NCBI GenBank assembly: GCA_022819645.1
Contig: JAJEGU010000035.1
Coordinates: 1-64,000, forward strand
Length of the DNA: 64,000 bases
Source of the DNA: Pseudomonadales bacterium
GTDB taxonomy: Bacteria > Pseudomonadota > Gammaproteobacteria > Pseudomonadales > Pseudohongiellaceae
Direction: 5' to 3'
The notes under the pieces were generated by a model that did no database searches, was not told the DNA's origin, and saw nothing but the letters and a program-made list of their open reading frames with translations. The translations under genes were made by a program, and so were the position numbers. Shown here piece by piece: positions 1 to 64,000 of this stretch; position 1 is the first letter of the stretch, and the number at the start of each line of letters is the position of its first letter.

Positions 1-128
1 TGCCAAAATGTCGGCGAACAAGCAAAAAAAAAGAGTGTCCCAGTCCGGACTCACCGCATTTCCAGCAAAATCTGTTCGTTCCGCATGCCTTTGACCTCTA
101 CAATTGACCTTCGTGAATAGGTGCGGCT
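1..128. other. left-edge non-coding stretch
   Basis: I see no convincing coding frame here. There is an A-run around position 26-34 and a short palindrome agtccggact near 42-51. The stretch ends directly at the first full copy of the dispersed repeat. It may be the tail of a gene or intergenic region beyond the window edge. Confidence 0.4.
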
Positions 129-290
129 AGGAGCCTGCGCCACAGGAATTCACGGCTGCAAATCCGCTCTCATCCACGCCCCCGGCCGCTCGATTTCGTT
201 GCATATTCACCAATATTCGCCTCAATCGACCGGCCGGGGGCGCGGCGATAGCGAATTTTCGCTTTCGCGAATTCCTGTGGCGCAGACTCC
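129..290 (+). repeat. dispersed ~160 bp structured repeat, full copy 1
   Basis: This copy begins aggagcctgcgcc and ends in the inverted form ggcgcagactcc. The outer arms (gcgccacaggaattc and gaattcctgtggcgc) are exactly complementary. A second inner pair (gcccccggccg and cggccgggggc) is also exact, with an apical gaatat/atattc-like hairpin region between. There is no coding capacity of its own, although frames run through it. Further full copies lie at 15146, 37245 and 57839. Positions where this copy differs from the 37245 copy change on both arms, so pairing is kept. It could be a MITE-like or REP/BIME-like element; no transposase is nearby. Confidence 0.85.
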
Positions 291-352
291 CAGGTTCGTT
301 GCAAACAATAGAAAATTGCCACGCCGTTCTCAAGTTGACGGTGCCAAAAACA

Positions 353-1537
353 TCACCCCCAATCCTGTCCCTTGCTTCCCGACAGCGCCCTGGCGAGCTC
401 GTCGAGGCTTTCGAGGCTGTGGGCGGAGCGGAAATCGGATACGTGGGGACGCATGGCTCTGGCGCCCTGTGTGAGTGGCTCGAAGCCGTCCCAGCGCAGC
501 AGCGGATTGAGCCAGATGAGGCGGCGGCTGGAGCGGGCAAGGCGCTGGATTTCGGATTCGAGCTGCGCTGGGTCATCGCGTTCCAGGCCGTCGCTGAGGA
601 GCAGGGTGGTTGCACCCTGACCGAGCACCCGGCGCGCCCAGAGTTTGTTGAACTGCTGCAGGCAGTGGCCGATGCGGGTGCCGCCGGACCAGTCCCGCAC
701 CGCCCCGGCGACGCCTTCGAGGGCCTGGTCCACATCGCTGTGGACGAGCTGGCGCGTGACATGGGTGAGCCGGGTGCCGAACACAAAGCTCCGCACCCGG
801 CGCCGGGCGGCGATGGCGTGCATGAAATGCAGGAACATCCGCGAATAGGCGCTCATGGAGCCCGAGATGTCGCACAGCACCACCAGCGGCGGCTGGCGGG
901 TCTTGCGCTGGCGGAATCTCAGCGGCGCAGCGGCGCCTGACCGCGCCAGCGCGCGCAGGCTTGCGCGGCGGTCGAGATGGCGGCCCCGGGGGTCGGGGCG
1001 GAAACGCCGGGTGGGGATACTGTCTTTGGGAAGCCACAAGCCGGCGATGGCGCGTTTGGCCTGTTCGAGTTCGGCGGCGGACATGTCTTCAAAATCCCTC
1101 TCCCTGAGGATTTCCGCGGGCGAACTCGTCAGCAGGCCGTGCAGTTCGAGCTGTTCTTCGGTGGATTCCCGCAGCCTTCCCTCGCCGCCCATGGCGTCTG
1201 CAAGCCGGCGGCGCACTTCGCTGGTGTTCGTCTCGTCTTCGAGCAGCAGATTCGGCAGCATGGCGCCCAGCATCCGCTCCATGAACGCCGGATTGCGCCA
1301 GAAGATGTGAAAAGCCTGATCGAACAGTTCGCGCTGGTCCCGGCGGCTGACGAAAATGGCGAACAGGCAGCTACGGAAATCGGCGCGGCTGGAAAAACCC
1401 ACCAGATTGACAGCGCGGATGGCGTCCAGCGCCTTGCCGGGGCCAACCGGCAGGCCAGCGGCGCGCAGCAAACGGGCGAAGTGCATGATGTTGGCGGTCA
1501 TGCGGCCGCCGTCCGCGAAAGTGGCTTCAAGCCGCAT
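353..1537 (-). CDS. VWA domain protein, CoxE-like
   Basis: A 394-residue protein of the CoxE family, which carries a von Willebrand factor A domain and assists maturation of CO-dehydrogenase-type molybdenum enzymes together with a MoxR-type ATPase. The metal-binding MIDAS motif DISGS is visible at about residues 223-227, with the supporting Thr in GGTRIG near 287 and LLLSDG near 315. The N-terminal 200 residues are the usual helical CoxE region. It is the last gene of the minus-strand molybdenum hydroxylase operon, 81 bp after the MoxR gene and separated from it by a hairpin. An internal Met at residue 13 is an alternative start. Family assignment is firm; the client enzyme is inferred from the neighbours. 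Confidence 0.9.
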   Translation of the reverse strand: MRLEATFADGGRMTANIMHFARLLRAAGLPVGPGKALDAIRAVNLVGFSSRADFRSCLFAIFVSRRDQRELFDQAFHIFWRNPAFMERMLGAMLPNLLLEDETNTSEVRRRLADAMGGEGRLRESTEEQLELHGLLTSSPAEILRERDFEDMSAAELEQAKRAIAGLWLPKDSIPTRRFRPDPRGRHLDRRASLRALARSGAAAPLRFRQRKTRQPPLVVLCDISGSMSAYSRMFLHFMHAIAARRRVRSFVFGTRLTHVTRQLVHSDVDQALEGVAGAVRDWSGGTRIGHCLQQFNKLWARRVLGQGATTLLLSDGLERDDPAQLESEIQRLARSSRRLIWLNPLLRWDGFEPLTQGARAMRPHVSDFRSAHSLESLDELARALSGSKGQDWG

Positions 1538-1571
1538 CGTTCACCATTCTGTCATCTCTGCACGGCTCCTC

Positions 1572-1610
1572 GTCCCGTCATTCTGCGACTTCGCTTCGCG
1601 CAGAATGAGC
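1572..1610. repeat. REP-like hairpin between CoxE-like and MoxR genes
   Basis: The arms cattctgcg (1579-1587) and cgcagaatg (1599-1607) are perfect inverted repeats around an 11 nt loop. The unit resembles the short REP-type hairpins scattered in many gammaproteobacterial genomes. It sits between two genes of one operon, so it may tune mRNA decay or attenuate transcription. It has no U-tract of the kind expected for a strong terminator. Confidence 0.6.
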
Positions 1611-1618
1611 CAAGCTCA

Positions 1619-2533
1619 TCAGGCGACCCGCGTCGACAGTTCCGTCTTCACTTCCTCAAGAATCCGCGCGGCTTCGCTGCCGCGGATGCGGGCGATGTCA
1701 TCCTGGTACTTGAGCAGGGCGCCCAGGGTGTCGTCGATAGCCCTGCTGTCCAGGGCGACCTGGTCGAGTTGCAGCAGGGACTGGGCCCAATCCAGTGTTT
1801 CGGCAACGCCGGGAAGCTTGTACAGATCCTGCTCGCGCAGGCGCTGGACGAAAGCGACCACATGACGGCTCAGGCCGGTGTCCATCCCCGGCAGCCTGGC
1901 CTCGATGATCGCGAGTTCGCGTTCGGCGTCGGGATAGTCGACCCAATGGTAGAGACAGCGCCGCTTGAGCGCGTCGTGGATTTCCCGGGTGCGGTTGGAA
2001 GTGATGACGACCAGGGGAGGCTCGGTCGCCTTGACCGTGCCGATTTCCGGGATCGAAATCTGGAAGTCCGACAGCAATTCCAGCAGATAGGCCTCAAAAG
2101 GCTCGTCGGTGCGGTCAAGCTCGTCGATGAGCAGCACCGGGGCGCCGCGCCCGTTACTGCGAAGCGCCGCAAGCAGGGGCCGCTCGATCAGAAAATCCGC
2201 AGCAAAGACATCATTCGCCAGATGCTGCCGGTCCACCGATCCGGCGGCTTCGGCGAGGCGAATCTCGATCATTTGCCGGGCATAGTTCCACTCGTACACC
2301 GCCGAGGAAACATCGAGCCCTTCGTAGCACTGCAACCGGATCAGGCGGCGGCCGAGGCCGGCGGCGAGCACCTTGGCGATTTCGGTCTTGCCGACGCCGG
2401 CCTCGCCTTCGAGAAACAGCGGCCGGCCCATTTGCAGGGACAGGAACAGCGTGGTGGCCAGCGGCCGGTCGGCAACGTAGCCGCCGTCCCGGAGCAGCCG
2501 CTGGACATCCTCGATGCTAGTGTGCTGTCCCAT
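1619..2533 (-). CDS. MoxR-family AAA ATPase, CoxD-like
   Basis: A 304-residue MoxR-type AAA+ ATPase. Walker A GEAGVGKT is at residues 43-50 and Walker B VLLIDELD at about 133-140, followed by the arginine-finger region ITSNRTRE. In cox operons such an ATPase partners the CoxE VWA protein to mature the molybdenum active site. The start chosen is the Met that begins the typical N-terminus, MGQHTS. A longer frame upstream exists only because it reads through a large palindrome. That palindrome covers the first five codons and the leader of this gene, so translation or transcription could be affected. The gene lies downstream of the FAD subunit and upstream of the VWA gene. Confidence 0.9.
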   Translation of the reverse strand: MGQHTSIEDVQRLLRDGGYVADRPLATTLFLSLQMGRPLFLEGEAGVGKTEIAKVLAAGLGRRLIRLQCYEGLDVSSAVYEWNYARQMIEIRLAEAAGSVDRQHLANDVFAADFLIERPLLAALRSNGRGAPVLLIDELDRTDEPFEAYLLELLSDFQISIPEIGTVKATEPPLVVITSNRTREIHDALKRRCLYHWVDYPDAERELAIIEARLPGMDTGLSRHVVAFVQRLREQDLYKLPGVAETLDWAQSLLQLDQVALDSRAIDDTLGALLKYQDDIARIRGSEAARILEEVKTELSTRVA

Positions 2534-2681
2534 GAGTTCGCCGCATTTCAGCGCGCCCCCGCAGTGTGTGGCAAGGCGCGGTCCGCAGGTAATGGCCCGC
2601 CCCATTGCCAGGGAGCGCAACGCGGCCACGCGCCGCGGGGGACGCGCTGAAATGCGGCGAACTCATGGGACAGCACACTAG
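2517..2681. repeat. ~165 bp near-perfect palindrome over the MoxR gene start
   Basis: A 39 bp arm at 2517-2555 recurs exactly, inverted, at 2643-2681. Pairing resumes inward with cccccgc (2556-2562) against gcggggg (2635-2641) after a single extra base. A further match ggtaatgg/ccattgcc surrounds the centre near 2598. The left arm contains the leader, start codon and first five codons of the MoxR ATPase gene. The right arm is an inverted copy of that DNA, so the structure looks like an inverted duplication. It could extrude as a cruciform or fold as an mRNA hairpin. Confidence 0.85.
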
Positions 2682-2696
2682 CCGTTGCGGGCATGC

Positions 2697-3491
2697 TCAG
2701 GCGCAGGCCGCCACCGCGCGCTGGGCCATTACCCGCACCAGATGCGCGCGATATTCCGCGCTGGCGTGGATATCGGCGTTCATGCGGTCCACCGGCGCCT
2801 CGAAATCAGCGAGCGCCGTCGGGCTGAAGTCTTTGGCAAGAGCTTCTTCCATCCGATAGGCGCGGTGGGCGCAGTCCGTCGCTCCCGTAACCGCGGCCCG
2901 CGCGCCGCCGCCGGTTCTGGCGACGAAGACGCCCACCATGGCATAACGCGAAGCCGGATTTTCGAACTTCATGTAGGCGGCGGCCTCGGGCCTCGGAAAA
3001 TCCACCGCGACGATAATCTCGTCTTCTTCCAGGGCGGTTTCAAACATGCCGGTGAAGAAATCCTCACCGGCGATTTCCCGGCGGTTGGTGCGCACGGTGG
3101 CGCCGAGGGCGATGATCGCGGCGGGATAATCCGCCGCCGGGTCGTTGTTGGCAATGGAACCGCCGATGGTGCCGCGGTTGCGCACGGCGGGGTCGCCGAT
3201 ATTGCCGGCGAGCGCGGCAAGGGCGGGAATCGCCTCTTGCACTTCGCCGGAGGCCGCCACTTCGGCATGGGAAGTCATGGCGCCGATGGTGACGATATTG
3301 CCATTGACGACAATGCCGCCAAGTTCGGCGATGGCGCCGAGATCAATCACATCGGATGGGCTGGCCAGCCGGTGCTTCATGGTGGGCAGCAGGGTTTGCC
3401 CGCCGGCGACGAGCTTGCCGTCGGCGGCGTTGGCGATCAGGTCCGACGCCTCGGCTACCGAAGCGGGTCGATGATATGAAAATGAATACAT
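2697..3491 (-). CDS. FAD-binding (medium) subunit of xanthine dehydrogenase-family enzyme
   Basis: 264 residues; the FAD-binding M subunit of a molybdenum hydroxylase, which passes electrons from the iron-sulfur subunit to FAD. The family's flavin motifs are visible: AGGQTLLP at residues 29-36 and TIGGS at 108-112, followed by NNDPAADYP. The start at MYSFSYH is supported by a gggaggaaa ribosome binding site, so the longer upstream frame is not used. It lies 22 bp behind the large subunit gene in the order S-L-M. Length is normal for a CoxM-type protein. The substrate of the complex cannot be told from this subunit. Confidence 0.93.
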
Positions 3492-3513
3492 TGCAATTTC
3501 CTCCCGTGCGGGT

Positions 3514-5865
3514 TCAGGCAGCGGATTGGCAAGCGCGCCAGACGGTTTCCGGCGTTGCCGGCATTTCCACATGTCTGGCGCCGATGGCGTTGGCGATGGC
3601 GTTGATGACCGCGGGCGGCGCGCCAATGGCGCCGGCTTCGCCGCAGCCCTTCACGCCAAGCGGATTGTGCGGCGGGTCCGTCGGCGCATAACCAATGCGG
3701 AAGTCCGGCGCATTGTCCGCCCGGGGCATGGCGTAGTCCATGAAGGACGCGGTCACGAGTTGGCCCTCGCTGTCGTACCGGCAGCCTTCGAGCAGGGCCT
3801 GGCCGATGCCGTGAACGATGCCGCCGTGAACCTGGCCTTCGACGATCATCGGATTGACGAGCTTGCCGAAATCATCCACCGCGGTGTAATCGGCGATTTC
3901 CACCTCGCCGGTATCCGGGTCCACCTCGACTTCGCAGATATGGGTGCCGGCGGGGAAGGAGAAGTTCATCGGGTCGAAGAATGCGTTTTCGTCAAAGCCG
4001 GGTTCGACGCCTTCCGGGTAGTTGTGGGGCACATAGGCGGTGAAGGCGACTTCTGCGATATTCATCGACTTGTCGGTGCCCGCCACTGTGTAGTTGCCAT
4101 CGGCGAATTCGATATCGCCCTCGGCGGCCTCCATGGCGTGGGCGGCGATCTTTCTGCCCTTGGCGATGAGCTTGTCACAGGCTTTGGCGATCGCCACGCC
4201 GCCCACGGCGAGGGAGCGCGAGCCGTAGGTTCCCATGCCGAACTGGGTTCGCGCGGTATCGCCGTGAATCACCTCGATATTCTCGAAAGGAACGCCGAGC
4301 TGGTCGCAGACGAGCTGGGCGAAGGTCGTCTCGTGGCCCTGGCCGTGGGAATGGGTGCCGGTGAACACCTGCACATTGCCGGTGGGGTTGAAGCGCACCT
4401 GGGCCGATTCCCACAGCCCGACGCCGCCGCCAAGCTGGCCCACAGCCGCCGAAGGCGCGATGCCGCAGGCTTCCACATAGGAGGAAAAACCGATGCCCCG
4501 CAGTTTGCCCCGGGATTTGGCTTCCTCCGCCCTGGCCGCGAATCCGGCGTAGTCGGCCAGCTCCATGGCCTGATCGAGGGCTGCTTCGTAGTCGCCGCTG
4601 TCGTAGCACTGCACCACCGGCGTCTGATAGGGAAAGGCGTCTTTCGGGATGAAGTTGCGCCGCCTGATTTCCGCCGGATCGAGGTCCATGTCCGCTGCGC
4701 AGACATCCACAAGCCGCTCCAGCAGATAGGTCGCTTCCGGGCGGCCGGCGCCGCGGCTGGCGTCCACCGGCGCGGTATTGGTGAATACCGCCTTCACTTC
4801 GGAATAGATGAGCGGCGTCGCGTATTGTCCGGCCAGCAGGAAGGCGTATAGATAACTCGGCACCATGGTGGAGAATGTCGAAAGATAGGCCCCGAGATTG
4901 GCTGTGGTTTGCACCCGCATGGCGAGAAATCTGCCGTTCTCGTCAAGCGCCATTTCCGCCCGGGATACATGATCTCGACCGTGTGCGTCAGCCATGAAGG
5001 CTTCGCTGCGGTCCCCGGTCCACTTGACGGGCCGATTGACCTTGCGGCAGGCCCAGCCCACGACGAGTTCCTCGGCGTAGACGAAAATCTTGGCGCCGAA
5101 ACCGCCGCCCACATCGGGGCCCACGACGCGCAACTTGTGCTCCGGCGCGAGTTGATTGAATGCCGCTAGCACGAGCCGGTGCACATGCGGATTCTGGGTC
5201 GTCATGTGCAGGGTGATCTCTTCGGTGCCCGAGTTGTATTCGCCGAGTGCGGCGCGGGGCTCCATGGGATTGGTCACCATGCGGTTATTGGTGAGTTCGA
5301 TACTGGAAATCCTGTGGGCCGAAGCGAAGGCTTCGTCGTTGGCGGCCTTGTCGCCAAAAGGCCAGTTGAAGCAGACATTGTTCGGCGCCACATCGTGAAT
5401 CTGCTGCTGGCCCTCGCCGGCCGCTTCACCGGTGCTGGAAACAGCCGGCAGCGGGCGGTATTTCACGTCCACCAGCTCCGCCGCATCCTGTGCCTGTGTC
5501 AGTGTTTCCGCAATGACAATGGCTACATGATCCCCAACATAATTGACCTTTCCCTGGGCTAGGGCCGGGTGGGGCGGCGCCCGATGGGGCTCGCCGTCGT
5601 CGCTGGTTACGGTAACGCCGCAGATGAGCGGGCCGATGCCGTCGGCGGCCAGATCATCGCCGGTGAGCACGGCAACCACCCCTGGGGCGGCGGCAGCGGC
5701 GGACGCATCAATGCCTTCGATGACGGCATGGGCGTGGGGAGAGCGCAGAAAATACGCGTGGGTCTGGCCGGCGACATTGATATCGCCGGTATAACGCCCT
5801 TTGCCGAGCAGAAATCGCTGGTCTTCCTTGCGGCGCACGCTGGCGCCGATGCCTTGTTCGCGCAT
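3514..5865 (-). CDS. molybdopterin-binding (large) subunit of xanthine dehydrogenase-family enzyme
   Basis: 783 residues; the catalytic subunit that binds molybdopterin cytosine dinucleotide. Family landmarks are the N-terminal [16 protein letters not shown] in the middle, and the C-terminal [16 protein letters not shown], which holds the active-site Glu. The active-site loop reads [11 protein letters not shown], not the AYRCSFR loop of true form I CO dehydrogenase, so CO oxidation is unlikely. A hydroxylation of an aldehyde, heteroaromatic or aromatic compound is more plausible, but the substrate is unknown. The start MREQGIG is 2 bp beyond the stop of the small subunit gene. Cytoplasmic, with no signal peptide seen. 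Confidence 0.93.
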
Positions 5866-5867
5866 GT

Positions 5868-6335
5868 TCAATCCCCCATGGCCCGGGCGCCTTCCCGGAT
5901 CGACTTGACGATGTTCTGGTAGCCGGTGCAGCGGCAGATATTGCCATTGAGTTCCCGGCGCACCGTGGCCGCATCGAGCTCCCTGCCGTGGCGGTTGACG
6001 ATATCGAGTCCCGACATGACCATTCCCGGCGTGCAGAAGCCGCATTGCAGGCCATGGTTGTCCATGAAAGCCTGCTGCATGGGATGCAGTTCCGCGCCAT
6101 TGGCAAGCCCTTCGATGGTGGTGACGTCGCAGCCGCCGGCCATGGCCGCGAGCATGGTGCAGGACTTGACGGACTTGCCGTCCACCATCACCACGCAGGC
6201 ACCGCACTGGCTGGTGTCGCAACCGACATGGGTGCCGGTCAGACGAAGCTGTTCCCGCAGAAAGTCCACGAGCAGCGTTCTGGCCTCCACCTCCCCCGAG
6301 GCGGCCTGGCCATTCACAGTAAGATCAATTTTCAT
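5868..6335 (-). CDS. [2Fe-2S] (small) subunit of xanthine dehydrogenase-family enzyme
   Basis: 155 residues; the iron-sulfur subunit carrying two [2Fe-2S] clusters that move electrons from molybdenum to FAD. The plant-type ferredoxin motif [10 protein letters not shown] lies near residues 38-47, with the fourth Cys in KSCTM. The second cluster uses CGFCTPG and CRCTGY. Length and layout are standard for CoxS-like proteins. It is directly followed by the large subunit (2 bp gap) and preceded by a 100 bp gap after the small membrane protein gene, which may hold an internal promoter. Confidence 0.95.
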
Positions 6336-6435
6336 ATTCAGCGTTCTCCTTCCGAATTTGTCAGCCGGCCTCTGCGTCGGCGAGTTCCGGCCTATTGAAT
6401 CACATCGGGACCTGGTAGCCTATTCCATGCCCAAT

Positions 6436-6771
6436 CTACAAATCGTGGAACCATATCGGAATCAACAACCACGCCGGAAACACAAAGGCGGCGATCACCA
6501 GCACCACCGATCCTCCGCGGGATTGCGCATATCGCGCACAAATCAACAGCAGCGGCGTCAACAGGAACAGTCTGGCGACGATGGTGTTGCCACCCAGTCC
6601 GGCATACAGGGCCAGGGGAGTCGAAAAAAAGGCAGCCAACCAGAAATAACCCTTGTTGGGTGAAAAAATCCCGGCCACTGCGTTCACTGGGGACAGCAAG
6701 GTGGAAAGCCAGAACATCAAGAGGACCAGAGTGATGCCCGCGCCTGAACCGGAAACCTGCAGTTCGGGCAT
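6436..6771 (-). CDS. small multi-pass membrane protein, unknown
   Basis: 111 residues with about three hydrophobic segments (near residues 10-30, 45-60 and 65-100), so an inner membrane protein. I do not recognise a family. Its start codon overlaps the stop of the coxG-like gene by one base (TGATG), which implies translational coupling. It precedes the iron-sulfur subunit gene. Since the coxG-like protein also ends in a membrane helix, the two could anchor or assist the molybdenum enzyme at the membrane. That role is inference from position only. Confidence 0.7.
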
Positions 6772-7349
6772 CAGAGAAACCAGTAGGCCGCCAGCGCCCC
6801 GGCAACCAGGATGACGCCGACGCCGATAACAAGCGGGCGACTGATGACGTTGGAATCGGCCGCGTTCGCCGCGGCTTCGGGCTCGGCGGGCTCTTCGGCG
6901 GGAGGTTCCCGGCTGGCGATTTCCTCGCCAAGGCGGGAGAAAAACTGGTCGGCAAGTTTGCCGGCGGCGCCGTCGATGAGCCTGCCGCCGAGCTGGGCGA
7001 GCTTGCCGCCGACGCTGGCCTTGGCAGTGTATTCGAGGCGGGTCCCGTCGCCTTCCTCCGCCAGAGTCACCCGGGCGCTGCCATTGGCGAATCCCGCGGC
7101 GCCGCCCTGGCCTTTGCCCTGGATCAGGTAACTGTTCGGCGGATCGAGTTCGTCGAGTTCGATGGCAAAGCTGAAACCCGCCTTCACCGGCCCGATGCGA
7201 TTGGTGATGCGGGCGCTGAACCGATTGTCCCCGGTACGCTCGAAATGCTCGCAGCCGGGGATGGCCGCCTTGAGGATCTCCGGATCGTTCAGCGCATCCC
7301 AGACCTGTTGGCGGCTTGCAGCAATACTCTGCTGCGCTTTCATTTCCAT
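6771..7349 (-). CDS. CoxG-like SRPBCC protein with C-terminal membrane anchor
   Basis: A 192-residue CoxG (carbon monoxide dehydrogenase subunit G) family protein. The first ~145 residues show the SRPBCC/START-like fold signature: QQVWDALNDPEIL, IPGCEHFE and later ASVGGKLAQLGGR. A Glu/Pro/Ala-rich linker and one hydrophobic helix (about 172-190) end the protein. In Oligotropha, CoxG recruits CO dehydrogenase to the membrane, and the C-terminal helix fits that role. It is the first gene of the operon and diverges from the ThDP enzyme gene across a 125 bp gap. A second Met two codons later is an alternative start. Confidence 0.9.
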   Translation of the reverse strand: MEMKAQQSIAASRQQVWDALNDPEILKAAIPGCEHFERTGDNRFSARITNRIGPVKAGFSFAIELDELDPPNSYLIQGKGQGGAAGFANGSARVTLAEEGDGTRLEYTAKASVGGKLAQLGGRLIDGAAGKLADQFFSRLGEEIASREPPAEEPAEPEAAANAADSNVISRPLVIGVGVILVAGALAAYWFL

Positions 7350-7474
7350 AATGTCGATGTCCCCATTGCAGTGTCGGCGACGGCTTGTTTTCCCCGGTGG
7401 CCGGAGAATATCATCACCGCGCAAAGCAATGCGACACCATCCCACGAAATTTCGCTCGCCACAAGGAATCCACC
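7350..7474. promoter_or_regulatory. divergent promoter region
   Basis: The 125 bp gap separates the start of the minus-strand molybdenum hydroxylase operon from the plus-strand ThDP enzyme gene, so it must contain both promoters or be shared. I cannot pick -35/-10 boxes or an operator with confidence. Confidence 0.4.
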
Positions 7475-9040
7475 ATGAACGGCGCCACGGCTCTGATCGA
7501 AACCCTGGCCGATTGCGGCATCGAATACTGCATCGCCAATCCCGGCACTTCCGAAATGCATCTCGTACAGGCGCTGGACAGCGTGCCGCGCATGAAGTCG
7601 GTGCTCGCCCTGTTCGAAGGCGTCTGCACCGGCGCCGCCGACGGCGTCGGCAGGATGACGGGCAAGCCCGCCGCGACCTTGCTGCATCTCGGGCCGGGAC
7701 TGGCGAACGGCATTGCCAACCTGCACAACGCCCGGCGCGCGAATACGCCGATGGTCAACATCGTCGGCAATCATCCGCATTACCACATCGGTTTCGACGC
7801 GCCGCTGACTTCCGACATCGAAACCCTGGCGCGCAATTACTCGTGCTGGGTCAAGTCCTGCTCCACGAGCGGCAGCCTGGCCCAGGACGGCGCCGACGCC
7901 GTCAGCGCCAGTTTGCGCAGTCACGGCGGCAGCGCGGGACAGATTTCCACGCTGATCCTGGGCGCCGACGCGGCCTGGGGCGAAAGTCCGGGGCCGGCGC
8001 CGCCGAATTCCATACCGGCACGGGCGAAGGTCGACGAACAGGCGATCGAGAACATCGCGGGCCTGCTCGGCAACGGCCAACGCACGGCCCTGTTGCTTGA
8101 ACACCACGGAACCACTCCCGCGGCGCTGGAAGCCGCCGGCCGCATCGCCGCGAAAACCGGCTGCCGGCTGCTCAACGGCACATTCCCAGCCCGCGTCGAC
8201 GGCGGACCGGGAAGAATCGCGGTCGAGCGCCTGCCCTACTTCCCGGAACAGGTGCTGGCGGAAATCGCCGACGTCAAACAACTCGTAATCGTCGGCGGCA
8301 ACGCGCCGGCGAGTTTCTTCGCCTACAAGGGCGTGCCGGGACGCCTGATTCCCGAGAATTGCGCCGTCAGCCGCCTGACCGCGGTGGAAGAGGACGCCGT
8401 TGACGCACTGGAACGGCTGGCCGAGCGAATCGGCGCGGAAAAGTCGCAGCCGAACCGTTTCGACCACCGCGAGATTCCGCTGCCCGAAGGTCCTCTGAAC
8501 ACGCGCAACATCATCCAGGGCATCGCCGCCGCCATGCCGGAAGACGTCATTGTCTGCACCGACTCAGGCGGCGGCAACGCCGCCTACCCTTATTGCCAGA
8601 ACACCGCGACGAACAGTTGGCTCAGCCTCACCGGCGGCGCCATCGGCCAGGGCGGCCCCGTCTCCACCGGCGCCGCTCTCGCCTGCCCCGACCGCCCGGT
8701 GCTCGCGCTGCTCGGCGACGGCGGCGCGGCCTACACCAACCAGAGTTTCTGGACCCAGGCGCGCGAAGGTCTCAACGTCACCACGCTGATCTTCGCCAAT
8801 CGCACCTACAACATCCTCAATGTCGAATACACCCGGCTCGGCATTACCGAAACCGGCGACATCGCCGCCAGCCTGTTCGACATCGGCAAGCCCGACATCG
8901 ACTGGGTACAAATGGCCGCCAGCATGGGCGTACCCGGAGGCAAGGCCGACACCGCCGAAGAACTCGTCACGCTGCTGCAACGCGGCTACCGCGAACCCGG
9001 CCCCTTCCTCATCCAGGCCAACGGCGAAATGCAGCGGTAG
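7475..9040 (+). CDS. ThDP-dependent enzyme, acetolactate synthase large-subunit-like
   Basis: 521 residues in the acetolactate synthase/benzoylformate decarboxylase superfamily. The N-terminal Pyr domain carries the conserved Glu context NPGTSEMH. The C-terminal PP domain has the ThDP/Mg motif GDGGAAYTNQ with the later Asn in NRTYNILNVEY. The usual acetolactate synthase regulatory subunit gene is absent, and a catabolic carboligase or decarboxylase is at least as likely as branched-chain synthesis. It starts at ATG after CACC and diverges from the coxG-like gene. Related genes are often annotated simply as acetolactate synthase large subunit; the substrate is unknown. Confidence 0.85.
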   Translation: MNGATALIETLADCGIEYCIANPGTSEMHLVQALDSVPRMKSVLALFEGVCTGAADGVGRMTGKPAATLLHLGPGLANGIANLHNARRANTPMVNIVGNHPHYHIGFDAPLTSDIETLARNYSCWVKSCSTSGSLAQDGADAVSASLRSHGGSAGQISTLILGADAAWGESPGPAPPNSIPARAKVDEQAIENIAGLLGNGQRTALLLEHHGTTPAALEAAGRIAAKTGCRLLNGTFPARVDGGPGRIAVERLPYFPEQVLAEIADVKQLVIVGGNAPASFFAYKGVPGRLIPENCAVSRLTAVEEDAVDALERLAERIGAEKSQPNRFDHREIPLPEGPLNTRNIIQGIAAAMPEDVIVCTDSGGGNAAYPYCQNTATNSWLSLTGGAIGQGGPVSTGAALACPDRPVLALLGDGGAAYTNQSFWTQAREGLNVTTLIFANRTYNILNVEYTRLGITETGDIAASLFDIGKPDIDWVQMAASMGVPGGKADTAEELVTLLQRGYREPGPFLIQANGEMQR

Positions 9041-9073
9041 TGGAACTCAGCTTGCACATCGTCGGTGCATATC

Positions 9074-9108
9074 CAGAAGCCTGCGCCGCAGGAATTCACG
9101 GCTGCAAA
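9074..9108 (+). repeat. dispersed repeat, left-half copy
   Basis: About 35 bp match the left end of the dispersed element, from cagaagcctgcgcc to cacggctgcaaa. It lies 34 bp after the stop of the ThDP enzyme gene, in sense orientation to it, and joins directly to a 5'-truncated XRE antitoxin gene. The right half is absent. Confidence 0.75.
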
Positions 9109-9126
9109 GCCGAGTTGCGCGAATCC

Positions 9127-9366
9127 ATGCTTCTCCATGAGTTGCGAGAGGCGCGGGCTCTGACTCAGAAAGCAATGGGCGAAGTTCTCAAGGTCAGGCA
9201 ACCGGCGGTCGCCAAGCTGGAACGCCGCACAGATATGTATGTCTCGAACCTTCGGGCATACATCGAAGCGATGGGCGGACAACTGAAAATCGTTGCCGAA
9301 TTTCCGCAAGGCAGCGTGGCCATTACCAATTTTTCCGAAGCCGGGGAAGAAGCGGCAGCAAGCTGA
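9127..9366 (+). pseudogene. XRE-family antitoxin-like gene, 5' truncated, no partner
   Basis: A 79-residue helix-turn-helix protein from the internal ATG: LHELREARALTQKAMGEVL, then VRQPAVAKLERR and AYIEAMGGQL. This is the pattern of HigA/XRE antitoxins, which normally have about 30 more residues at the N-terminus. Here the frame upstream of the ATG continues only for six codons before meeting the dispersed-repeat fragment, so the 5' end seems lost. No toxin gene is adjacent. The remaining HTH could still be translated from the ATG, but it is best read as a remnant. Confidence 0.65.
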
Positions 9367-9420
9367 GTTTATCTACCATCGATCCACGGGAGCAAAGCTT
9401 CGCCGTCTCTTTTCACTGTT

Positions 9421-9439
9421 TGTGTGCCAAATTGTGTGC
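9421..9439 (+). promoter_or_regulatory. candidate operator: direct repeat TGTGTGC
   Basis: TGTGTGC occurs at 9421-9427 and again at 9433-9439, a 12 bp period just upstream of the CopG-type antitoxin ATG at 9452. Ribbon-helix-helix antitoxins usually autoregulate by binding short tandem sites there, so this is a reasonable operator candidate. No binding data are available. Confidence 0.35.
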
Positions 9440-9451
9440 TAAGTTTCGCAC

Positions 9452-9691
9452 ATGCGTATACATATAGCCTTGGATGAACAATTGGTCGCTGATCTGGACC
9501 GACGTGCCGGCGCGCGAAAACGGAGCGCTTATGTCGCGGAGTTGATCAGACGTGGACTTGAAGACGAGCGCCGCGCGGACGAAATCGACGCGGCGCTCGG
9601 CAGCTTGGCCGATTCCGGACATGATTGGGATGAAGACCCGGCGGCTTGGGTGAGACTGCAGCGCCAAGGCGATACACGGCGCTCAGGATGA
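9452..9691 (+). CDS. CopG/ribbon-helix-helix antitoxin
   Basis: A 79-residue protein. The N-terminal ~45 residues match the ribbon-helix-helix fold: a beta strand MRIHIALD, then two helices around RKRSAYVAELIRRGLED. The acidic C-terminal tail would bind and block the toxin. The stop codon overlaps the ATG of the PIN-domain toxin gene (ATGA), the usual arrangement for a VapBC-type operon. It probably represses its own promoter; a short direct repeat lies just upstream. Confidence 0.85.
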   Translation: MRIHIALDEQLVADLDRRAGARKRSAYVAELIRRGLEDERRADEIDAALGSLADSGHDWDEDPAAWVRLQRQGDTRRSG

Positions 9692-10086
9692 CAGTGGCCC
9701 GATTGCTGCTGGACACGACGGTGCTGATCGACGCACTTCGCGGGCGTCCCGCCGCGGCACGCATTAAAAGGATCCGGCGCACCGGCACGGAGTTTTGGGT
9801 GTGCGCCATTTCAGTCGAGGAAATATGGCGGGGCCTCCTCCCTGGTGAGGAATTGCCAGCGCGCAGACTGTTCAATGGCTTGAGATTGGCGCCGCTGGGT
9901 GTGCCTGAAGGAAGACAAGCCGGATCATGGCGCAGATCGTTTGCTTCGAATGGCGTCACCTTGCATCAGGCCGACTGCCTGATAGCGGCCGCGGCTGCCG
10001 GTGTTGGTGCGGGACTTGCCACGGCAAACGTCGATGACTTTCCCATGCCCGAGATCGAAGTTCAGCATTGGCCGGTCGGGGCATGA
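9688..10086 (+). CDS. vapC: PIN-domain toxin, VapC-like
   Basis: 132 residues with the PIN ribonuclease layout. The first acidic residue is in LLLDTTVLIDALRG (Asp near 8), the conserved Glu is in ISVEEIWRG, and the later Asp is in HQADCLIAAAA, with a final Asp in ANVDDF. VapC toxins cut specific RNAs, often initiator tRNA. The ATG overlaps the antitoxin stop by four bases, so both are made together. Length is typical and the catalytic acids are present, so the toxin looks functional. Confidence 0.88.
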   Translation: MTVARLLLDTTVLIDALRGRPAAARIKRIRRTGTEFWVCAISVEEIWRGLLPGEELPARRLFNGLRLAPLGVPEGRQAGSWRRSFASNGVTLHQADCLIAAAAAGVGAGLATANVDDFPMPEIEVQHWPVGA

Positions 10087-10409
10087 CACTCGGCTATGAC
10101 CTGATGCTGTTCCGGTGAAGGAATATGTGAAGAGTCTGGTTTCCACATGAAATGGCTGGCAACCCAGTAGCGGCCAAGCTCCTACTTCCAACTGAGATGG
10201 AGGAGCCATGGGACACCCATTGAATCGCCTTTCGTGATGAAACCCACACTCCCGGTCGACGACTTGGCATGGGAGGCTCAACAGCCTGGATTTCTGGCTT
10301 ATTGATTGTCGGGAGGCCTTGCGCCGGTGCCCATCGATATGGTGCGTGACATCGCAGGTTCGGCGAAAATGCCAAGTCTTCGGGCTTGGGCTGAACAGGA
10401 GCGGCAATC
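10087..10409. other. 323 bp intergenic stretch
   Basis: I find no supported gene. An open frame runs on the minus strand (10094-10432) but has biased, low-complexity composition and no recognisable motif. The decamer ggacacccat, also found repeated in mtnA and near 34240, occurs here around 10210. The region is probably decayed DNA between two toxin-antitoxin loci. Confidence 0.4.
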
Positions 10410-11069
10410 TTATTCGGCTGATACATAGACATAAGTCGGATGAGTGCCCAGCGACACAGCGCGACAACGTTTGGATAACTCGTTGATAGCTTTCAATTGC
10501 TCCTGTGGCGTCTCCTCGAACGGAAAGCCTGCGGATGGCCTGCACCGCCAAAAACCTACACCTTGATCCAGCTTCAGTGACCACACAACGCCATCCTCCC
10601 ATCCAAGTTTGAGTTCTCGGAAGTGAGGCGCTGGTCCGGTTTCGAACTCGAACGGACCCTTCCAGCGCAACTGGCCACGGCCTGCGCGGAATGCATGGAT
10701 AGCAAATGCTTTGCGAGCGCTATCGTTTTGCCACTGCTTGTTAATCGACTGGGCACTACCATATGAGCGTAGATCGTGTTGCAGATCCCTGGTAAACAGC
10801 CGAAGGACAGTTTCTGCTCCTGTGCGCTTTTCTCGCACTAGGTCGAGCAGCACTTCTCGCAGCAGCAGCAACGTCCAAGGGGTTACGATATAGCGATCAG
10901 AATAACTTACCCGCGCCAGCGGAGCGCCCTGCTTGAATTGCTCTTTCAACTGACGGCAATGGTTCTGAACATGGGACCAGAACCGTGAGCCGAACCCTTC
11001 CAGGCGCCCATCGAGTTCTTTCCTGATGGGCAGTATCGCGTCCCGCTCCAGCAGAGGGCTTAGATACAC
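10410..11069 (-). CDS. unknown protein, possibly C-terminal fragment of a larger enzyme
   Basis: 219 residues from a GTG start (11067-11069). The frame stays open upstream only as far as the 3' end of the PIN gene. There are no membrane segments or signal peptide. Visible features are the charged N-terminal ERDAILPIRKELD, then VSYSDRYIVTPWTLLLLREVL and a tryptophan-rich second half. From memory only, the YSDRY..TP pattern resembles the C-terminal tail of some large helicase-type proteins in defence clusters, so this may be a truncated remnant. Alternatively it is a third gene transcribed with the antitoxin and PIN genes. I assign no function. Confidence 0.5.
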   Translation of the reverse strand: MYLSPLLERDAILPIRKELDGRLEGFGSRFWSHVQNHCRQLKEQFKQGAPLARVSYSDRYIVTPWTLLLLREVLLDLVREKRTGAETVLRLFTRDLQHDLRSYGSAQSINKQWQNDSARKAFAIHAFRAGRGQLRWKGPFEFETGPAPHFRELKLGWEDGVVWSLKLDQGVGFWRCRPSAGFPFEETPQEQLKAINELSKRCRAVSLGTHPTYVYVSAE

Positions 11070-11106
11070 CTCGCTGGTTAAACAGCGAGTACGGTTAGTA
11101 TTACCA

Positions 11107-11730
11107 TCAAGGCGAAGGCTTGGTCAGCAACAATCTCAATGCAACATGCTCCAGTGCGGGGGCGTCCAGCGCCGCTTCAGTGGCGGAAAATGAATCTTCG
11201 TCCAGCTTGAAATGCAATCGATCAAGGTTCGCATCGCCAACGAATGGCGCAGTCATCGGTTCATGAACTACATTCTCCACATCCGGATCATGGCCAAGTT
11301 CCGACGCCACTTCCGATACATGCAAAATGCGCCCTGAAAATTCGGACCTGCTTCGTGCCTTGTTCAGAAAACGTTTGTCAGCCGTGACAACCTCGCACTT
11401 CGAACGAACTGCCAGAGCGAGGTAGTAGCAATCGTAGACCGCGTGATCGATTTCGGCGGCAAACCTGATCGCGCTCGTGGAAAGTTCCTGCATGGGTGCT
11501 GGGGATAGCATCGGACTGAACCGAAGAGTGTTTATCGCCTTTTCCATTTGTTCAAATTCTATCTCGCGTCTCCGCTGCATTTTCCAAAGTGCGTTCGCAA
11601 CTTCGGCGAAAATCAAGTCTGGAGCAATGAGCCTTACTTCGCCATAAAGCAGTTGCAAAGCCTTAGTTGAATACTCCTCATCTACAAGCCATTGTACGGC
11701 GACGCTGGCATCGACCACGCAATCTTTCAT
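11107..11730 (-). CDS. PIN-domain toxin with C-terminal extension
   Basis: 207 residues. The first ~135 form a PIN domain: DASVAVQWLVDEEYS carries the first Asp (residue 5 region), then FAEVANALWK supplies the conserved Glu, AVYDCYYLALA the third acid, and TADKRFLNKA the fourth. This matches VapC-like RNases. The final ~70 residues, from HVSEVASELGH onward, are an extension not seen in ordinary 130-140 residue toxins. ATG overlaps the stop of the antitoxin-like gene by four bases (ATGA). A Met four codons earlier is an alternative start. The unknown gene ending at 10410 follows 38 bp later on the same strand. Confidence 0.82.
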   Translation of the reverse strand: MKDCVVDASVAVQWLVDEEYSTKALQLLYGEVRLIAPDLIFAEVANALWKMQRRREIEFEQMEKAINTLRFSPMLSPAPMQELSTSAIRFAAEIDHAVYDCYYLALAVRSKCEVVTADKRFLNKARSRSEFSGRILHVSEVASELGHDPDVENVVHEPMTAPFVGDANLDRLHFKLDEDSFSATEAALDAPALEHVALRLLLTKPSP

Positions 11731-11987
11731 TTCGAAGAGCATTCGTCGAGTTCGCAACAGCATCCGTCGCGATGCGCCCGAATGATATCGGTTGTACTGA
11801 TCGACGGGCGAATTTCGCGCCGCAGCACCGCCGCCCGCTCCGCAAATTCCTCCACCGACAGAGGACGGTCTGCCAGCGGCCACCGCCACCCTTCTTCGTT
11901 CTCGGGCACGGATTCTTGCTCGGGTTTGCTGTCACGGCTCAAATCAGATTCCGCAGTACGCTCTTTTCGCTTCCTGGACTTGGACAT
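11727..11987 (-). CDS. antitoxin-like protein for the PIN toxin
   Basis: An 86-residue acidic and basic patchy protein beginning MSKSRKRKERT. The C-terminal part, SVEEFAERAAVLRREIRPS followed by DIIRAHRD, resembles antitoxin segments that pair with PIN toxins. It ends with a Cys-rich tail, CCCELDECSSK. Assignment rests mainly on size, position directly upstream of a PIN gene and the ATGA overlap. No DNA-binding fold is obvious at the N-terminus, which is instead lysine/arginine rich and probably disordered. Confidence 0.65.
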   Translation of the reverse strand: MSKSRKRKERTAESDLSRDSKPEQESVPENEEGWRWPLADRPLSVEEFAERAAVLRREIRPSISTTDIIRAHRDGCCCELDECSSK

Positions 11988-12129
11988 CGGGTCTACCCTC
12001 TCCTGAAAACCGGGGGAAGCATAGTGCCGTTCGGGCTGGAATGCCAAGAAATCGGCGAAATCAGCAGCAACTTCACCCGTTTGGTTGCGGGACAGCCGGA
12101 TTTCCGAAGGCGATGGACTCGTCAGGCCC

Positions 12130-13680
12130 CTACTTCCAACTGAGGTCGCGTTGCATGCGGCCGAGGCGGCGGTAGAAGGATTCGCTGGCTTCGCGGTCCG
12201 ACTCGCCGTTGGGGAACAGCAGGCTGACGATGGGGATGACGAACAGCGGCAGCAGCAAGGTCAGGAAGGACGGGTCGGACCATTCGCCGAGGTAGACGAT
12301 CAGTTCGTGCCACCATTGGGCGAAGCCGCCCGCGGTGGCGTTTTCGACGCCGTCGAACAGGGAGTTGAACAGCCACATCGTCAAGCCGCCGGTGAAGCCC
12401 GCGGCCATGCCCCAGAAGACCGCGGCTTCGGTTGTGCGCTTCCAGTAAAGCACGAAGCCGATGGCGACGGCCGGCGGCACCACCATGGCGAAGCCGAGCA
12501 GCAGCAATTGCAGCACCGAGGTGATGTTGCCGAGCCAGGCAATGACTGCGGCGGCGGAGCCGTAAACGACGGTGACGATCTTGTAGGCCATCAGTTTCTT
12601 GTCCGAGGAGAAGTTCTTCGAGCCCGGCACCCAGTCGTTGACGAACATGGTCGCGCTCGCGAGCAGGATCGGCGCGCCGGAGGAAATCACCGCCGCCAGC
12701 ACCGCGGCCAGGGCGATGCCGCCGAGAATCGGGCCTGCGTCCATGGCGAGCTGGGCGATATTGAGATAGCTCGTCAGGCCTGCTTCGGAACCGTAGGTGG
12801 CCATGGCGAGAATGCCGATGAAGCCGGCCACGAGCGGCATCAGCGCGGCGATAATGCCGGCCAGGAAGAAGCCGGGGATGAGGTACTCCTGGCGCGCCGC
12901 GCTGCTGGCATAGTTGGCGTAAACCGAAGCCGCCGGGGTGTGGATGGTGGCGGAAATGAAAAGGGCGATAATCGTCGCCCAGCCGATGCCGGTGAAACTC
13001 CACCAGCGCACCTCATCCCTGGACGCCTCGGCGAGCATGCCGTTGGCGCGCTCGATCACCGAATCCCAGCCGCCCATGTTGCCCATCACCACCAGGCCCA
13101 CGAGCAACAGGCCGAAAATGATCACAGAGCAGTGCACGATATTGGTGATGGCTGTGCCGCGCAGCCCGCCGAAAACGGTGAAGGAAATGATGACTACCGC
13201 GCCGATCAGCACGCCGAGACCGAACGGTATGCCGGTGACGCCGCTGACGATGGAGCCGATGATGTAGGGTTCGATGATATTGACGATCAGGTACTCCGCC
13301 TGCACGCAGAGGCTGGTCAGCCACTGGCAGCGATAGGAGCCGAAGCGGTAGTCGAAAGCCTGGCCGACGCTGACGAGTTTGAGGCGGCGGTAGGGTATGG
13401 CGAAAAACAGCCCCACCAGAAACAATGCGGCAAAGGAATTGACGCCGTACCAGAGATGGCCGAGCCCTTCCGAGATCACATCGCCGGCGACGCCATAGGT
13501 CCCCGCTCCGCCGATCCGGGTGCCGGCGATGCCGGCGGCGAGCATGGCGATCCCCAAGGTGCCTCCGCCGATGTCCCAGTCGGAGGAACTGGCGTTGCTG
13601 CGGTTGAGATACAGGCCGGCGGCGGCGAAGAATACGAGATAGGCGATAATGACGCTGGCGGTGATGCTCATGCGGGACAA
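12130..13680 (-). CDS. sodium:solute symporter family transporter
   Basis: 516 residues with about 13 hydrophobic segments across nearly the whole length, in the SSF (sodium/solute symporter) family. Signature features are the first helix, the GGGTLG/AGIAGTRIGGAGTYG region that forms the sodium and substrate pocket, and FDYRFGSYRCQW. SSF members import sugars, amino acids, carboxylates or urea using the sodium gradient. The substrate is not visible. The gene is followed upstream on the same strand by a thioesterase and a YceI protein, with no obvious functional link. Confidence 0.92.
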   Translation of the reverse strand: MSRMSITASVIIAYLVFFAAAGLYLNRSNASSSDWDIGGGTLGIAMLAAGIAGTRIGGAGTYGVAGDVISEGLGHLWYGVNSFAALFLVGLFFAIPYRRLKLVSVGQAFDYRFGSYRCQWLTSLCVQAEYLIVNIIEPYIIGSIVSGVTGIPFGLGVLIGAVVIISFTVFGGLRGTAITNIVHCSVIIFGLLLVGLVVMGNMGGWDSVIERANGMLAEASRDEVRWWSFTGIGWATIIALFISATIHTPAASVYANYASSAARQEYLIPGFFLAGIIAALMPLVAGFIGILAMATYGSEAGLTSYLNIAQLAMDAGPILGGIALAAVLAAVISSGAPILLASATMFVNDWVPGSKNFSSDKKLMAYKIVTVVYGSAAAVIAWLGNITSVLQLLLLGFAMVVPPAVAIGFVLYWKRTTEAAVFWGMAAGFTGGLTMWLFNSLFDGVENATAGGFAQWWHELIVYLGEWSDPSFLTLLLPLFVIPIVSLLFPNGESDREASESFYRRLGRMQRDLSWK

Positions 13681-13713
13681 CTCCGTTGGCTGGGATTCGC
13701 CGGTTGCGGAATC

Positions 13714-14142
13714 TTATTCACGCTGGCGAAGGCGTTTGATGACCGAACTGGCGGTAAGGATGATCCGGTCTTCCACCTGCAATCTGGCCCGCACGAAAAC
13801 CAGCGAGTGCCCCCGGCGCAACACCTCTCCCTCGCCGAGCAACAGTTCGCCGACCCTGGCCGGGGCGATGAACTCGGTGTTCAGGGTAATCGTCGCCGAA
13901 CTTTCCTGCTCGCCGCCACTGGCGCCAAGGCAGACCGTGTAGTCGGCGAAAGCCACCAGAATGCCGCCGTGGATCGTAGCGTGGGTGTTGGCGTGTTCGG
14001 GCCGGGTGCGGAACGCCGTGCGCGGGTGGGGGCCTTCCATGTAATAAAAGAATGGGCCGATATGATCCTCGGCGGTGTCTCCGGGCCAGTGCCTGTACTG
14101 CGCCGGGACGCCGTAATCCTCGGGTTTGAACGCGGGTTCCAT
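13714..14142 (-). CDS. PaaI-type hotdog thioesterase
   Basis: About 142 residues from MEPAFKPEDYG (a Met eight codons earlier is an alternative). It has the hotdog-fold thioesterase pattern HGGILVAFADYTVCLGA, containing the conserved HGG and catalytic acid region, followed by the strand pattern TITLNTEFIAPARVGE typical of PaaI/YbgC-like acyl-CoA thioesterases. It probably hydrolyses acyl-CoA in the cytoplasm; the substrate is unknown. It lies between the symporter and YceI genes on the minus strand. Confidence 0.88.
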   Translation of the reverse strand: MEPAFKPEDYGVPAQYRHWPGDTAEDHIGPFFYYMEGPHPRTAFRTRPEHANTHATIHGGILVAFADYTVCLGASGGEQESSATITLNTEFIAPARVGELLLGEGEVLRRGHSLVFVRARLQVEDRIILTASSVIKRLRQRE

Positions 14143-14191
14143 GTCGTGAATCCTGCCGGCGAGCAAAGTTCCGGTCGCGACTGTGCTGGCG

Positions 14192-14782
14192 CTAGTCGGC
14201 CCTGTGGAATACCACGGTGAAGCTTACCGGCACGGCGTTGCTGATGCTCGGCAGGCCCGCGACTTCGCGCAGGGCTTCAACGCCGCCGACCATATCGAAA
14301 CTGTCGGCCACGACTATGACCGGCTTCAAGGTGCTGACTTGAATGCCGTTGTCCGCGAGCCGGGTGACCAGGACCTCGGCCTGGTAGCTGTTCGACTGGT
14401 CGCGCATGGACAGGTCGAAGCCAATGGTGGCGGTGGCGCCGCGACCGACTTCAAGCGCCTCGAATTCGCTGATGTCGAGTTGCGCGGTGAGTTCGGCCCG
14501 GGGGAACAGGCTGGTCTCGAACAGCATGTTCTGCATGCGCTCGTCGCGGATGGGTATCAGCGTGTTGATGCTGGCAAGTTCGATGGTGATCGCGGCGGCG
14601 CCCTCATTGCTGATCGACCCCGAAAGCCGGTCGAAGGTGTGTACTTCACCCACATGGTCGGCCTTGATCGTGACGAAGCTGAGCGTGGAGGACTCATTAT
14701 CGAGTTGCCATTGCGCCCGGGCGGTGAACGCCAGGGGCAACAGGGCGGCAAAGGCAATCGTGCGCAAGAGAAAGCGTGGCAT
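14192..14782 (-). CDS. YceI family periplasmic protein
   Basis: 196 residues with a Sec signal peptide, MPRFLLRTIAFAALLPLAFT, cleaved near ARA-QW. The mature part follows the YceI lipocalin-like barrel: WQLDNESSTLSFVTIK at the start, then HTFDRLSGSI, and a closing segment ending VSFTVVF. Family members bind polyprenyl lipids such as ubiquinone-like molecules in the periplasm. The start chosen immediately precedes the signal peptide; longer upstream frames lack support. The gap to the divergent small membrane protein at 14936 contains a good promoter candidate for that gene. Confidence 0.9.
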   Translation of the reverse strand: MPRFLLRTIAFAALLPLAFTARAQWQLDNESSTLSFVTIKADHVGEVHTFDRLSGSISNEGAAAITIELASINTLIPIRDERMQNMLFETSLFPRAELTAQLDISEFEALEVGRGATATIGFDLSMRDQSNSYQAEVLVTRLADNGIQVSTLKPVIVVADSFDMVGGVEALREVAGLPSISNAVPVSFTVVFHRAD

Positions 14783-14878
14783 TGTGGACTCCCGTTGAAC
14801 CAGAGATTCAGGGCAAACAACGGTACTTGAAAGCCGCGCCCCGGGCAAGTTGCAATTGTCCGGAATCTCCGTCGGGTT

Positions 14879-14906
14879 TTGCCATTGAGAGAGCATGTGC
14901 TATATT
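14879..14906 (+). promoter_or_regulatory. candidate sigma-70 promoter
   Basis: TTGCCA at 14879-14884 and TATATT at 14901-14906 are separated by 16 bp, close to the consensus. The ATG of the small membrane protein gene lies 30 bp downstream at 14936. Confidence 0.5.
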
Positions 14907-14935
14907 CGCAACTTCGTGATGTGCGGGAATCGGTG

Positions 14936-15124
14936 ATGACACCTGAATTGATTGCAATATTTGCGCTCGGCATTTCCATCCTGGCGTTTTTGTGGAATAT
15001 CCAGCGCGACATTGCGATGCTGCACAGGGACCATACCGATCTGCGGGAGCGAATGTCGCGCCTGGAAGGGCTGTTCGAAGGTTTTACCCAAAGCAAGTCT
15101 GCCCGCCCCCTATCGAATTCCTAG
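14936..15124 (+). CDS. small membrane-anchored coiled-coil protein
   Basis: 62 residues with one N-terminal transmembrane helix (ELIAIFALGISILAFLWNI), then a charged amphipathic stretch, MLHRDHTDLRERMSRLEGLF, typical of a short coiled coil. Such proteins are common and mostly uncharacterised. A good promoter candidate lies upstream. The stop TAG at 15122-15124 is part of a CCTAGG sequence at the edge of the dispersed repeat, so the last residues may have been shaped by that insertion. Confidence 0.7.
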   Translation: MTPELIAIFALGISILAFLWNIQRDIAMLHRDHTDLRERMSRLEGLFEGFTQSKSARPLSNS

Positions 15125-15145
15125 GAACCTGGGGCGCAGGCTCCT
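15125..15145 (+). repeat. dispersed repeat, terminal fragment in inverted contact
   Basis: The sequence ggcgcaggctcct (15133-15145) is the right-terminal 13 bp of the dispersed element. It meets the left end of the next full copy at 15146, giving an exact 26 bp palindrome, ggcgcaggctcct/aggagcctgcgcc. This looks like the remnant of one copy joined head to head with another through a CCTAGG junction. Confidence 0.7.
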
Positions 15146-15308
15146 AGGAGCCTGCGCCGTAGGAATTCACGGCTGCAAATCCGCTCTCATCCGCGCCCCT
15201 GGCCGCTCGATTTCGTTGAATATCCACCAATATTCGCCTCAATCGACCGGCCTGGGGCGCGGCGATAGCGAATTTTCGCTTTCGCGAATTCCTGCGGCGC
15301 AGGCTCCT
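15146..15308 (+). repeat. dispersed ~160 bp structured repeat, full copy 2
   Basis: A 163 bp copy from aggagcctgcgccg to ggcgcaggctcct. The outer arms pair with one G-U type position (gcgccgtagg against cctgcggcgc). The inner arms gcccctggccg/cggcctggggc carry one T-T mismatch, so this copy is slightly decayed relative to those at 129 and 37245. The apical hairpin gaatat-ccacca-atattc is present. It sits between the small membrane protein gene and selD, in sense orientation to both. Confidence 0.85.
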
Positions 15309-15380
15309 GGCGTCTCTTTGGCCCGCTCCGGCGCGGAAAGGTACAATCGCCGCTTTGCCGGATTCCGGGGCGGAGCGGCC

Positions 15381-17618
15381 ATGCAGGCATCCGAACCACT
15401 TGTCAAACACCTGCTATTGATCGGTGGCGGGCACAGTCATCTGGCGGTGTTGCGCGGTCTCGGCATGAAGCCCGTGCCGGGCCTGATGGTGACCCTGGTG
15501 AGCCGGGAGATTCTCGTGCCCTATTCCGGCGCCCTGCCCGCATATATCGCCGGTCGCTATCAGGCCGGGGACATGTACCTCGACCTGCGGCCCCTGGCCC
15601 GCTTTGCCGGCGCGCGCCTGATCGAAGCCGGGGTCGAGTCCATCGACCTGGAAGCCCGCAGTATCGCCCTTCCCCCGCGACCGGAACTCGGCTTCGACCT
15701 GCTTTCGCTCAATATCGGCTCCATTCCGGATACCAGCGGCTTGCCGGGGGCATTCGAGCACACCGTCGGGGTAAAACCCATTGACGGGTTTCTCAAGGCC
15801 TGGGAAGCGATCCGGCGGGAAGCGGTGGAAGCCATGCGGCATGGCCAGGGCTATCGGCTCGCCATCGTGGGCGGCGGCCCCGCCAGCGTGGAACTCGCCT
15901 GCGCCGCCCGGGCGCGCATCCTCAAGGACAGCGGAGATACCGGCGCCACCCTGGAAATCCGCATCATCTCCGCAGCCGATGAAATCCTGCCCTCCCATAA
16001 CCGCAAGATGCGCGAGGCGGTGCGTGAGGAGTTGCAACAAAAAAACATCGCCACACACACCGGGCATCCGGTTTCCGGCTTTACCGCCAATACCGTGCTC
16101 AGCGACGCCGGCGACCCCATCGAAGCCGACAGCATCGTCGTGGCAACCGGTGCCAGCCTGCCGGACTGGCCCACCAAGGCAGGGCTCGCCACCAGCGAAG
16201 ACGGCTTTCTTGAAGTCAACCGCCATCTGCAATCCACCAGCCATGAATTCGTTTTTGTCGCCGGCGACGCCGCCACGGTTCGGGGGCGGGAGAGACCGAA
16301 GTCCGGCGTTTACGCCGTGCGCCAGGGCAAGCCGCTGGCGCGCAACCTGTTGCGTTACGCCACCGGTGGAAGACTATTGCGTTTCTCCCCCCAGCGCAGC
16401 GCCCTGGCCTTGCTTAATCTCGGCGACGGCAGAGCGCTGGCCTCCCGAGGCAGGCTGTTCCTGCGGGGGCGCCTGGTATGGCGGCTGAAGCACGCCATCG
16501 ATCAGCGCTTCCTGCGCAAGTATCGCGATCTGCCGCAAATGAAACCGCGGCTTGGCATCCGGCGGGGCCTGATAGATCGACAACAGGAACGGGAGTTGCG
16601 CCGCCACGCCATGCGTTGCGGCGGCTGCGGCGCCAAGGTGGCCGGCAGCATCCTGCAGGAAGTGCTGGCCACGATTCCCGTCACCGCGGGCATTGTGGAA
16701 CAGGGCGTCGAGGACGCGGCCCTGGTGCCTACGCCGGCGGGCCAGGAGCTATGGCAAACCGTCGATCAACTCAAGGCTTTCATCGACGACCCCTGGCTGT
16801 TTGCCAGAATCGCCACCCTGCATTGCCTCAGCGATATTCACGCCATGGGCGCCCGGCCCGATTCGGCGCTGGCCATGGTGGGTATCCCATTCGCCAATCG
16901 CGCAATTACCCGGAGCCTGTTGCGTGAACTGATGCTCGGCTGCACCACCACGCTCACCGAAGAAGGCTGCCGCCTGCTCGGCGGCCATTCCTCGGAAACC
17001 CGTGAGTTGCAGTTCGGCCTCAGCGTCAACGGGCGGGTCAAGGCTGGCGAAGCGCTGGGCAAGCGGGGCATGGGCCAGGGCGATGCGTTGATCCTCAGCA
17101 AACCCCTGGGTGCCGGAACCCTGCTCGCCGCCGACATGCGCCACCAGGCCAGCCAGCAGTGGATGGATCAGGCCCTGGGAACCATGCTCGTCTCCAACCG
17201 CGAAGCCGGGCGCATATTCCGCGAACACGACGCCAGCGCCTGCACCGACATCACCGGGTTCGGGCTTGCCGGCCACCTGATGGAAATGATCGGCGGCGGG
17301 CCGGTGGAGTTGTATCCCGGCGATATCCCCCTGCTTGCCGGCGCCGAGGAATGTCTGGAGCGGAAAATCTTCAGTTCGTTGCACGCCGACAACCGGCTGA
17401 TTGAACGCAATATGGAAGGCCACCGTGAACTGCGGGAATCCGCCCGCTTCGAGGTGTTGTTCGATCCCCAGACCGCCGGTGGCCTGCTGGCCTCGGTGCC
17501 GGAGAAAAAGGCCAAATCCTGTCTCGCCGCACTGCGGGACTCGGGCCTCGAACAGGCTGCCATCATCGGCCTTGCGGGGGATGCGGCAGACGGGCCGGCG
17601 AGGATCGTGCTCGCCTGA
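15381..17618 (+). CDS. selD: selenide, water dikinase fused to an FAD/NAD(P)-binding oxidoreductase
   Basis: 745 residues. Residues 1 to ~400 are a pyridine nucleotide-disulfide oxidoreductase-like domain with GGGHSH at 15-20 for FAD and GGGPAS at 164-169. Residues ~411-745 are SelD, which makes selenophosphate from selenide and ATP for selenocysteine or 2-selenouridine tRNA. The catalytic pair Cys416 and Lys419 is in CGGCGAK; the metal/ATP residues appear in GVEDAALV and ITGFGLAGHL. The N-terminal fusion is known from many bacteria and may deliver selenium. No other selenium gene is in the window. The ATG at 15381 follows a ggagcggcc leader. Confidence 0.95.
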   Translation: MQASEPLVKHLLLIGGGHSHLAVLRGLGMKPVPGLMVTLVSREILVPYSGALPAYIAGRYQAGDMYLDLRPLARFAGARLIEAGVESIDLEARSIALPPRPELGFDLLSLNIGSIPDTSGLPGAFEHTVGVKPIDGFLKAWEAIRREAVEAMRHGQGYRLAIVGGGPASVELACAARARILKDSGDTGATLEIRIISAADEILPSHNRKMREAVREELQQKNIATHTGHPVSGFTANTVLSDAGDPIEADSIVVATGASLPDWPTKAGLATSEDGFLEVNRHLQSTSHEFVFVAGDAATVRGRERPKSGVYAVRQGKPLARNLLRYATGGRLLRFSPQRSALALLNLGDGRALASRGRLFLRGRLVWRLKHAIDQRFLRKYRDLPQMKPRLGIRRGLIDRQQERELRRHAMRCGGCGAKVAGSILQEVLATIPVTAGIVEQGVEDAALVPTPAGQELWQTVDQLKAFIDDPWLFARIATLHCLSDIHAMGARPDSALAMVGIPFANRAITRSLLRELMLGCTTTLTEEGCRLLGGHSSETRELQFGLSVNGRVKAGEALGKRGMGQGDALILSKPLGAGTLLAADMRHQASQQWMDQALGTMLVSNREAGRIFREHDASACTDITGFGLAGHLMEMIGGGPVELYPGDIPLLAGAEECLERKIFSSLHADNRLIERNMEGHRELRESARFEVLFDPQTAGGLLASVPEKKAKSCLAALRDSGLEQAAIIGLAGDAADGPARIVLA

Positions 17619-17626
17619 TTTCCGGC

Positions 17627-18673
17627 TTACTCGCCTGCCGGCGCCAGCGAATCCAGAAACTCCTCGCGGCGCTCTGGGCTCATCCCGCCCAGTTCCCGCA
17701 CCCGCTCGTAGAATTGCGGCAGATCATTGCCGCACTGGCGCAGCAGTTCCCGCAACTGGGGCGCGAGGTCGTTGTAGGAGCCCACGGTGGATAGCTGGGC
17801 ATTGTTGAGGGAACGGGAGAACCAGCCGTCATAGCCCCCATAGCCGCCCCAGTCCGCCTTCAGTTGCCGGTAGTCGGCGCGCATTCGTTCCTGCAAGGCG
17901 GCCTTCTCCCGGCGCATGGCGACCGCCGGCAGGTCGCGGCTGTACAGGGCCTCGAATCGCCGGCGAAACTCCATGACGAAGGAAACAAATTGCCTGCGCC
18001 GGGCGGCATCGGCCTGGGCGGCGGCAAGCAGGGCGGATTGCCCCCGGGTTTCCAGCCAGCGCGCCAGACCTTCCATCTCCACCACGGTGGCGAAACTTTC
18101 ATTGAGCGTGGTGTCACCCGGAATCCACGCGACCTGATGGGCGAGTTCGTGGAAAATCAGCGCCGCCAGTTGATGATCCGGGCGGCCGAGCACCGTGCTC
18201 AACAGCACATCATCGAACCAGCCCAGGGTGGAATAGGCGGCCACGCCTCCCACATGGGTATCCAGCCCGTCTGCCTGCAAGCCAGCGGCGTGATCCCGAG
18301 CGGCGGTTTCGTTGAAGTAGCCCCGGTAGGCGGCACAGCCGGCGATGGGATAACACCAGGTGACCGGCTCCAGGGAAAACTCCGGCGCCGCAAATACATT
18401 CCACACCGCGTAGTTCCGGTCGAGTTCCACGTAGTCGAGGAAATTGTCGCCGGCGGGCAGGCCGAGCTCGGCTTCGGCGAAGTCCCGGGCTTCGAGGACG
18501 ATTTGCAGCTTGGCCGCGAGTTCCGGGGCCAGCGCCGGGTCCCGGGTCTTCTCCCGCAAGTCCTGCCGGGAGCCGACAATGGCCAAATGCCCCTGGGCCG
18601 CCTGCCAGTACCAGGCTGCGGAATCACAGGCGGCGAGCGGTAGAGCCGCGAGAAGCAAGGCGATGGCTTTCAT
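17627..18673 (-). CDS. putative aminopeptidase lipoprotein
   Basis: 348 residues of the predicted-aminopeptidase family (Pfam Aminopep type). The N-terminus is a lipoprotein signal, MKAIALLLAALPLAAC, with the lipobox Cys at about residue 16. The zinc-protease motif HELAHQ appears near residue 180, followed by the downstream Glu in LNESFATVVE. It is probably an outer membrane or periplasmic peptidase; activity is not established for the family. It lies tail to tail with selD, 8 bp apart, and directly downstream of the glutamine cyclotransferase gene on its own strand. Confidence 0.88.
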   Translation of the reverse strand: MKAIALLLAALPLAACDSAAWYWQAAQGHLAIVGSRQDLREKTRDPALAPELAAKLQIVLEARDFAEAELGLPAGDNFLDYVELDRNYAVWNVFAAPEFSLEPVTWCYPIAGCAAYRGYFNETAARDHAAGLQADGLDTHVGGVAAYSTLGWFDDVLLSTVLGRPDHQLAALIFHELAHQVAWIPGDTTLNESFATVVEMEGLARWLETRGQSALLAAAQADAARRRQFVSFVMEFRRRFEALYSRDLPAVAMRREKAALQERMRADYRQLKADWGGYGGYDGWFSRSLNNAQLSTVGSYNDLAPQLRELLRQCGNDLPQFYERVRELGGMSPERREEFLDSLAPAGE

Positions 18674-18687
18674 GGCATGGGTGGCGG

Positions 18688-19452
18688 CTACTGCGCGCGC
18701 TCCACGAGTTCGATCTCGAACAGGTGCGCCCAGTGCTTGCCGGTGACAAAAAGCCGCTTTTGCCCGGCGTCCCAGGCGATGCCATTGAGCACCGCTTCGC
18801 TGCTGCCGAGTTCGGTGCGGTCGGAAAGCCCGGTGAGGTCGACGATGGCGTTGACGACACCGCTGTCCGGGTCGATGCGGGCGATGAAATCGGTCTGCCA
18901 GACATTGGCCCAGACCTCGCCATCGATGTATTCCAGCTCATTGAGCAGGGTGAGCGGCCGGCCGTTGACGGTGACCGTGACTTCCCGCACCGGCGTGAAA
19001 CCTTCCGGGTCGATGAATTGCAGGCTTGCCGAACCGTCACTGAGAATCAGCTGTTCTCCGTTCCAGGCCAGGCCCCAGCCTTCACGGGCATTGTAGTGGG
19101 TCGCCACCTGTTCCAGGCTCTCGCGGTCGTAGACAAAGACCATGTGGGCGCGCCAGGTGAGCTGGTAGATGCGATCACCGATCAATTCGATGCCTTCGCC
19201 GAAATAGCGGCTGGCAAGCGCCACATTCTGCAGTACTTCGCCGCTTTCCAGATCGATTCGGGAAAGCCGGGACAGACCGTTCTTGCCAGTGCCCTCCCAG
19301 AGTTCGCCGTCGCGGAAGATCAGCCCCTGGGTGAAAGCGGTGATTTCGTGGGGGTAGGTGTTGACCACCTCATAGCCATACAGCCGCGGCTGCTGGGCGG
19401 CAACCCGGGAAGCGGCGCTGAACAACAGCACGAGTAACAGCAGGCGGCTCAT
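18688..19452 (-). CDS. glutaminyl-peptide cyclotransferase
   Basis: 254 residues with a Sec signal peptide (MSRLLLLVLLFSAASRVAAQ) and a five-bladed propeller of the glutamine cyclotransferase family: HEITAFTQGLIFRDG, EGWGLAWNGEQLILSDGS, LNELEYIDGEVWANVWQT and NGIAWD. This family forms N-terminal pyroglutamate on exported peptides or proteins. The start just before the signal peptide is preferred over a longer frame. It is the first gene of a two-gene minus-strand unit with the aminopeptidase lipoprotein, and diverges from the HIT gene. Confidence 0.92.
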   Translation of the reverse strand: MSRLLLLVLLFSAASRVAAQQPRLYGYEVVNTYPHEITAFTQGLIFRDGELWEGTGKNGLSRLSRIDLESGEVLQNVALASRYFGEGIELIGDRIYQLTWRAHMVFVYDRESLEQVATHYNAREGWGLAWNGEQLILSDGSASLQFIDPEGFTPVREVTVTVNGRPLTLLNELEYIDGEVWANVWQTDFIARIDPDSGVVNAIVDLTGLSDRTELGSSEAVLNGIAWDAGQKRLFVTGKHWAHLFEIELVERAQ

Positions 19453-19523
19453 AACTGCCAAGCCTATCCCAAGCCGGAGGGATTTGTTAGTCTGCGATTT
19501 GGGCAAAGCCTCATTCCAGCAAA

Positions 19524-19871
19524 ATGACCCAGGATTGCATTTTCTGCAAGATCGTCGCCAGCGAGATTCCGGCCAACCAGGTCTATGCCGATGAACTCGT
19601 GATTGCCTTCCACGATATCGCCCCCCAGGCGCCGACCCACATCCTGGTCATCCCCCGCAAGCATATCAGCGACATGAATGAGGCTTCCCCACAGGACCAG
19701 ACCCTGCTCGGCCACATGATGCTGTGCGCCAGCCGGGTCGCCGCGGATGCCGGCCTTGCGGAAAGCGGTTATCGCCTGGTCCTCAATACCGGCCCGGACG
19801 CCAGGCAAAGCGTTTTCCATATCCATCTGCACATCCTCGGCGGCCACCCCCTTTCGGGCCGTATGGGGTGA
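19524..19871 (+). CDS. HIT-family nucleotide phosphohydrolase, HinT-like
   Basis: 115 residues, close to the length of E. coli HinT. CIFCKIVASEIPA at the N-terminus and the histidine triad HIHLH at residues 99-103 within QSVFHIHLHILGG are diagnostic. HinT hydrolyses aminoacyl-AMP and other purine nucleoside phosphoramidates in the cytoplasm. It stands alone between divergent and convergent neighbours. Confidence 0.95.
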   Translation: MTQDCIFCKIVASEIPANQVYADELVIAFHDIAPQAPTHILVIPRKHISDMNEASPQDQTLLGHMMLCASRVAADAGLAESGYRLVLNTGPDARQSVFHIHLHILGGHPLSGRMG

Positions 19872-19883
19872 GGCTCGATCCAA

Positions 19884-21026
19884 TCAGCCCCCGGCGAGTT
19901 CCGCAAGCGACTCCCGGTTCGCCTTGCAGACACCATGCTCGGTAATAATGCCGCTGACCAACCGGGCAGGGGTGATATCGAAGGCGAAATTGCGGATGGG
20001 GCTGGATTCGGGATACTGGCGGACCTCAGCCTCCTCGCCCTCAGCGACGATGCCGCTGGCCATGCTTACTTCCCCGGCGCCGCGCTCTTCGATGGGGATG
20101 GGCGACTCCATGGATGGCCAATCGAAATCAATGGTGGAAACCGGCAGGGCGGCATAGAAAGGCACCTGGTTGTCACTTGCCGCCAAGGCTAGCGGATAGG
20201 TGCCGATCTTGTTGCAGACATCCCCCGCGGCGCTCACCCGGTCGCTGCCGGTGATGCAGACATCCACCATTCCCCTGGACAGGACGTGACCCGCGGCGCT
20301 GTCCACAATCAGGCTGTGCTCGATGCCGGCCTGGCGCAATTCCCAGCAGGTAAGCGCCGCGCCCTGGTTGCGCGGCCGGGTTTCATCGACCCAGACATGC
20401 AGCGGTATGCCTTTTGCCGCCGCCTTGAAAATCACCGCCAGCGCGGTGCCCCAGTCCACCGTGGCCAGGGCGCCGGCATTGCAATGGGTCAGCACCTGCA
20501 ATGGGTGTCCTGGGCTTTCTGTCGATGGGTGTCCCCGGCCGGATGGGTGTCCTTCGTTGACTGATGGATGTCCCTTGTTGGTTTTGGCGCGCCAGAGCCT
20601 TTCCAGCAACAGGCTGCCGTGCTCGCCGATGGCTTCGCAGCAGGCGCTGTCGGTGTCCGCAAGTTCGATTGCGAATTGCAATGCCCGGGCGGCAATCGAA
20701 TCAGGAGGCTCCCGGGCAAGCGCCCGCGCGGTGCGGTCCAGCGCCCAGCGCAGATTGACCGCCGTGGGACGGGTGGCCTGCAATTGCGACACGGCTTCCC
20801 TGAGCCCCGCCGGATTCTCCCGCAAGGCGAGATACACGCCAAAGGCCGCGGTGATACCAATCAGCGGCGCGCCGCGAACCCGCATGGCGCGGATGGCCTC
20901 ACAGGCTTCGGTCAGGGTCGCCAGGGTGCGGATCTCGAAATGATGGGGCAATCGGGTCTGGTCAATAATGCGGACCTGATCGGACGCCGGCTCGTACCAG
21001 ATGCTGCGATACTCCCGGCCTTCCAC
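19884..21026 (-). CDS. mtnA: S-methyl-5-thioribose-1-phosphate isomerase with a repeat insert
   Basis: 380 residues; converts methylthioribose-1-phosphate to methylthioribulose-1-phosphate in methionine salvage. Family motifs include VRGAPLIGITAAFG, THCNAGALAT with catalytic Cys182, and TGSDRV with the catalytic Asp near 264. About 30 residues (148-175) are extra compared with usual family members: four GHP units in RAKTNK..GHPS..GHPS..GHPS..GHP, encoded by repeated gatgggtgtcc DNA, lie just before the catalytic Cys segment. The start is GTG and overlaps the stop of the aldolase-SDR gene by one base, so the two are translationally coupled. Confidence 0.93.
   Translation of the reverse strand: MEGREYRSIWYEPASDQVRIIDQTRLPHHFEIRTLATLTEACEAIRAMRVRGAPLIGITAAFGVYLALRENPAGLREAVSQLQATRPTAVNLRWALDRTARALAREPPDSIAARALQFAIELADTDSACCEAIGEHGSLLLERLWRAKTNKGHPSVNEGHPSGRGHPSTESPGHPLQVLTHCNAGALATVDWGTALAVIFKAAAKGIPLHVWVDETRPRNQGAALTCWELRQAGIEHSLIVDSAAGHVLSRGMVDVCITGSDRVSAAGDVCNKIGTYPLALAASDNQVPFYAALPVSTIDFDWPSMESPIPIEERGAGEVSMASGIVAEGEEAEVRQYPESSPIRNFAFDITPARLVSGIITEHGVCKANRESLAELAGG
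20502..20585 (-). repeat. gatgggtgtcc short tandem-like repeats inside mtnA
   Basis: The unit atgggtgtcc (reverse ggacacccat) occurs three times, with a fourth variant atggatgtcc, at irregular 17-23 bp spacing. It stays in frame and encodes four GHP tripeptides. The same decamer occurs alone around 10210 and 34240. It looks like a mobile or expanding short repeat that entered a tolerant surface loop. Confidence 0.65.
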
Positions 21027-23017
21027 TAAATTACTCTCTCATTACCGCCGTCCACCGGAAGCTGGGCGCCGGTGGTGCGGCTGAAGGCGGTTCCGGCAAG
21101 GGCGGCGATGGCAGTGGCCACATGACTGCTGGTCACTTCCACGCCAAGCAGGTTGGCGGAGCGGTACTCGCTGACTTCCAGTTCATGGTGGCGGGCCCGC
21201 TCCCGCAGCACTTCCTCGGTCCAGATACCGGTATCGAAGACCGCATCGGGATGCACCAGATTGACCCGGATGCCCCTGGCCGCCGCCTCCAGGGCGGCAA
21301 CCCGGGCCATTTGCGTCAGGCCGGCCTTGGCCGCGGAGTACGCCGCCGCGCCCGGCCCCGGAGCGGCCACGTTTTTTGACGCCACAAAGACCACGGCAGG
21401 GTCAAAACCCGTCTCCAGCAGGGGCAGGCAGGCCCGCAGCACTTTCATGTGGGAACTGAGGTTGAGGTCCAGCGATTGTTCCCAGCGCGCATCCGGCATT
21501 TCTCCCAGGGTTGCGCTCGCGAAGAAATTGCCGGCATTGCTCACCAGAATGTCGAGCCCGCCGAAATGCAGCACGCCCCGGGCCAGCGCCGCGCCAACCG
21601 CATCCGCGTCGGTCACGTCACAGCGCAGGGCCAGTACCTCGCGACTGTTCCAGGGTTCCCGCCAGGCTTCGCCTTCCGCTATGTCCAGGGCGATCACCAC
21701 CGCGCCCCGGCGTCGCAGTTCCTCCACCGTGGCGCGGCCAATGCCCGAAGCCGCTCCGGTGACCAAAGCGACCTTGCCCCGCATTTCCGGCGCGCTGCCG
21801 GCGACGGCGAGCTTGGCTTGTTCGAGTTCCCAGTATTCCACTTCGAACAGCTTGTCCCGGGGCAGGGTGCGCCAGCCGCCCATGGCTTCGGCAAGCCGGA
21901 TGGCCCGGACCGTGTGGCGGGTGATGTCTGTGACGATTTCCAGCCGCTTGCTGCCGGGGGCCAGAAACACTACGCCTTTCTCGCGCCATACGCCGTAGCG
22001 CGGGGCGGAATCGAGGCATTGGTGATGGTCTTGGGCATGGTCGCCAAAATAAGCCTGGTATTCCCTGGCGAAAGCGCGCAGCCCCGGCAGGGGATCCGCA
22101 TCGAAAACGGCGCCGAATGGTTTGGCGTGGATAGTATGGTCCGGTGTCAATGGGCCGCGCCGGATCAACTCGCCGCAGTCCTCCAGCGCGGCGAACGCAA
22201 GGGCCTCGGGGCTGCGGTCAAGCCGGGCAAGCATGGGGGCGCCGGACAGTTCGCCCGCCGCCTTGCGCAATCCGGCCAGCGCGATGGCTGACCCGGCGTC
22301 CGGCGAAGCTGGCGCCGCAATCGCCGGCTGGAACACTTTCGCCCCGGCCCGGCGCCCGAGTTCGCCTTCGGCGCGGTCCACGAGTTCCACCATGGACTCA
22401 TAGCTGCCCCGGGCTCCCTCGTGAAAACTGAACACGCCGTGTTGCAGCAAAACGATGCCTCGCAGGGCATTCCAGTCCACGTCCCGGGTGGCGGCGGCGA
22501 TCTGCCGCGCCAGAATGAAGCCGGGCATGATATAGGGCAGCACCAGCACCTCGTCGTCGTACAATTCGCGCAGGATGCGCTCTCCGTCTGGTGAATTGCT
22601 GAGCGTGACCACGGCATCGGCGTGGGTGTGGTCCACATGGCGAAAGGGAATCAGGGCGTGCAGAATCGCTTCCACCGAGGGGTTCGGCGCTGCCGGCTCG
22701 AGGGTCGCGAGCCTGAGCTGGCGCATCATCTCGCTGTCGCCGAGATGCTCCAGCGTGGCAAGACGCAGGAGATATTCGAGATCGACGGGCGCAAATCCCG
22801 CCGGGCCGATGCTTTTCAGATCCTGGCCGGAACCCTTGACGAACAGCACCTTGCGCGGTTCGCCGAACAGGTCGCCGAGTTCTCCCTTGAGGGAGGTATT
22901 GCCGCCGCCATGGAGCACGAGGGCGGGGTCCTGGCCGAGCAGGCGGGAAGAATAGGCGCGCAATTCGAGATCGGTGGCGCAGGCGCGGGCTTCAGTATCG
23001 TTCCAGCGGCTTCGCAT
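21026..23017 (-). CDS. class II aldolase fused to short-chain dehydrogenase
   Basis: 663 residues. Residues 1 to ~400 are a class II (fuculose/rhamnulose-phosphate type) aldolase: GGGNTS at 37-42 and FVKGSG bind phosphate, DHTHAD supplies zinc ligands, and LLQHGVFSF a third His. Residues ~410-663 are an SDR: LVTGAASGIGRA for NAD(P), VSNAGN, and the catalytic YSAAK. Such fusions are usually called rhamnulose-1-phosphate aldolase/lactaldehyde dehydrogenase. Here the gene overlaps mtnA, and no rhamnose genes are seen, so cleavage of methylthioribulose-1-phosphate plus conversion of the released aldehyde is a competing proposal. Cytoplasmic. Confidence 0.9.
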   Translation of the reverse strand: MRSRWNDTEARACATDLELRAYSSRLLGQDPALVLHGGGNTSLKGELGDLFGEPRKVLFVKGSGQDLKSIGPAGFAPVDLEYLLRLATLEHLGDSEMMRQLRLATLEPAAPNPSVEAILHALIPFRHVDHTHADAVVTLSNSPDGERILRELYDDEVLVLPYIMPGFILARQIAAATRDVDWNALRGIVLLQHGVFSFHEGARGSYESMVELVDRAEGELGRRAGAKVFQPAIAAPASPDAGSAIALAGLRKAAGELSGAPMLARLDRSPEALAFAALEDCGELIRRGPLTPDHTIHAKPFGAVFDADPLPGLRAFAREYQAYFGDHAQDHHQCLDSAPRYGVWREKGVVFLAPGSKRLEIVTDITRHTVRAIRLAEAMGGWRTLPRDKLFEVEYWELEQAKLAVAGSAPEMRGKVALVTGAASGIGRATVEELRRRGAVVIALDIAEGEAWREPWNSREVLALRCDVTDADAVGAALARGVLHFGGLDILVSNAGNFFASATLGEMPDARWEQSLDLNLSSHMKVLRACLPLLETGFDPAVVFVASKNVAAPGPGAAAYSAAKAGLTQMARVAALEAAARGIRVNLVHPDAVFDTGIWTEEVLRERARHHELEVSEYRSANLLGVEVTSSHVATAIAALAGTAFSRTTGAQLPVDGGNERVI

Positions 23018-23080
23018 GCCGACTTCTTACCACTGCGAATTCAGGAATTTGCGAACGACAACGACCGCCGTTGCGGGAAG

Positions 23081-23108
23081 GCGGCGCAGGTTTTCGTGCC
23101 TGCGCCGC
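23081..23108 (-). terminator. GC-rich hairpin after exbD
   Basis: gcggcgcagg (23081-23090) and cctgcgccgc (23099-23108) form a perfect 10 bp stem with an 8 nt loop, 6 bp beyond the exbD stop. A clear T-tract is missing, so termination efficiency is uncertain. The stem shares the core gcgcagg with the ends of the dispersed repeat. Confidence 0.5.
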
Positions 23109-23114
23109 GGAAAC

Positions 23115-23537
23115 TCAGTTTGCGTCAACGATGGAAATATCGGCAATGCCGGCCTGCCGCGCCGCGTCCATGATCAACACGAGGGTGGAAACATCGGAAC
23201 TGGAATTCGGCTGGATGATAACCGTGGCGCTGGGATTCTCGGCGCGCAACTGGTCGATATTCGACCGGATCTGGGTCGCGATGATGGGCCGCGGATTCCG
23301 GTTGAGAATAATCTCGTTATTGGCGCCGATCTCGAACAGGACATTGCGGTCCTCGAGGTCTTGCTCGGGCGGCGGCTGATCGTTGTTGCTGTCGCTGCTT
23401 GCCGCGCTGATGGCGGTCTCGGACAGAAACGTCGCCGTCACGACGAAAAAGATCAACAGGATGAACACCACATCAAGCATGGGTGTGAGGTCGATCTTGG
23501 AGTCATCCGACTTGTGCTTGACGCCTACTTTTTTCAT
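23115..23537 (-). CDS. exbD: ExbD/TolR biopolymer transport protein
   Basis: 140 residues with the ExbD topology: a short cytoplasmic N-terminus, one transmembrane helix with the essential Asp in LTPMLDVVFILLIFF (about residues 18-35), then a periplasmic domain ending SIVDAN. It uses the proton gradient with ExbB to energise TonB or Tol-type systems. No exbB, tonB or second exbD copy lies beside it, which is unusual because these genes are normally in one operon. The periplasmic linker is Ser/Asn/Gln rich. The start is the second Met, giving MKKVGVK. Confidence 0.92.
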   Translation of the reverse strand: MKKVGVKHKSDDSKIDLTPMLDVVFILLIFFVVTATFLSETAISAASSDSNNDQPPPEQDLEDRNVLFEIGANNEIILNRNPRPIIATQIRSNIDQLRAENPSATVIIQPNSSSDVSTLVLIMDAARQAGIADISIVDAN

Positions 23538-23694
23538 TACGGTTTCCTGCCACGCCAACAATCAGCCGGAGTATAGCAGCCGGAAACTCTGATGCAACAC
23601 TCACGCTCACTGCCGATTTTCCATCGAAAGCTGGTGATGGTTGCCATCCGGCTGCAATTCTCGTATTTTTCAATTTTTACCTCAGGGGGGGATC

Positions 23695-25884
23695 ATGATT
23701 TACGCGACAAGACTGAAATCGCTTCTTGCCATCCTGTCGCTGGCCGCGGCTGCAACAGCCGCGATGCCCGCGGCGGCGCAGTCGACTGACCAGGGCGTGA
23801 TTCAGGGCGTCGTCCAGAGCCCCGCCGGCGCGGAAGCCGGAGTCTGGGTCATAGCGGAGACCGACGACACGCCGACCCACTTCGTGAAGATCGTCGTGAC
23901 GGACGACGACGGACGGTTTGTCCTGCCGGAACTGCCAGACGCGCTGTTCAGCGTGTGGGTGCGGGGTTACGGACTGGTGGATTCCGATCCGGTGTTCCTG
24001 CGGCCGGGAGCGTCCGGCGTCAGCCTGAAAACCTTCCAGGCGGGAGACCCGCTGCTGGCGGCCCAGGTGTATCCGGGCAACTACTGGTATTCCCTGCTTG
24101 AAGTTCCCGGACACGAGGAGTTTCCCGGCACCGGCCCGGACGGCAACGGCATTTCCTCGTTCATGGGCAGCCAGGATCACTGGATCGACACGACCAAGCA
24201 AAGGTGTCAGCTTTGCCACCAGCTCGGCAACAAGGCGACCCGCACCCTGGATCACCTGAGTCATCTCGATTTCGAATCCAGCGTCGAGGCATGGCGCTAT
24301 CGCACGGCTATGGGCATCCGGGGGCCGCTCATGGCGGCCATATCCGGTTTCTTCGGGCCCCGCGGCATGGAAACGTACGCCGACTGGACCGACCGCATAG
24401 CGGCGGGAGAAGTTCCGCCGACGCCGCCGCGCCCCGCGGGCATCGAACGCAATATCGTCATTACCCAGTGGGACTGGGGCAACGAGTCCGCGTTTATCCA
24501 CGACGAGATCACCACCGACAAGCGCGACCCCACGGTGAACGCCGGCGGTCTGGTCTATGGCGTCGACGCCTCGTTCGGCGCCCTGCTCGAACTCGACGTG
24601 GAAACCCACGAGTGGCGGGAGCTGGAAATTCCGGTGCGCGACAACCCCGACAATCCCGCCGTGACCCGTTTCCTGCAGGAGTTCCCGGTGCCGTCCGCCT
24701 ATTACGGCGACGAGGCGCTGTGGCAGCGCCCCGCCGACCCCCACAATCCGATGTTCGACGAACTCGGCCGGGTATGGATGACCACCAAGGTGAGAGGCGA
24801 TATCCTGCCGGAATGGTGCCGGCCGGGGTCGGACAATCCCTTCGTGGAGTATTACCCCACCCGGGCGAGCACGCGTCAGGCTTCGTATTACGATCCGGCC
24901 ACGGAAGATTTCGGGCTTATAGATACCTGCTTTACCACCCACCATCTGCAATTCGACTGGACCGAGGACCGCATCCTCTATTTCAGCACCCTGGCCGACG
25001 TCATCGGCTGGGTGAACACCCGGGAATTCGACATGACCGGCGACGAGCAGGCGTCCCAGGGCTGGTGTCCCATGGTGGTGGACACCAACGGAGACGGCCG
25101 CATCACGAAACCCTGGAACCCGCCGGTCGGGCCCTTGTTCGATCCCACTGCCGGCGGCGATTTCGATCCCGCTCTCGACACCAGGATGGAGCCGGGACTG
25201 AACTACGGCATCATCGTGAATCCGGTGGACAATGTGGTCTGGGGCGCCGGCGAGGAGTTTCCCGGGCGCATCTATCGCATGGACATCGGCGACAATCCGC
25301 CGGAAACCTGCATTACGGAAGTCTACGAAGTGCCCGTAATCGACGGCGAATTGCAGGGATTCGGCCCCCGGGGCATCGACGCCGACAGGAACGGTATCAT
25401 CTGGACCGCGCTTTCCGGCAGCAGCCACCTTGCCAGTTTCGACCGCGGCAAATGCGAAGTGTTGAACGGACCCAGCGTGGTCACTTCCCAGCATTGCCCC
25501 GAAGGCTGGACCCTGTACGAGGCGCCCGGCCCCAACATGAAGGGCACCGACGTGAAAGCCGACTTCCACTATTACAACTGGGTGGACAACTTCAACACGC
25601 TTGGCCTGGGCGAAAACATTCCTATCGCGACGGGTTCCGGTTCCGATTCCCTGAAGGTGCTGGACCCGGACACCGGAGAATGGATCGTCATGCGCGTGCC
25701 CTACCCATTGGGATTCTATTCCCGCGGCCTCGACGGCCGCATCGACGATCCGGACGCCGGCTGGAAAGGCCGCGCCGTATGGGCCAACTACGGCACCAAT
25801 TTCAACTGGCATACCGAAGGCGGCAAGGGAACCCAGAGCAAGATGGTCAAGTTTCAGATCAGACCCGACCCGCTCGCGCGGTAA
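23695..25884 (+). CDS. exported carboxypeptidase-regulatory-like/beta-propeller protein with one haem motif
   Basis: 729 residues. A Sec signal peptide (cleaved near AAAQS) is followed by a carboxypeptidase regulatory-like beta-sandwich (IQGVVQSPAGAEAGVWVIAE). A single c-type haem motif, CQLCH, is at residues 171-175. A long propeller-like part shows virginiamycin-B-lyase-like repeats (DELGRVWMTTKVRG, GPRGIDADRNGIIWTALSG). Such proteins occur next to PQQ dehydrogenases and may carry electrons or bind substrate in the periplasm; the function is unknown. A ggggggatc leader serves as ribosome binding site. It is 12 bp upstream of the next exported protein gene, so they form an operon. Confidence 0.8.
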   Translation: MIYATRLKSLLAILSLAAAATAAMPAAAQSTDQGVIQGVVQSPAGAEAGVWVIAETDDTPTHFVKIVVTDDDGRFVLPELPDALFSVWVRGYGLVDSDPVFLRPGASGVSLKTFQAGDPLLAAQVYPGNYWYSLLEVPGHEEFPGTGPDGNGISSFMGSQDHWIDTTKQRCQLCHQLGNKATRTLDHLSHLDFESSVEAWRYRTAMGIRGPLMAAISGFFGPRGMETYADWTDRIAAGEVPPTPPRPAGIERNIVITQWDWGNESAFIHDEITTDKRDPTVNAGGLVYGVDASFGALLELDVETHEWRELEIPVRDNPDNPAVTRFLQEFPVPSAYYGDEALWQRPADPHNPMFDELGRVWMTTKVRGDILPEWCRPGSDNPFVEYYPTRASTRQASYYDPATEDFGLIDTCFTTHHLQFDWTEDRILYFSTLADVIGWVNTREFDMTGDEQASQGWCPMVVDTNGDGRITKPWNPPVGPLFDPTAGGDFDPALDTRMEPGLNYGIIVNPVDNVVWGAGEEFPGRIYRMDIGDNPPETCITEVYEVPVIDGELQGFGPRGIDADRNGIIWTALSGSSHLASFDRGKCEVLNGPSVVTSQHCPEGWTLYEAPGPNMKGTDVKADFHYYNWVDNFNTLGLGENIPIATGSGSDSLKVLDPDTGEWIVMRVPYPLGFYSRGLDGRIDDPDAGWKGRAVWANYGTNFNWHTEGGKGTQSKMVKFQIRPDPLAR

Positions 25885-25896
25885 AGGGCGATTCGC

Positions 25897-26937
25897 ATGG
25901 AAAAGTCAGGATCGGGCGCCAGGATTTATTCGACCGGAATCCTGCCGCTTCTCGCCTCGCTGATTTTGCAGGCGAACGCGCATGGCGCCGAGCCCGGCTG
26001 GACCGTCCCCCGCACGGAGTACGGCCACCCCGACTTGCAGGGGCTCTGGACCAATTCGACGCAAACCCCCTTCCTGCGCCCAAGGGAACTGGGAACCCGC
26101 CAGGCCTATACCGAGGAAGAAGCCCTCGCGCTGGAGCGCGAAGCCCGCGAAGCGGAAGCCCGGCGGGCGCTGCCAAGCGACCCCAACCGGGCCGCGCCGC
26201 CCGCGGGAGGATTCATCAGCCAGCAGTCCGACGAAAATTTCGACATTGCGCCGATCGGGCTGGTTCGCATCGACGGCGAGTATCGTACTTCCATCGTAAT
26301 CGACCCGCCCGATGGCCGCCTGCCGCCGCGGCTCGATTTCAAGGACATCTTCGAGCGCTGGAGCGACCGGGGATTCGGCCCTTCCGACGGGCCCGAGATG
26401 AGATCGATCCAGGATCGCTGCCTGGCGCCACTGGTACAGTTGCCTTTGCTTTATACCTTCGGCGCCGTGAACGCCGCGGACGGCGACAACCCTTCGCGCA
26501 ATATCCAGATCGTGCAGAACGAAAACTACGTCGTCATCCTGTGGGAGTACTTCAGCGCCGTGCGCATCGTCCGGCTGGCGGAAAACCACCTGGAAAACTT
26601 CGGCCGCAAATGGCGGGGAGACTCCATCGCCCGTTACGAGGGAGACTCGCTCGTGGTGCATACCCGAAATTTCCGGCCGGAGCAGACCAATCCCTTCCTA
26701 AGGGCCTCCGACCGGCTTGAGATCACGGAAACCTATACGCCGGTATCGCCCAACGAACTGGTTTTCAGATTTACGATCTCCGACCCCGTCGCCTACCCGC
26801 AACCCATCACCGGCGAAATTTCGCTGCAAAGAATGCCGCCCGGCCACAAACTCTACGAATTCGCCTGCCACGAAGGCAACTACTCCTTTGCATCCATACT
26901 AAGAGCCGCCCGCATGGAAGACGCCGGCTTGCTGTGA
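25897..26937 (+). CDS. exported protein of unknown function
   Basis: 346 residues with an N-terminal hydrophobic segment (SILPLLASLILQANA-like) and a probable cleavage after AHG, so periplasmic. The mature part opens with a PDLQGLWTN motif that I associate with a family of uncharacterised exported proteins in marine and soil bacteria, and ends with a conserved-looking CHEGNYSF. No catalytic motif is recognisable. It is transcribed with the haem/propeller protein 12 bp upstream. Confidence 0.7.
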   Translation: MEKSGSGARIYSTGILPLLASLILQANAHGAEPGWTVPRTEYGHPDLQGLWTNSTQTPFLRPRELGTRQAYTEEEALALEREAREAEARRALPSDPNRAAPPAGGFISQQSDENFDIAPIGLVRIDGEYRTSIVIDPPDGRLPPRLDFKDIFERWSDRGFGPSDGPEMRSIQDRCLAPLVQLPLLYTFGAVNAADGDNPSRNIQIVQNENYVVILWEYFSAVRIVRLAENHLENFGRKWRGDSIARYEGDSLVVHTRNFRPEQTNPFLRASDRLEITETYTPVSPNELVFRFTISDPVAYPQPITGEISLQRMPPGHKLYEFACHEGNYSFASILRAARMEDAGLL

Positions 26938-26973
26938 GCCAAGTTCCTTAGCCGGCGTAAATTCCATTTCATC

Positions 26974-27072
26974 ATGTGTCGGAGACTTTACCCTGCGCTT
27001 TTTGATGGCAAGACGGTGAACCTGGCATTGCGGACGCTGGTCAAGGATCCGCTGAACCTAAGTATTCTCTGA
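26974..27072 (+). other. short open frame in a gene gap, possible gene remnant
   Basis: A 32-codon frame reads MCRRLYPALFDGKTVNLA and ends LNLSIL. It has no visible ribosome binding site and no recognised family, so it may be a fragment or chance frame. Its stop lies next to the first of two hairpins. Confidence 0.25.
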
Positions 27073-27130
27073 AAAACTCCATCCGTGGAGTTTTTCATTA
27101 TCGCAAAACAAAAGCGTGGTTTTGTTTTGC
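27071..27130. terminator. tandem hairpins between convergent genes
   Basis: The first stem is gaaaaactcc (27071-27080) with ggagtttttc (27087-27096), followed by T residues, so it can terminate in both directions. The second is gcaaaacaaaa (27103-27113) with ttttgttttgc (27120-27130), a perfect 11 bp stem, 4 bp beyond the stop of the minus-strand ATPase gene. Together they separate the exported-protein operon from the convergent ATPase-nuclease gene. Confidence 0.75.
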
Positions 27131-27134
27131 TCCA

Positions 27135-28706
27135 TCAGGCTTCGGTGGTTTCGAAGGTTGTGATGTTGCGGGATTCTTCGCTGAACTCGATGCCGATCAG
27201 GTGGATTGGTTCGCCGGGGGCGCGGTATTTCTCGGCGTAGTTGCGTTCGATTAATTGCTGCAGGGCGGCACCCTCGCTGGCGCGTTCGGCAAGCTTGAAT
27301 TCGAACAGGTAGACGCGACCGCCGCAGCGCAGCGCCAAGTCGGCGCGACCGGCGGCCGAGGCGTCCTCCACGGTGAGGCTGAAGCCGAGCGCGGCGAGGC
27401 AGGAGTAGAACACGCTGGCGTAGTAGCCCTCGAAGTGGGCGATGTCGTTGCGCCGGTGCCAATCGGCGGGAATGGCGGCGAAAATGGTGCGGAATTCGGC
27501 CTCGACGGCGGCAAGATCGTTGTCCAGCAAGGCGGAAAGGAGTTTGATTTGCGACGCCGCGCCGGCCGCGTCGCCAGCCAGTCGGGTCAGCAGCGCTTCG
27601 TTGAGACTTTGGCGCACTTCGCGGTTGGGATAGCCGAGGCGATAGAAATCGCGTTCCTCGTGGCTGAAGGTTTCCTCGATGGTCAGATACCCCGTCTGGA
27701 ACAGCAGCGCCTCGGGCGCGATTTCTCCCACGTCAAAACTCGACAGCAACTTGTCGTCGGCGACCATTCCGTCGAGCGCGAAGCTCTTGATTCCGCGCCG
27801 CAGCAGCGTGTCCACAAGAAAGGTCGGCGTGCCCGTCTCGAACCACCAGGCGCGGAACTCGCGCCGCCGGAACAACAATAGAATGTCGAAAGGGTTGTAG
27901 ACCCGCTCGTCGCCACGCCAGTTGTAGCCGTTGTACCAGTCGCGTACCCGCTCCCGGTCGAGACCTTCTGTTTCCGGCGCGAACACGGTTTCCAGATCAT
28001 CCTCGGTGTAGCCGCAGACGGTGGCGAAACGCGGGTCGAGCGTGATGTCCTCAAGATTGTTCAGGCCTGAAAACAGGTTCACCTTGGAAAACTTGCTGAC
28101 GCCGGTCAACAGCGTAAAGCGGATGTGCGCATCGCAATCCTTGATCACCGCGTACAGCCCGCTCAGGAAGTCGCGGTTGGCGCGGGCGACCTCCGGCTTG
28201 GCGAGCGCGTCCAGGATCGGCTTGTCGTATTCGTCGACGAGTACGACGACCCGTTCGCCGGCGCTCTGATGCAGTTTCCCGATCAGGTGGCGCAGTCGCT
28301 CTGCGGGAGTGTCGTGACGCGGCGTTACCTTATGCCGACGCTCCATGTCGTCGACCCGGGCCAGCGTCGCGAGTTCGAGCCTTTCCCGGGAACTGAAATC
28401 GCCACTCCCGAAACTTAGCCGCAATACCGGATTCCGCTTTTCCCAATCCCAGCGCCCGTGGATGTGCAACTCTCGAAACAGCGCTTCCGAGCCTTCGAAC
28501 AGTTCCTTGATAGTGTCAAGCAGCAGGCTTTTGCCGAAGCGCCGCGGGCGCGACAGGAAATAGTGCTTGCCGCTTTCGATCAGCAGTTCGATGTGCGGCG
28601 TTTTATCGACGTAATAGTGCCCCTCCTCACGAATCTCGCGAAAGGTCTGGATGCCGATCGGCAACTTGCGTCTTGAATTGTTTCCCGCGCCGCTCATGGT
28701 CCGCAC
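27135..28706 (-). CDS. AAA-ATPase-like protein with C-terminal PD-(D/E)XK nuclease-like domain
   Basis: 523 residues. The N-terminal region matches the predicted AAA-ATPase family (PF09820 type): LPIGIQTFREIREEGHYYVDKT, Walker A-like RPRRFGKSLLL at about 54-64 and VVVLVDEYDKPI as Walker B. The C-terminal ~100 residues fit the PD-(D/E)XK PDDEXK_9 type: GRADLALRCGGRVYLFEFKL with the D and E-x-K residues. These proteins are abundant in host-associated and anaerobic bacteria; roles are unknown, and a mobile or defence role is often suspected. A Met four codons in is an alternative start. Confidence 0.88.
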   Translation of the reverse strand: MRTMSGAGNNSRRKLPIGIQTFREIREEGHYYVDKTPHIELLIESGKHYFLSRPRRFGKSLLLDTIKELFEGSEALFRELHIHGRWDWEKRNPVLRLSFGSGDFSSRERLELATLARVDDMERRHKVTPRHDTPAERLRHLIGKLHQSAGERVVVLVDEYDKPILDALAKPEVARANRDFLSGLYAVIKDCDAHIRFTLLTGVSKFSKVNLFSGLNNLEDITLDPRFATVCGYTEDDLETVFAPETEGLDRERVRDWYNGYNWRGDERVYNPFDILLLFRRREFRAWWFETGTPTFLVDTLLRRGIKSFALDGMVADDKLLSSFDVGEIAPEALLFQTGYLTIEETFSHEERDFYRLGYPNREVRQSLNEALLTRLAGDAAGAASQIKLLSALLDNDLAAVEAEFRTIFAAIPADWHRRNDIAHFEGYYASVFYSCLAALGFSLTVEDASAAGRADLALRCGGRVYLFEFKLAERASEGAALQQLIERNYAEKYRAPGEPIHLIGIEFSEESRNITTFETTEA

Positions 28707-28761
28707 TGTAGCATAGGGATGCCGATATCACGGACAAACCGGAGAATTTTGATCCAAGCCC

Positions 28762-28810
28762 GGCGCGGATGAGAGCGGATTTGCAGCCGTGAATTCCTGC
28801 GGCGCAGGCT
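28762..28810 (-). repeat. dispersed repeat, left-half copy
   Basis: About 49 bp match the left half of the element on the minus strand (ggcgcggatgagagcgg ... ggcgcaggct). It abuts the Gfo/Idh oxidoreductase gene and contributes its TAG stop (28809-28811). The right half is absent. Confidence 0.8.
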
Positions 28811-29873
28811 ACTGGGAAACCAGCGAATCAAACTCCACGGCTTCGCCGGTTTCAATCGATTGCTGGGCCGCGAGCCCGATCAGCACCGACATCAGGCCGT
28901 CCCGCGCGCTCACCGCCGCGGGCCGGTTTTCACGAATCGCTTGAATGAATTCGCGATGTTCCAGAAAGCTTGAGCCATGATGAAATCCGGTATGCCTGAC
29001 CCGCGGGTCCATTGAGACGGGGATCGCATTTCCCGCCCTGCCCTCTCGTTTGCCGAGGTACAGTTCCTCGCCGGGAACCGTGGTTTCCAGTTTGCCGATA
29101 TTGCCGGTCACGGCGATTTGCTGCTCGTGGCGGGAGCCTTCCGCGAACATGCACAGGTCGAGCATGGCCCGGGCGCCACTGTCGAATTCCACAATAACGT
29201 AGGCATTGTCGAGAATGTCGGGAATTTCGCCACCGTAGACTTCGTCCAGGTGGTTCACCGACTGGGCGCCCGAGGCAAGCACGCGGGTTGGATTTCCGGG
29301 CATCACCAGATTCATCAGATCGAAAAAGTGGCAGCATTTCTCCACCAGGGTGCCGCCGGTGTTCCGGCTGAAGCGGTTCCAGTTGCCCACTTTCTTCAGA
29401 AAAGGAAACCGGTGTTCGCGTATCGCGCACATTTTCACTTCACCGACTTCGCCCAGATGCCGGAGCAGGGCGCTGATGGTGGGAATGTAGCGATACTCAA
29501 GACCCACCCAGACGACTCCCTTGTGCGACTTCGCGGCCGAATCGACTTCCAAGGCATCGGCAAGCGTGGTGCACATGGGCTTTTCGAGCAGGACATGCTT
29601 GTCGGTGGCGAAAATGTCCCGCATGACTTCGATATGGGTGTGATTGGGCGAAGCCACCACCAGGGCATCGACATCGCCGGCGCCGAGAAGCTCCCGGTGG
29701 TCTTCATGAACCCGGGGAGAAAAGCGCTGGCCACAAGCCTTGCGGGCCCATTCGCGGGATTGGGTGTCCGGGTCGGCCACCGCGACAACGGCAACATCAT
29801 CCATCGCCACGAGATTGCGAATATGCTCGCAGCCCATCATGCCGGTGCCGATAATGCCGTAACGAATGGTCAA
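28809..29873 (-). CDS. Gfo/Idh/MocA family oxidoreductase
   Basis: 354 residues from a TTG start at 29871-29873, preceded by a strong ggcgggggag ribosome binding site; the frame upstream is spurious. The N-terminal Rossmann fold shows YGIIGTGMMGCEHIRN and the conserved EKP of this family is in LLEKPMCTT. The C-terminal part is the usual beta-sheet domain. Members oxidise or reduce sugars and cyclitols with NAD(P); the substrate here is unknown. The stop codon lies in the dispersed-repeat half copy. Confidence 0.93.
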   Translation of the reverse strand: MTIRYGIIGTGMMGCEHIRNLVAMDDVAVVAVADPDTQSREWARKACGQRFSPRVHEDHRELLGAGDVDALVVASPNHTHIEVMRDIFATDKHVLLEKPMCTTLADALEVDSAAKSHKGVVWVGLEYRYIPTISALLRHLGEVGEVKMCAIREHRFPFLKKVGNWNRFSRNTGGTLVEKCCHFFDLMNLVMPGNPTRVLASGAQSVNHLDEVYGGEIPDILDNAYVIVEFDSGARAMLDLCMFAEGSRHEQQIAVTGNIGKLETTVPGEELYLGKREGRAGNAIPVSMDPRVRHTGFHHGSSFLEHREFIQAIRENRPAAVSARDGLMSVLIGLAAQQSIETGEAVEFDSLVSQ

Positions 29874-30096
29874 GGCTGCTCCCCCGCCAGAGTGAATTCC
29901 GACATGGGCCGGGACCAATGCATTAGAGCAGAACTCAGGCTCGGTGTGTGGAGGGAAATACGAAACTGGAATCTCGCCGTTACCGGCAGGTGGTGTGCAG
30001 CGGTCCTGAATTTGCGGTTGCGCGAGCTTCTGTGACACACTGGGCGGGGAGTCAGATTTGCCTGAACAATAAAAGCCGCCTTCGCCGGAGCCTTCC

Positions 30097-30338
30097 ATGA
30101 ACCATCGCCAACAAACGACCCGGCACCATCAGTTTCTCAAGTACCTGGCAGCCAGCCCCCTGCTGACCAGCTATTCCGCTTTTGCCCAGCAAGCGGAACT
30201 CGGCTCGGCCAGGGCGGCGTGGAACGGGTCCTCGATCTGCTGAACCGGGAGCTGGCCATCGCCATGCGCGGCAGCGGCACCACCAGCATCGCGGCCATCG
30301 GGCCGGATTATGTGCATGATCAGGGTTACCGGGTTTGA
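30097..30338 (+). pseudogene. deletion remnant of an FMN-dependent 2-hydroxyacid dehydrogenase
   Basis: The first part reads QFLKYLAASPLLTSYSAFAQ, matching the leader of the intact gene at 37597 (QFLKYLAASPLLTNFSAFAQ). It then jumps to AELGSARAA (intact residues near 127-135) and, after a frame change, to GVERVLDLLNREL..AIAMRGSGTTS..AIGPDYVHD, the intact C-terminus. Two internal deletions therefore removed most of the FMN barrel, and a stop falls at the second join. The remnant ends 26 bp before the PQQ dehydrogenase ATG, so that gene may now use the old promoter. Confidence 0.88.
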
Positions 30339-30363
30339 ATTCCGCATCAGGCGGGTCTCCAGA

Positions 30364-32328
30364 ATGCCAAGATTGGTTTCCGGACTGATTCTTCCCGCGA
30401 TACTTGTTCTCTCCTCCGCCGCGAATGCGCAGACCGGTATGTTCGAGGGCGATTGGCGCTACTACGGCGGCGATAGCGGCAGCACCAAGTATTCTTCCCT
30501 GGACCAGATCGACGCGGACAATTTCGGCGAACTCGAAATCAAGTGGCGCTGGCAATCGATAGACGGCCGTTTCAATCTCGACCAGTTGAAGACCGAGTAC
30601 CCGAATCTGCTGATCGCCAACGACGTACCGGAGGTCAGCATCAACGGGCTGAAAGCCGCCCCGCTGGCGGTGGACGGCGTGCTCTATATCTCCACCCCCT
30701 TGTATCAGGCCGCCGCCGTCGATGCGCTGACCGGTGAAACCTTGTGGACTTTCGATCCCCGCAGCTACGCCTCGGGCATTCCGATCATGATGCTCGGCTT
30801 CAGCAATCGTGGATTGGCGTATTGGTCCGACGGCGAAAGAGCCCGGGTCGTGTGGGGAACCGGCGACGGCTATCTGATCGAAGTCGATGCCGAAACCGGC
30901 GAACCGATTCCGGGATTCGGCGAAGACGGCAGGGTGGACCTGATCGCCGGCATCCCCCGGGCGCGGCGTCAGGCGCCGATAAACTACTCGGTGACGTCGG
31001 CGCCGATCATCGTGGGCGATGTCATCGTGGTGGGGTCGGCGATCTCGGACCAGCCCGACTACAAGGAAATGCCGCCGGGTCATGTGCGCGGCTTCGATGT
31101 CAACACCGGCGAATTGCTATGGACTTTCCATACCGTTCCCCAGCCCGGGGAACTCGGCAACGAAACCTGGGAAGACGGTTCCTGGGAATACAGCGGCCAT
31201 GCCAATGTGTGGACGCTGATGAGCGCCGATGCCGAGGCGGGCATCGTCTATCTGCCGATCGGTTCTCCCACCAACGACAACTACGGCGGACATCGGCTCG
31301 GGGACAATCTCTTCGGCAACAGCCTGGTGGCGCTGGATGCGAGCACCGGCGAGCGGCTGTGGCACTTTCAGTTCGTGCACCATGACCTCTGGGATTACGA
31401 CCTGCCGGCGGCGCCGAATCTGATCGATATCACGGTAGACGGCGAACCGGTCAAGGCGGTCGCCCAGGTAACCAAGCACGGATTCGTGTTCACCTTCGAT
31501 CGCATCACGGGCGAACCGGTGTGGCCCATCGAGGAACGGCCGGTTCCCGCATCCGACGTGCCGGGGGAACGCGCATCGCCCACCCAGCCCTTTCCGAGCA
31601 AACCGCCGCCGTTCGAACGCCAGAACCTGAGCGTGGACGACCTCATCGATTTCACGCCGGAGCTGCGCGAAGCCGCTGTCGCAATGCTCGAACAACATCG
31701 CTACGGGCCGATTTTCACGCCGCCTTCGCTCCCCACCGAAACCAGTTTCGGCACGATTCACGTGCCCGGATACATCGGCGGCGCCAACTGGATGGGCGCA
31801 GCGGTCGACCCGGAAACGGGCATCCTTTACATCCCCTCGGTCGCCACGCCGAGCCGCTCCGGACTGGCGGTGCCGGACGCGGAAGACGCTACCTTGAACT
31901 ACGTGCGCAACGTCACCACCAATCTGCGCCCGCGGGGCCTGCCCCTGATCAAGCCTCCCTATGGGCAGATTACGGCGATCGACATGAACGCCGGCGAAAT
32001 CCTGTGGCAGGTACCGAACGGACCGGGAGCCCCCGGCGTGCTGAACCACCCGCTTCTCGCGGGCCTGGACCTGCCTCCGCTCGGCAACGGCTGGGATCAG
32101 GTGCTGGTGACGAAGACCCTGCTGATCTCGGCGCAGAGAACGCCCGATACGGAAGGCAGTTACCCGCTGGTGGCGCGCGACAAGCAAACCGGCGCGACGA
32201 TCGCCCAGGTGGCGCTGCCGGCGCAGCCGATCGGCCCGCCGGTGACTTTTCGCGTCGACGGCCGGCAGCATGTGGCGGTTACCATGCTCGGATCGCCGCC
32301 GGAAATGGTTGTGTTGGGTTTGCCATGA
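30364..32328 (+). CDS. PQQ-dependent dehydrogenase, exported
   Basis: 654 residues, with a signal peptide from MPRLVSGLILPAILVLSSA. The rest is an eight-bladed quinoprotein propeller with tryptophan-docking repeats such as LTGETLWTFDP, TGELLWTFHT, TGERLWHFQFVHHDLWDYD and TGEPVWPIEERPVPASDVPGE. The pattern matches glucose/quinate-type (membrane glucose dehydrogenase-like) quinoproteins that lack the membrane domain. It would oxidise an alcohol or sugar in the periplasm. The start after agaatg is chosen because the signal peptide follows. Its stop overlaps the start of the paralogue (ATGA). Confidence 0.92.
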   Translation: MPRLVSGLILPAILVLSSAANAQTGMFEGDWRYYGGDSGSTKYSSLDQIDADNFGELEIKWRWQSIDGRFNLDQLKTEYPNLLIANDVPEVSINGLKAAPLAVDGVLYISTPLYQAAAVDALTGETLWTFDPRSYASGIPIMMLGFSNRGLAYWSDGERARVVWGTGDGYLIEVDAETGEPIPGFGEDGRVDLIAGIPRARRQAPINYSVTSAPIIVGDVIVVGSAISDQPDYKEMPPGHVRGFDVNTGELLWTFHTVPQPGELGNETWEDGSWEYSGHANVWTLMSADAEAGIVYLPIGSPTNDNYGGHRLGDNLFGNSLVALDASTGERLWHFQFVHHDLWDYDLPAAPNLIDITVDGEPVKAVAQVTKHGFVFTFDRITGEPVWPIEERPVPASDVPGERASPTQPFPSKPPPFERQNLSVDDLIDFTPELREAAVAMLEQHRYGPIFTPPSLPTETSFGTIHVPGYIGGANWMGAAVDPETGILYIPSVATPSRSGLAVPDAEDATLNYVRNVTTNLRPRGLPLIKPPYGQITAIDMNAGEILWQVPNGPGAPGVLNHPLLAGLDLPPLGNGWDQVLVTKTLLISAQRTPDTEGSYPLVARDKQTGATIAQVALPAQPIGPPVTFRVDGRQHVAVTMLGSPPEMVVLGLP

Positions 32329-34232
32329 AACATTATCTGCCTTTACTACTGGCGTCTTGTCTTTCCGTCAGCGGCGCTTTGGCGCAGCAGGGGGCCCGGG
32401 ACGGCGAATGGCGCAGCTATGGAGGCGACGCCGCGCACACGAAATACTCGCCGCTCGATCAGATCAACGCGGACAACGTGCAACGCCTGCAAGTCGCCTG
32501 GACCTGGGATTCCGTGGACCAGGCGTTGCGGGAAAACAACGACGTCATTCAAAACCGCGGTTCGTTCCGGACTTACGCCTATGAAGTGACGCCGCTGATG
32601 GTGAACGGCGTGTTGTACACCACGACCTCGCTCGGCCAGGTCGCAGCCATCGATCCGGCTTCCGGGGAAACGCTCTGGAGTTTCGATCCGGTGCTGTATC
32701 TCGATGGGCGGCCCGCTGTGCACGGATTCATGACGCGGGGTCTTTCGTACTGGACCGACGGCGCGCAGGAACGGCTGTTCTACGCCGGGGGCCGCACTTT
32801 CCTGTTATCCATCGACCCGGCGACCGGCAGACCCGACCCTGAATTCGGCCGCGCCGGCCGTGTCGATCTCAAGCGCGGCCTCGGCAGAACCATCGATCCT
32901 TCGCTCTATGCCGTGAGCTCCCCGCCCGTCGTCGTGGGCGATGTCGTCGTGGTGGGTTCGGCCATGACGGAAGGAACCGACTTTCGCGAAGCGCCGCCCG
33001 GTCACGTGCGCGGATTCGATGTGCGTACGGGCGAGATGCTGTGGATCTTTCATACGATTCCCCATCCCGGCGAGTTCGGTGCGGATACCTGGCCCGACGA
33101 CGCCTGGGAATTCACCGGCGGCGCCAATGTCTGGACCCTGATGAGCGCGGACGAAGAACTGGGGCTGGTCTATCTGCCGGTCGGAACGGCGGTGCCCGAC
33201 TACTACGGCGGCCACCGCCCCGGCGACAACCTGTTCTCCAATTCCCTCGTGGCCTTGCATGCCGACAGCGGTGAACGGGCATGGCATTTCCAGTTCGTGC
33301 ATCACTCGGTGTGGGACTACGATCCACCGGCTGCGCCGAACCTGATCGACATCGTGGTCGACGGCCGTCCGGTCAAGGCGGTGGCGCAAATCACCAAACA
33401 GGGTTTTACCTTCGTCTTCGATCGTGAAACCGGCGAGCCGGTATGGCCCATCGAAGAAAGGCCGGTTCCAGCCTCGACGGTTACGGGCGAATACACTTCG
33501 CCCACTCAGCCTTATCCCACCAGGCCGCCACTGTTTCTCACCAACGGCGCCACCGAAGACGATCTCATCGACTTCACGCCGGAATTGAGAGCGGAAGCGT
33601 TTGAGATTTTCAGTCAATACCATAGCGGCCCGCTGTATACGCCGCCGGCACCCGGCGACAATATCATCCGGCCCGGCTGGAGCGGCGGCGCGAACTGGTG
33701 GGGCGCCGCCTTCGACCCGGAGACGAATCGTTTGTACGTGCCCAGCTGGGCGCATTTTTCCACCGTGAACATCAACCCGCCTGAGACGCCCGATTCCGAT
33801 CTGACGATTCGGCCGCAGGTGCGCCAATTGAGCGGGCCGCGCGGCCTGCCGCTGTTCAAACCGCCCTACTCGCAACTGGTCGCCTTCGACATGAATCAGG
33901 GTGAGAAGCTCTGGCATGTGCCGGTCGGAACCGGGCCCGTCGATCATCCCGACCTGCAAGGCCTCGAGCTGGCGCCGATGGGCAATTTCGAGAAATTGGG
34001 CGGGCCGCTGCTCACCAAAACGCTGCTCTTCATCGGGCAGGGCTTCGAGACCAATCGCCTCGGCGTATACGACAAGGACACTGGAGAGGAATTGTGGTGG
34101 TTGCAGCTACCGGCGCGCTTCCACGCGGCGCCCATCACCTATCTGGCCGGCGGCAAGCAATACATCGTGTTCGCGCTCGGCGGAGGACCGGGCGGAGAAG
34201 CGGAACGCCTGATGGCCCTGGCGCTGCCTTGA
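32325..34232 (+). CDS. PQQ-dependent dehydrogenase, exported paralogue
   Basis: 635 residues, clearly paralogous to the preceding gene across the full length. It shows the same order of motifs (PLDQINADNVQRLQVAW, SGETLWSFDP, GHVRGFDVRTGEMLWIFHT, WDYDPPAAPNLIDI, PVWPIEERPVPAS). Signal peptide MKHYLPLLLASCLSVSGALA. Translationally coupled to its neighbour by an ATGA overlap. The pair may form a heteromer or act on different substrates. No pqqA-E biosynthesis genes are in the window. Confidence 0.92.
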   Translation: MKHYLPLLLASCLSVSGALAQQGARDGEWRSYGGDAAHTKYSPLDQINADNVQRLQVAWTWDSVDQALRENNDVIQNRGSFRTYAYEVTPLMVNGVLYTTTSLGQVAAIDPASGETLWSFDPVLYLDGRPAVHGFMTRGLSYWTDGAQERLFYAGGRTFLLSIDPATGRPDPEFGRAGRVDLKRGLGRTIDPSLYAVSSPPVVVGDVVVVGSAMTEGTDFREAPPGHVRGFDVRTGEMLWIFHTIPHPGEFGADTWPDDAWEFTGGANVWTLMSADEELGLVYLPVGTAVPDYYGGHRPGDNLFSNSLVALHADSGERAWHFQFVHHSVWDYDPPAAPNLIDIVVDGRPVKAVAQITKQGFTFVFDRETGEPVWPIEERPVPASTVTGEYTSPTQPYPTRPPLFLTNGATEDDLIDFTPELRAEAFEIFSQYHSGPLYTPPAPGDNIIRPGWSGGANWWGAAFDPETNRLYVPSWAHFSTVNINPPETPDSDLTIRPQVRQLSGPRGLPLFKPPYSQLVAFDMNQGEKLWHVPVGTGPVDHPDLQGLELAPMGNFEKLGGPLLTKTLLFIGQGFETNRLGVYDKDTGEELWWLQLPARFHAAPITYLAGGKQYIVFALGGGPGGEAERLMALALP

Positions 34233-34272
34233 GCGAAAGGACACCCATTCCAACTTGACCTGCGCGAGGTTT

Positions 34273-34311
34273 ACCTGGAAAATTGAAAGTCTGAATTAAA
34301 ATTTTCCAGGT
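34273..34311 (+). promoter_or_regulatory. hairpin covering the ribosome binding site of the DUF4143 ATPase gene
   Basis: acctggaaaatt (34273-34284) and aattttccaggt (34300-34311) are exact 12 bp inverted repeats with a 15 nt AT-rich loop. The downstream arm contains the Shine-Dalgarno-like aggtga just before the ATG at 34316. In RNA the stem would hide the ribosome binding site; in DNA it could be an operator. Confidence 0.55.
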
Positions 34312-34315
34312 GAAT

Positions 34316-35473
34316 ATGCGGCGCTCAAGTTATCTGGCGGATATCGACGCCTTGTTTCGCACTCACCCGATGGTGGGTCTGCTGGGGCCGCGACAATGCG
34401 GCAAGACGACGCTGGCGCGCGACTACATCGCTCGAACAGGCGCAGGCCAAGTGCATTACTTCGATCTTGAGGATCCAGTCGACCTCAACCGGCTTTCCGA
34501 GCCGAAACTCGCGCTGGAGGGACTTGAAGGGCTGGTCGTCATCGACGAGATACAACGGATTCCCGAGTTGTTTCCCTTGCTACGGGTATTGCTCGACCGC
34601 CGCCCGCTCATGCAGAAGTATCTCGTCCTCGGCAGCGCTTCCCGGGAATTGATACGTCAGTCCTCCGAATCGCTCGCCGGCAGAATCGGCTATCTCGAAT
34701 TGACGCCGTTTACTTTCGGTGAAGTCGAAAATCCCGAACGTCTTTGGCTCCGCGGCGGGTTTCCGTTGTCTTTTCTGGCCGGAAGCGACGCGGACAGCAT
34801 GACCTGGCGCAGACATTACGTCGCAAATCTGCTTGAGCGAGACATCCCCGCGCTCGGGATAGATTTCAATCCCGTGCAAATGCGAAGACTTTGGACAATG
34901 TTGTCTCACCTTCATGGCAAAGTGCTCAATTTTTCCGACCTGGCGCGGTCGCTTGACGTTTCGCAGCCCACGGTTCGCCGATACGTCGATATTCTCGCCG
35001 GAGCCTTCATGGTGCGTCAGTTGCAGCCCTGGTTCGCAAATATCGGCAAGAGACAGGTGAAATCCCCCAAGCTGTATTTTCGCGACAGCGGATTGCTGCA
35101 CTATTTTCTTGGAGTCGAAAACACCGAAGCGCTTGGACGGCATCCTTCCCTCGGCGCTTCCTGGGAAGGATTCGCCCTTGAGGAAACGATACGCATTCTG
35201 GAAGCTTCTCCGGAAGACTGCTTCTTCTGGGCGAAGCACTCGCGAGCGGAAATCGATTTGCTTGTTACCCGCGGGCAGAATCCGGAGGCATTTGAGTTCA
35301 AATATTCCTCCGCGCCAAAGCTCACGCCCTCGATGCGCGCGGCGCGGGAGGAACTGGGCCTGAGCGTAGTCACGGTAGTCTGTCCGGGGGAGCAATCCTA
35401 TCGATTGAACGAAACCGTGTACGTGACCAATCTTGAAGAATTGCGAGCGTCCGGGCCGGTGCGGAGCGCCTGA
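34316..35473 (+). CDS. AAA ATPase with DUF4143 domain
   Basis: 385 residues. N-terminal AAA domain (AAA_14 type) with Walker A GPRQCGKT at residues 24-31 and Walker B GLVVIDEIQRIPEL. A helix-turn-helix-like stretch, DLARSLDVSQPTVRRYVDIL, follows, and the C-terminal DUF4143 domain carries the nuclease-like SRAEIDLLVTRG..EAFEFKYS. Such genes are widespread, frequently transferred and of unknown function. ATG at 34316 is preferred; a GTG two codons earlier lies inside the upstream hairpin. Confidence 0.9.
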   Translation: MRRSSYLADIDALFRTHPMVGLLGPRQCGKTTLARDYIARTGAGQVHYFDLEDPVDLNRLSEPKLALEGLEGLVVIDEIQRIPELFPLLRVLLDRRPLMQKYLVLGSASRELIRQSSESLAGRIGYLELTPFTFGEVENPERLWLRGGFPLSFLAGSDADSMTWRRHYVANLLERDIPALGIDFNPVQMRRLWTMLSHLHGKVLNFSDLARSLDVSQPTVRRYVDILAGAFMVRQLQPWFANIGKRQVKSPKLYFRDSGLLHYFLGVENTEALGRHPSLGASWEGFALEETIRILEASPEDCFFWAKHSRAEIDLLVTRGQNPEAFEFKYSSAPKLTPSMRAAREELGLSVVTVVCPGEQSYRLNETVYVTNLEELRASGPVRSA

Positions 35474-35510
35474 TGGCTCCGGCGGCTCTGCCTTGAACCA
35501 GCCGGCGCGG

Positions 35511-36203
35511 TCAGTACACGCCGTAATGCCGCGCCAGGAATTCGAAGGTCTTGCGCAGGTAGTCCTCTCCGGTCAGGTCCGCCCTGGCGAAGCGGGCGGC
35601 GTCGGCGGAAATCGGCTTGCTGTCGGGGCTCTTCATCTGCGCTTCCGCCGCGCGCTCCATGAGTACGAAGCGCGCGACCGCCGAGGCAACCGAGGCGCCG
35701 GCAGTCAGCAATCCATGACTGCGCAGAATCAGCGCGTTGTTACCGCCCATGCTCTGCGCGATTCGTGAGCCGGCGTCGAGGCTTTGCACTTGCACTTCCT
35801 CGTCGTCGAACAGGGCGCAGTCTTCAAAAAAGATGCAGGCCTCCTGGGTGATCGGCTCCAGCAAACGGCCCCGGGAGGAAAACGGCACACCCCAGGAAGT
35901 ATGGGTGTGGGCCACGCTGCCTATATCGCCGCGCGCGGCGAGAATCGGCTGATGAATGCGGTAGCCCGGCCGATTGACGGTGCCTGTGCCGGCCACGACC
36001 TGACCATCCCGGTCAATAAGCACGATGTCGTCGGCCGTGGCTGCCGGAAACGTGACCCCATAGCCGAGCATCCAGAAGCAGTCGGGGCGTTCAGGATCAC
36101 GCGCGCTGATATGGCCGTCGCCCAGGTCGCCCCAGCCGAGCGCCCCGAAAACGCGGTAGGCTCGCGCCAGTTCCTCACACAATGAAGATTCGATTTCCGT
36201 CAT
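35511..36203 (-). CDS. class II aldolase/adducin family protein
   Basis: 230 residues of the class II aldolase/adducin fold. HISARDPERPDCF carries the early conserved His. Zinc ligands appear in SVAHTHTSWG (H-x-H) and LRSHGLLTAG. The acidic catalytic residue is probably the Glu in EPITQEA. It may be a sugar-phosphate aldolase, but many members lack known substrates. Its ATG overlaps the stop of the GST-like gene (ATGA), so the pair forms one unit. Confidence 0.88.
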   Translation of the reverse strand: MTEIESSLCEELARAYRVFGALGWGDLGDGHISARDPERPDCFWMLGYGVTFPAATADDIVLIDRDGQVVAGTGTVNRPGYRIHQPILAARGDIGSVAHTHTSWGVPFSSRGRLLEPITQEACIFFEDCALFDDEEVQVQSLDAGSRIAQSMGGNNALILRSHGLLTAGASVASAVARFVLMERAAEAQMKSPDSKPISADAARFARADLTGEDYLRKTFEFLARHYGVY

Positions 36204-37234
36204 TTCCGCGTCAATCCCACCCGATTCACGAGTGCTTCACAGCCGGTTCCGGCCAGTAGTGCGTCAATCTTACTACGCTCCTTCGAATCCAGCGCTTTAT
36301 ACTCCGCGCGAATCCAGTCGACGCAATGGGCCTGATAGGGGAAAGTGGTCTGCCGCCAGGTCTTGTCTTCGACCATACAGTTTACGGTCGACTCGCCGGC
36401 CCGCCAGGCGGCCGCATTGGCCAGCATGACAGGCACATAGGTTCGCCCCATTTCCCGCAGTAATGCCGACAGGGTCGATGGTGCATCGGCGGTCGGCAAC
36501 CAGTGCCGTGGTTCCGGCTCCAGGCCCGACAGGTCTTCGGTTAGCGACACCCACGAATAGACACGGGGAGCCTGCCGCAAGGTTATGCCGGTTGAAGTGG
36601 GGTCGAACTGCGCCAGTTGGGTGAGTTGACCGAACACGGCAAAGTCCGAGGCGCCGGGTCGATTGCCCATGAGGAACGGATAGCGTTCGAGGTGCTCCGA
36701 AAACAGTTGCAGGAAACGCTGGTAGCTCGCTTCGATGATCGGCGCTGTCGTTGCATTGGAGCCCACAACGTAGAGACGGTTGATCTGGCGTTGGCCGAAC
36801 TGTTCCGCTTTTTCCGCGAGCAACTTCTCCGGGGCGCATATGTCCGACCAGTAAGGAAGAATCCTGGCGGCCAATTCCGCATCGGCGTCAAAGTGCCAAC
36901 GGTAGTGGAACATCGCCTTGGTCAGCCATTCGTCGGCATAATCCTCAAGCAGGTAGTCGAGAAAGCGCAGCACGGGATCAGCCGGGATAACCAGGCGGCC
37001 GGCATGTTCGTTTTCGAGCCGGCGCAGGATATGGGTTGAATCGATTTGCGCTTCGAGCTCGCCGTCGTCGTTCCGGAAGTAGAAGACGGGAATCAGATTC
37101 ACCTTGGGTTGCGGCAGGTCTTCGGTCTCGCCGTGACGGGCGTGCAGGTAACGGTAGGGCAATCGCCGGTACCGCAACAGGCTGAGCATTTTCCGGGTGT
37201 AGGGAGAACCGGGCAGGCCTTTCAGAAGAATCAT
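36200..37234 (-). CDS. glutathione S-transferase-like protein
   Basis: 344 residues, longer than typical 200-220 residue GSTs. The N-terminal thioredoxin-fold domain is visible (ILLKGLPGSPYTRKMLSLL with the SPYTRK active-site region, then NLIPVFYF and DSTHILRRLE). A C-terminal helical domain contains RPGASDFAVFGQLTQLAQF. Family members with this extended form are known among uncharacterised bacterial GSTs. It is coupled to the class II aldolase gene downstream. The start lies only 10 bp from a full copy of the dispersed repeat, so its promoter must lie in or beyond that repeat. Confidence 0.85.
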   Translation of the reverse strand: MILLKGLPGSPYTRKMLSLLRYRRLPYRYLHARHGETEDLPQPKVNLIPVFYFRNDDGELEAQIDSTHILRRLENEHAGRLVIPADPVLRFLDYLLEDYADEWLTKAMFHYRWHFDADAELAARILPYWSDICAPEKLLAEKAEQFGQRQINRLYVVGSNATTAPIIEASYQRFLQLFSEHLERYPFLMGNRPGASDFAVFGQLTQLAQFDPTSTGITLRQAPRVYSWVSLTEDLSGLEPEPRHWLPTADAPSTLSALLREMGRTYVPVMLANAAAWRAGESTVNCMVEDKTWRQTTFPYQAHCVDWIRAEYKALDSKERSKIDALLAGTGCEALVNRVGLTRK

Positions 37235-37244
37235 TCGGTTCCCC

Positions 37245-37405
37245 AGGAGCCTGCGCCGTAGGAATTCACGGCTGCAAATCCGCTCTCATCCACGCCCTTG
37301 GCTGCTCGATTTCGTTGAATATCCACCAATATTCGCCTCAAACGATCAGCCAAGGGCGCGGCGATAGCGAATTTTCGCTTTCGCGAATTCCTACGGCGCA
37401 GGCTC
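37245..37405 (+). repeat. dispersed ~160 bp structured repeat, full copy 3
   Basis: The best-paired copy. Outer arms gcgccgtaggaattc and gaattcctacggcgc are exact complements; inner arms gcccttggctg and cagccaagggc are exact and differ from the 129 copy at three positions, each with the partner base changed too. The apical gaatat/atattc hairpin is present. Unlike the other copies it lies upstream of a gene start (minus-strand GST-like gene), not behind a stop codon. Confidence 0.88.
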
Positions 37406-37596
37406 CAGACTTAACGTTTTATCCATCGGTCGCATTGTAGGAAACCTGGCCGCTCCATGGAAATACCGGGAACAAGGGAATCACGTCGCCACTGCTCAAT
37501 TCGCCGGCGAAGACACGGCGCGAGGTTTACACCGGCAACCGGTACGGCGTAGAGTTCGGGGGAACGTCCATCCAACCAGTTCCCCGGGAGTTCCGC

Positions 37597-38778
37597 ATGA
37601 CCCATCGCCGACAGTTTCTCAAATATCTGGCAGCCAGCCCGTTGCTCACCAATTTTTCCGCTTTCGCCCAGGAAGTGGAGGAAACACTGGGAGAGCGATT
37701 GACCGACCCCAGTGAAGTCATCAACGTTTTCGAAATGGAGGCATTGGCGCGGGAGAAAATGCCTCCCGCCCATTTCGGTTACCTGGCGACCGGTGTGGAC
37801 AGCGATGAGACGATTCTCGCGAATCGCGAAGGCTTCAGCCGTTTTCAGATTAAACCGCGGCGGCTTGTCGACGTAAGCGAGGTGGACACTTCGATCGATC
37901 TGCTGGGTACCGAAGCCGGGTCCCCGATCGTACTTTGCCCGGTGGGAAGTCAGGGCGCCTATCACGCCGACGCGGAACTGGGCTCGGCGCGGGCCGCCGC
38001 CGCGAAGGGGCATCACATGATTCTCTCCACACAGTCATCGACTTCCGTCGAGGCCGTGGCGGAGGCTCGCGGCGCACCCATCTGGCATCAGCTCTATGCA
38101 ACGAATCGCTGGGAAAACACCGTGCAGATGTTGCAACGGGCGGAAGCGGCGGGATGCACCGCGGTCTGCCTGACGATCGATTTGCCCGGCGGGCGAAACA
38201 CCGAAACCCAGGCGCGAATGACCCGTTCCGATACGCGGGATTGCACGGTTTGCCATACGGGGCAACTGAAGCCGATGTTCGATGGCCTGGATATGCGGGG
38301 AGCGAGCCTGAACAATCCCGCCATGACCTGGGAGGTGATCGGACGCATGAAGGAAGTCACCGGCATGAAGGTGATCATCAAGGGCGTCGAGGTCGCGTTC
38401 GATGCCGCCATGGCGGTGCAAAGCGGCGCGGACGGCATCGTGGTTTCGAATCACGGCGGCAGAGCGACCGAAACGGGCAGAGGCACCATCGAATGCCTGC
38501 CGGAAGTCGTAGCCGCCGTAAACGGACGCATTCCCATCATTGTCGACGGCGGCTTCCGTCGCGGCACCGACGTTTTCAAGGCGCTTGCCCTGGGCGCCTC
38601 CGCGGTGGGAATCGGCAGGCCCTATTGCTTCGGTCTGGGCGCCTTCGGGCAGGCGGGCGTGGAGCGGGTCCTGGATCTGCTGAACCGCGAGTTGCTGATC
38701 GCCATGCGCGGCAGCGGAACCACCAGTATCGGCGCGATCGGGCCCGAGTATGTGCACGACCTGGGTCAACGGGCCTGA
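37597..38778 (+). CDS. FMN-dependent alpha-hydroxy-acid dehydrogenase, exported
   Basis: 393 residues. A twin-Arg-like or Sec leader (MTHRRQFLKYLAASPLLTNF) precedes a complete FMN-dependent (S)-2-hydroxyacid dehydrogenase barrel: PVGSQGAYHADAELG, FMN-binding VIIKGVEVAFDA, the catalytic pair in VSNHGG (His) and the phosphate-binding VDGGFRRGTDVFKALALGA. Family members oxidise lactate, glycolate or mandelate; a leader peptide is unusual for these normally cytoplasmic or membrane enzymes. A deleted paralogue lies at 30097. It is followed by a strong bidirectional terminator. Confidence 0.9.
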   Translation: MTHRRQFLKYLAASPLLTNFSAFAQEVEETLGERLTDPSEVINVFEMEALAREKMPPAHFGYLATGVDSDETILANREGFSRFQIKPRRLVDVSEVDTSIDLLGTEAGSPIVLCPVGSQGAYHADAELGSARAAAAKGHHMILSTQSSTSVEAVAEARGAPIWHQLYATNRWENTVQMLQRAEAAGCTAVCLTIDLPGGRNTETQARMTRSDTRDCTVCHTGQLKPMFDGLDMRGASLNNPAMTWEVIGRMKEVTGMKVIIKGVEVAFDAAMAVQSGADGIVVSNHGGRATETGRGTIECLPEVVAAVNGRIPIIVDGGFRRGTDVFKALALGASAVGIGRPYCFGLGAFGQAGVERVLDLLNRELLIAMRGSGTTSIGAIGPEYVHDLGQRA

Positions 38779-38799
38779 ACTATACAGCGGGAGAGAATC

Positions 38800-38840
38800 A
38801 AAAAAACGCCGGCCGGATGATTCCGACCGGCGTCCCTTGA
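38800..38840. terminator. bidirectional intrinsic terminator
   Basis: acgccggccgg (38806-38816) and ccgaccggcgt (38823-38833) form an 11 bp stem with one mismatch and a 6 nt loop. The A-tract at 38800-38806 becomes a U-tract for the minus-strand FAH-like gene, and outer bases agaatcaa/ttgattct extend the symmetry. It separates the convergent FMN dehydrogenase and FAH-like genes. Confidence 0.85.
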
Positions 38841-38862
38841 TTCTTCAGGACTCTTGCAGCGA

Positions 38863-40023
38863 CTAGCGGTCGCGATAATCGGCCGTCGGCGGCAGTTGCG
38901 CACCGGACAGGTCGGCCGGAATATCACGTTCCGCGACGATCCTGTGCGTCAGCGTGCCGATTCCCTCGATGCTGGCGCTGATGTTCTCGCCATCGACCAG
39001 ATAGCCCGAACCCGTGGCGCGCTGCACGCGGCCGGCGCCGGTGCCGCCGGAGGTGCCGCTTTGCAGCACGTCGCCGGGGAACACGGTGATCAGGGACGAG
39101 GCGTATTCAATCAACTCGGGGATATTGTGAATCATGTCCCCGGCCTGTGCTTCCTGCACGGTCACGCCGTCGATTACGGTGATCTGGTGCAGGCGCTCCA
39201 TCGGATCGCCGTAGAACTCCTTGGGCACGATCCACGGGCCGTGGGGCGCGAAGGTATCGTGGCCCTTGCCGACGAACCAGTCCTGACCCGATCCGTAGCC
39301 GCCCGGCGGACGACCGCCGCGGTCGGAGACGTCCATGGCTACCATGTAACCGAATACGTGATCGTAGGCGCGGGTGGCCGAAATATATTTACCGGTCCTG
39401 CCGAATACGATGGCCATTTCCACTTCGTATTCGATCTCGTCGCGGCCGAAAGGCATGACGATGTCATCACCGTGGCCGATCACCGCGCCGCGGGTCGGCT
39501 TCAGGAACAGGTACGGCACGCCGCGGTTTTCCTGGCGCTGGCGCGTGCGTTCCGCCAGTTGCTGGGGAGTGCATCCCTCGCAGGCGTGGGTATAGAAGTT
39601 CACCGCCGCGTTCATGATCTTGCTCGGGTACTGGATCGGCGCCATGATGTCGACGGAATCCACATCGTGCACATAGGCAGTGGCGCTGCTGAGCAGATCT
39701 TCCTCGACCAGCCAGTTCATGAGTTCGTAGAGCCGGTACTTCAGACCGTACTCGTACTGTTCGATCAGCCCCAGCATATCCACGGGCATTTCCATATCGC
39801 TGTATTGCCATTGCATCTGCAGGGCGCGGTTCGCGGCGGTCAGGTCGACGATCAGCGAGTCGTCGCGTACGACGAGGCCCACGAACGGCGTGTCGTTCAC
39901 CGCGAAGGTGCCGACCTTGTAGGGCTCCACGGACTCCGTGGCCTGGGCCAAAACCTGGGCGGAGAAGGCGGAAAACGCCAGTGTCGCGACAAACATCAAG
40001 CTTGAAACGGACTTTCGAATCAT
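38863..40023 (-). CDS. fumarylacetoacetate hydrolase family protein with signal peptide
   Basis: 386 residues. An N-terminal signal peptide (MIRKSVSSLMFVATLAFSAF, cleavage after VLA) precedes an FAH-superfamily domain. The metal-binding acids appear in DEIEYEVEMAIVFG and the conserved FGYMVAMDVSDRGG, with GKGHDTFAPHGPWIV and LQSGTSGGTG towards the end. FAH enzymes cleave or decarboxylate diketo acids and are normally cytoplasmic, so export is unusual. The start is the second Met, directly before the leader. It follows the exported phosphatase-like and amidohydrolase genes on the same strand. Confidence 0.87.
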   Translation of the reverse strand: MIRKSVSSLMFVATLAFSAFSAQVLAQATESVEPYKVGTFAVNDTPFVGLVVRDDSLIVDLTAANRALQMQWQYSDMEMPVDMLGLIEQYEYGLKYRLYELMNWLVEEDLLSSATAYVHDVDSVDIMAPIQYPSKIMNAAVNFYTHACEGCTPQQLAERTRQRQENRGVPYLFLKPTRGAVIGHGDDIVMPFGRDEIEYEVEMAIVFGRTGKYISATRAYDHVFGYMVAMDVSDRGGRPPGGYGSGQDWFVGKGHDTFAPHGPWIVPKEFYGDPMERLHQITVIDGVTVQEAQAGDMIHNIPELIEYASSLITVFPGDVLQSGTSGGTGAGRVQRATGSGYLVDGENISASIEGIGTLTHRIVAERDIPADLSGAQLPPTADYRDR

Positions 40024-40164
40024 TTTTTTGCTCCCGGCATCGGTTTCAGGGGGCATCGAGCATATGTGGAAAATACAGGTGAGTCAAAGCGAATCCGCAG
40101 TGTGAATCCGCGGCAATCGACTCGTCGCCATACATGGCAACGCCGTCGAGCGTCACCCTTGCCG

Positions 40165-40740
40165 CTACTGCCGGGGCGGGGGCAGGGTCCAGTCGCAGGT
40201 TTCGCAGTTGGGGTCCACGCCGTTCTGGTCGAAGACTTCAAAGATGAAGTCGCGCCAGACTTCGTTGGGTTGCCAGACGCTGTTCATGTCGGCCTTGGCC
40301 TCGGCCATGGGTACGTCCTCGTTCAACACGCGATAGAGAAAGCTGAACGCCGTGGCGCGGGCATTGACCTGGCAGTGGAGCAGGGTCTTGCGGCCTTCGT
40401 TGCGGGCCATGGAATCGGCGAAGGCGTAGTATTCGGCGGGACGGGGATTGTCGAAGTCCACCGGAATCTGCATGTACTCCATGCCGAGACCCTTCACCAC
40501 GATATCCGCATCCGGCAGGGCGTTCCGGTTGTTGGTGAAGGCGATATAGACCACGCGCTCGAAGCCGTTGTCGGCGATTGCCTCGAATTGCTCCCGGGTG
40601 GGCTGACCGGCGCTGGCGAAAGTGGCGCTGTACTGGCGGAAATTGGTGATTTCAGCCAGGGCCGGATCGACTTCTTCGAGAGCCTGGATGGTGACGTTCA
40701 TAAGCAGGATTCCCGTGAGGATAAGTAGTTTCTTTGACAT
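40165..40740 (-). CDS. exported protein tyrosine phosphatase-like (DUF442-type) protein
   Basis: 191 residues with an N-terminal hydrophobic leader (KKLLILTGILLMNVTIQA). The middle contains the opening ITNFRQYSATFASAGQPTRE, typical of the DUF442/beta-lactamase-hydrolase-like phosphatase group. The phosphatase loop HCQVNARA has Cys123 and Arg128 (C-x5-R), with Asp in PVDFDNP as a possible general acid. C-terminal CETC may bind metal or form a disulfide. The substrate is unknown. It lies 28 bp after the amidohydrolase gene. Confidence 0.8.
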   Translation of the reverse strand: MSKKLLILTGILLMNVTIQALEEVDPALAEITNFRQYSATFASAGQPTREQFEAIADNGFERVVYIAFTNNRNALPDADIVVKGLGMEYMQIPVDFDNPRPAEYYAFADSMARNEGRKTLLHCQVNARATAFSFLYRVLNEDVPMAEAKADMNSVWQPNEVWRDFIFEVFDQNGVDPNCETCDWTLPPPRQ

Positions 40741-40768
40741 GTGGTATCTCCTGGTGGTGGAACGGGCC

Positions 40769-42232
40769 TCACCCTCCATTGGCCAAAAAGTTCAAAAACT
40801 CCCGGCGGGTCTTGGGGCCGTAGGTCAGGAAGCTGGGTTGGGGGTTTTCCTGGTAGGCCAGTTTTTCGTTGGTCACGCGGTCGTTCGCCGTCAGGGAGCG
40901 GATTTCGGCTTCGGCGATGCCGTAGGGGCCGGCGGCGTTGAGGCCGAAAATCTTTCGGCGGATTTCGTCGGTGATTGCCGGATAGCCGTAGCGTTCCTGG
41001 TATTCCTCGCTGATCTGGAAACTGCGGAATGCCTGGATCTGGTCCTGGGGCGAGCCATACCAGATGGAGTCGGTGCCCCAGAGCACATTGTTCTCGCCAC
41101 AGTAGCGCAGCAGCTTGCCCATGGCGTGGGCGGCGTTGTCCGGGTCGCGCATCAGATAGCGCCAGGTGCTGCCGAGTTCGGCGTAGACGTTGGAATTCTG
41201 GCCCACTTCATTATCGATCAGCGACTGGATCAGGGTGTCGATGCCATCGCGGCCGGCGCCGTCTACGAATTCCTGCTCGCGCACACCGGTGACGAATCCC
41301 GAGTGGTAGATCAGGAAGTTCATGTCGGGATACATCTTCGCGACGACGCCTATATCCGAGCACTGGCTGTGCTCGTAGGACCGCGGCCCGAACGGCAGGC
41401 CCTTGTGGATGCAGATATTGCGCACGCCAAGCCCCCGGGCGCGCTCGATCATCGCCATGCCCACGTCGTCGTGGAGGAAGTAGCCCACCCCGCCGGGGCC
41501 GTACTGGGTGTAGGTCTTGAAGGCAGAGATATTCCAGTTTTCGGCAAGCTCGTCCATGGCTTCGAGGTCGCCGTCCTGATTGGGATTGACCCGACCGTGA
41601 ATCATCAGGCGCTTGCTGCCTTCAAGCTCGGCGACGATCTGCCGGGTCTGGTCGGCGTCTTCGATGGTGACGGGTTCGTTCTCCCGGGTGGAGGGGACAA
41701 AGGAAAGCACCATGATGTCGGTATCGCTGTCGAGAAAGACATCCTTGATGAATTCGCTTTCGCTCAGGCAGTCGAGGTAGGCGCGGTCGCCCGGCCCATC
41801 GGCGAGTTCGCAGGAAGCCTTCTCGAATCCGGAATACGGCCTTGCGTTCGGCGGCAGACGCCCGAGCCAGTCGCCTTCGGGGTTCACATAATGTCCTTGC
41901 ACATCGAAGATGAACTCGTTGCCGCCGACTTCCGCCAGGGCCGAGGCCTCGTCGAGGGCGCTTTCTTCACGCAAGTCAAAAAAGCCGCCGCGCTTGTTGG
42001 CCGCGGCGTTGGCGGTATTGATGGCCATGAGCGTACTCGCGGCGCCGCAGGCGGAAACGAGGAACTTGCGCCGGGTCTGGCCCTTGCGTCGGGAAAATTC
42101 GTCCGCCCTTTCCAGCGCCAGGCGGTTGCCCTGGATATTGGCGCGGGAGAGCGGCACGGGCTCGAACTCGCCGTTTGAAGTGGTATCGATCTTGATCGGC
42201 AGTCTGACGCCGTCTTTGTCAAATTTGTCCAT
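40769..42232 (-). CDS. exported amidohydrolase family protein
   Basis: 487 residues with a long N-region, then a twin-arginine-like leader (RRKGQTRRKFLVSACGAA) at about 48-65. The mature part is a metal-dependent TIM-barrel hydrolase of the amidohydrolase-2 type: FDVQGHYVNPEGD in place of the usual HxH start, IHKGLPFG, YHSGFV and GTDSIWYGSPQDQI with the late catalytic Asp. These enzymes often decarboxylate or hydrolyse aromatic acids. The first metal motif is DVQGH, not HxH, so activity is uncertain. It is 12 bp after the penicillin acylase gene and 28 bp before the phosphatase gene. Confidence 0.85.
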   Translation of the reverse strand: MDKFDKDGVRLPIKIDTTSNGEFEPVPLSRANIQGNRLALERADEFSRRKGQTRRKFLVSACGAASTLMAINTANAAANKRGGFFDLREESALDEASALAEVGGNEFIFDVQGHYVNPEGDWLGRLPPNARPYSGFEKASCELADGPGDRAYLDCLSESEFIKDVFLDSDTDIMVLSFVPSTRENEPVTIEDADQTRQIVAELEGSKRLMIHGRVNPNQDGDLEAMDELAENWNISAFKTYTQYGPGGVGYFLHDDVGMAMIERARGLGVRNICIHKGLPFGPRSYEHSQCSDIGVVAKMYPDMNFLIYHSGFVTGVREQEFVDGAGRDGIDTLIQSLIDNEVGQNSNVYAELGSTWRYLMRDPDNAAHAMGKLLRYCGENNVLWGTDSIWYGSPQDQIQAFRSFQISEEYQERYGYPAITDEIRRKIFGLNAAGPYGIAEAEIRSLTANDRVTNEKLAYQENPQPSFLTYGPKTRREFLNFLANGG

Positions 42233-42244
42233 AGCCTGGCCTCA

Positions 42245-44659
42245 TCAGTTGGGGGGTTGCAGGACGAGTGTCTCGTACAGCACCGATTCAATCTTGTCGC
42301 GGGAGAAAAATGCCGGGAATACCCGGTCGTTCGCCCACAACTCAAAGAGGTTATCGTACAGCGGACTGTCCGGGTCGCCAACCTGTCCCGGGGTGTTCAT
42401 GCCCAGGGTGTTGTCCCAGTCCCGGGTGTCCACGAAGATGCGGAATGAGGCGCCGCTGGTCTGGTTGTCGCCGCCGCCGGTATTGCCCAGGGTGTAGCCA
42501 TTGCCGCCCCTGGGCAGCGGACCCACATTGAGCCGCTGGCGCATCTCCTCATTCACCGCGGGAGCCAGGGGATGGCGGATAAGGGCGTGCTTGTAGTCTT
42601 CCTGACCGTAGACCCAGTCTTCCATGTCATTGCCCAGCCGGTTGCCCAGGGTTTCCACCGCCGCCGCCAGGGCATCGAGCAGGAATGCGTCGCGCCCGGC
42701 GATGGGGTCCCCGCCGAAATCACCATCCGGGGCGAGCAGCAGGTCGATCATGGTTTTCATGCCGATGCCGAGCAGGGGCCGGGCCGGCTGCGGTACCTTG
42801 AGCTGTTCGATGTCATTGAGCAGTTGCCGCTCGAAAGCCACATAGATTCCCGCCTCCACGGAATCCGCATCGAGTGTGAAATCCCAGTCGAGCAGGCGTC
42901 GGCGAACCTGTTCCACCCGCTCGTCAGCGGCGCGCAAGGTCCGCAGCATGGGTACCAGGCTGCGGGCGGGAATCGACAGATAATCATGCTGCAATTCGAT
43001 CATGTCCATCATGTTGAACTTGCGACCCGAGGCCAGCACTTCCGAGCCTCTTGCCCAGCGGTAGGGGTCGGTCCAGGTGTAGGCGATGGCGTCGAGATGG
43101 GGGTAGTCCGGCGGCGTGTAGTTGCTGTTGGAAGTTTCGATATAGCCCCGGGCCGGGTTGTACTCGTGTGGCTTGGCGGTGATGGGCAGGTAGCCGTCCC
43201 ACTCGAAGCGGCCATCGCCGGGCACCGGCACCAGGCCGCTGAAGCCGCGGCGGATGGGGGCGATGCCCACCGCCTGCCAGCCGATATTGCCGTCGCGGTC
43301 GGCCCAGATCATGTTCTCGCCGGGAATATTGCTGTAATGGGACGCTTCGCGGAATTCTTCCCAGTTGCGGGACTGGTTCATGCGCAGGGAGGCGAGATAG
43401 GGCGCGCCGCCGAACTCCATCCACGCCGGGCGCACGGCGTAGGCGAGATTGCGTTCGCGGTCCTCGAAGGTGACCGGGCCGTGGCGAGTGTACTTCAACT
43501 CGACGGTGACCGGGTCGCCGCCCTTGACCGGGATGCTTTCCCGAATCACGGTCATGGTTTCCCAGCGGTCCTGGAAGCGGTACTGGTCCGGATTGTCGGG
43601 ATGGGTCTGGTACACCAGCAGGTCTTCGCCGTCGGTGTTGAAGACCGTCAACCCCCAGGCGCCGTATTCGTTATGGCCGATGGATATGCCGGGAATCTCG
43701 GGTTCGCCGCCGCCGATGACATTCCAGCCCGGGGCCACCAGATGCGCCCAGTAGCGCAGCGATGGCACAGACTGGGCGCGATGGGGATCGTTGATCATCA
43801 TCGGCCAGCCGTCCTGGGTCAACTCGCCGCCGACCACCCAGTTGTTGCTGCCGATATCGTCGATGGAGCGCCGGTTCAACTCGCGCTCTTCCTCCCGCAG
43901 TACCGCGGCGAGTTGCCGGAAGGCGTCGTCCCCGGCCCGGTACTCGGCGAGCACGATGTCATCGGGCTCGAAACGGATGGTGCCGCGGTAGGCGTTGTAC
44001 AGGCCGAGGATATCATTTTCGAGCAGGGAATCGCAGTCGATCATGGGGTCAAGGGACAGGTCCGGCTCGTGGGGATGAAAGTATTGCAGTTCCTTGACCG
44101 CCTCCTCGCCGATGAGGCAAACCGCCCGGCCGATTCGCAGCTCCTGGCCGATATTGCCGAGCAGGCCCTGGTGGCGTGAAATCACCACTTCCGGAGTCCA
44201 GTGCTTTGGTTGTATGCCCAGCAGATGGAAGGGGAGCGGCAGCTCGTCCGGGTCCTGCAGGGCCTCGTCGATATAGGCGTTCACGCCGTGGACGAAGGAA
44301 GTGATGATATCCACGCCCCGGGGGTGATAGTGGCTCATCTCCGAATCCATCTGGCCGCGGAACTTGAACAACCGCGTACCGTGGTCCCGGGGGATTGCCC
44401 GGGGGCCCAGGATTTCCGCGGTGGTGCCGGTAGCCTGGGCGCGCCAGATCTCGAACTGGAACAGCCGGTCCCGGGCCGCGTTATAGCCCTGCGCGAAAAA
44501 CAGGTCGTGTTCGGTTTCGGCGTAGATATGGGATATGCCCCATTGATCCTTGAGAATTTCCACGGGCTGGTCGAGACCTTCCACGGTCAGGGCCTCCTGG
44601 GCATGGGACAGCGCGGCGCCGAGCAGCAGCGGCGCAAGGCAAAACAACCGAATCTTCAT
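42245..44659 (-). CDS. penicillin acylase family protein
   Basis: 804 residues of the Ntn-hydrolase penicillin/acylhomoserine-lactone acylase family. Signal peptide MKIRLFCLAPLLLGAALSHA. The precursor is cut before the nucleophile, here Ser271 in GSNNWVVGG, leaving an alpha chain of ~250 residues and a long beta chain that includes the Asn in the oxyanion region and RGYIETSNSNY. It acts in the periplasm on amide bonds of acylated compounds; quorum-signal degradation is possible but not shown. Its ATG overlaps the stop of the ACT gene (ATGA). Confidence 0.93.
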   Translation of the reverse strand: MKIRLFCLAPLLLGAALSHAQEALTVEGLDQPVEILKDQWGISHIYAETEHDLFFAQGYNAARDRLFQFEIWRAQATGTTAEILGPRAIPRDHGTRLFKFRGQMDSEMSHYHPRGVDIITSFVHGVNAYIDEALQDPDELPLPFHLLGIQPKHWTPEVVISRHQGLLGNIGQELRIGRAVCLIGEEAVKELQYFHPHEPDLSLDPMIDCDSLLENDILGLYNAYRGTIRFEPDDIVLAEYRAGDDAFRQLAAVLREEERELNRRSIDDIGSNNWVVGGELTQDGWPMMINDPHRAQSVPSLRYWAHLVAPGWNVIGGGEPEIPGISIGHNEYGAWGLTVFNTDGEDLLVYQTHPDNPDQYRFQDRWETMTVIRESIPVKGGDPVTVELKYTRHGPVTFEDRERNLAYAVRPAWMEFGGAPYLASLRMNQSRNWEEFREASHYSNIPGENMIWADRDGNIGWQAVGIAPIRRGFSGLVPVPGDGRFEWDGYLPITAKPHEYNPARGYIETSNSNYTPPDYPHLDAIAYTWTDPYRWARGSEVLASGRKFNMMDMIELQHDYLSIPARSLVPMLRTLRAADERVEQVRRRLLDWDFTLDADSVEAGIYVAFERQLLNDIEQLKVPQPARPLLGIGMKTMIDLLLAPDGDFGGDPIAGRDAFLLDALAAAVETLGNRLGNDMEDWVYGQEDYKHALIRHPLAPAVNEEMRQRLNVGPLPRGGNGYTLGNTGGGDNQTSGASFRIFVDTRDWDNTLGMNTPGQVGDPDSPLYDNLFELWANDRVFPAFFSRDKIESVLYETLVLQPPN

Positions 44660-45084
44660 GTTTGCTTTCTCCGGTTCAGCCCTCCGGATTCCGGGCGCAT
44701 GGCAAGCAGGGCTTCCAGCGCCTCCTCCGCCCGCTCCGCGGGAACCAGCACATGGTCGTGAAAGTAGGCGGCAATCACATTGGCGCTGATGCCAAGCCCG
44801 GCAAGCCGGCCCGCCACCGCCGCGGTCAAGCCCACCGCCTCGAGCGAGGAATGCGCGCCGAGGCTGATGCAGCGCATGACCGCGCCGCGACCAAAGCCGA
44901 GTCGCTGGGCTCCGGAACGCTCGAGCACCACGCTTAAACCCTCTTCCTCCTGAAAAGTCGCCAGCGCCGAGAACTCCGGCGCGAGCTTTCGCTCCGGCAA
45001 GGTGCAGAATACATATTCTTCGGGCAGCAGTTCCGGCGCAAGGCCCGCGAGCAATTCGCCGAGTTCGGTCTCGCCGCCGGACAT
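44656..45084 (-). CDS. ACT domain protein
   Basis: 142 residues. It resembles the small two-ACT-domain proteins of unknown ligand: EYVFCTLPERKL and FQEEEGLSVVLERSGAQRLG in the first half, AVGLTAAVAGRLAGLGISAN and YFHDHVLVP in the second. Such proteins bind amino acids and may regulate a partner. The start MSGGETE follows a ggcggcagggtcc leader, 28 bp after the GST stop. It is coupled to the penicillin acylase gene. Confidence 0.85.
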   Translation of the reverse strand: MSGGETELGELLAGLAPELLPEEYVFCTLPERKLAPEFSALATFQEEEGLSVVLERSGAQRLGFGRGAVMRCISLGAHSSLEAVGLTAAVAGRLAGLGISANVIAAYFHDHVLVPAERAEEALEALLAMRPESGGLNRRKQT

Positions 45085-45112
45085 CAGGACCCTGCCGCCG
45101 CCATGGGAGCCA

Positions 45113-45739
45113 TCAGCCCGGCGGATTTTCGGGCATCTGCCGGTTATTGATCGCATCGGCCCTTTGCCAGGCGGGGCGAGCCCGGCAGCGCTGCGCATAC
45201 TGTTCAAAGACCGGACGTTTTTCCATGGTGCCGAACTGCATTCCCCAAAGCACCTGCGAGCCGAGATACACATCCGCCGCGGTGAATTGTTCGCCGCAGA
45301 TCCAGGGACCATCGGCCAATGCGGCCGCGACCGCGTTCAGCGTGTCGTCAAGACAGCCAAAACCGAGCATGGGCCTGTTTTTCTCGGTGACTTCCCAGTC
45401 CATGGATTTGCTTGTAGTCGCCTGTTCCACCGGGCCGGCGGCAAAAAACATCCAGCGGTAGAAGTCAGCCAGCGCTTCGGGTTGCGAGGGAATCAGCCCC
45501 TTTTCCGGGAACACGGCAGCCAGATAGGTAACGATGGCCGCGCATTCGGTGATGGTGGCGCCGTCATGGACCAGCGCCGGCACCTTGCCCATGGGGTTGA
45601 TGCCCAGGTATTCGGCGGATTTCATGGCTTCGCCGTATTCGACCCAATGGGTTGTATATGTATAGGGCTCGCCGAGTTCTTCGAGCATCCAGTGGGCGAT
45701 GCGGCCCCGGGACATGGCATTGGTGTAGAAATCGATCAT
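45113..45739 (-). CDS. glutathione S-transferase
   Basis: 208 residues with the normal GST length. The N-terminal thioredoxin-fold has the glutathione-binding region MIDFYTNAMSRGRIAHWML and the cis-Pro loop MGKVPALVHDGATITECAAI; the C-terminal helical domain includes FTAADVYLGSQVLWG. It probably conjugates or reduces small electrophiles. The ATG overlaps the PhoD-like gene stop (ATGA), and it sits 28 bp upstream of the ACT gene. Confidence 0.92.
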   Translation of the reverse strand: MIDFYTNAMSRGRIAHWMLEELGEPYTYTTHWVEYGEAMKSAEYLGINPMGKVPALVHDGATITECAAIVTYLAAVFPEKGLIPSQPEALADFYRWMFFAAGPVEQATTSKSMDWEVTEKNRPMLGFGCLDDTLNAVAAALADGPWICGEQFTAADVYLGSQVLWGMQFGTMEKRPVFEQYAQRCRARPAWQRADAINNRQMPENPPG

Positions 45740-47328
45740 GTGTTTCGGCTCAGTCGGAAAGTGGAGAAAGGCTGCAGGTCATCGATGGCGTCGAGCCCCA
45801 TTTCCGGCAGCCAGGTGAATTGCCGGACCTCGATATGGTCCGGGTCCACGTCAACAATCGTGAAGCCGTTCTGCTCCAGGGGCTTGACGCGCTCTTCGAC
45901 TTCGAGATCCACCGGCACCCCGGGTTCGATGCCGCGCGCTCCGCTCGGCCAGCCGGTACCGGTGCTGATGGGGCCGGCGAGGACGGTCTGCACGGGATGG
46001 TCGAAGTTCACGCCGCCGCTACGGCGGATCATACCCGAGCCGATGGCGTGCAGGTCTCCGGAAATCATCAGCGCAATGCGTTCGTCCTGGGCGGCAATCG
46101 AGGAAAGTATCCGCTGATGCTGCGAGAACCAGCCGCTTTGCCAGTAGGGTTTCGGATTTTCGAGCCCGAGCGCGCCGTCCGGCTGGAGAAAATCCGGATA
46201 CCACTCGCCCCACTTGCCGGCGGTCCAGCCCATGGGGGTTGAGGGAATATGAATCAGATGCCGGGTGGCGGCCTCGTCCGTGGTGCGCCGGGCCAGCCAG
46301 CGCTCGGCCTGCTGTTCGACGAAAACGCTGGTGGGTCCGGCCACGGAAAGGAAGCGCCGGCAGTCATAAAGCAGCAATTCCAGCAGATTGCCCCAGCGGT
46401 ACGAGCCGTAGGACTCACTGTAGCCATCGCCGCGGGCGCCGGCGAGATGGGCGGGCCGGTTGGCTTCGGGCAGGTACTCGGGAAAGTACAGCGACTGCTG
46501 GGCGCGACCGAGCCGGGCGGTGAAATTGCGCGGCGGGAAGGTGAAAACCTCGTCGGTGCCTTCGTCGTTTTCGAAGTAATCGTGGTCATCCTGGGTGAGG
46601 ATCAATGGCACCGAACGGAAATCCGTGGCGTAGAGGGCGCCAAGCTGTTCATCGAGACAGCCGGTGAGGGTGGTTTCGTTGGCTGAACCGAACACCGGCA
46701 GGTCTTCATCGAAGCTGCCGTATTTGCCCCAAATGAACTCCCGCGATCTTCGGGCCGCCTCGCTGTTCCAGCGCGGGGCGATGGTCTGGTCCCAGTACAC
46801 CTGGTCGCCGATGCCCACGGCAAGGTCGGGATTGAATTGCAGGCCGCGCCGCAGCATGCGGCGGCGCGTGCTCACCGGCAGATAGCGCCAGACGCCGTTT
46901 TCGGTGACGGCGTCATCGGGTCCGCCGGCGCAGGTGTAGACCAGCATGCGGAAACGCCCGGCGTCCACATCCGGCGCCGGCGCCGTGCGCAATGGCCAGG
47001 GCTCGGCCAGCGCCGTGCCGCCCTCGCGCAGTTGCAGTTCGTACTCCCGGGCGCTTTCCAGGCCGCTGGCGGTAAATGACCAGAATCGCCCGAGGGTATC
47101 GCCGGGCCGGCCGGGGATTTCCCGGGAACCGATGCGAAGCATCGGATTGCGCCGGGAGCCGGCAAAGGAAGCCTTGAGCAGAATCGTGTCGTGACTCGCC
47201 AGGGGAATGAGATGGCTGATTTCACCTCCGCCCCAGTTTTCCGCCGCGAGGAGCCTGCCGCCCGCCAATACGGAAAAAGTGGAAGCGGATACGGCGCCAC
47301 CGTACTTCAGGAATTTCCTGCGTTGCAT
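45736..47328 (-). CDS. alkaline phosphatase D (PhoD) family protein
   Basis: 530 residues. A twin-arginine leader, MQRRKFLKYGGAVSASTFSV, implies Tat export. The mature region has PhoD-type metallophosphoesterase motifs: VGIGDQVYWDQ, LILTQDDHDYFEND (metal-binding DDHDY) and ALMISGDLHAIG (GDLH). PhoD enzymes cleave phosphodiesters and monoesters using iron and calcium. The start at the RRKF leader is preferred to a longer frame. It opens a four-gene overlapping operon with GST, ACT and penicillin acylase genes. Confidence 0.92.
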   Translation of the reverse strand: MQRRKFLKYGGAVSASTFSVLAGGRLLAAENWGGGEISHLIPLASHDTILLKASFAGSRRNPMLRIGSREIPGRPGDTLGRFWSFTASGLESAREYELQLREGGTALAEPWPLRTAPAPDVDAGRFRMLVYTCAGGPDDAVTENGVWRYLPVSTRRRMLRRGLQFNPDLAVGIGDQVYWDQTIAPRWNSEAARRSREFIWGKYGSFDEDLPVFGSANETTLTGCLDEQLGALYATDFRSVPLILTQDDHDYFENDEGTDEVFTFPPRNFTARLGRAQQSLYFPEYLPEANRPAHLAGARGDGYSESYGSYRWGNLLELLLYDCRRFLSVAGPTSVFVEQQAERWLARRTTDEAATRHLIHIPSTPMGWTAGKWGEWYPDFLQPDGALGLENPKPYWQSGWFSQHQRILSSIAAQDERIALMISGDLHAIGSGMIRRSGGVNFDHPVQTVLAGPISTGTGWPSGARGIEPGVPVDLEVEERVKPLEQNGFTIVDVDPDHIEVRQFTWLPEMGLDAIDDLQPFSTFRLSRNT

Positions 47329-47400
47329 GGCTCGCCTTGTCTCCACGGGTTCGGGTGGCTTGCGGCCCATCCTAACACAGCATTCTGCCCGGGGATTCCG

Positions 47401-48420
47401 TCAGGCTTGCCGGTAGCGGTAACTGTAGCCATTGATGGCGGGAACGCCGCCGAGATGGACATAGAGGATTCTGGCGCCGAGCAGGAAAAAGCCCTGTTTG
47501 ACCAGATCGATCATGCCCTGCATGGATTTTCCCTCATAGACCGGGTCGGTGATCATGCCCTCGGTGCGGGCCGCAAGCCGCATGGCCGCGTCGGTTTCGG
47601 CGCTGGGCACGCCATAGGCCGGGTAGGCGTAATCGGGATTGATGCGGATGTCTTGATCGGAGATTTTTTCCTCGAGCCCGATGAGTTTCGCCGTCTTGCG
47701 GGCGATTCGGGCCACCTGGTTGCGGGTCTTGCCGAAGGTTCCCGAAGCATCGATGCCGATGACCCGTTCGGCGCGACCGTCGGGCTTGAAGCCGACAATC
47801 ATGCCGGCCTGGGTTGAGCCGGTGACCACGCAGACGACGATGTTGTCGAAGCGGAATCCGAGTTCGGCCTCCTGGGCGCGCACTTCCTCGGCGAATCCCA
47901 CGTAGCCCAGCCCGCCAAGGCGATGCTCCGACGCTCCCGCGGGAATGCCGTAGGGCACGCCGCCGGCTTTGCGAACCTCCTTCATGGCTTCCCGCCAGGA
48001 ACTGCGGATGCCGATGTCGAAGCCATCACCCACAATGCGTGAATCCGCCCCCATGAGCCGGGACAGCAGGATATTGCCCACCCGATCATACACCGCGTCC
48101 TCCACGGGAACCCAGCTTTCCTGGACGAGACGACATTTCAGGCCGAGCTTGGCGGCGGTGGCCGCCACCAGACGGGTGTGATTGGACTGCACGCCGCCGA
48201 TGGTGACCAGGGTGTCCGCGCCGCTGGCGAGGATATCGGGCACCAGATATTCGAGCTTGCGCAGCTTGTTGCCGCCAAGGGCAAGGCCGGAATTGCAATC
48301 CTCGCGTTTGGCCCAGATTTCCACCCTGCCGCCCAGGGTCTCGGACAGCCGTGGCAGTGCTTCAATGGGGGTGGGACCGAAAGTCAGTGGATAGCGTTCA
48401 AAATTCTCAAGCAAGGACAT
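47401..48420 (-). CDS. acdS: 1-aminocyclopropane-1-carboxylate deaminase
   Basis: 339 residues of the PLP-dependent tryptophan synthase beta-like fold. The PLP lysine is Lys52 in [10 protein letters not shown]. The nucleophilic Ser79 is in [17 protein letters not shown] and the Leu in YVHLGGVPA (Thr in D-cysteine desulfhydrases) favour true ACC deaminase, which splits ACC to ammonia and 2-oxobutanoate. It is 23 bp downstream of the CsaA gene. ACC deaminase occurs in soil and plant bacteria and in some marine ones, where it may deaminate ACC, D-amino acids or osmolyte-related compounds. Confidence 0.85.
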
Positions 48421-48443
48421 GATGTGGCGATTCCGGTCTCAAT

Positions 48444-48797
48444 TCACGCAAGTCGGGAACCATTGGGCACCGGGCGTTCGGGCCTTGCCAGCACCACCGC
48501 GCCGTCGGAGCGGTAAAAACCCGTCACCAGGCATTCCGACATGATCGGCCCGATCTGCCTGGGCGGAAAATTGGTTACCGCAACGACCTGCCGGCCAACG
48601 AGTTCTTCCCGGGAATACAGGTCGGTAATCTGCGCGCTCGACTTGAGCACACCGACTTCCGGGCCAAAATCCACCCGCAGGATATACGCCGGCTTGCGCG
48701 CTTCGGGAAATTCATCGGCTGAAACTACCGTGCCGATGCGAATCTCGACTTTTTCAAAGTCGGCCCAGTCAATGGTATCGGTCCTGTCTTTTGCCAT
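48444..48797 (-). CDS. csaA: tRNA-binding domain protein, CsaA-like
   Basis: 117 residues, the typical length of CsaA. It has the tRNA-binding OB-fold: FEKVEIRIGTVVSADEFPEARKP region, LKSSAQITDLYSREEL and the closing PIMSECLVTG. CsaA is a chaperone-like tRNA-binding dimer implicated in protein secretion. It precedes acdS and follows the GSDH-type propeller gene, on the same strand. Confidence 0.92.
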   Translation of the reverse strand: MAKDRTDTIDWADFEKVEIRIGTVVSADEFPEARKPAYILRVDFGPEVGVLKSSAQITDLYSREELVGRQVVAVTNFPPRQIGPIMSECLVTGFYRSDGAVVLARPERPVPNGSRLA

Positions 48798-48830
48798 GGC
48801 GGTTTGCCTGCGCCAGTTTCAATTCACCGT

Positions 48831-50258
48831 TCAGTCCAGGGCAACGAATTTCCGCACCCAGCCGTCGCCCTTGGTGAGGGCGTAGAGTTCTCCCCGGGAG
48901 TCGATGCCGAGCCGCAGGTCGGCGCGCAGGCCCCGGGCATAGGTATTGGGGTGGCCGAAAGCCTCGGCAATGTTTCCCGGCTCGCCATGAATATGAATCA
49001 CCAGTTCCCGGATCTGCGCCGGGCGGTCCGGCGTCAGGCCTTCGGTTTCGATGTAAAACACCCTGCCCCGCACCAGATCGGCGAACACATACTTGCCCCG
49101 CAGCTCCGGGATGGCGGCTCCGCGGTAGACATAGCCGCTGCTGATGGCGGCGCCTTCGTCGTGATCGTACTGGGCTACCGGATATACAAAATCCTGCTCG
49201 TCCGCGGGCCTGGGATACACCGGATTGGGCCGCACGCCGCCGATGCCGAATGCCGTGGCAAATGTACCCTCCCGCAGCCGCCAGCCATAATTGGCGCCGG
49301 GTAAGCCGATGTTGACCTCCTCGATCTGGGTCTGGCCGATGTCGTTGATGTACATGGTCCCATCGGAATCGAAGGAAAAATGCTGGGCGTGGCGCAGGCC
49401 CCAGGCCCAGACTTCGGGAGCGAATCCTGCCATTCCCACGAAGGGATTGTCCGGGGGAATACCATATCGTTCGCCGCCGAGAGGGTCGATGCGAATGATC
49501 GAAGACAGGACTTCACCGGCGGACTGGCCGTTTTCATTGGGATCATTGGCGCCGCCGCCATCGCCGAGGGTGGCGTACAACATGCCGTAATCGCTGTCGC
49601 CCGGGCGGGCCGCGGGATTGAATTCCAGATTGCCGATATTGTGATTCTGGGCAAACTGGCCGATGCGGAAGATCTCCCGGGATTCTCCGCGGAAAACACT
49701 GGCCGAGGGGTCATCCATGGTCCATTCGCGGATGACGCTTTCGTGGCTGCCGGAGTTTTCCTCGAAGTAATCTGCGACGCCACTTGCGGAAGTCGCGCTG
49801 TAGGCGGTGTAAAACTTGCCATGACCCGGACTGCCGGCACGGGCGAAATCCGGGTGAAAAGCCACGCCGAGCAGGCCGGTCTCATTAGGGAAGACCGAAT
49901 CGTTGAAATCCACATCCTGCTCGCGCAGATTCAGCAGCAGCCCGACATCGCCGCCCTCCTCGCTGACGAGATACAGCGCCCCGCGCAGATCGTGGATGGC
50001 CAGACGGCGGGAATTATCGGGCAGCGGTTTGAGATACTGGATGCGGGCATGGGCGTCGGTGGTGAGCAGCACCGAGGAAGCATCGGGCAGCCGCGGCAGG
50101 CGCACGAAATCCTCCAGGCCCACGGCGATATCGCCTGCTTCGATGCGCTCGGGAATCGGGTCCGCCAATGGCTCGGGCGGCGCCTGCTGGGCGAACGCCG
50201 GCAGGCAAAGCCAGACGGCGATACCGCAAATTCGGTGCAAAAATCGGGACAGTCTCAT
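48831..50258 (-). CDS. PQQ-dependent sugar dehydrogenase/sorbosone dehydrogenase-like propeller, exported
   Basis: 475 residues with a Sec leader (RICGIAVWLCLPAFA) and a soluble glucose dehydrogenase-like propeller. Motifs are ETGLLGVAFHPDFA, GRFAQNHNIGNLEFNP-type strands, YATLGDGGGANDP, GLRHAQHFSFD and SGYVYRGAAIPELRGKYVFAD. These proteins (GSDH/HIP-like) often bind PQQ and calcium, though some do not. Probably periplasmic sugar or aldose oxidation. It is the first gene of a unit with csaA and acdS. Confidence 0.85.
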   Translation of the reverse strand: MRLSRFLHRICGIAVWLCLPAFAQQAPPEPLADPIPERIEAGDIAVGLEDFVRLPRLPDASSVLLTTDAHARIQYLKPLPDNSRRLAIHDLRGALYLVSEEGGDVGLLLNLREQDVDFNDSVFPNETGLLGVAFHPDFARAGSPGHGKFYTAYSATSASGVADYFEENSGSHESVIREWTMDDPSASVFRGESREIFRIGQFAQNHNIGNLEFNPAARPGDSDYGMLYATLGDGGGANDPNENGQSAGEVLSSIIRIDPLGGERYGIPPDNPFVGMAGFAPEVWAWGLRHAQHFSFDSDGTMYINDIGQTQIEEVNIGLPGANYGWRLREGTFATAFGIGGVRPNPVYPRPADEQDFVYPVAQYDHDEGAAISSGYVYRGAAIPELRGKYVFADLVRGRVFYIETEGLTPDRPAQIRELVIHIHGEPGNIAEAFGHPNTYARGLRADLRLGIDSRGELYALTKGDGWVRKFVALD

Positions 50259-50377
50259 GCTTGTCTGGCCGGGATGACAAAATTCCCGGCTACCATAGCC
50301 GAAATTTCACAGCGAAGCCAAGTTCGTTGTACAGACGACAGCAATTCTCATTATGGCAATGGGCGCGCTCACATCAG

Positions 50378-50442
50378 TCATCCCGCGCGCAGTCGCGGGG
50401 TGAGGCCCGACCGGCATAGCCGGCAAAGAGCAGCGCTCTTTG
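50378..50442. repeat. cluster of three adjacent hairpins, REP/BIME-like
   Basis: tcatcccgcg/cgcggggtga (50378-50403), ccggc-ata-gccgg (50411-50423) and caaagagc-agc-gctctttg (50424-50442) follow one another. The arrangement resembles a bacterial interspersed mosaic element at the 3' end of a gene. Here it lies where the body of a receptor gene seems to have been deleted. Confidence 0.65.
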
Positions 50443-50584
50443 AGATTGGATTGTTCTGCCCTCCCGACTCGTCCTGGGCTTGGGCGGCCAGGAACGGCAG
50501 TAGCGACAAAATCGCCAGGGCGGAAGCACGGCGGATCGATGCCAGAGAGAAAGACGGAACGGGCGCGAGAACGGTGTATTGCAT
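50443..50584 (-). pseudogene. TonB-dependent receptor leader remnant
   Basis: A minus-strand frame opens with a good signal peptide, MQYTVLAPVPSFSL then RRASALAILSLLPFLAAQA, cleaved near AQA-QD, followed by DESGGQNN. This is the usual beginning of a TonB-dependent receptor. After about 45 codons it runs into the hairpin cluster and stops at 50378. The plug and barrel are missing, so most of the gene has been deleted. Assignment rests on the leader style only. Confidence 0.5.
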
Positions 50585-50718
50585 GGGAAATCCCTTTCAG
50601 GGCCAAGGATTGTTTTCTGGTCATGAACCCTTTATCCGCACATGTATTCCATGATTTAGAGAATACAATATGTAATTTTCAATCAGGGCGTGTTAACACG
50701 TCCTAATCTCACAACAGA

Positions 50719-51624
50719 ATGCTACTGAATCGATTCAATGCTCTCTTTCCGCTTTGGGCGGTGCTGCTATCCGCTGTCGCGTTCTTCGCGCATCGGCAGT
50801 TCGCGGCGCTGGAAGGGGCGATCGTTCCGCTGCTGGCCCTGGTCATGTTCATGATGGGGCTGACCTTGTCGCGGGCCGATCTTGCGCGCATCGCGCACAA
50901 GCCCGTACCGGTGTTCATCGGTGTCCTGCTGCAATTTCTGCTGATGCCGCTGGCGGCATTCGCGCTGGCGAATCTGCTGCGGCTGTCGCCGCAATTGACC
51001 GCGGGGCTGGTACTCGTGGGTTGCTGTTCGGGCGGCACGGCTTCCAATGTCATCGCCTGGCTGGCCCGGGGCGACGTGGCGCTTTCGATCAGCATGACGC
51101 TGGCTTCCTCGCTGATCGGGGTGGTCGCGACGCCCTTGCTTGTGTCGTTCTATCTTTCGCAAACGGTTGCGGTCGATACCCTGGGGCTGTTGCTCAGCAT
51201 CTTGCAGATGGTGTTGCTGCCGGTGCTGCTCGGCGGAATCTGCAATCATTTCGCGCCGGGGCCGATTCGGCGCATCGAGTTCATTTTGCCCAGTCTGGCG
51301 ATCGTTGCGATCCTGCTCATCATCGCCATCGTGGTGGCGCTCAATGCCGGCAGTTTGCTCCAGATCGGGTTGCTTGCCGCGGTTGCGGTCGTCCTGCACA
51401 ATCTGCTGGGACTGAGCGGCGGCTACTGGTGCAGCCGCCTGCTGGGCCTGGACCGGAAACAGAGCCGCACCATCGCCATTGAAGTGGGCATGCAGAACTC
51501 GGGCCTCGGGGTAGCCCTGGCCTTGCAGTTCTTTTCCGCCAGCGCGGCGCTGCCGGGCGCGTTGTTCAGCGTCTGGCACAACATTAGCGGCTCGGTCCTG
51601 GCGTCGAAATGGGGCAAGCGATGA
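50719..51624 (+). CDS. bile acid:sodium symporter family transporter
   Basis: 301 residues with nine to ten hydrophobic segments. BASS-family signatures are [18 protein letters not shown], then [24 protein letters not shown] (sodium-binding region) and [17 protein letters not shown]. Family members import bile acids, pantoate, pyruvate or other organic acids with sodium. Its stop overlaps the start of the acyl-CoA ligase gene (ATGA), which suggests that the imported carboxylate is activated to a CoA thioester. Confidence 0.92.
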
Positions 51625-53315
51625 GCGAATCGATCAGTTACGCCAGCGGCGCGAGCGAGCGGCCCCTGCTCGGCGTGACGATTCCGCACTTTTTCGATCG
51701 CGTAGTCGCCGAACATGGCGGCCGCGAAGCCCTGGTCAGCGTACATCAGGACATACGCCTGACTTACTCGCAACTCGCCGAGCGCGTGAACGAACTGGCC
51801 CGCGCCTTCATCGCCTCGGGCTTCGCCAGGGGCGACCGGGTCGGCATCTGGTCGCCGAACAATGTCGAATGGACTCTGGTTCAATACGCCACGGCGAAGG
51901 CCGGACTGATCCTTGTCAACATCAATCCCGCCTACCGTGTGCATGAACTGGCCTACGTGCTTGAACAGTCCGGCTGCAAAGGGCTGGTGATCCAGAATCG
52001 CTTCAAGACTTCGGACTACGTCGCCATGCTCGGCGAAGTTTGCCCTGAACTGGAAAGCGCGGCGCCGGGCGCCTTGCGTTCGGCGAAATTTCCCGAACTC
52101 GGCACGATAGTTTCGACGACTGAGCCTGAATCGAACGGAATTTTCGGCTGGCGGGATTTTCTCGCCCTCGCCGGCGGTTGCAGCGGGGAAGATCTCGCGG
52201 CGCGGCAGGCGGAGTTGGATATGGACGATCCGATCAATATCCAGTACACCAGCGGCACGACGGGATTTCCCAAGGGCGCGACGCTGTCGCATCACAATAT
52301 CCTCAACAACGCCCGCTTCGTCGCCGCGATCATGAACTTCAGCGAAGACGACCGGCTCGTGGTGCCGGTACCGCTTTATCATTGCTTCGGCATGGTGATG
52401 GGCAATCTCGGCTGTCTCACTCACGCCGCCTGCGTCATATATCCCGCCGAGAGTTTCGAGCCGGCTTCGGTGTTGCGGACGGTGCAGGAAGAGCGGGCGA
52501 CGGCGCTGTTCGGCGTACCGACGATGTTCATCGCCGAGCTGGCCTTGCCCGACTTCGCCGAGTACGACCTGGGCAGTTTGCGCACCGGCATCATGGCCGG
52601 TTCGCCTTGCCCGGTCGAAACCATGAAACAGGTCAACGAACTGATGCACATGACCGAGGTCGAGATCGCCTACGGCATGACCGAAACGAGCCCGGTGAGT
52701 TTCCAGACCCGGGTCGATTCACCCCTGGACAAGCGCGTCAGCACCGTGGGCCTCGTGCATCCGCATCTCGAGGTCAAGATCATCGATCCCGAATCCGGCG
52801 CCATCCAGCCGACGGGAGTCATGGGCGAGCTATGCACCCGCGGATACTCCGTGATGCTCGGCTACTGGAACGCCGAGGAGGCCACGCGGGCGGCCATCGA
52901 CCGCGACGGCTGGATGCACACCGGCGACACCGCGGTCATGGACGAGGAGGGCTACGTGAACATCGTCGGCCGCATCAAGGACATGATCGTGCGCGGCGGC
53001 GAGAACGTGTATCCCAGGGAAATCGAGGAATACCTGATGACCCACGAGGCCATCGAGGCGGTGCAGGTAACCGGCGTTCCCGACCCGAAATACGGCGAGG
53101 AAATCATCGCCTGGGTGCAACTCAGGGACGGCGCTGTATTGTCAGAAGATAACATCCGTGAGTTCTGCCGCGGCCGCATCGCCCACTTCAAGGTGCCGCG
53201 CTACATCCGCTTCAGCGACGACTTCCCCATGACCGTCACCGGCAAGGTGCAAAAATTCCGCATGCGCGAAACCAGCATCGCCGAACTCGGCCTGAAAGAA
53301 ATCCGCACCGCCTGA
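51621..53315 (+). CDS. AMP-binding acyl-CoA synthetase
   Basis: 564 residues of the ANL superfamily. The P-loop [16 protein letters not shown] lies near residues 208-223, A8 [13 protein letters not shown] and [19 protein letters not shown] lead the C-terminal domain, and the catalytic Lys is in [10 protein letters not shown] near the end. It activates a fatty or other carboxylic acid to acyl-AMP and then acyl-CoA. Coupled to the BASS transporter gene by an ATGA overlap, so it probably processes that transporter's substrate. Confidence 0.93.
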
Positions 53316-53403
53316 GGTCCTTTTTCAGAGATAGGAAAACTCGTTGTCGCAGGCCGTGAAAGAATATAGTATGTACGAAGATGTACACATGCTGGAGGGC
53401 GGA

Positions 53404-53658
53404 ATGACTACCATCAGCAGCCGGGTCTTCATGAATGGGAACAGTCAGGCGGTTCGAATACCCCGCGAGTTCAGGCTTGCAAGTTCGCGCGTGGAAATCA
53501 CCCGCAAGGACAATGGCGATCTGGTGATTCACGCAACTCCGGAAAATCGCGGCGCCGCGCTTCTGGAAACACTTGCTTCCTTTGACGACGATTTCATCGA
53601 TATTCTGGAAGAAGACCGCGCGAACCAGCCGGGACTGCAGGATCGGGAAGATCTATGA
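53404..53658 (+). CDS. vapB: VapB-type antitoxin, AbrB/MazE fold
   Basis: 84 residues from MTTISSRVF. The first ~45 residues form the swapped-hairpin AbrB domain (VFMNGNSQAVRIPREFRL), the usual DNA-binding part of VapB antitoxins. The acidic C-terminus, FDDDFIDILEEDR, would bind the toxin. A longer frame upstream has a Met at 53344 but the start at 53404 fits the family, with ggagggcggaatg in front. The stop overlaps vapC by four bases. Confidence 0.92.
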   Translation: MTTISSRVFMNGNSQAVRIPREFRLASSRVEITRKDNGDLVIHATPENRGAALLETLASFDDDFIDILEEDRANQPGLQDREDL

Positions 53659-54077
53659 GATACATGCTGGATACGAATATTCTGATTTATCTCATGAAGA
53701 ACAAACCCGCGGTCGTCGCCGAACGAGTCAATGCGATCGGCGCGGACGACGAATTGTACATGTCGTTTTTCACCTACGCCGAATTGCTCAAGGGCGCGGA
53801 GCGAAGTACCAGGAAAGTCAAGGTGTTACGCAATCTGGAACAGTTGATCCGTCAGGTGCCGGTACGTTACGCGGTCGATCGGCGGCTTTGCGGGCATTAC
53901 GCGCAACGGTTCACTGAACTGAAGGTGGCGGGTACGCCAATCGGCGCCAACGATTTGTGGATAGCTTGCCACGCATTGGCCGAGGATGCCGTTCTCATAA
54001 CGAACAACACTCGCGAATTTCAGCGCGTTTCGGGTCTCGCGGTCGAGGACTGGAGCGGAAGCCGCGACCGGAATTGA
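53655..54077 (+). CDS. vapC: VapC-type PIN toxin
   Basis: 140 residues of the FitB/VapC type: MRYMLDTNILIYLMKNKP has the first Asp (residue 6), FTYAELLKGAER the Glu, IGANDLWIACHALA the third acid and LITNNTREFQRV the fourth region. It is an endoribonuclease acting on initiator tRNA or similar RNAs, neutralised by the overlapping vapB product. All catalytic acids are present. Confidence 0.93.
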   Translation: MRYMLDTNILIYLMKNKPAVVAERVNAIGADDELYMSFFTYAELLKGAERSTRKVKVLRNLEQLIRQVPVRYAVDRRLCGHYAQRFTELKVAGTPIGANDLWIACHALAEDAVLITNNTREFQRVSGLAVEDWSGSRDRN

Positions 54078-54369
54078 AGCCTCCAACTCAGGGCAACCGG
54101 AGTGCCACGAGTTGGCCGGGTTGGTTGCGGCGGACGCTGCCGGCTTGCATGAGCAGGTCTCCCATGACCATCTCCGGTGTCACCGGTCTGCGGGGTCTCC
54201 ACGCCTTCCAGCAGGGGATTGTCGGCGATATTGGGCGGCGTTTCGCCGACAGGGATGTCCCACAGCTTTTCGCCGGTGTTCATGTCATAGGCCGCCAGGC
54301 CCATCAACAGCGGCTTGTAGACCGGGAGACCCTGAATATTCGGCAGAAATTCGCGGCCCATGCCCGGCG
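54078..54369 (-). pseudogene. C-terminal remnant of a PQQ-dependent dehydrogenase
   Basis: On the minus strand the frame reads GREFLPNIQGLPVYKPLLMG and AAYDMNTGEKLWDIPVGETP, matching the C-terminal blade of the quinoproteins at 30364 and 32325 (for example AIDMNAGEILWQVPNG). After VETPQTG one base is lost or gained; the other frame continues TPEMVMGDLLMQAGSVRRNQ and ends in a stop at 54078. The 5' side is cut by a half copy of the dispersed repeat at 54370. The gene is thus truncated and frameshifted. Confidence 0.85.
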
Positions 54370-54428
54370 GCCAGGGGCGTGGATGAGAGCGGATTTGCAG
54401 CCGTGAATTCCTACGGCGCAGGCTCCTA
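54370..54428 (-). repeat. dispersed repeat, left-half copy
   Basis: A 59 bp left-half copy on the minus strand (ccaggggcgtggatgagagc ... ggcgcaggctcctag). It provides the TAG stop of dapB (54426-54428) and cuts the PQQ dehydrogenase remnant on its other side. Confidence 0.85.
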
Positions 54429-55235
54429 GTCGGCTGGAGTGAGGACATCGGTCATGGTGTAGAGGCTGGGGGGCTTGCCAGCCAGCCAGCGGGCGGCGCG
54501 GAGGGCGCCGTTGGCAAAGGTGGCGCGGTTGCTGGCCTTGTGGGTGATTTCGAGGCGTTCCCCCGGGCCTGCAAAGATCACGGTATGTTCGCCAACGATA
54601 TCGCCGCCGCGAATGGTGGCGAAGCCGATGGTGTTTCGGTCGCGCTCTCCGCCGATTCCCCGCCGGCCGTAGATGGCGCAGTCCTCGAGACGCTGGCCGC
54701 GTGATTCGGCTACCGCCCGGCCCATGGCGAGCGCGGTGCCCGATGGGGAGTCCTTCTTGTGGCGGTGGTGGGCCTCAATGATTTCCACATCAAAACCTTC
54801 GCCGAAGGCGGCGGTGGCCTGTCTGAGCAATTGCAGGCTCAGATTGACGCCGAGGCTCATGTTGGGGGCATGCAGCACCGGGGCCGCTTCCGCGCAGGCT
54901 GCGAGCAATTCGTGATGTTCCGGGCCAAGACCGGTGGTTCCCACCACGAGCGCCTTGCGGTGCGCGCGGCAGTATTCGGCATGCCCGGCCAGCGCAGCGG
55001 GGCTGGTGAAATCGATCAGCATATCGAAATCCCCGGCGCACCCGCTGAGTGAATCCACAGTTTCCACTCCTGCCTCACGGCCGCTTGCCAGCAGTCCGGC
55101 GTCAAGCCCGAGGGAGGGGTCGCCGGCTTCCACCGTGGCGGCGCCGAGGCGCAATTCCGGCCCGGCGTCCATGACCGCTTCAATCAGGCTCTTGCCCATA
55201 CGGCCCGCCGCGCCAGCGATGGCGATTCTCAACAT
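54426..55235 (-). CDS. dapB: 4-hydroxy-tetrahydrodipicolinate reductase
   Basis: 269 residues, normal for DapB, which reduces 4-hydroxy-tetrahydrodipicolinate in lysine and diaminopimelate synthesis. NAD(P) motif GAAGRMGKSL at residues 8-17; the catalytic loop EAHHRHKKDSPSGTA contains the His and Lys residues. The last codons and stop, LTPAD then TAG, touch the dispersed-repeat half copy, and the protein end looks normal. Confidence 0.97.
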   Translation of the reverse strand: MLRIAIAGAAGRMGKSLIEAVMDAGPELRLGAATVEAGDPSLGLDAGLLASGREAGVETVDSLSGCAGDFDMLIDFTSPAALAGHAEYCRAHRKALVVGTTGLGPEHHELLAACAEAAPVLHAPNMSLGVNLSLQLLRQATAAFGEGFDVEIIEAHHRHKKDSPSGTALAMGRAVAESRGQRLEDCAIYGRRGIGGERDRNTIGFATIRGGDIVGEHTVIFAGPGERLEITHKASNRATFANGALRAARWLAGKPPSLYTMTDVLTPAD

Positions 55236-55593
55236 CTGTCAGTATCCGCGCAACTATTCACCGGACATGCTAACCCCCCGGTACAGCGCGTATCAATGTC
55301 GATGCTCAAAGACATGGCCCGGAATCTCACGAGATTTGGCATCCATACTGATCAGCTCTCCCACTCTTTTGTGATCGGAAAATTACATTACTCAAGTTAG
55401 TGGCCTGATATTTAATACTTTCTAGGATATTCAGGAATTTATCTAGCCAAGATCATGGGTTGATTTTCACGGAAACAGGCGGCAAAATCGGCGCACACAA
55501 GTGAACCCTTGTTTCGTGGGCTTCATTTTCATAACGCCAAAACAATCATAATTTCGGCTATTCGACCTCACCATGGGGCGAGAGCGCTGCCAT
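55236..55593. other. intergenic stretch with probable divergent promoters
   Basis: About 350 bp separate dapB (minus) from the sigma factor gene (plus). The middle part (55370-55480) is distinctly AT-rich compared with the surroundings, so promoters are likely there. I cannot name boxes with confidence, and no gene or strong hairpin is visible. Confidence 0.5.
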
Positions 55594-56094
55594 ATGCCAC
55601 AAGAAAACAACCAGAGCCTGGACTGGGACGATTTACTGCCCGGGCTGTATGACGAAATTTTCGGGCTTGCCTTCAAGATGTGCGACTCCAGGCCCCAGGC
55701 GGAAGACCTGGCCCAGGAGACTTTCCTGCGCGCCTGGCGTTTCCAGCACACCTTGCGCGATACCAGCGCCGTGAAGCAATGGCTGTGCCGAATTCTGCAC
55801 AATGAAAACAATCGCAGGTTCCAGCGGGTCCGCTTCGAGACATACGATCACGAATTGCCCGCCCAGCCCGGCGACCGGAGCTATGAACCGGACCGGCGGG
55901 CAGAATCCCACTTGTTGCAAAGAGCGATAGCAGAGCTTGGCGACAACTATCGCAAACCATTGATGTTGCATATATTCGGCGGCTTGACCGGCAAGGAAAT
56001 CGCTTCCAGGCTAAATCTGAACGATGGCGCGGTCACCACGCGATTGTTCCGGGCCCGGGCGGAGCTCAACCGGAAGTTCGGAACACCGCCGTGA
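55594..56094 (+). CDS. RNA polymerase sigma factor, sigma-70/ECF family
   Basis: 166 residues from MPQENNQSL (a Met seven codons earlier is possible). Region 2 is seen in LYDEIFGLAFKMCDSRPQAEDLAQETFLRAWRF (the DLAQETFLRAW signature), and region 4 in AIAELGDNYRKPLMLHIFGG followed by TGKEIASRLNLNDGAVTTRL. It would direct polymerase to a small regulon. No anti-sigma gene is adjacent; the stop overlaps the GTG start of comF (GTGA). Confidence 0.92.
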   Translation: MPQENNQSLDWDDLLPGLYDEIFGLAFKMCDSRPQAEDLAQETFLRAWRFQHTLRDTSAVKQWLCRILHNENNRRFQRVRFETYDHELPAQPGDRSYEPDRRAESHLLQRAIAELGDNYRKPLMLHIFGGLTGKEIASRLNLNDGAVTTRLFRARAELNRKFGTPP

Positions 56095-56819
56095 AATTCG
56101 CTCTGGCGCAGCTGTTACGCCGGACACGGGCCTGGCTACCCGCACTTTGCCTGGTTTGCCGGCGGACGGTGCATCGGGAGTACAGCCTGTGCCGGCAATG
56201 TGAAGCCGATTTGCCCTGGCTCGACGCGGTCTGCCCGCGCTGTGGGGAACAAGCCGATGGCACGGCGTCCGGCCCCTGTTCACGCTGCAAGCTTGAACCG
56301 CCGGATTTCGACTCCTGCTTCGCCCCCCTTGCCTACCGTTCCCCGGTGGACAAGCTGATTCTTGGCTACAAGTTCAGCGGTGATTTTGCCGGCGGCTATG
56401 CCTTGTCGCGGATTCTGGCCCGGATCATGACCCGGCGCTGGAGCGAAGGCCGACGACCCGACCTGCTGCTGCCGGCGCCGCTGCATGTGGCAAGGTTGCG
56501 GCAGCGAGGCTTCAATCAGGCTCTCGAAATCGCCAGAACGATTGCCGCGGTCAATGAAATCCCGCTGGAAGCCAGGGCCCTGCGCAAATCGAGAGCAACG
56601 CCGCCGCAAACGGAAATGTCCGACGCCGGACAGCGCGGCGCAAATCTCCGGGGGGCTTTCGAGATGGCGGATGCGAAAACGCTCCACGGCGTCCGGCGCG
56701 TGACCCTCGTTGACGACGTGGTGACCACAATGAGTACGGCAAACGAACTCAGCCGCCTGCTCAGGAAAGCGGGTATTGCCGAAGTGGAAGTCTGCTGTCT
56801 GGCCCGGGCGGTGCTGTGA
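56091..56819 (+). CDS. comF: ComF family protein
   Basis: 242 residues with a zinc-finger N-terminus (CLVCRR, CRQC, CPRCGE, CSRCK) and a C-terminal phosphoribosyltransferase fold with VTLVDDVVTTMSTANELS as the PRPP loop. ComF is needed for DNA uptake in competent bacteria and for single-strand handling after import. The start is GTG, overlapping the sigma factor stop, so both are co-translated; this linkage is not the usual context. Confidence 0.93.
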   Translation: MKFALAQLLRRTRAWLPALCLVCRRTVHREYSLCRQCEADLPWLDAVCPRCGEQADGTASGPCSRCKLEPPDFDSCFAPLAYRSPVDKLILGYKFSGDFAGGYALSRILARIMTRRWSEGRRPDLLLPAPLHVARLRQRGFNQALEIARTIAAVNEIPLEARALRKSRATPPQTEMSDAGQRGANLRGAFEMADAKTLHGVRRVTLVDDVVTTMSTANELSRLLRKAGIAEVEVCCLARAVL

Positions 56820-56824
56820 ATTCC

Positions 56825-56865
56825 CGGGGCGTGGATGAGAGCGGATTTGCAGCCGTGAATCCCTA
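56825..56865 (-). repeat. dispersed repeat, left-half copy, end-deleted
   Basis: About 41 bp on the minus strand match the left half (ggcgtggatgagagcgg to gccgtgaat), but the terminal stem tcctacggcgcaggc is missing and the sequence jumps to ccctag. The TAG is the stop codon of the receptor remnant gene at 56863. Confidence 0.75.
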
Positions 56866-57720
56866 GAACTGATACTTGATGCGGCCGTAGGCCACGCGGC
56901 CGTTCTGGTCGAGAATGCGGGTGGCGGAATTGAGGATTTGCATGGTCTTGCGATCAAACAGGTTCTGGATACCAAAGGAGATCACCGCCCGGTCATCGGA
57001 CCCGGCCGCCATGCGATAGCCGTACTCAAGATCCACCGTGGTGATGTTGTCCACCAGATCATTGATCTCTTCCATGCCGAGTTCGGACAGGTCGCGGGAA
57101 GAGTCAAAATAACGCGTGATCGCGCTGGCGGTATGATTGCCGAATTCCCAGCTCAGTTTCAGGTTGCTGCGCAGCTTGGGGCTGGTGAGATTTTGCACCG
57201 GCAGATTGCTGTTGACGGCATCGAGCAGGTTTTCGTCGAGAAGGCCTTCGGTATTGTAGAAATCCTGCAGATAGCTGGCCCGGGTACTGAGGGTGAACAG
57301 GCCGAAGCGGCTGGTGTTCCAGGCGTAGGCTGCGCCCACATCAAAGCCGCTGCTGCGCAGGTTGGGCTCGGGCAGGGAATTTTGCAGCGGCGTCACGTCG
57401 AACTGGCTTTGCCAGACATTGGCGTCGAGCTTGAGCCCGTCGATGGGAGTGGTTTGCAGGCCAAGGCTGTAGTTGAGCGCGTCTTCCACCAGACCATTAC
57501 GCAAATCTCCGGGCTCGGCGGTGCGCGCGATCTTGATCAGGGAGCCGGCCTCAACGGCTGTTCCGGCCGGAGCAATGCTGAAACTGACCAGGGCGCGCTC
57601 GGAATCCGCCGCTGCGCCGGCATTTTCCTGCGCCTGGGCGGACCAAACCGGCAATAGCGCACAAACCGCCATTGCCCGCAGCATTACCCTGGCCGACCCT
57701 TGATTCAGTTTTTGCTTCAC
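56863..57720 (-). pseudogene. TonB-dependent receptor, internally deleted; C-terminal barrel kept
   Basis: 285 residues from a GTG start with an aggaaaa ribosome binding site. A normal leader (LRAMAVCALLPVWSAQAQ) is followed almost at once by the C-terminal part of a TonB-dependent receptor barrel: LKLDANVWQSQFDVTPLQ, alternating beta strands, SFGIQNLFDRKTMQIL and the terminal aromatic RIKYQF. The plug domain and most of the barrel (about 600 residues) are missing, yet the frame is intact. It may be a tiny outer membrane protein or an in-frame deletion remnant. Confidence 0.75.
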
Positions 57721-57838
57721 TTTTCCTGCTTCGCTTATGCCCCACCCAAGGCACCGCTGGCGCGGCACTGCGCCCACTTCCCTATCTGGCCACAAGCCGA
57801 AACAGTTTGCAAGCGCTATTTCGCGTATTTTGTCGCCT

Positions 57839-57990
57839 GGGAGCCTGCACCGCAGGAATTCGCGAAAGCGAAAATTCGCTATCGGCGCGCCCCTGGCTGG
57901 TCGGTTGAGGCGAATTGCAACGAAATCGAGCGGCCAGGGACGTGGATGAGGGCGGATTTGCAGCTGTGAATTTCTACGGAGCAGGCTCTT
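57839..57990 (-). repeat. dispersed ~160 bp structured repeat, full copy 4, partly deleted
   Basis: A 152 bp copy on the minus strand. The apical hairpin is shortened (gaattgcaac where others have gaatattggtggatattcaac). The outer stem carries several mismatches, so the copy is decaying. It lies directly behind folK, whose final codons and TAG stop (57974-57976) are inside it. Confidence 0.85.
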
Positions 57991-58483
57991 GGGACACAAC
58001 AGCGGCAAGCAGCAGGGATACCGTCCGTGACTGGCCCGGGGGTATCCAGTCCGGCGCCAGTTCCGCCAGGGGGGCGAGTACGAAAGCGCGCCGGGCAAAG
58101 CGCGGGTGGGGCAGTTGCAGGCTGGGGGAAGATGCACTGCGAGAGCCCCAGCAGATCAGGTCGAGATCGAGCGTCCGCGGCGTGTTGGCCACGGCGCTGC
58201 GGCGGCGGTCGAATTGCGCCTCGATGCTCAGCAATTCCGCGAACAGCGCCTGGGGTGTCATATGCTCACAGGGCCACAGAGCCGCCACGGCATTGACGAA
58301 GTCCGGTGCGCCGGGAGGGCAGTCAACAGGTTTGCTCGGGTGCAGGGAAGAAAAGCGCGGCGGCGTCTCGCTGAGCCGGCACAGGGCCGTCATGGCCCGG
58401 CGCAGCAATTGTTCAGGCGAGCCGAAACGCCCGGGCAGATTCGAACCGAGGGCGACAATCGCCGCACGATCAAATTCGCTCAC
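57974..58483 (-). CDS. folK: 2-amino-4-hydroxy-6-hydroxymethyldihydropteridine diphosphokinase
   Basis: 169 residues. FolK motifs are [12 protein letters not shown] at the N-terminus, [12 protein letters not shown] in the middle, [11 protein letters not shown] and [23 protein letters not shown] near the end. It pyrophosphorylates the pterin in folate synthesis. The start is GTG, overlapping the hemE stop (GTGA). The final residues SQEPAP and the stop codon are encoded by the dispersed repeat, which has replaced the original C-terminal tail. Confidence 0.96.
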
Positions 58484-59553
58484 CCGTCAACCTGATTCGA
58501 AGAGCAAGCCGAGCATTCGTGCACCGCGTCCACGAATGCCGCCACGTGCTCCGGGTTTACTTCCGGGGTAATGCCGTGGCCCAGATTGAAAACATGGCCG
58601 GGGCCGGGGCCGAAGGCGGCCAGAATCGAAGCCACTTCCCGGCGAATCACCCCGGGCGAGGCATAGAGCACCGATGGGTCCATGTTGCCCTGCAGGGCAA
58701 CCTGCCCGCCGATGCGTGAGCGCGCCTGGCCGATATCCACCGACCAGTCCAGCCCCACGCCCTGGCAGCCGGTGGCGGCGATTTGCTCCAGCCACAGCCC
58801 GCCCTGCTTGGTGAAAAGTATGCAGGGCACCGGGCGGCCCTCGTGTTCCCGGATCAAGCCGGCGACGATTCGCCGCATGTACGCCAGGGAGAACTCCAGA
58901 TAGGCGGGAGTCGACAGAATGCCGCCCCAGGTATCGAAGATCTGCACCGCCTGGGCGCCGGCGCGGATCTGGGCGTTGAGATAGTCCGCCACGGCGCCGG
59001 CAAGCTTGCCGAGCAGCAGATGTCCGGCTTCGGGATGGTCGTAGATGAATTGCTTGGCGCGGCGGAAATCCTTGCTGCCGCTGCCTTCGATCATGTAGGT
59101 GGCGAGCGTCCAGGGGCTGCCGGAAAAGCCGATCAATGGCACCCGGCCGCCAAGTTCGCGCCGGATCAGCGAGCAGGCGTCCATTACATAGGACAAATCG
59201 CGTTCCGGGTCGAGTCTGGGCAGGGCCTCCACATCTCCGGGGCTGCGGATCGTCTTGCGAAAACGGGGGCCCTCGCCTTCGCTGAAGTACAGCCCCTGCC
59301 CCATGGCGTCGGGGATGGTGAGAATGTCGGAGAACAGGATGGCCGCGTCGAAGTCGTAGCGGGCCAGCGGCTGCAGGGTCACCTCGCAGGCGAGTTGCGG
59401 ATTCTGGCACAGGCTCATGAAATCGCCGGCGCGTTTGCGCGTGGCCCGGTATTCGGGCAGGTAACGACCCGCCTGGCGCATCATCCACACCGGGGTAATG
59501 TCCACCGGCTCGCGGTTCAACGCCCGCAGAAAGCGGTCATTTTTCAGCTTCAT
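58480..59553 (-). CDS. hemE: uroporphyrinogen decarboxylase
   Basis: 357 residues, as expected. [15 protein letters not shown] carries the substrate-binding Arg residues, [12 protein letters not shown] contains the catalytic Asp, and [12 protein letters not shown] and [18 protein letters not shown] are family signatures. It decarboxylates uroporphyrinogen III to coproporphyrinogen III in haem synthesis. The start at MKLKNDRF follows a lysine-rich consensus leader. It is downstream of the DamX-like gene, the standard gammaproteobacterial order. Confidence 0.97.
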
Positions 59554-59587
59554 GGATTGGATTCCCTGGGAGCCTGCGCATGAACCG

Positions 59588-60940
59588 TCAAGGTCCCTGG
59601 CGTTTGCCGGAGCGGGCGATTTCCGCATGTACATTACTGACCCGGCGAATCCACGGATCCATTCCCGCGTTGTTTTCCGCCAGCCTGGTTTGCGCTTCCC
59701 TGGCGGCTTCCCAGTCCGGGTAGATGCCGTCCACCGCGATGAACCACGGACTGCGGCCCCGGCGGGTTTCGTAATAGCCATGGATTCCGCCAAGGCCTTC
59801 CCCGGCGATGAATGCAAGCACCTCTTCCTCGGAAGCGGAGTCCATCAATTGCACGGTGAAATTGTCGGCCGGAGTGGCCAGCAGCAGCGATTCAAATTCG
59901 GACAGAACCGGAATCGGGTTCTGCTCCGCGTTCGCCGCGACGGCGCCAGTTGCGGAAGCGGGCGCGACCGGCTCGACCCTTGCCGGCTCGGGCAATGCAA
60001 TGGCTTGGGACTGTATCCGCGGCGCAGTGGCCGGCGCCGACGACTCCGGCGAATCCACCGGCCAGAACAGCACGGCAACCAGCGCGATGCTCAAGGCGAA
60101 TGCGTGCCACAGATAGCGGATTTCCGGACGATCCGCCTTTTCTTCGGCAGGCCTTTCCTCCGGGGCCAGCTGTCTGGCCTGCTTGCGGGAAACTGCGGCG
60201 CTGGCCTGGGCCTGGGAATTCAGCATCGCCGCGGTCAGGGAATTGATCCTGCGCGGCAGCCCTCCACAGTGCTGCAGTACGTCCAGTGCATCCTGGGAAG
60301 TCATGGAAAGATTGCGGCCATATCCCGCCCGGGCCAGTTTCAACTGGATATAGTACGCGGTTTCCACGCGGTTCAGGGCCGGTAGTTGATGAATCTCCAG
60401 CCGGTCCCGATATCGCTGGCGCAGCCTGGTCTGCAGCATTTCGGCGAGTTGGTCCTCGCCGATCAGCACGAGGTGTATTGCCGACCAGCGGCTGGCAAGC
60501 AGCCTTTCCACCAGCCGCAGACAGTCCGGGCCGAGTTCGTGGGCATTGTCGATCAGCAGCAGGATCGACTTGCCGGCACGGGTCAGATCGATGGCGCGGT
60601 TGTTGAGAATTTCCAGGCTTCCCGCCTGATCCGCCCCGGCCTTGACATCGAGTTCGCGCAATATGTCACCAAGCAGATCCCCGGCGCTGCGGAACAGGTC
60701 CACCGCCGCCAGCACGGGCAAATCGCCCTCCGGCGCGCATTCACAAAGCCGATGGGCCAGACGGGTCTTGCCGCTTCCGGCGGCACCCACCACCGCGTCC
60801 AGCGAAACATCCCGGTTTTCGTGATCAAGCAATCGATAGACCAGGTTGTCGCGATTGCCGCCGCCGTAAAAATCATCGCGCAGATAGTCGTCGGCAAAGG
60901 GATCGTGTTTCAGCCCCAGCTTGTCAATGTAAGGGTGCAT
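59588..60940 (-). CDS. damX: DamX-like AAA/SPOR cell-division protein
   Basis: 450 residues. The N-terminal ExeA-like AAA part has Walker A GAAGSGKT at 52-59 and Walker [13 protein letters not shown]. One transmembrane helix lies near 280-296 ([15 protein letters not shown]). A Pro/Ala-rich linker leads to a C-terminal SPOR domain ([20 protein letters not shown]) that binds denuded peptidoglycan at the division site. Position between aroB and hemE fits DamX. The window's 34 bp gap to hemE has a short match to the repeat end (gggagcctgcgc). Confidence 0.92.
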
Positions 60941-60943
60941 GAT

Positions 60944-62044
60944 TCAAGGGCACAGTTGCGCTTGCGCCGTCAGTGTCTGCGCCAGGAGGCCGGGGTCCAC
61001 GCCGTCGGCAAGCTGCGCCTGGCCGATCCCCCGCAGCAGCACGAAACGGATCCTGCCCCGCTCGGCCTTCTTGTCCGATGACATCAGTTCCAGATAACTG
61101 TCTGTGCTTATATCGGCAGGCGGAATCACCGGCATACCGAAATCCTTCTCAAGCACCTGCCGGATACGCCGCGCCGCTGAATCCTCCAGCCAGCCGAGGC
61201 GCCGGGACAAATCCGCCGCCATGACCATTCCCGCGGCAACCGCCTCGCCATGCAGCCAGGCGCCGTAGCCGGCGGCGGTTTCGATGGCATGACCAAAGGT
61301 ATGACCAAGATTGAGCAGGGCGCGAACGCCCGATTCGCGCTCGTCCCTGGCCACAATGTCGGCCTTGGCCCGGCAACACCGCGCCACCGCCCGGGCAAGC
61401 AACTCGGGCTCCAGGGCAAGCAGCCCCGCCGCATGATCCGCAAGCCAGTCGAAAAACCCGGCGTCATCGATGAGGCCATACTTGAGCACTTCGGCAAAAC
61501 CGGCCTTGACTTCCCGCTCGGGCAGGGTCTTGAGCACGGACATGTCGGCGATCACGCCGGCTGGCTGATGAAATGCGCCGATCATGTTCTTGCCATGGGG
61601 ATGATTGACGCCGGTCTTGCCACCCACGGAAGAGTCGACCTGGGCGAGCAGGGTGGTGGGAATCTGGATAAAGCGCACGCCGCGCAGCCAGGTGGCGGCG
61701 ACAAATCCGGTAATATCGCCGATCACGCCGCCGCCCAGGGCGATCAGGGTGGATTTTCGGTCGAATCTGCCCGCCATGAGCTGGTCATAGATATGGGAAA
61801 TCGTACCCAGGGTCTTGTGCTGCTCGCCATCGGGCAGAATGATGGGGGTGACCGAATCCGCCGAACAGGAACCGAGAGTTTCCAGCAGCCGCTCGAGATA
61901 CAGCGGCGCGACCACGTCATTGGTAATCACCGCCGCCCGGCTGCCACCAAGCGCCCGGGACAGCAGGGCGCCATCCGCCAGCAGGTCCTGGCCGATATGG
62001 ATCGGGTAGCTTCTCTCCTCCAGTGCGACATTCAGCGTTTGCAT
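60944..62044 (-). CDS. aroB: 3-dehydroquinate synthase
   Basis: 366 residues; cyclises DAHP to 3-dehydroquinate, the second step of the shikimate pathway. NAD-binding GGGVIGDITGFVAAT, the metal ligands Glu and His in KAGFAEVLKYGLI and LGHTFGHAIE, and GKTGVNHPHGKNMIG are all present. The start MQTLNVAL is chosen over a longer frame. It lies 13 bp after aroK and 3 bp before the DamX-like gene. Confidence 0.97.
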   Translation of the reverse strand: MQTLNVALEERSYPIHIGQDLLADGALLSRALGGSRAAVITNDVVAPLYLERLLETLGSCSADSVTPIILPDGEQHKTLGTISHIYDQLMAGRFDRKSTLIALGGGVIGDITGFVAATWLRGVRFIQIPTTLLAQVDSSVGGKTGVNHPHGKNMIGAFHQPAGVIADMSVLKTLPEREVKAGFAEVLKYGLIDDAGFFDWLADHAAGLLALEPELLARAVARCCRAKADIVARDERESGVRALLNLGHTFGHAIETAAGYGAWLHGEAVAAGMVMAADLSRRLGWLEDSAARRIRQVLEKDFGMPVIPPADISTDSYLELMSSDKKAERGRIRFVLLRGIGQAQLADGVDPGLLAQTLTAQAQLCP

Positions 62045-62057
62045 GCGGGCTCCCGTC

Positions 62058-62630
62058 TCAATCTCCATCGCCGGCGGCGGTCGTCGCGGGCTCCGGCAGG
62101 TCCAGTTCCCGCCGTATCGCCCGGCACACAAGCTGAGGATACCTGCGCTTGGCTTCCACGGTGATGTCCGCCAGCTCGCTGTAAATCGGATGCCGCGTCT
62201 CGAACAACTCGCGAATGCGCTGCTTGCGATCCGGCGTTCGCAGCAGCGGCCGGTTCTTGTCCTTCAGGGTCCGGCTGAGTTGCGCCTCCAGCGGCACGTA
62301 TAAGTACACCACAGCCCCGTGCTCACGGAGCAGGGCGCGATTTCCCGGGTCGAGCACGGCGCCGCCGCCGGTGGCGAGGAGGATTCCCCGCTTTTCGGTG
62401 AGTTGGGCAATCATCCGCGACTCGCGGCGGCGGAAACCGGCTTCGCCTTCCACATCGAAGATCCAGGAAATGCTGGCATTCAAGGATGTCTCGATCTCGT
62501 GGTCCGAGTCGAAAAACGCAAGGTCAAGTTCCCGGGCAAGCAGCCTGCCCACGGTGGTCTTGCCAGCGCCCATGGGGCCAATGAGAAAAACGTTGCCGGA
62601 TGCTCTGCCAGCGGTTCCGCGTGCGCCCAT
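62058..62630 (-). CDS. aroK: shikimate kinase
   Basis: 190 residues. P-loop GPMGAGKTTVGRLLA, shikimate-binding DSDHEIETSLNASISWIF and ATGGGAVLDPGNR, and the lid RTLKDKNRPLL match AroK. It phosphorylates shikimate in the cytoplasm. The start at MGARG follows a gggggag ribosome binding site; an earlier Met gives an unsupported leader. It begins the aroK-aroB-damX-hemE-folK unit. Confidence 0.96.
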   Translation of the reverse strand: MGARGTAGRASGNVFLIGPMGAGKTTVGRLLARELDLAFFDSDHEIETSLNASISWIFDVEGEAGFRRRESRMIAQLTEKRGILLATGGGAVLDPGNRALLREHGAVVYLYVPLEAQLSRTLKDKNRPLLRTPDRKQRIRELFETRHPIYSELADITVEAKRRYPQLVCRAIRRELDLPEPATTAAGDGD

Positions 62631-62832
62631 GGAGACATCTCCCCCTGCCCGGCAAGGGCAGGAACCAGCGCGCAATGGTAAACAATTTCCCCTGGAGACG
62701 CATGACGCGGCGCTTTTTCAAAGGCTGTAGCTGCCTTGGTCCCAAGCGGAAACCGTCATCTGCCACTTTCAGGTTCCCAGGAGCCGCTCTTGCGGCCACC
62801 GGCAAATGCTGCGCAGGGAGTTTCGCAAATGA

Positions 62833-64000
62833 TTACTCAACCCGGTTTGAATACTTCTCGCGGAATCTCTCGTACAACTCCTGCTGGGTGCCGAACAGGT
62901 CGATGTCGCGGCCCTGGATGTAGGCGCCGAGCACCTGGCTGGTGCGCATGTCGAGGGCGTCGCCGATGGAAATGAACAGGGTCGCGTCCTTGCCCGGTTC
63001 GAGCGAGCCGACGCGGTCGTCGACGCCGAGAATGCGGGCGTTGCTCAAGGTGATCAGGCCCAGGGCGGCTTCGCGGTCGAATCCGTAGGCCGCGGCGGTG
63101 CCGGCGTAGAACGGCAGATTGCGCTGGCGATTCAATGCGGTGTCGCCGCCGCCGATGCCGACCTCAAGTCCGGCCTCCTGCAACAGGAACGGCATTTTGA
63201 AGGGCGCGTCGACATCGTGCCATTCCATACCCGGCAAGGCGTGAATGCGCTCGTAGATCACCGGAATCGACTCGGCCAGCAGCAGGTCCTTCACCTGCAG
63301 GGCCTCGGCGCCGCCGACGAGAACGATGTTCCGTACGCCGTAGGAACGGGCGAAACGCACGCCGCTGATGATTTCCCTGGCGCCGTCGGCGTGCAGGAAC
63401 AACTTGCCGCTGCCGTCGAACAGGCCCTGCATGGCGGCGAGGTTGAGATTGAGCGGCTCGCCGGTGTAGCTCACCGCGTCGCGGAACAGCGCGTGCAGCA
63501 CTTCGACCTGGGCCGCGTAGTCGTCGTTGTCGACGCGTTCGAAGCGGCCGGTGTCCGGATTGCGCCGGTTGCGCTTGAAACCGGGCCAATGCATGTGCTG
63601 ACCGTCGTCGAGCCGCAGCGCGGCGTCCTCCCAGTTCCAGGCGTCGAGCATGAAGATCGACGACAGGCCGGAAATCATGCCGCCTTCCGGGGTCACCTGG
63701 GCGGTGAGAATGCCGTTGAAGCGCGTGGCCGGAATCAGCTCGGAATCGGTGTTGTAGGCGATGGCCGAACGCACGCTGGCGTTGATGTCGCCTTCCTCGA
63801 CCACGTCGTTGGTGGCGCGGATGTTGCCGATCTCGAGCAGGCCTAGCGTCGTGTTCGGCAGGACCAGCCCGGGATAGATATGGCTGCCTTGCACGTCGAT
63901 GACGAGATGGCCGCCGGTGTCGATGCCGTCTGCGGTCGAGCCCACGGCGGTGATGACGCCTTCGTCGAAGGTGATCACGCCGTCGCCGATGACGGTGCCG
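62833..64000 (-). CDS. amidohydrolase, imidazolonepropionase-like, partial
   Basis: At least 389 residues; the 5' part lies beyond the window because the frame stays open to 64000 (reading GTVIGDGVITF at the edge). Features are VIDVQGSHIYPGLVLPN in place of the usual HxH metal motif, GVRNIVLVGGAEALQ, GVGGGDTALNRQRNLPFYAG, and a closing GKDATLFISIGDAL. The fold is that of a metal-dependent amidohydrolase, often exported in gene clusters like these. An N-terminal leader cannot be checked. Confidence 0.85.
   Translation of the reverse strand, partial: GTVIGDGVITFDEGVITAVGSTADGIDTGGHLVIDVQGSHIYPGLVLPNTTLGLLEIGNIRATNDVVEEGDINASVRSAIAYNTDSELIPATRFNGILTAQVTPEGGMISGLSSIFMLDAWNWEDAALRLDDGQHMHWPGFKRNRRNPDTGRFERVDNDDYAAQVEVLHALFRDAVSYTGEPLNLNLAAMQGLFDGSGKLFLHADGAREIISGVRFARSYGVRNIVLVGGAEALQVKDLLLAESIPVIYERIHALPGMEWHDVDAPFKMPFLLQEAGLEVGIGGGDTALNRQRNLPFYAGTAAAYGFDREAALGLITLSNARILGVDDRVGSLEPGKDATLFISIGDALDMRTSQVLGAYIQGRDIDLFGTQQELYERFREKYSNRVE

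What the first reader, a model, noticed from the sequence alone, without database searches (positions are those of the whole stretch)
129..57990. Dispersed ~160 bp element whose stems covary between copies
Four full-length copies (129, 15146, 37245, 57839) share nested inverted repeats. Between the 129 and 37245 copies the outer stem changes from ccacagg/cctgtgg to ccgtagg/cctacgg, and the inner stem from gcccccggccg/cggccgggggc to gcccttggctg/cagccaagggc; every changed base has a matching change on the other arm. The copies at 15146 and 57839 show partial decay. Compensatory change means selection or a copying mechanism preserves the fold in RNA or single-stranded DNA. MITEs usually drift without this. 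It may be a REP/BIME relative mobilised by a RAYT-type enzyme elsewhere, or an RNA element.
Basis: seen in the sequence. Interest (0 to 1): 0.75.

Follow-up and report, generated by a model that had tools for sequence, protein, structure and literature searches.

The report
Palindromic mini-transposon with covarying arms
This is a short, gene-less jumping DNA element, common in a small group of uncultured bacteria; the two halves of its hairpin really do change together, but the evidence points to the arms copying each other in DNA rather than to a working RNA.

Summary
The element is a 159-bp quasi-palindrome with perfect 21-bp inverted ends. The draft genome (3.1 Mb) has 162 + 163 matches to the end (up to 3 mismatches); 58 distinct 159-bp copies were read from it. 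Paired columns covary beyond chance: 7 of 9 testable structural pairs at p<0.01, against 12 of 1410 other distant pairs.

58 of 114 copies have exact 4-bp direct repeats of CTAG-like sites, and 9 of 11 insertions with an empty sister site overlap by 4 bp. That fits a DDE transposase, not a RAYT; no Y1 gene was found in the 6 genomes searched. RNA function is not supported: orthologous copies diverge like their flanks, with changes as common in stems as outside (30 of 37; 79% of columns are paired), and there is no Rfam match. A strand-specific G-U bias in tree-inferred changes is not significant per pair.

Best reading: a palindromic MITE moved in trans by an unidentified, perhaps IS5-type, transposase; its arms are occasionally homogenised, probably by template switching. 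A new family of a known kind.

The parts
131..289 (+). full element copy, CCACAGG / CCCCCGG type
   Evidence: flanking 4-mers CTAG 127-130 and CCAG 290-293
15148..15306 (+). full element copy
   Evidence: flanking 4-mers CTAG 15144-15147 and CTGG 15307-15310
37247..37405 (+). full element copy, CCGTAGG / CCCTTGGCTG type; used as the query
   Evidence: flanking 4-mers CCAG 37243-37246 and CAGA 37406-37409, no exact duplication
57841..57988 (-). copy with both ends, 148 bp, internal loss in the loop, opposite orientation; one end overlaps the 3' end of an HPPK-like gene
   Evidence: 4-mers CTGG 57837-57840 and TTGG 57989-57992 on the + strand
9077..9112 (+). partial copy, left end only
28762..28811 (-). 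partial copy, left arm only
54367..54425 (-). partial copy, left arm only, bordered by CTAG at 54426-54429
56827..56865 (-). partial copy, arm fragment
15125..15143 (.). possible 19-bp mini-derivative (two end fragments back to back) between CTAG 15121-15124 and CTAG 15144-15147; my reading by eye, not tested

Best explanation
A palindromic MITE: a 159-bp non-autonomous DNA transposon with 21-bp perfect inverted ends (GAGCCTGCGCCGTAGGAATTC), moved in trans by a DDE transposase, perhaps of IS5 type, that cuts CTAG-like sites with a 4-bp stagger. Shown: repeated dispersal, 4-bp duplications, empty sites, shorter derivatives that keep both ends, real covariation. Inferred: the class and IS5-type identity of the transposase, which was not found. 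Also inferred: that the covariation comes from occasional arm-to-arm copying in DNA (template switching or conversion in the well-paired segments) during the element's history, not from selection on an RNA fold after insertion.
For: Mobility. Of 114 oriented distinct copies 58 have exact 4-bp direct repeats, shuffled mean 41.8, maximum 53 in 1000; k=3 gives 2 and k=5 gives 0. In one search, 11 insertions have a sister locus where the flanks nearly meet; in 9 they overlap by exactly 4 bp, including CTTG-element-CTTG against an empty CTTG. Derivatives of 50-70 bp keep both ends; a 64-bp form with one junction sits at six distinct sites, five of them in this genome, and a further 64-bp spacing is seen in L287. 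Resident IS5-type elements also border on CTAG: an IS5_4 element with CTAG on both sides and several IS5_3 ends. Covariation is pair-specific: 7 of 9 structural pairs p<0.01 against 12 of 1410 others. No fold constraint after insertion: in six orthologous comparisons 37 differences in 954 bp (3.9%) against a mean flank divergence of 4.9% (my arithmetic); 30 of 37 lie in paired columns (126 of 159 columns are paired); one compensated pair. The share of paired among changed states at the seven covarying pairs is alike in copies with 0, 1 and 2 or more private mutations (0.41, 0.43, 0.44).
Against: No element with these ends and a transposase gene was found. CTAG borders are not special to IS5: an IS1634-type element here also lies between CTAG repeats. 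Empty-site 4-mers often differ from both flanking 4-mers (CTAT, CGTG, ATAG, GTAA). In the larger set of 143 copies the direct/inverted contrast among 36 copies with two non-palindromic flanks is only 13 against 7. Exact 4-bp repeats flank only 3 of the 6 copies of the 64-bp form. Consensus mismatches of the middle arms stay unrepaired in nearly all copies, so arm copying would have to be confined to well-paired segments. In paired columns tree-inferred changes G>A plus T>C exceed C>T plus A>G (107 against 59), the reverse of unpaired columns (15 against 38), and 33 of 61 G/T columns against 20 of 61 A/C columns carry them; changes from a Watson-Crick pair to a mispair give A-C 94 and G-U 35. 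Read on the reverse strand this is an excess of G-U, as an RNA made from that strand would predict. It is absent in singletons (10 against 11) and not significant when each mispair state is counted once (A-C 37, G-U 25, p=0.16; 26 against 21 without pattern-fixed pairs, p=0.56).
Confidence: 0.62

Rival explanations
1. The fold is selected for as a step of transposition: hairpins, or matched ends, are needed, so only source copies with paired stems spread, and the covariation records that.
For: Four covarying pairs (4/156, 12/148, 13/147, 14/146) lie in the ends a transposase would bind. REPINs are reported to show common compensatory hairpin changes (PMC3116915).
Against: The 64-bp and 52-bp forms lack the inner stem yet occur at several sites, though deletion in place is not excluded; three covarying pairs (52/107, 53/106, 62/97) are in that stem. 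Copies without private mutations carry mispairs in the same proportion as others.
Confidence: 0.22
2. A functional RNA (regulatory hairpin, sRNA or 3' element) conserved by selection on base pairing.
For: Very strong fold, significant covariation, and a strand-specific bias of changes in paired columns that would suit G-U tolerance on the reverse strand.
Against: No Rfam family at gathering threshold; no stem constraint between orthologous copies; the bias is absent in singletons and not significant per pair; truncated copies are common. Expression could not be examined.
Confidence: 0.06
3. A REP/REPIN-type element moved by a RAYT.
For: Hairpin doublet architecture, high copy number, compensatory changes as in REPINs (PMC3116915).
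Against: PF01797 without match in the 6 genomes searched; 4-bp target duplications.
Confidence: 0.03
4. The apparent covariation is only shared ancestry of a few subfamilies.
For: Related copies were used; some changes are shared by many copies, and a few unpaired columns are also linked (40/42, 100/102, 46/72).
Against: Association between unpaired columns more than 10 apart is rare (12 of 1410) while 7 of 9 structural pairs are associated; 13/147, 134 columns apart, are linked although the top-20 lists show few links to columns between. Slid structures give 0-2 compensated same-branch doubles against 7.
Confidence: 0.07

Closest known systems
Prokaryotic MITEs, perhaps of the IS5 family (IS5 and IS427 groups)
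   Same: Short, no gene, inverted ends, direct repeats, size variants with conserved ends (review PMC10969869, passages read). 4-bp CTAG direct repeats are reported for an IS5-group element (PMC9241763, one passage read) and a 4-bp consensus CA/TAG/A for E. coli IS5 (PMC11677980, passages read).
   Different: Pairing runs along nearly the whole 159 bp, arms covary, and no IS with the same ends was found.
REPINs / REP-BIME elements
   Same: Palindromic hairpin doublets in many copies; compensatory changes reported as common (PMC3116915, passages and part of section 10).
   Different: No RAYT/Y1 match in the 6 genomes searched; 4-bp target duplication.
ERIC, Correia/NEMIS, RUP, Rickettsia palindromic elements
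   Same: Short interspersed palindromic repeats (PMC10969869 passages; otherwise recalled).
   Different: Different hosts; comparison rests on general knowledge, no alignment was made here.
Template-switch mutation in hairpins (a mechanism, not an element)
   Same: Can create compensatory double changes and perfect stems in DNA (PMC8794818, abstract and passages read).
   Different: Shown there for RNA genes; its action here is inferred from patterns.

Membership tests
MITE (non-autonomous TIR transposon) | perfect or near-perfect terminal inverted repeats | tested here: met
   consensus columns 1-21 pair fully with 139-159
MITE (non-autonomous TIR transposon) | target site duplication of constant length | tested here: met
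   4 bp: 58 of 114 exact, other lengths at chance; flanks overlap by 4 bp in 9 of 11 insertions with a nearly closed sister site
MITE (non-autonomous TIR transposon) | many dispersed copies, too short for a transposase gene | tested here: met
   162 + 163 end matches in the genome; 159 bp
MITE (non-autonomous TIR transposon) | parent IS sharing the ends | tested here: inconclusive
   none found in fetched loci, transposase loci or TIR pattern searches, whose listings were truncated
IS5-family derivative | 4-bp CTAG-like (CTAR) target | tested here: met
   CTAG..CTAG in 46 of 114; but an IS1634-type element shares the border
IS5-family derivative | ends related to a resident IS5-family element | tested here: not met
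   resident IS5_4 and IS5_3 elements end GGAAGCTCTGATCA and GGCGTGTTAACAC, unlike GAGCCTGCGCC
REPIN / RAYT system | Y1 (RAYT) transposase in the genome | tested here: not met
   PF01797 0 of 6 genomes, control positive in 5 of 14
REPIN / RAYT system | insertion without target duplication (recalled for Y1 enzymes) | tested here: not met
   4-bp duplication
Structured RNA family | match to a known family | tested here: not met
   0 Rfam matches at gathering score over the whole window
Structured RNA family | pairing maintained in orthologous copies | tested here: not met
   30 of 37 differences in paired columns, one compensated pair
Structured RNA family | G-U tolerated over A-C on one strand | tested here: inconclusive
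   bias in tree-inferred changes, none in singletons, not significant per state
Structured RNA family | transcript | not testable with these tools
   no expression data available

The most novel reading that the evidence does not exclude
Well over a hundred copies of one palindrome keep covarying with no fold constraint on the inserted copies: arms are homogenised in DNA by template switching within well-paired segments while neighbouring mismatched arm segments stay fixed. If so, this family is a natural replicate experiment showing strong, pair-specific covariation that standard RNA-discovery tests would call a functional RNA.
Probability: 0.4. Interest if true: 0.6.

Novelty: new member of a known kind. 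Interest (0 to 1): 0.42.

Why it matters
Covariation is usually taken as the best evidence for functional RNA. Here it is strong, local and not explained by subfamilies, yet the orthologous copies compared show no stem constraint. That makes this family a test bed for separating selection from template-switch arm copying, and a caution for RNA searches in genomes rich in mobile palindromes.

Tried and rejected
Autonomous partner. One search listed 25 convergent end pairs 300-5000 bp apart in fetched DNA; I took them as neighbouring copies or chance ends and did not search each for genes. PF13359: 0 of 6 genomes. PF13586 and PF01609 gave 2 and 12 places in the own genome; 7 of their proteins were typed: ISAs1, two IS1634, two IS1380, two IS5. 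Ends near them: only a 64-bp copy beside an IS1380-type fragment (L121); the rest look like chance. IS5_3 and IS5_4 hits in the 6 genomes have other ends; copies or solo ends of the element lie in L258, L264, L287, L288 without enclosing a transposase gene. TIR pattern in 55 genomes without the element (40 of the genus, 15 of other genera): 6 places in 5 genomes, all at 2 mismatches, while the reversed control matched 4 times; taken as chance. Patterns meant to exclude the MITE body gave truncated lists. Plasmids and phages no match; viral contigs 0 exact matches to the end pattern.

A first TSD and pair count counted each palindromic copy in both orientations; redone with fixed orientation. 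Hairpin mismatch repair at each transposition: rejected because consensus arm mismatches persist. Bias of the samples: copies L039-L112 were fetched by a pattern that fixes element columns 15-51; L001-L030 are the best BLAST matches of 40 scored; most further own-genome copies were fetched for an exact end. Rows dropped: 11 of 114 copies not exactly 159 bp (alignment); copies without flanks; the orthologous pair L072/L144 (161 and 158 bp) and the redundant L060/L249 comparison; 4 of the 17 near-closed comparisons, which were not drawn out.
Full report
WHAT IS THERE. The standard length is 159 bp: 103 of 114 distinct oriented full copies. Consensus columns 1-21 and 139-159 pair perfectly, a middle arm segment pairs with regular mismatches, and an inner stem (about 47-65 with 94-112) leads to a short loop. 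Folding of the 37245 copy is extreme (RNA z -11.8, DNA z -13.0).

HOW WIDESPREAD. The own genome (3.1 Mb, 85 contigs) has 162 + 163 matches to the 21-base end with up to 3 mismatches, against 0 + 0 for the reversed control. In a sample of 99 genomes of the family, 6 (the own one included) have the element, all in one genus (at most 8 candidates scored per genome). Named hits were 74 stretches from four 'Pseudomonadales bacterium' metagenome assemblies; the scan stopped at its limit. No match in plasmids, phages or, for the end pattern, viral contigs. Several contigs end in or next to a copy.

IT IS A TRANSPOSON. Of 114 distinct copies, 58 carry an exact 4-bp direct repeat; shuffling flanks gives 41.8 on average and at most 53 in 1000, and repeat lengths 3 and 5 give 2 and 0. 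Because CTAG is its own complement, the informative copies are those with two non-palindromic flanks: 12 of 26 exact direct against 4 exact inverted, the latter all CCAG/CTGG; in the larger set of 143, 13 of 36 against 7. Rare 4-mers occur as direct pairs (CGAG twice; CAAG, CTTG and CCAA once each). One search found 11 insertions with a sister locus where the flanks nearly meet; in 9 they overlap by exactly 4 bp, in the others by 12 and 1. Thirteen of the 17 comparisons were drawn out (overlap 4 in 11). In the clearest, CTTG-element-CTTG faces an empty CTTG. In others the empty 4-mer matches one side (CTGA, CTAG, CCAG) or neither (CTAT, CGTG, ATAG, GTAA), and the loci L049, L053 and L209:3467 have a flank that is itself a repeat. 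I read CCAG and CTGG flanks as decayed CTAG, which is inference. CTAG is very rare here (16 in the window against 221 expected from composition), and 25 of 143 full copies abut another copy or another CTAG-bordered repeat.

DERIVATIVES. Forms of 50-70 bp keep both ends; a 64-bp form with one junction occurs at six distinct sites (L221 differs by a base beside the junction), five in this genome, exact 4-bp repeats at 3 of 6; a further 64-bp spacing is in L287. These lack the inner stem, so that stem is probably not needed for movement, though recurrent deletion in place is not excluded.

COVARIATION. It is real. On 103 aligned copies, 70 cells change on both sides against 22.9 expected (0 of 500 shuffles), although the number of pairs involved (8) is reached by 37 of 500. 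On a tree, 7 compensated same-branch doubles against 0.43 (maximum 6 in 2000) and 0-2 for slid structures. Among polymorphic column pairs, 7 of 9 structural pairs have p<0.01 against 12 of 1410 others more than 10 columns apart; in the own-genome set of 58 copies 5 of 9 against 10 of 692; in all 126 distinct copies 7 of 14 against 14 of 1774. So it is not a by-product of a few subfamilies. It is confined to the outer stem (4/156, 12/148, 13/147, 14/146) and inner stem (52/107, 53/106, 62/97).

WHY PROBABLY NOT RNA. The same insertion compared between genomes differs by 37 of 954 bp (3.9%) over six comparisons at five loci, against a mean flank divergence of 4.9% (my arithmetic). Of those, 30 of 37 fall in paired columns, as expected if pairing is ignored (126 of 159 columns), and one pair is compensated. 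No Rfam match. The result that speaks most for RNA: in paired columns tree-inferred G>A plus T>C exceed C>T plus A>G (107 against 59), the opposite of unpaired columns (15 against 38; few G there), and Watson-Crick pairs turn into A-C 94 times and G-U 35 times. On the reverse strand that is an excess of G-U. It is absent in singletons (10 against 11) and not significant when each mispair state counts once (37 against 25, p=0.16; 26 against 21, p=0.56); a few common polymorphisms drive it. Expression was not testable.

WHY ARM COPYING. The associations are pair-specific; alleles of the covarying pairs occur on both arms; one copy (L024) has a matching transversion on both arms, and in another (L035) 2 of 3 changed left-arm bases match its own right arm. 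The share of paired among changed states is the same in copies with 0, 1 and 2 or more private mutations (0.41, 0.43, 0.44), as for a steady mutation-and-copying process. Template switching is documented as a way to create compensatory changes (PMC8794818, abstract and passages). Against it, the mismatched middle arm segments are almost never corrected; I suppose switching needs long perfect local pairing, which is inference. Selection among source copies during transposition remains the main rival.

WHICH ENZYME. No RAYT was found: PF01797 0 of 6 genomes, with the control search positive in 5 of 14. Other CTAG-bordered elements live here: an IS5_4 element with ends GGAACCTCTGATCA / GGAAGCTCTGATCA, several IS5_3 ends GTGTTAACACGCC-CTAG, and an IS1634-type element between CTAG repeats. 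An IS5-group element with 4-bp CTAG repeats is in print (PMC9241763, passage). None has the ends of this element, so the IS5-type assignment rests on the target site alone and is weak.

VERDICT. A new family of palindromic MITE, with genuine covariation best explained at the DNA level. Six paper searches listed no paper on this element; none searched for its sequence, and they cover open-licence papers only.

Noticed in passing
window 2517-2681: Another CTAG-bordered palindrome: 45-nt arms 98% complementary (TGTGCTGTCCCATGAG...), 77 nt between them, CTAG at 2517 and 2678; an end of this kind abuts one of 143 full copies of the main element.
   Followed up: partly
L105, L010, L085, L108; IS at L272 1124-2225: A second CTAG-bordered repeat family with ends GTATTCTCTGA and GGAAGCTCTGA; the latter resembles the end of a resident IS5_4-type element, a possible parent.
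   Followed up: partly
L053, L066, L021, L103: A further repeat with TCATTCTGCGC / GAGATTCTGCGACT arms, sometimes next to copies of the main element.
   Followed up: no
window 1-64000: CTAG occurs 16 times where composition predicts 221, and 5 of the 16 (127, 2517, 2678, 15144, 54426) border mobile repeats: the element targets a very rare tetramer.
   Followed up: partly
window 57974-57988: The 3' end of an HPPK-like gene lies inside the element's end, which seems to supply its TAG stop; the T/C variation at element column 13 would turn such a TAG into CAG.
   Followed up: partly
G000 contigs C14, C61, C28, C62, C60: An IS5_3 (IS427-like) element appears at several contig ends with CTAG at its border.
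   Followed up: partly
L159 138, L161 1123, L163 1151, L173 1824, L160 1504: Solo ends: CTAGGAGCCTGCGC followed by unrelated sequence, with no second end nearby; unexplained, perhaps decayed mini-forms or deletions.
   Followed up: no
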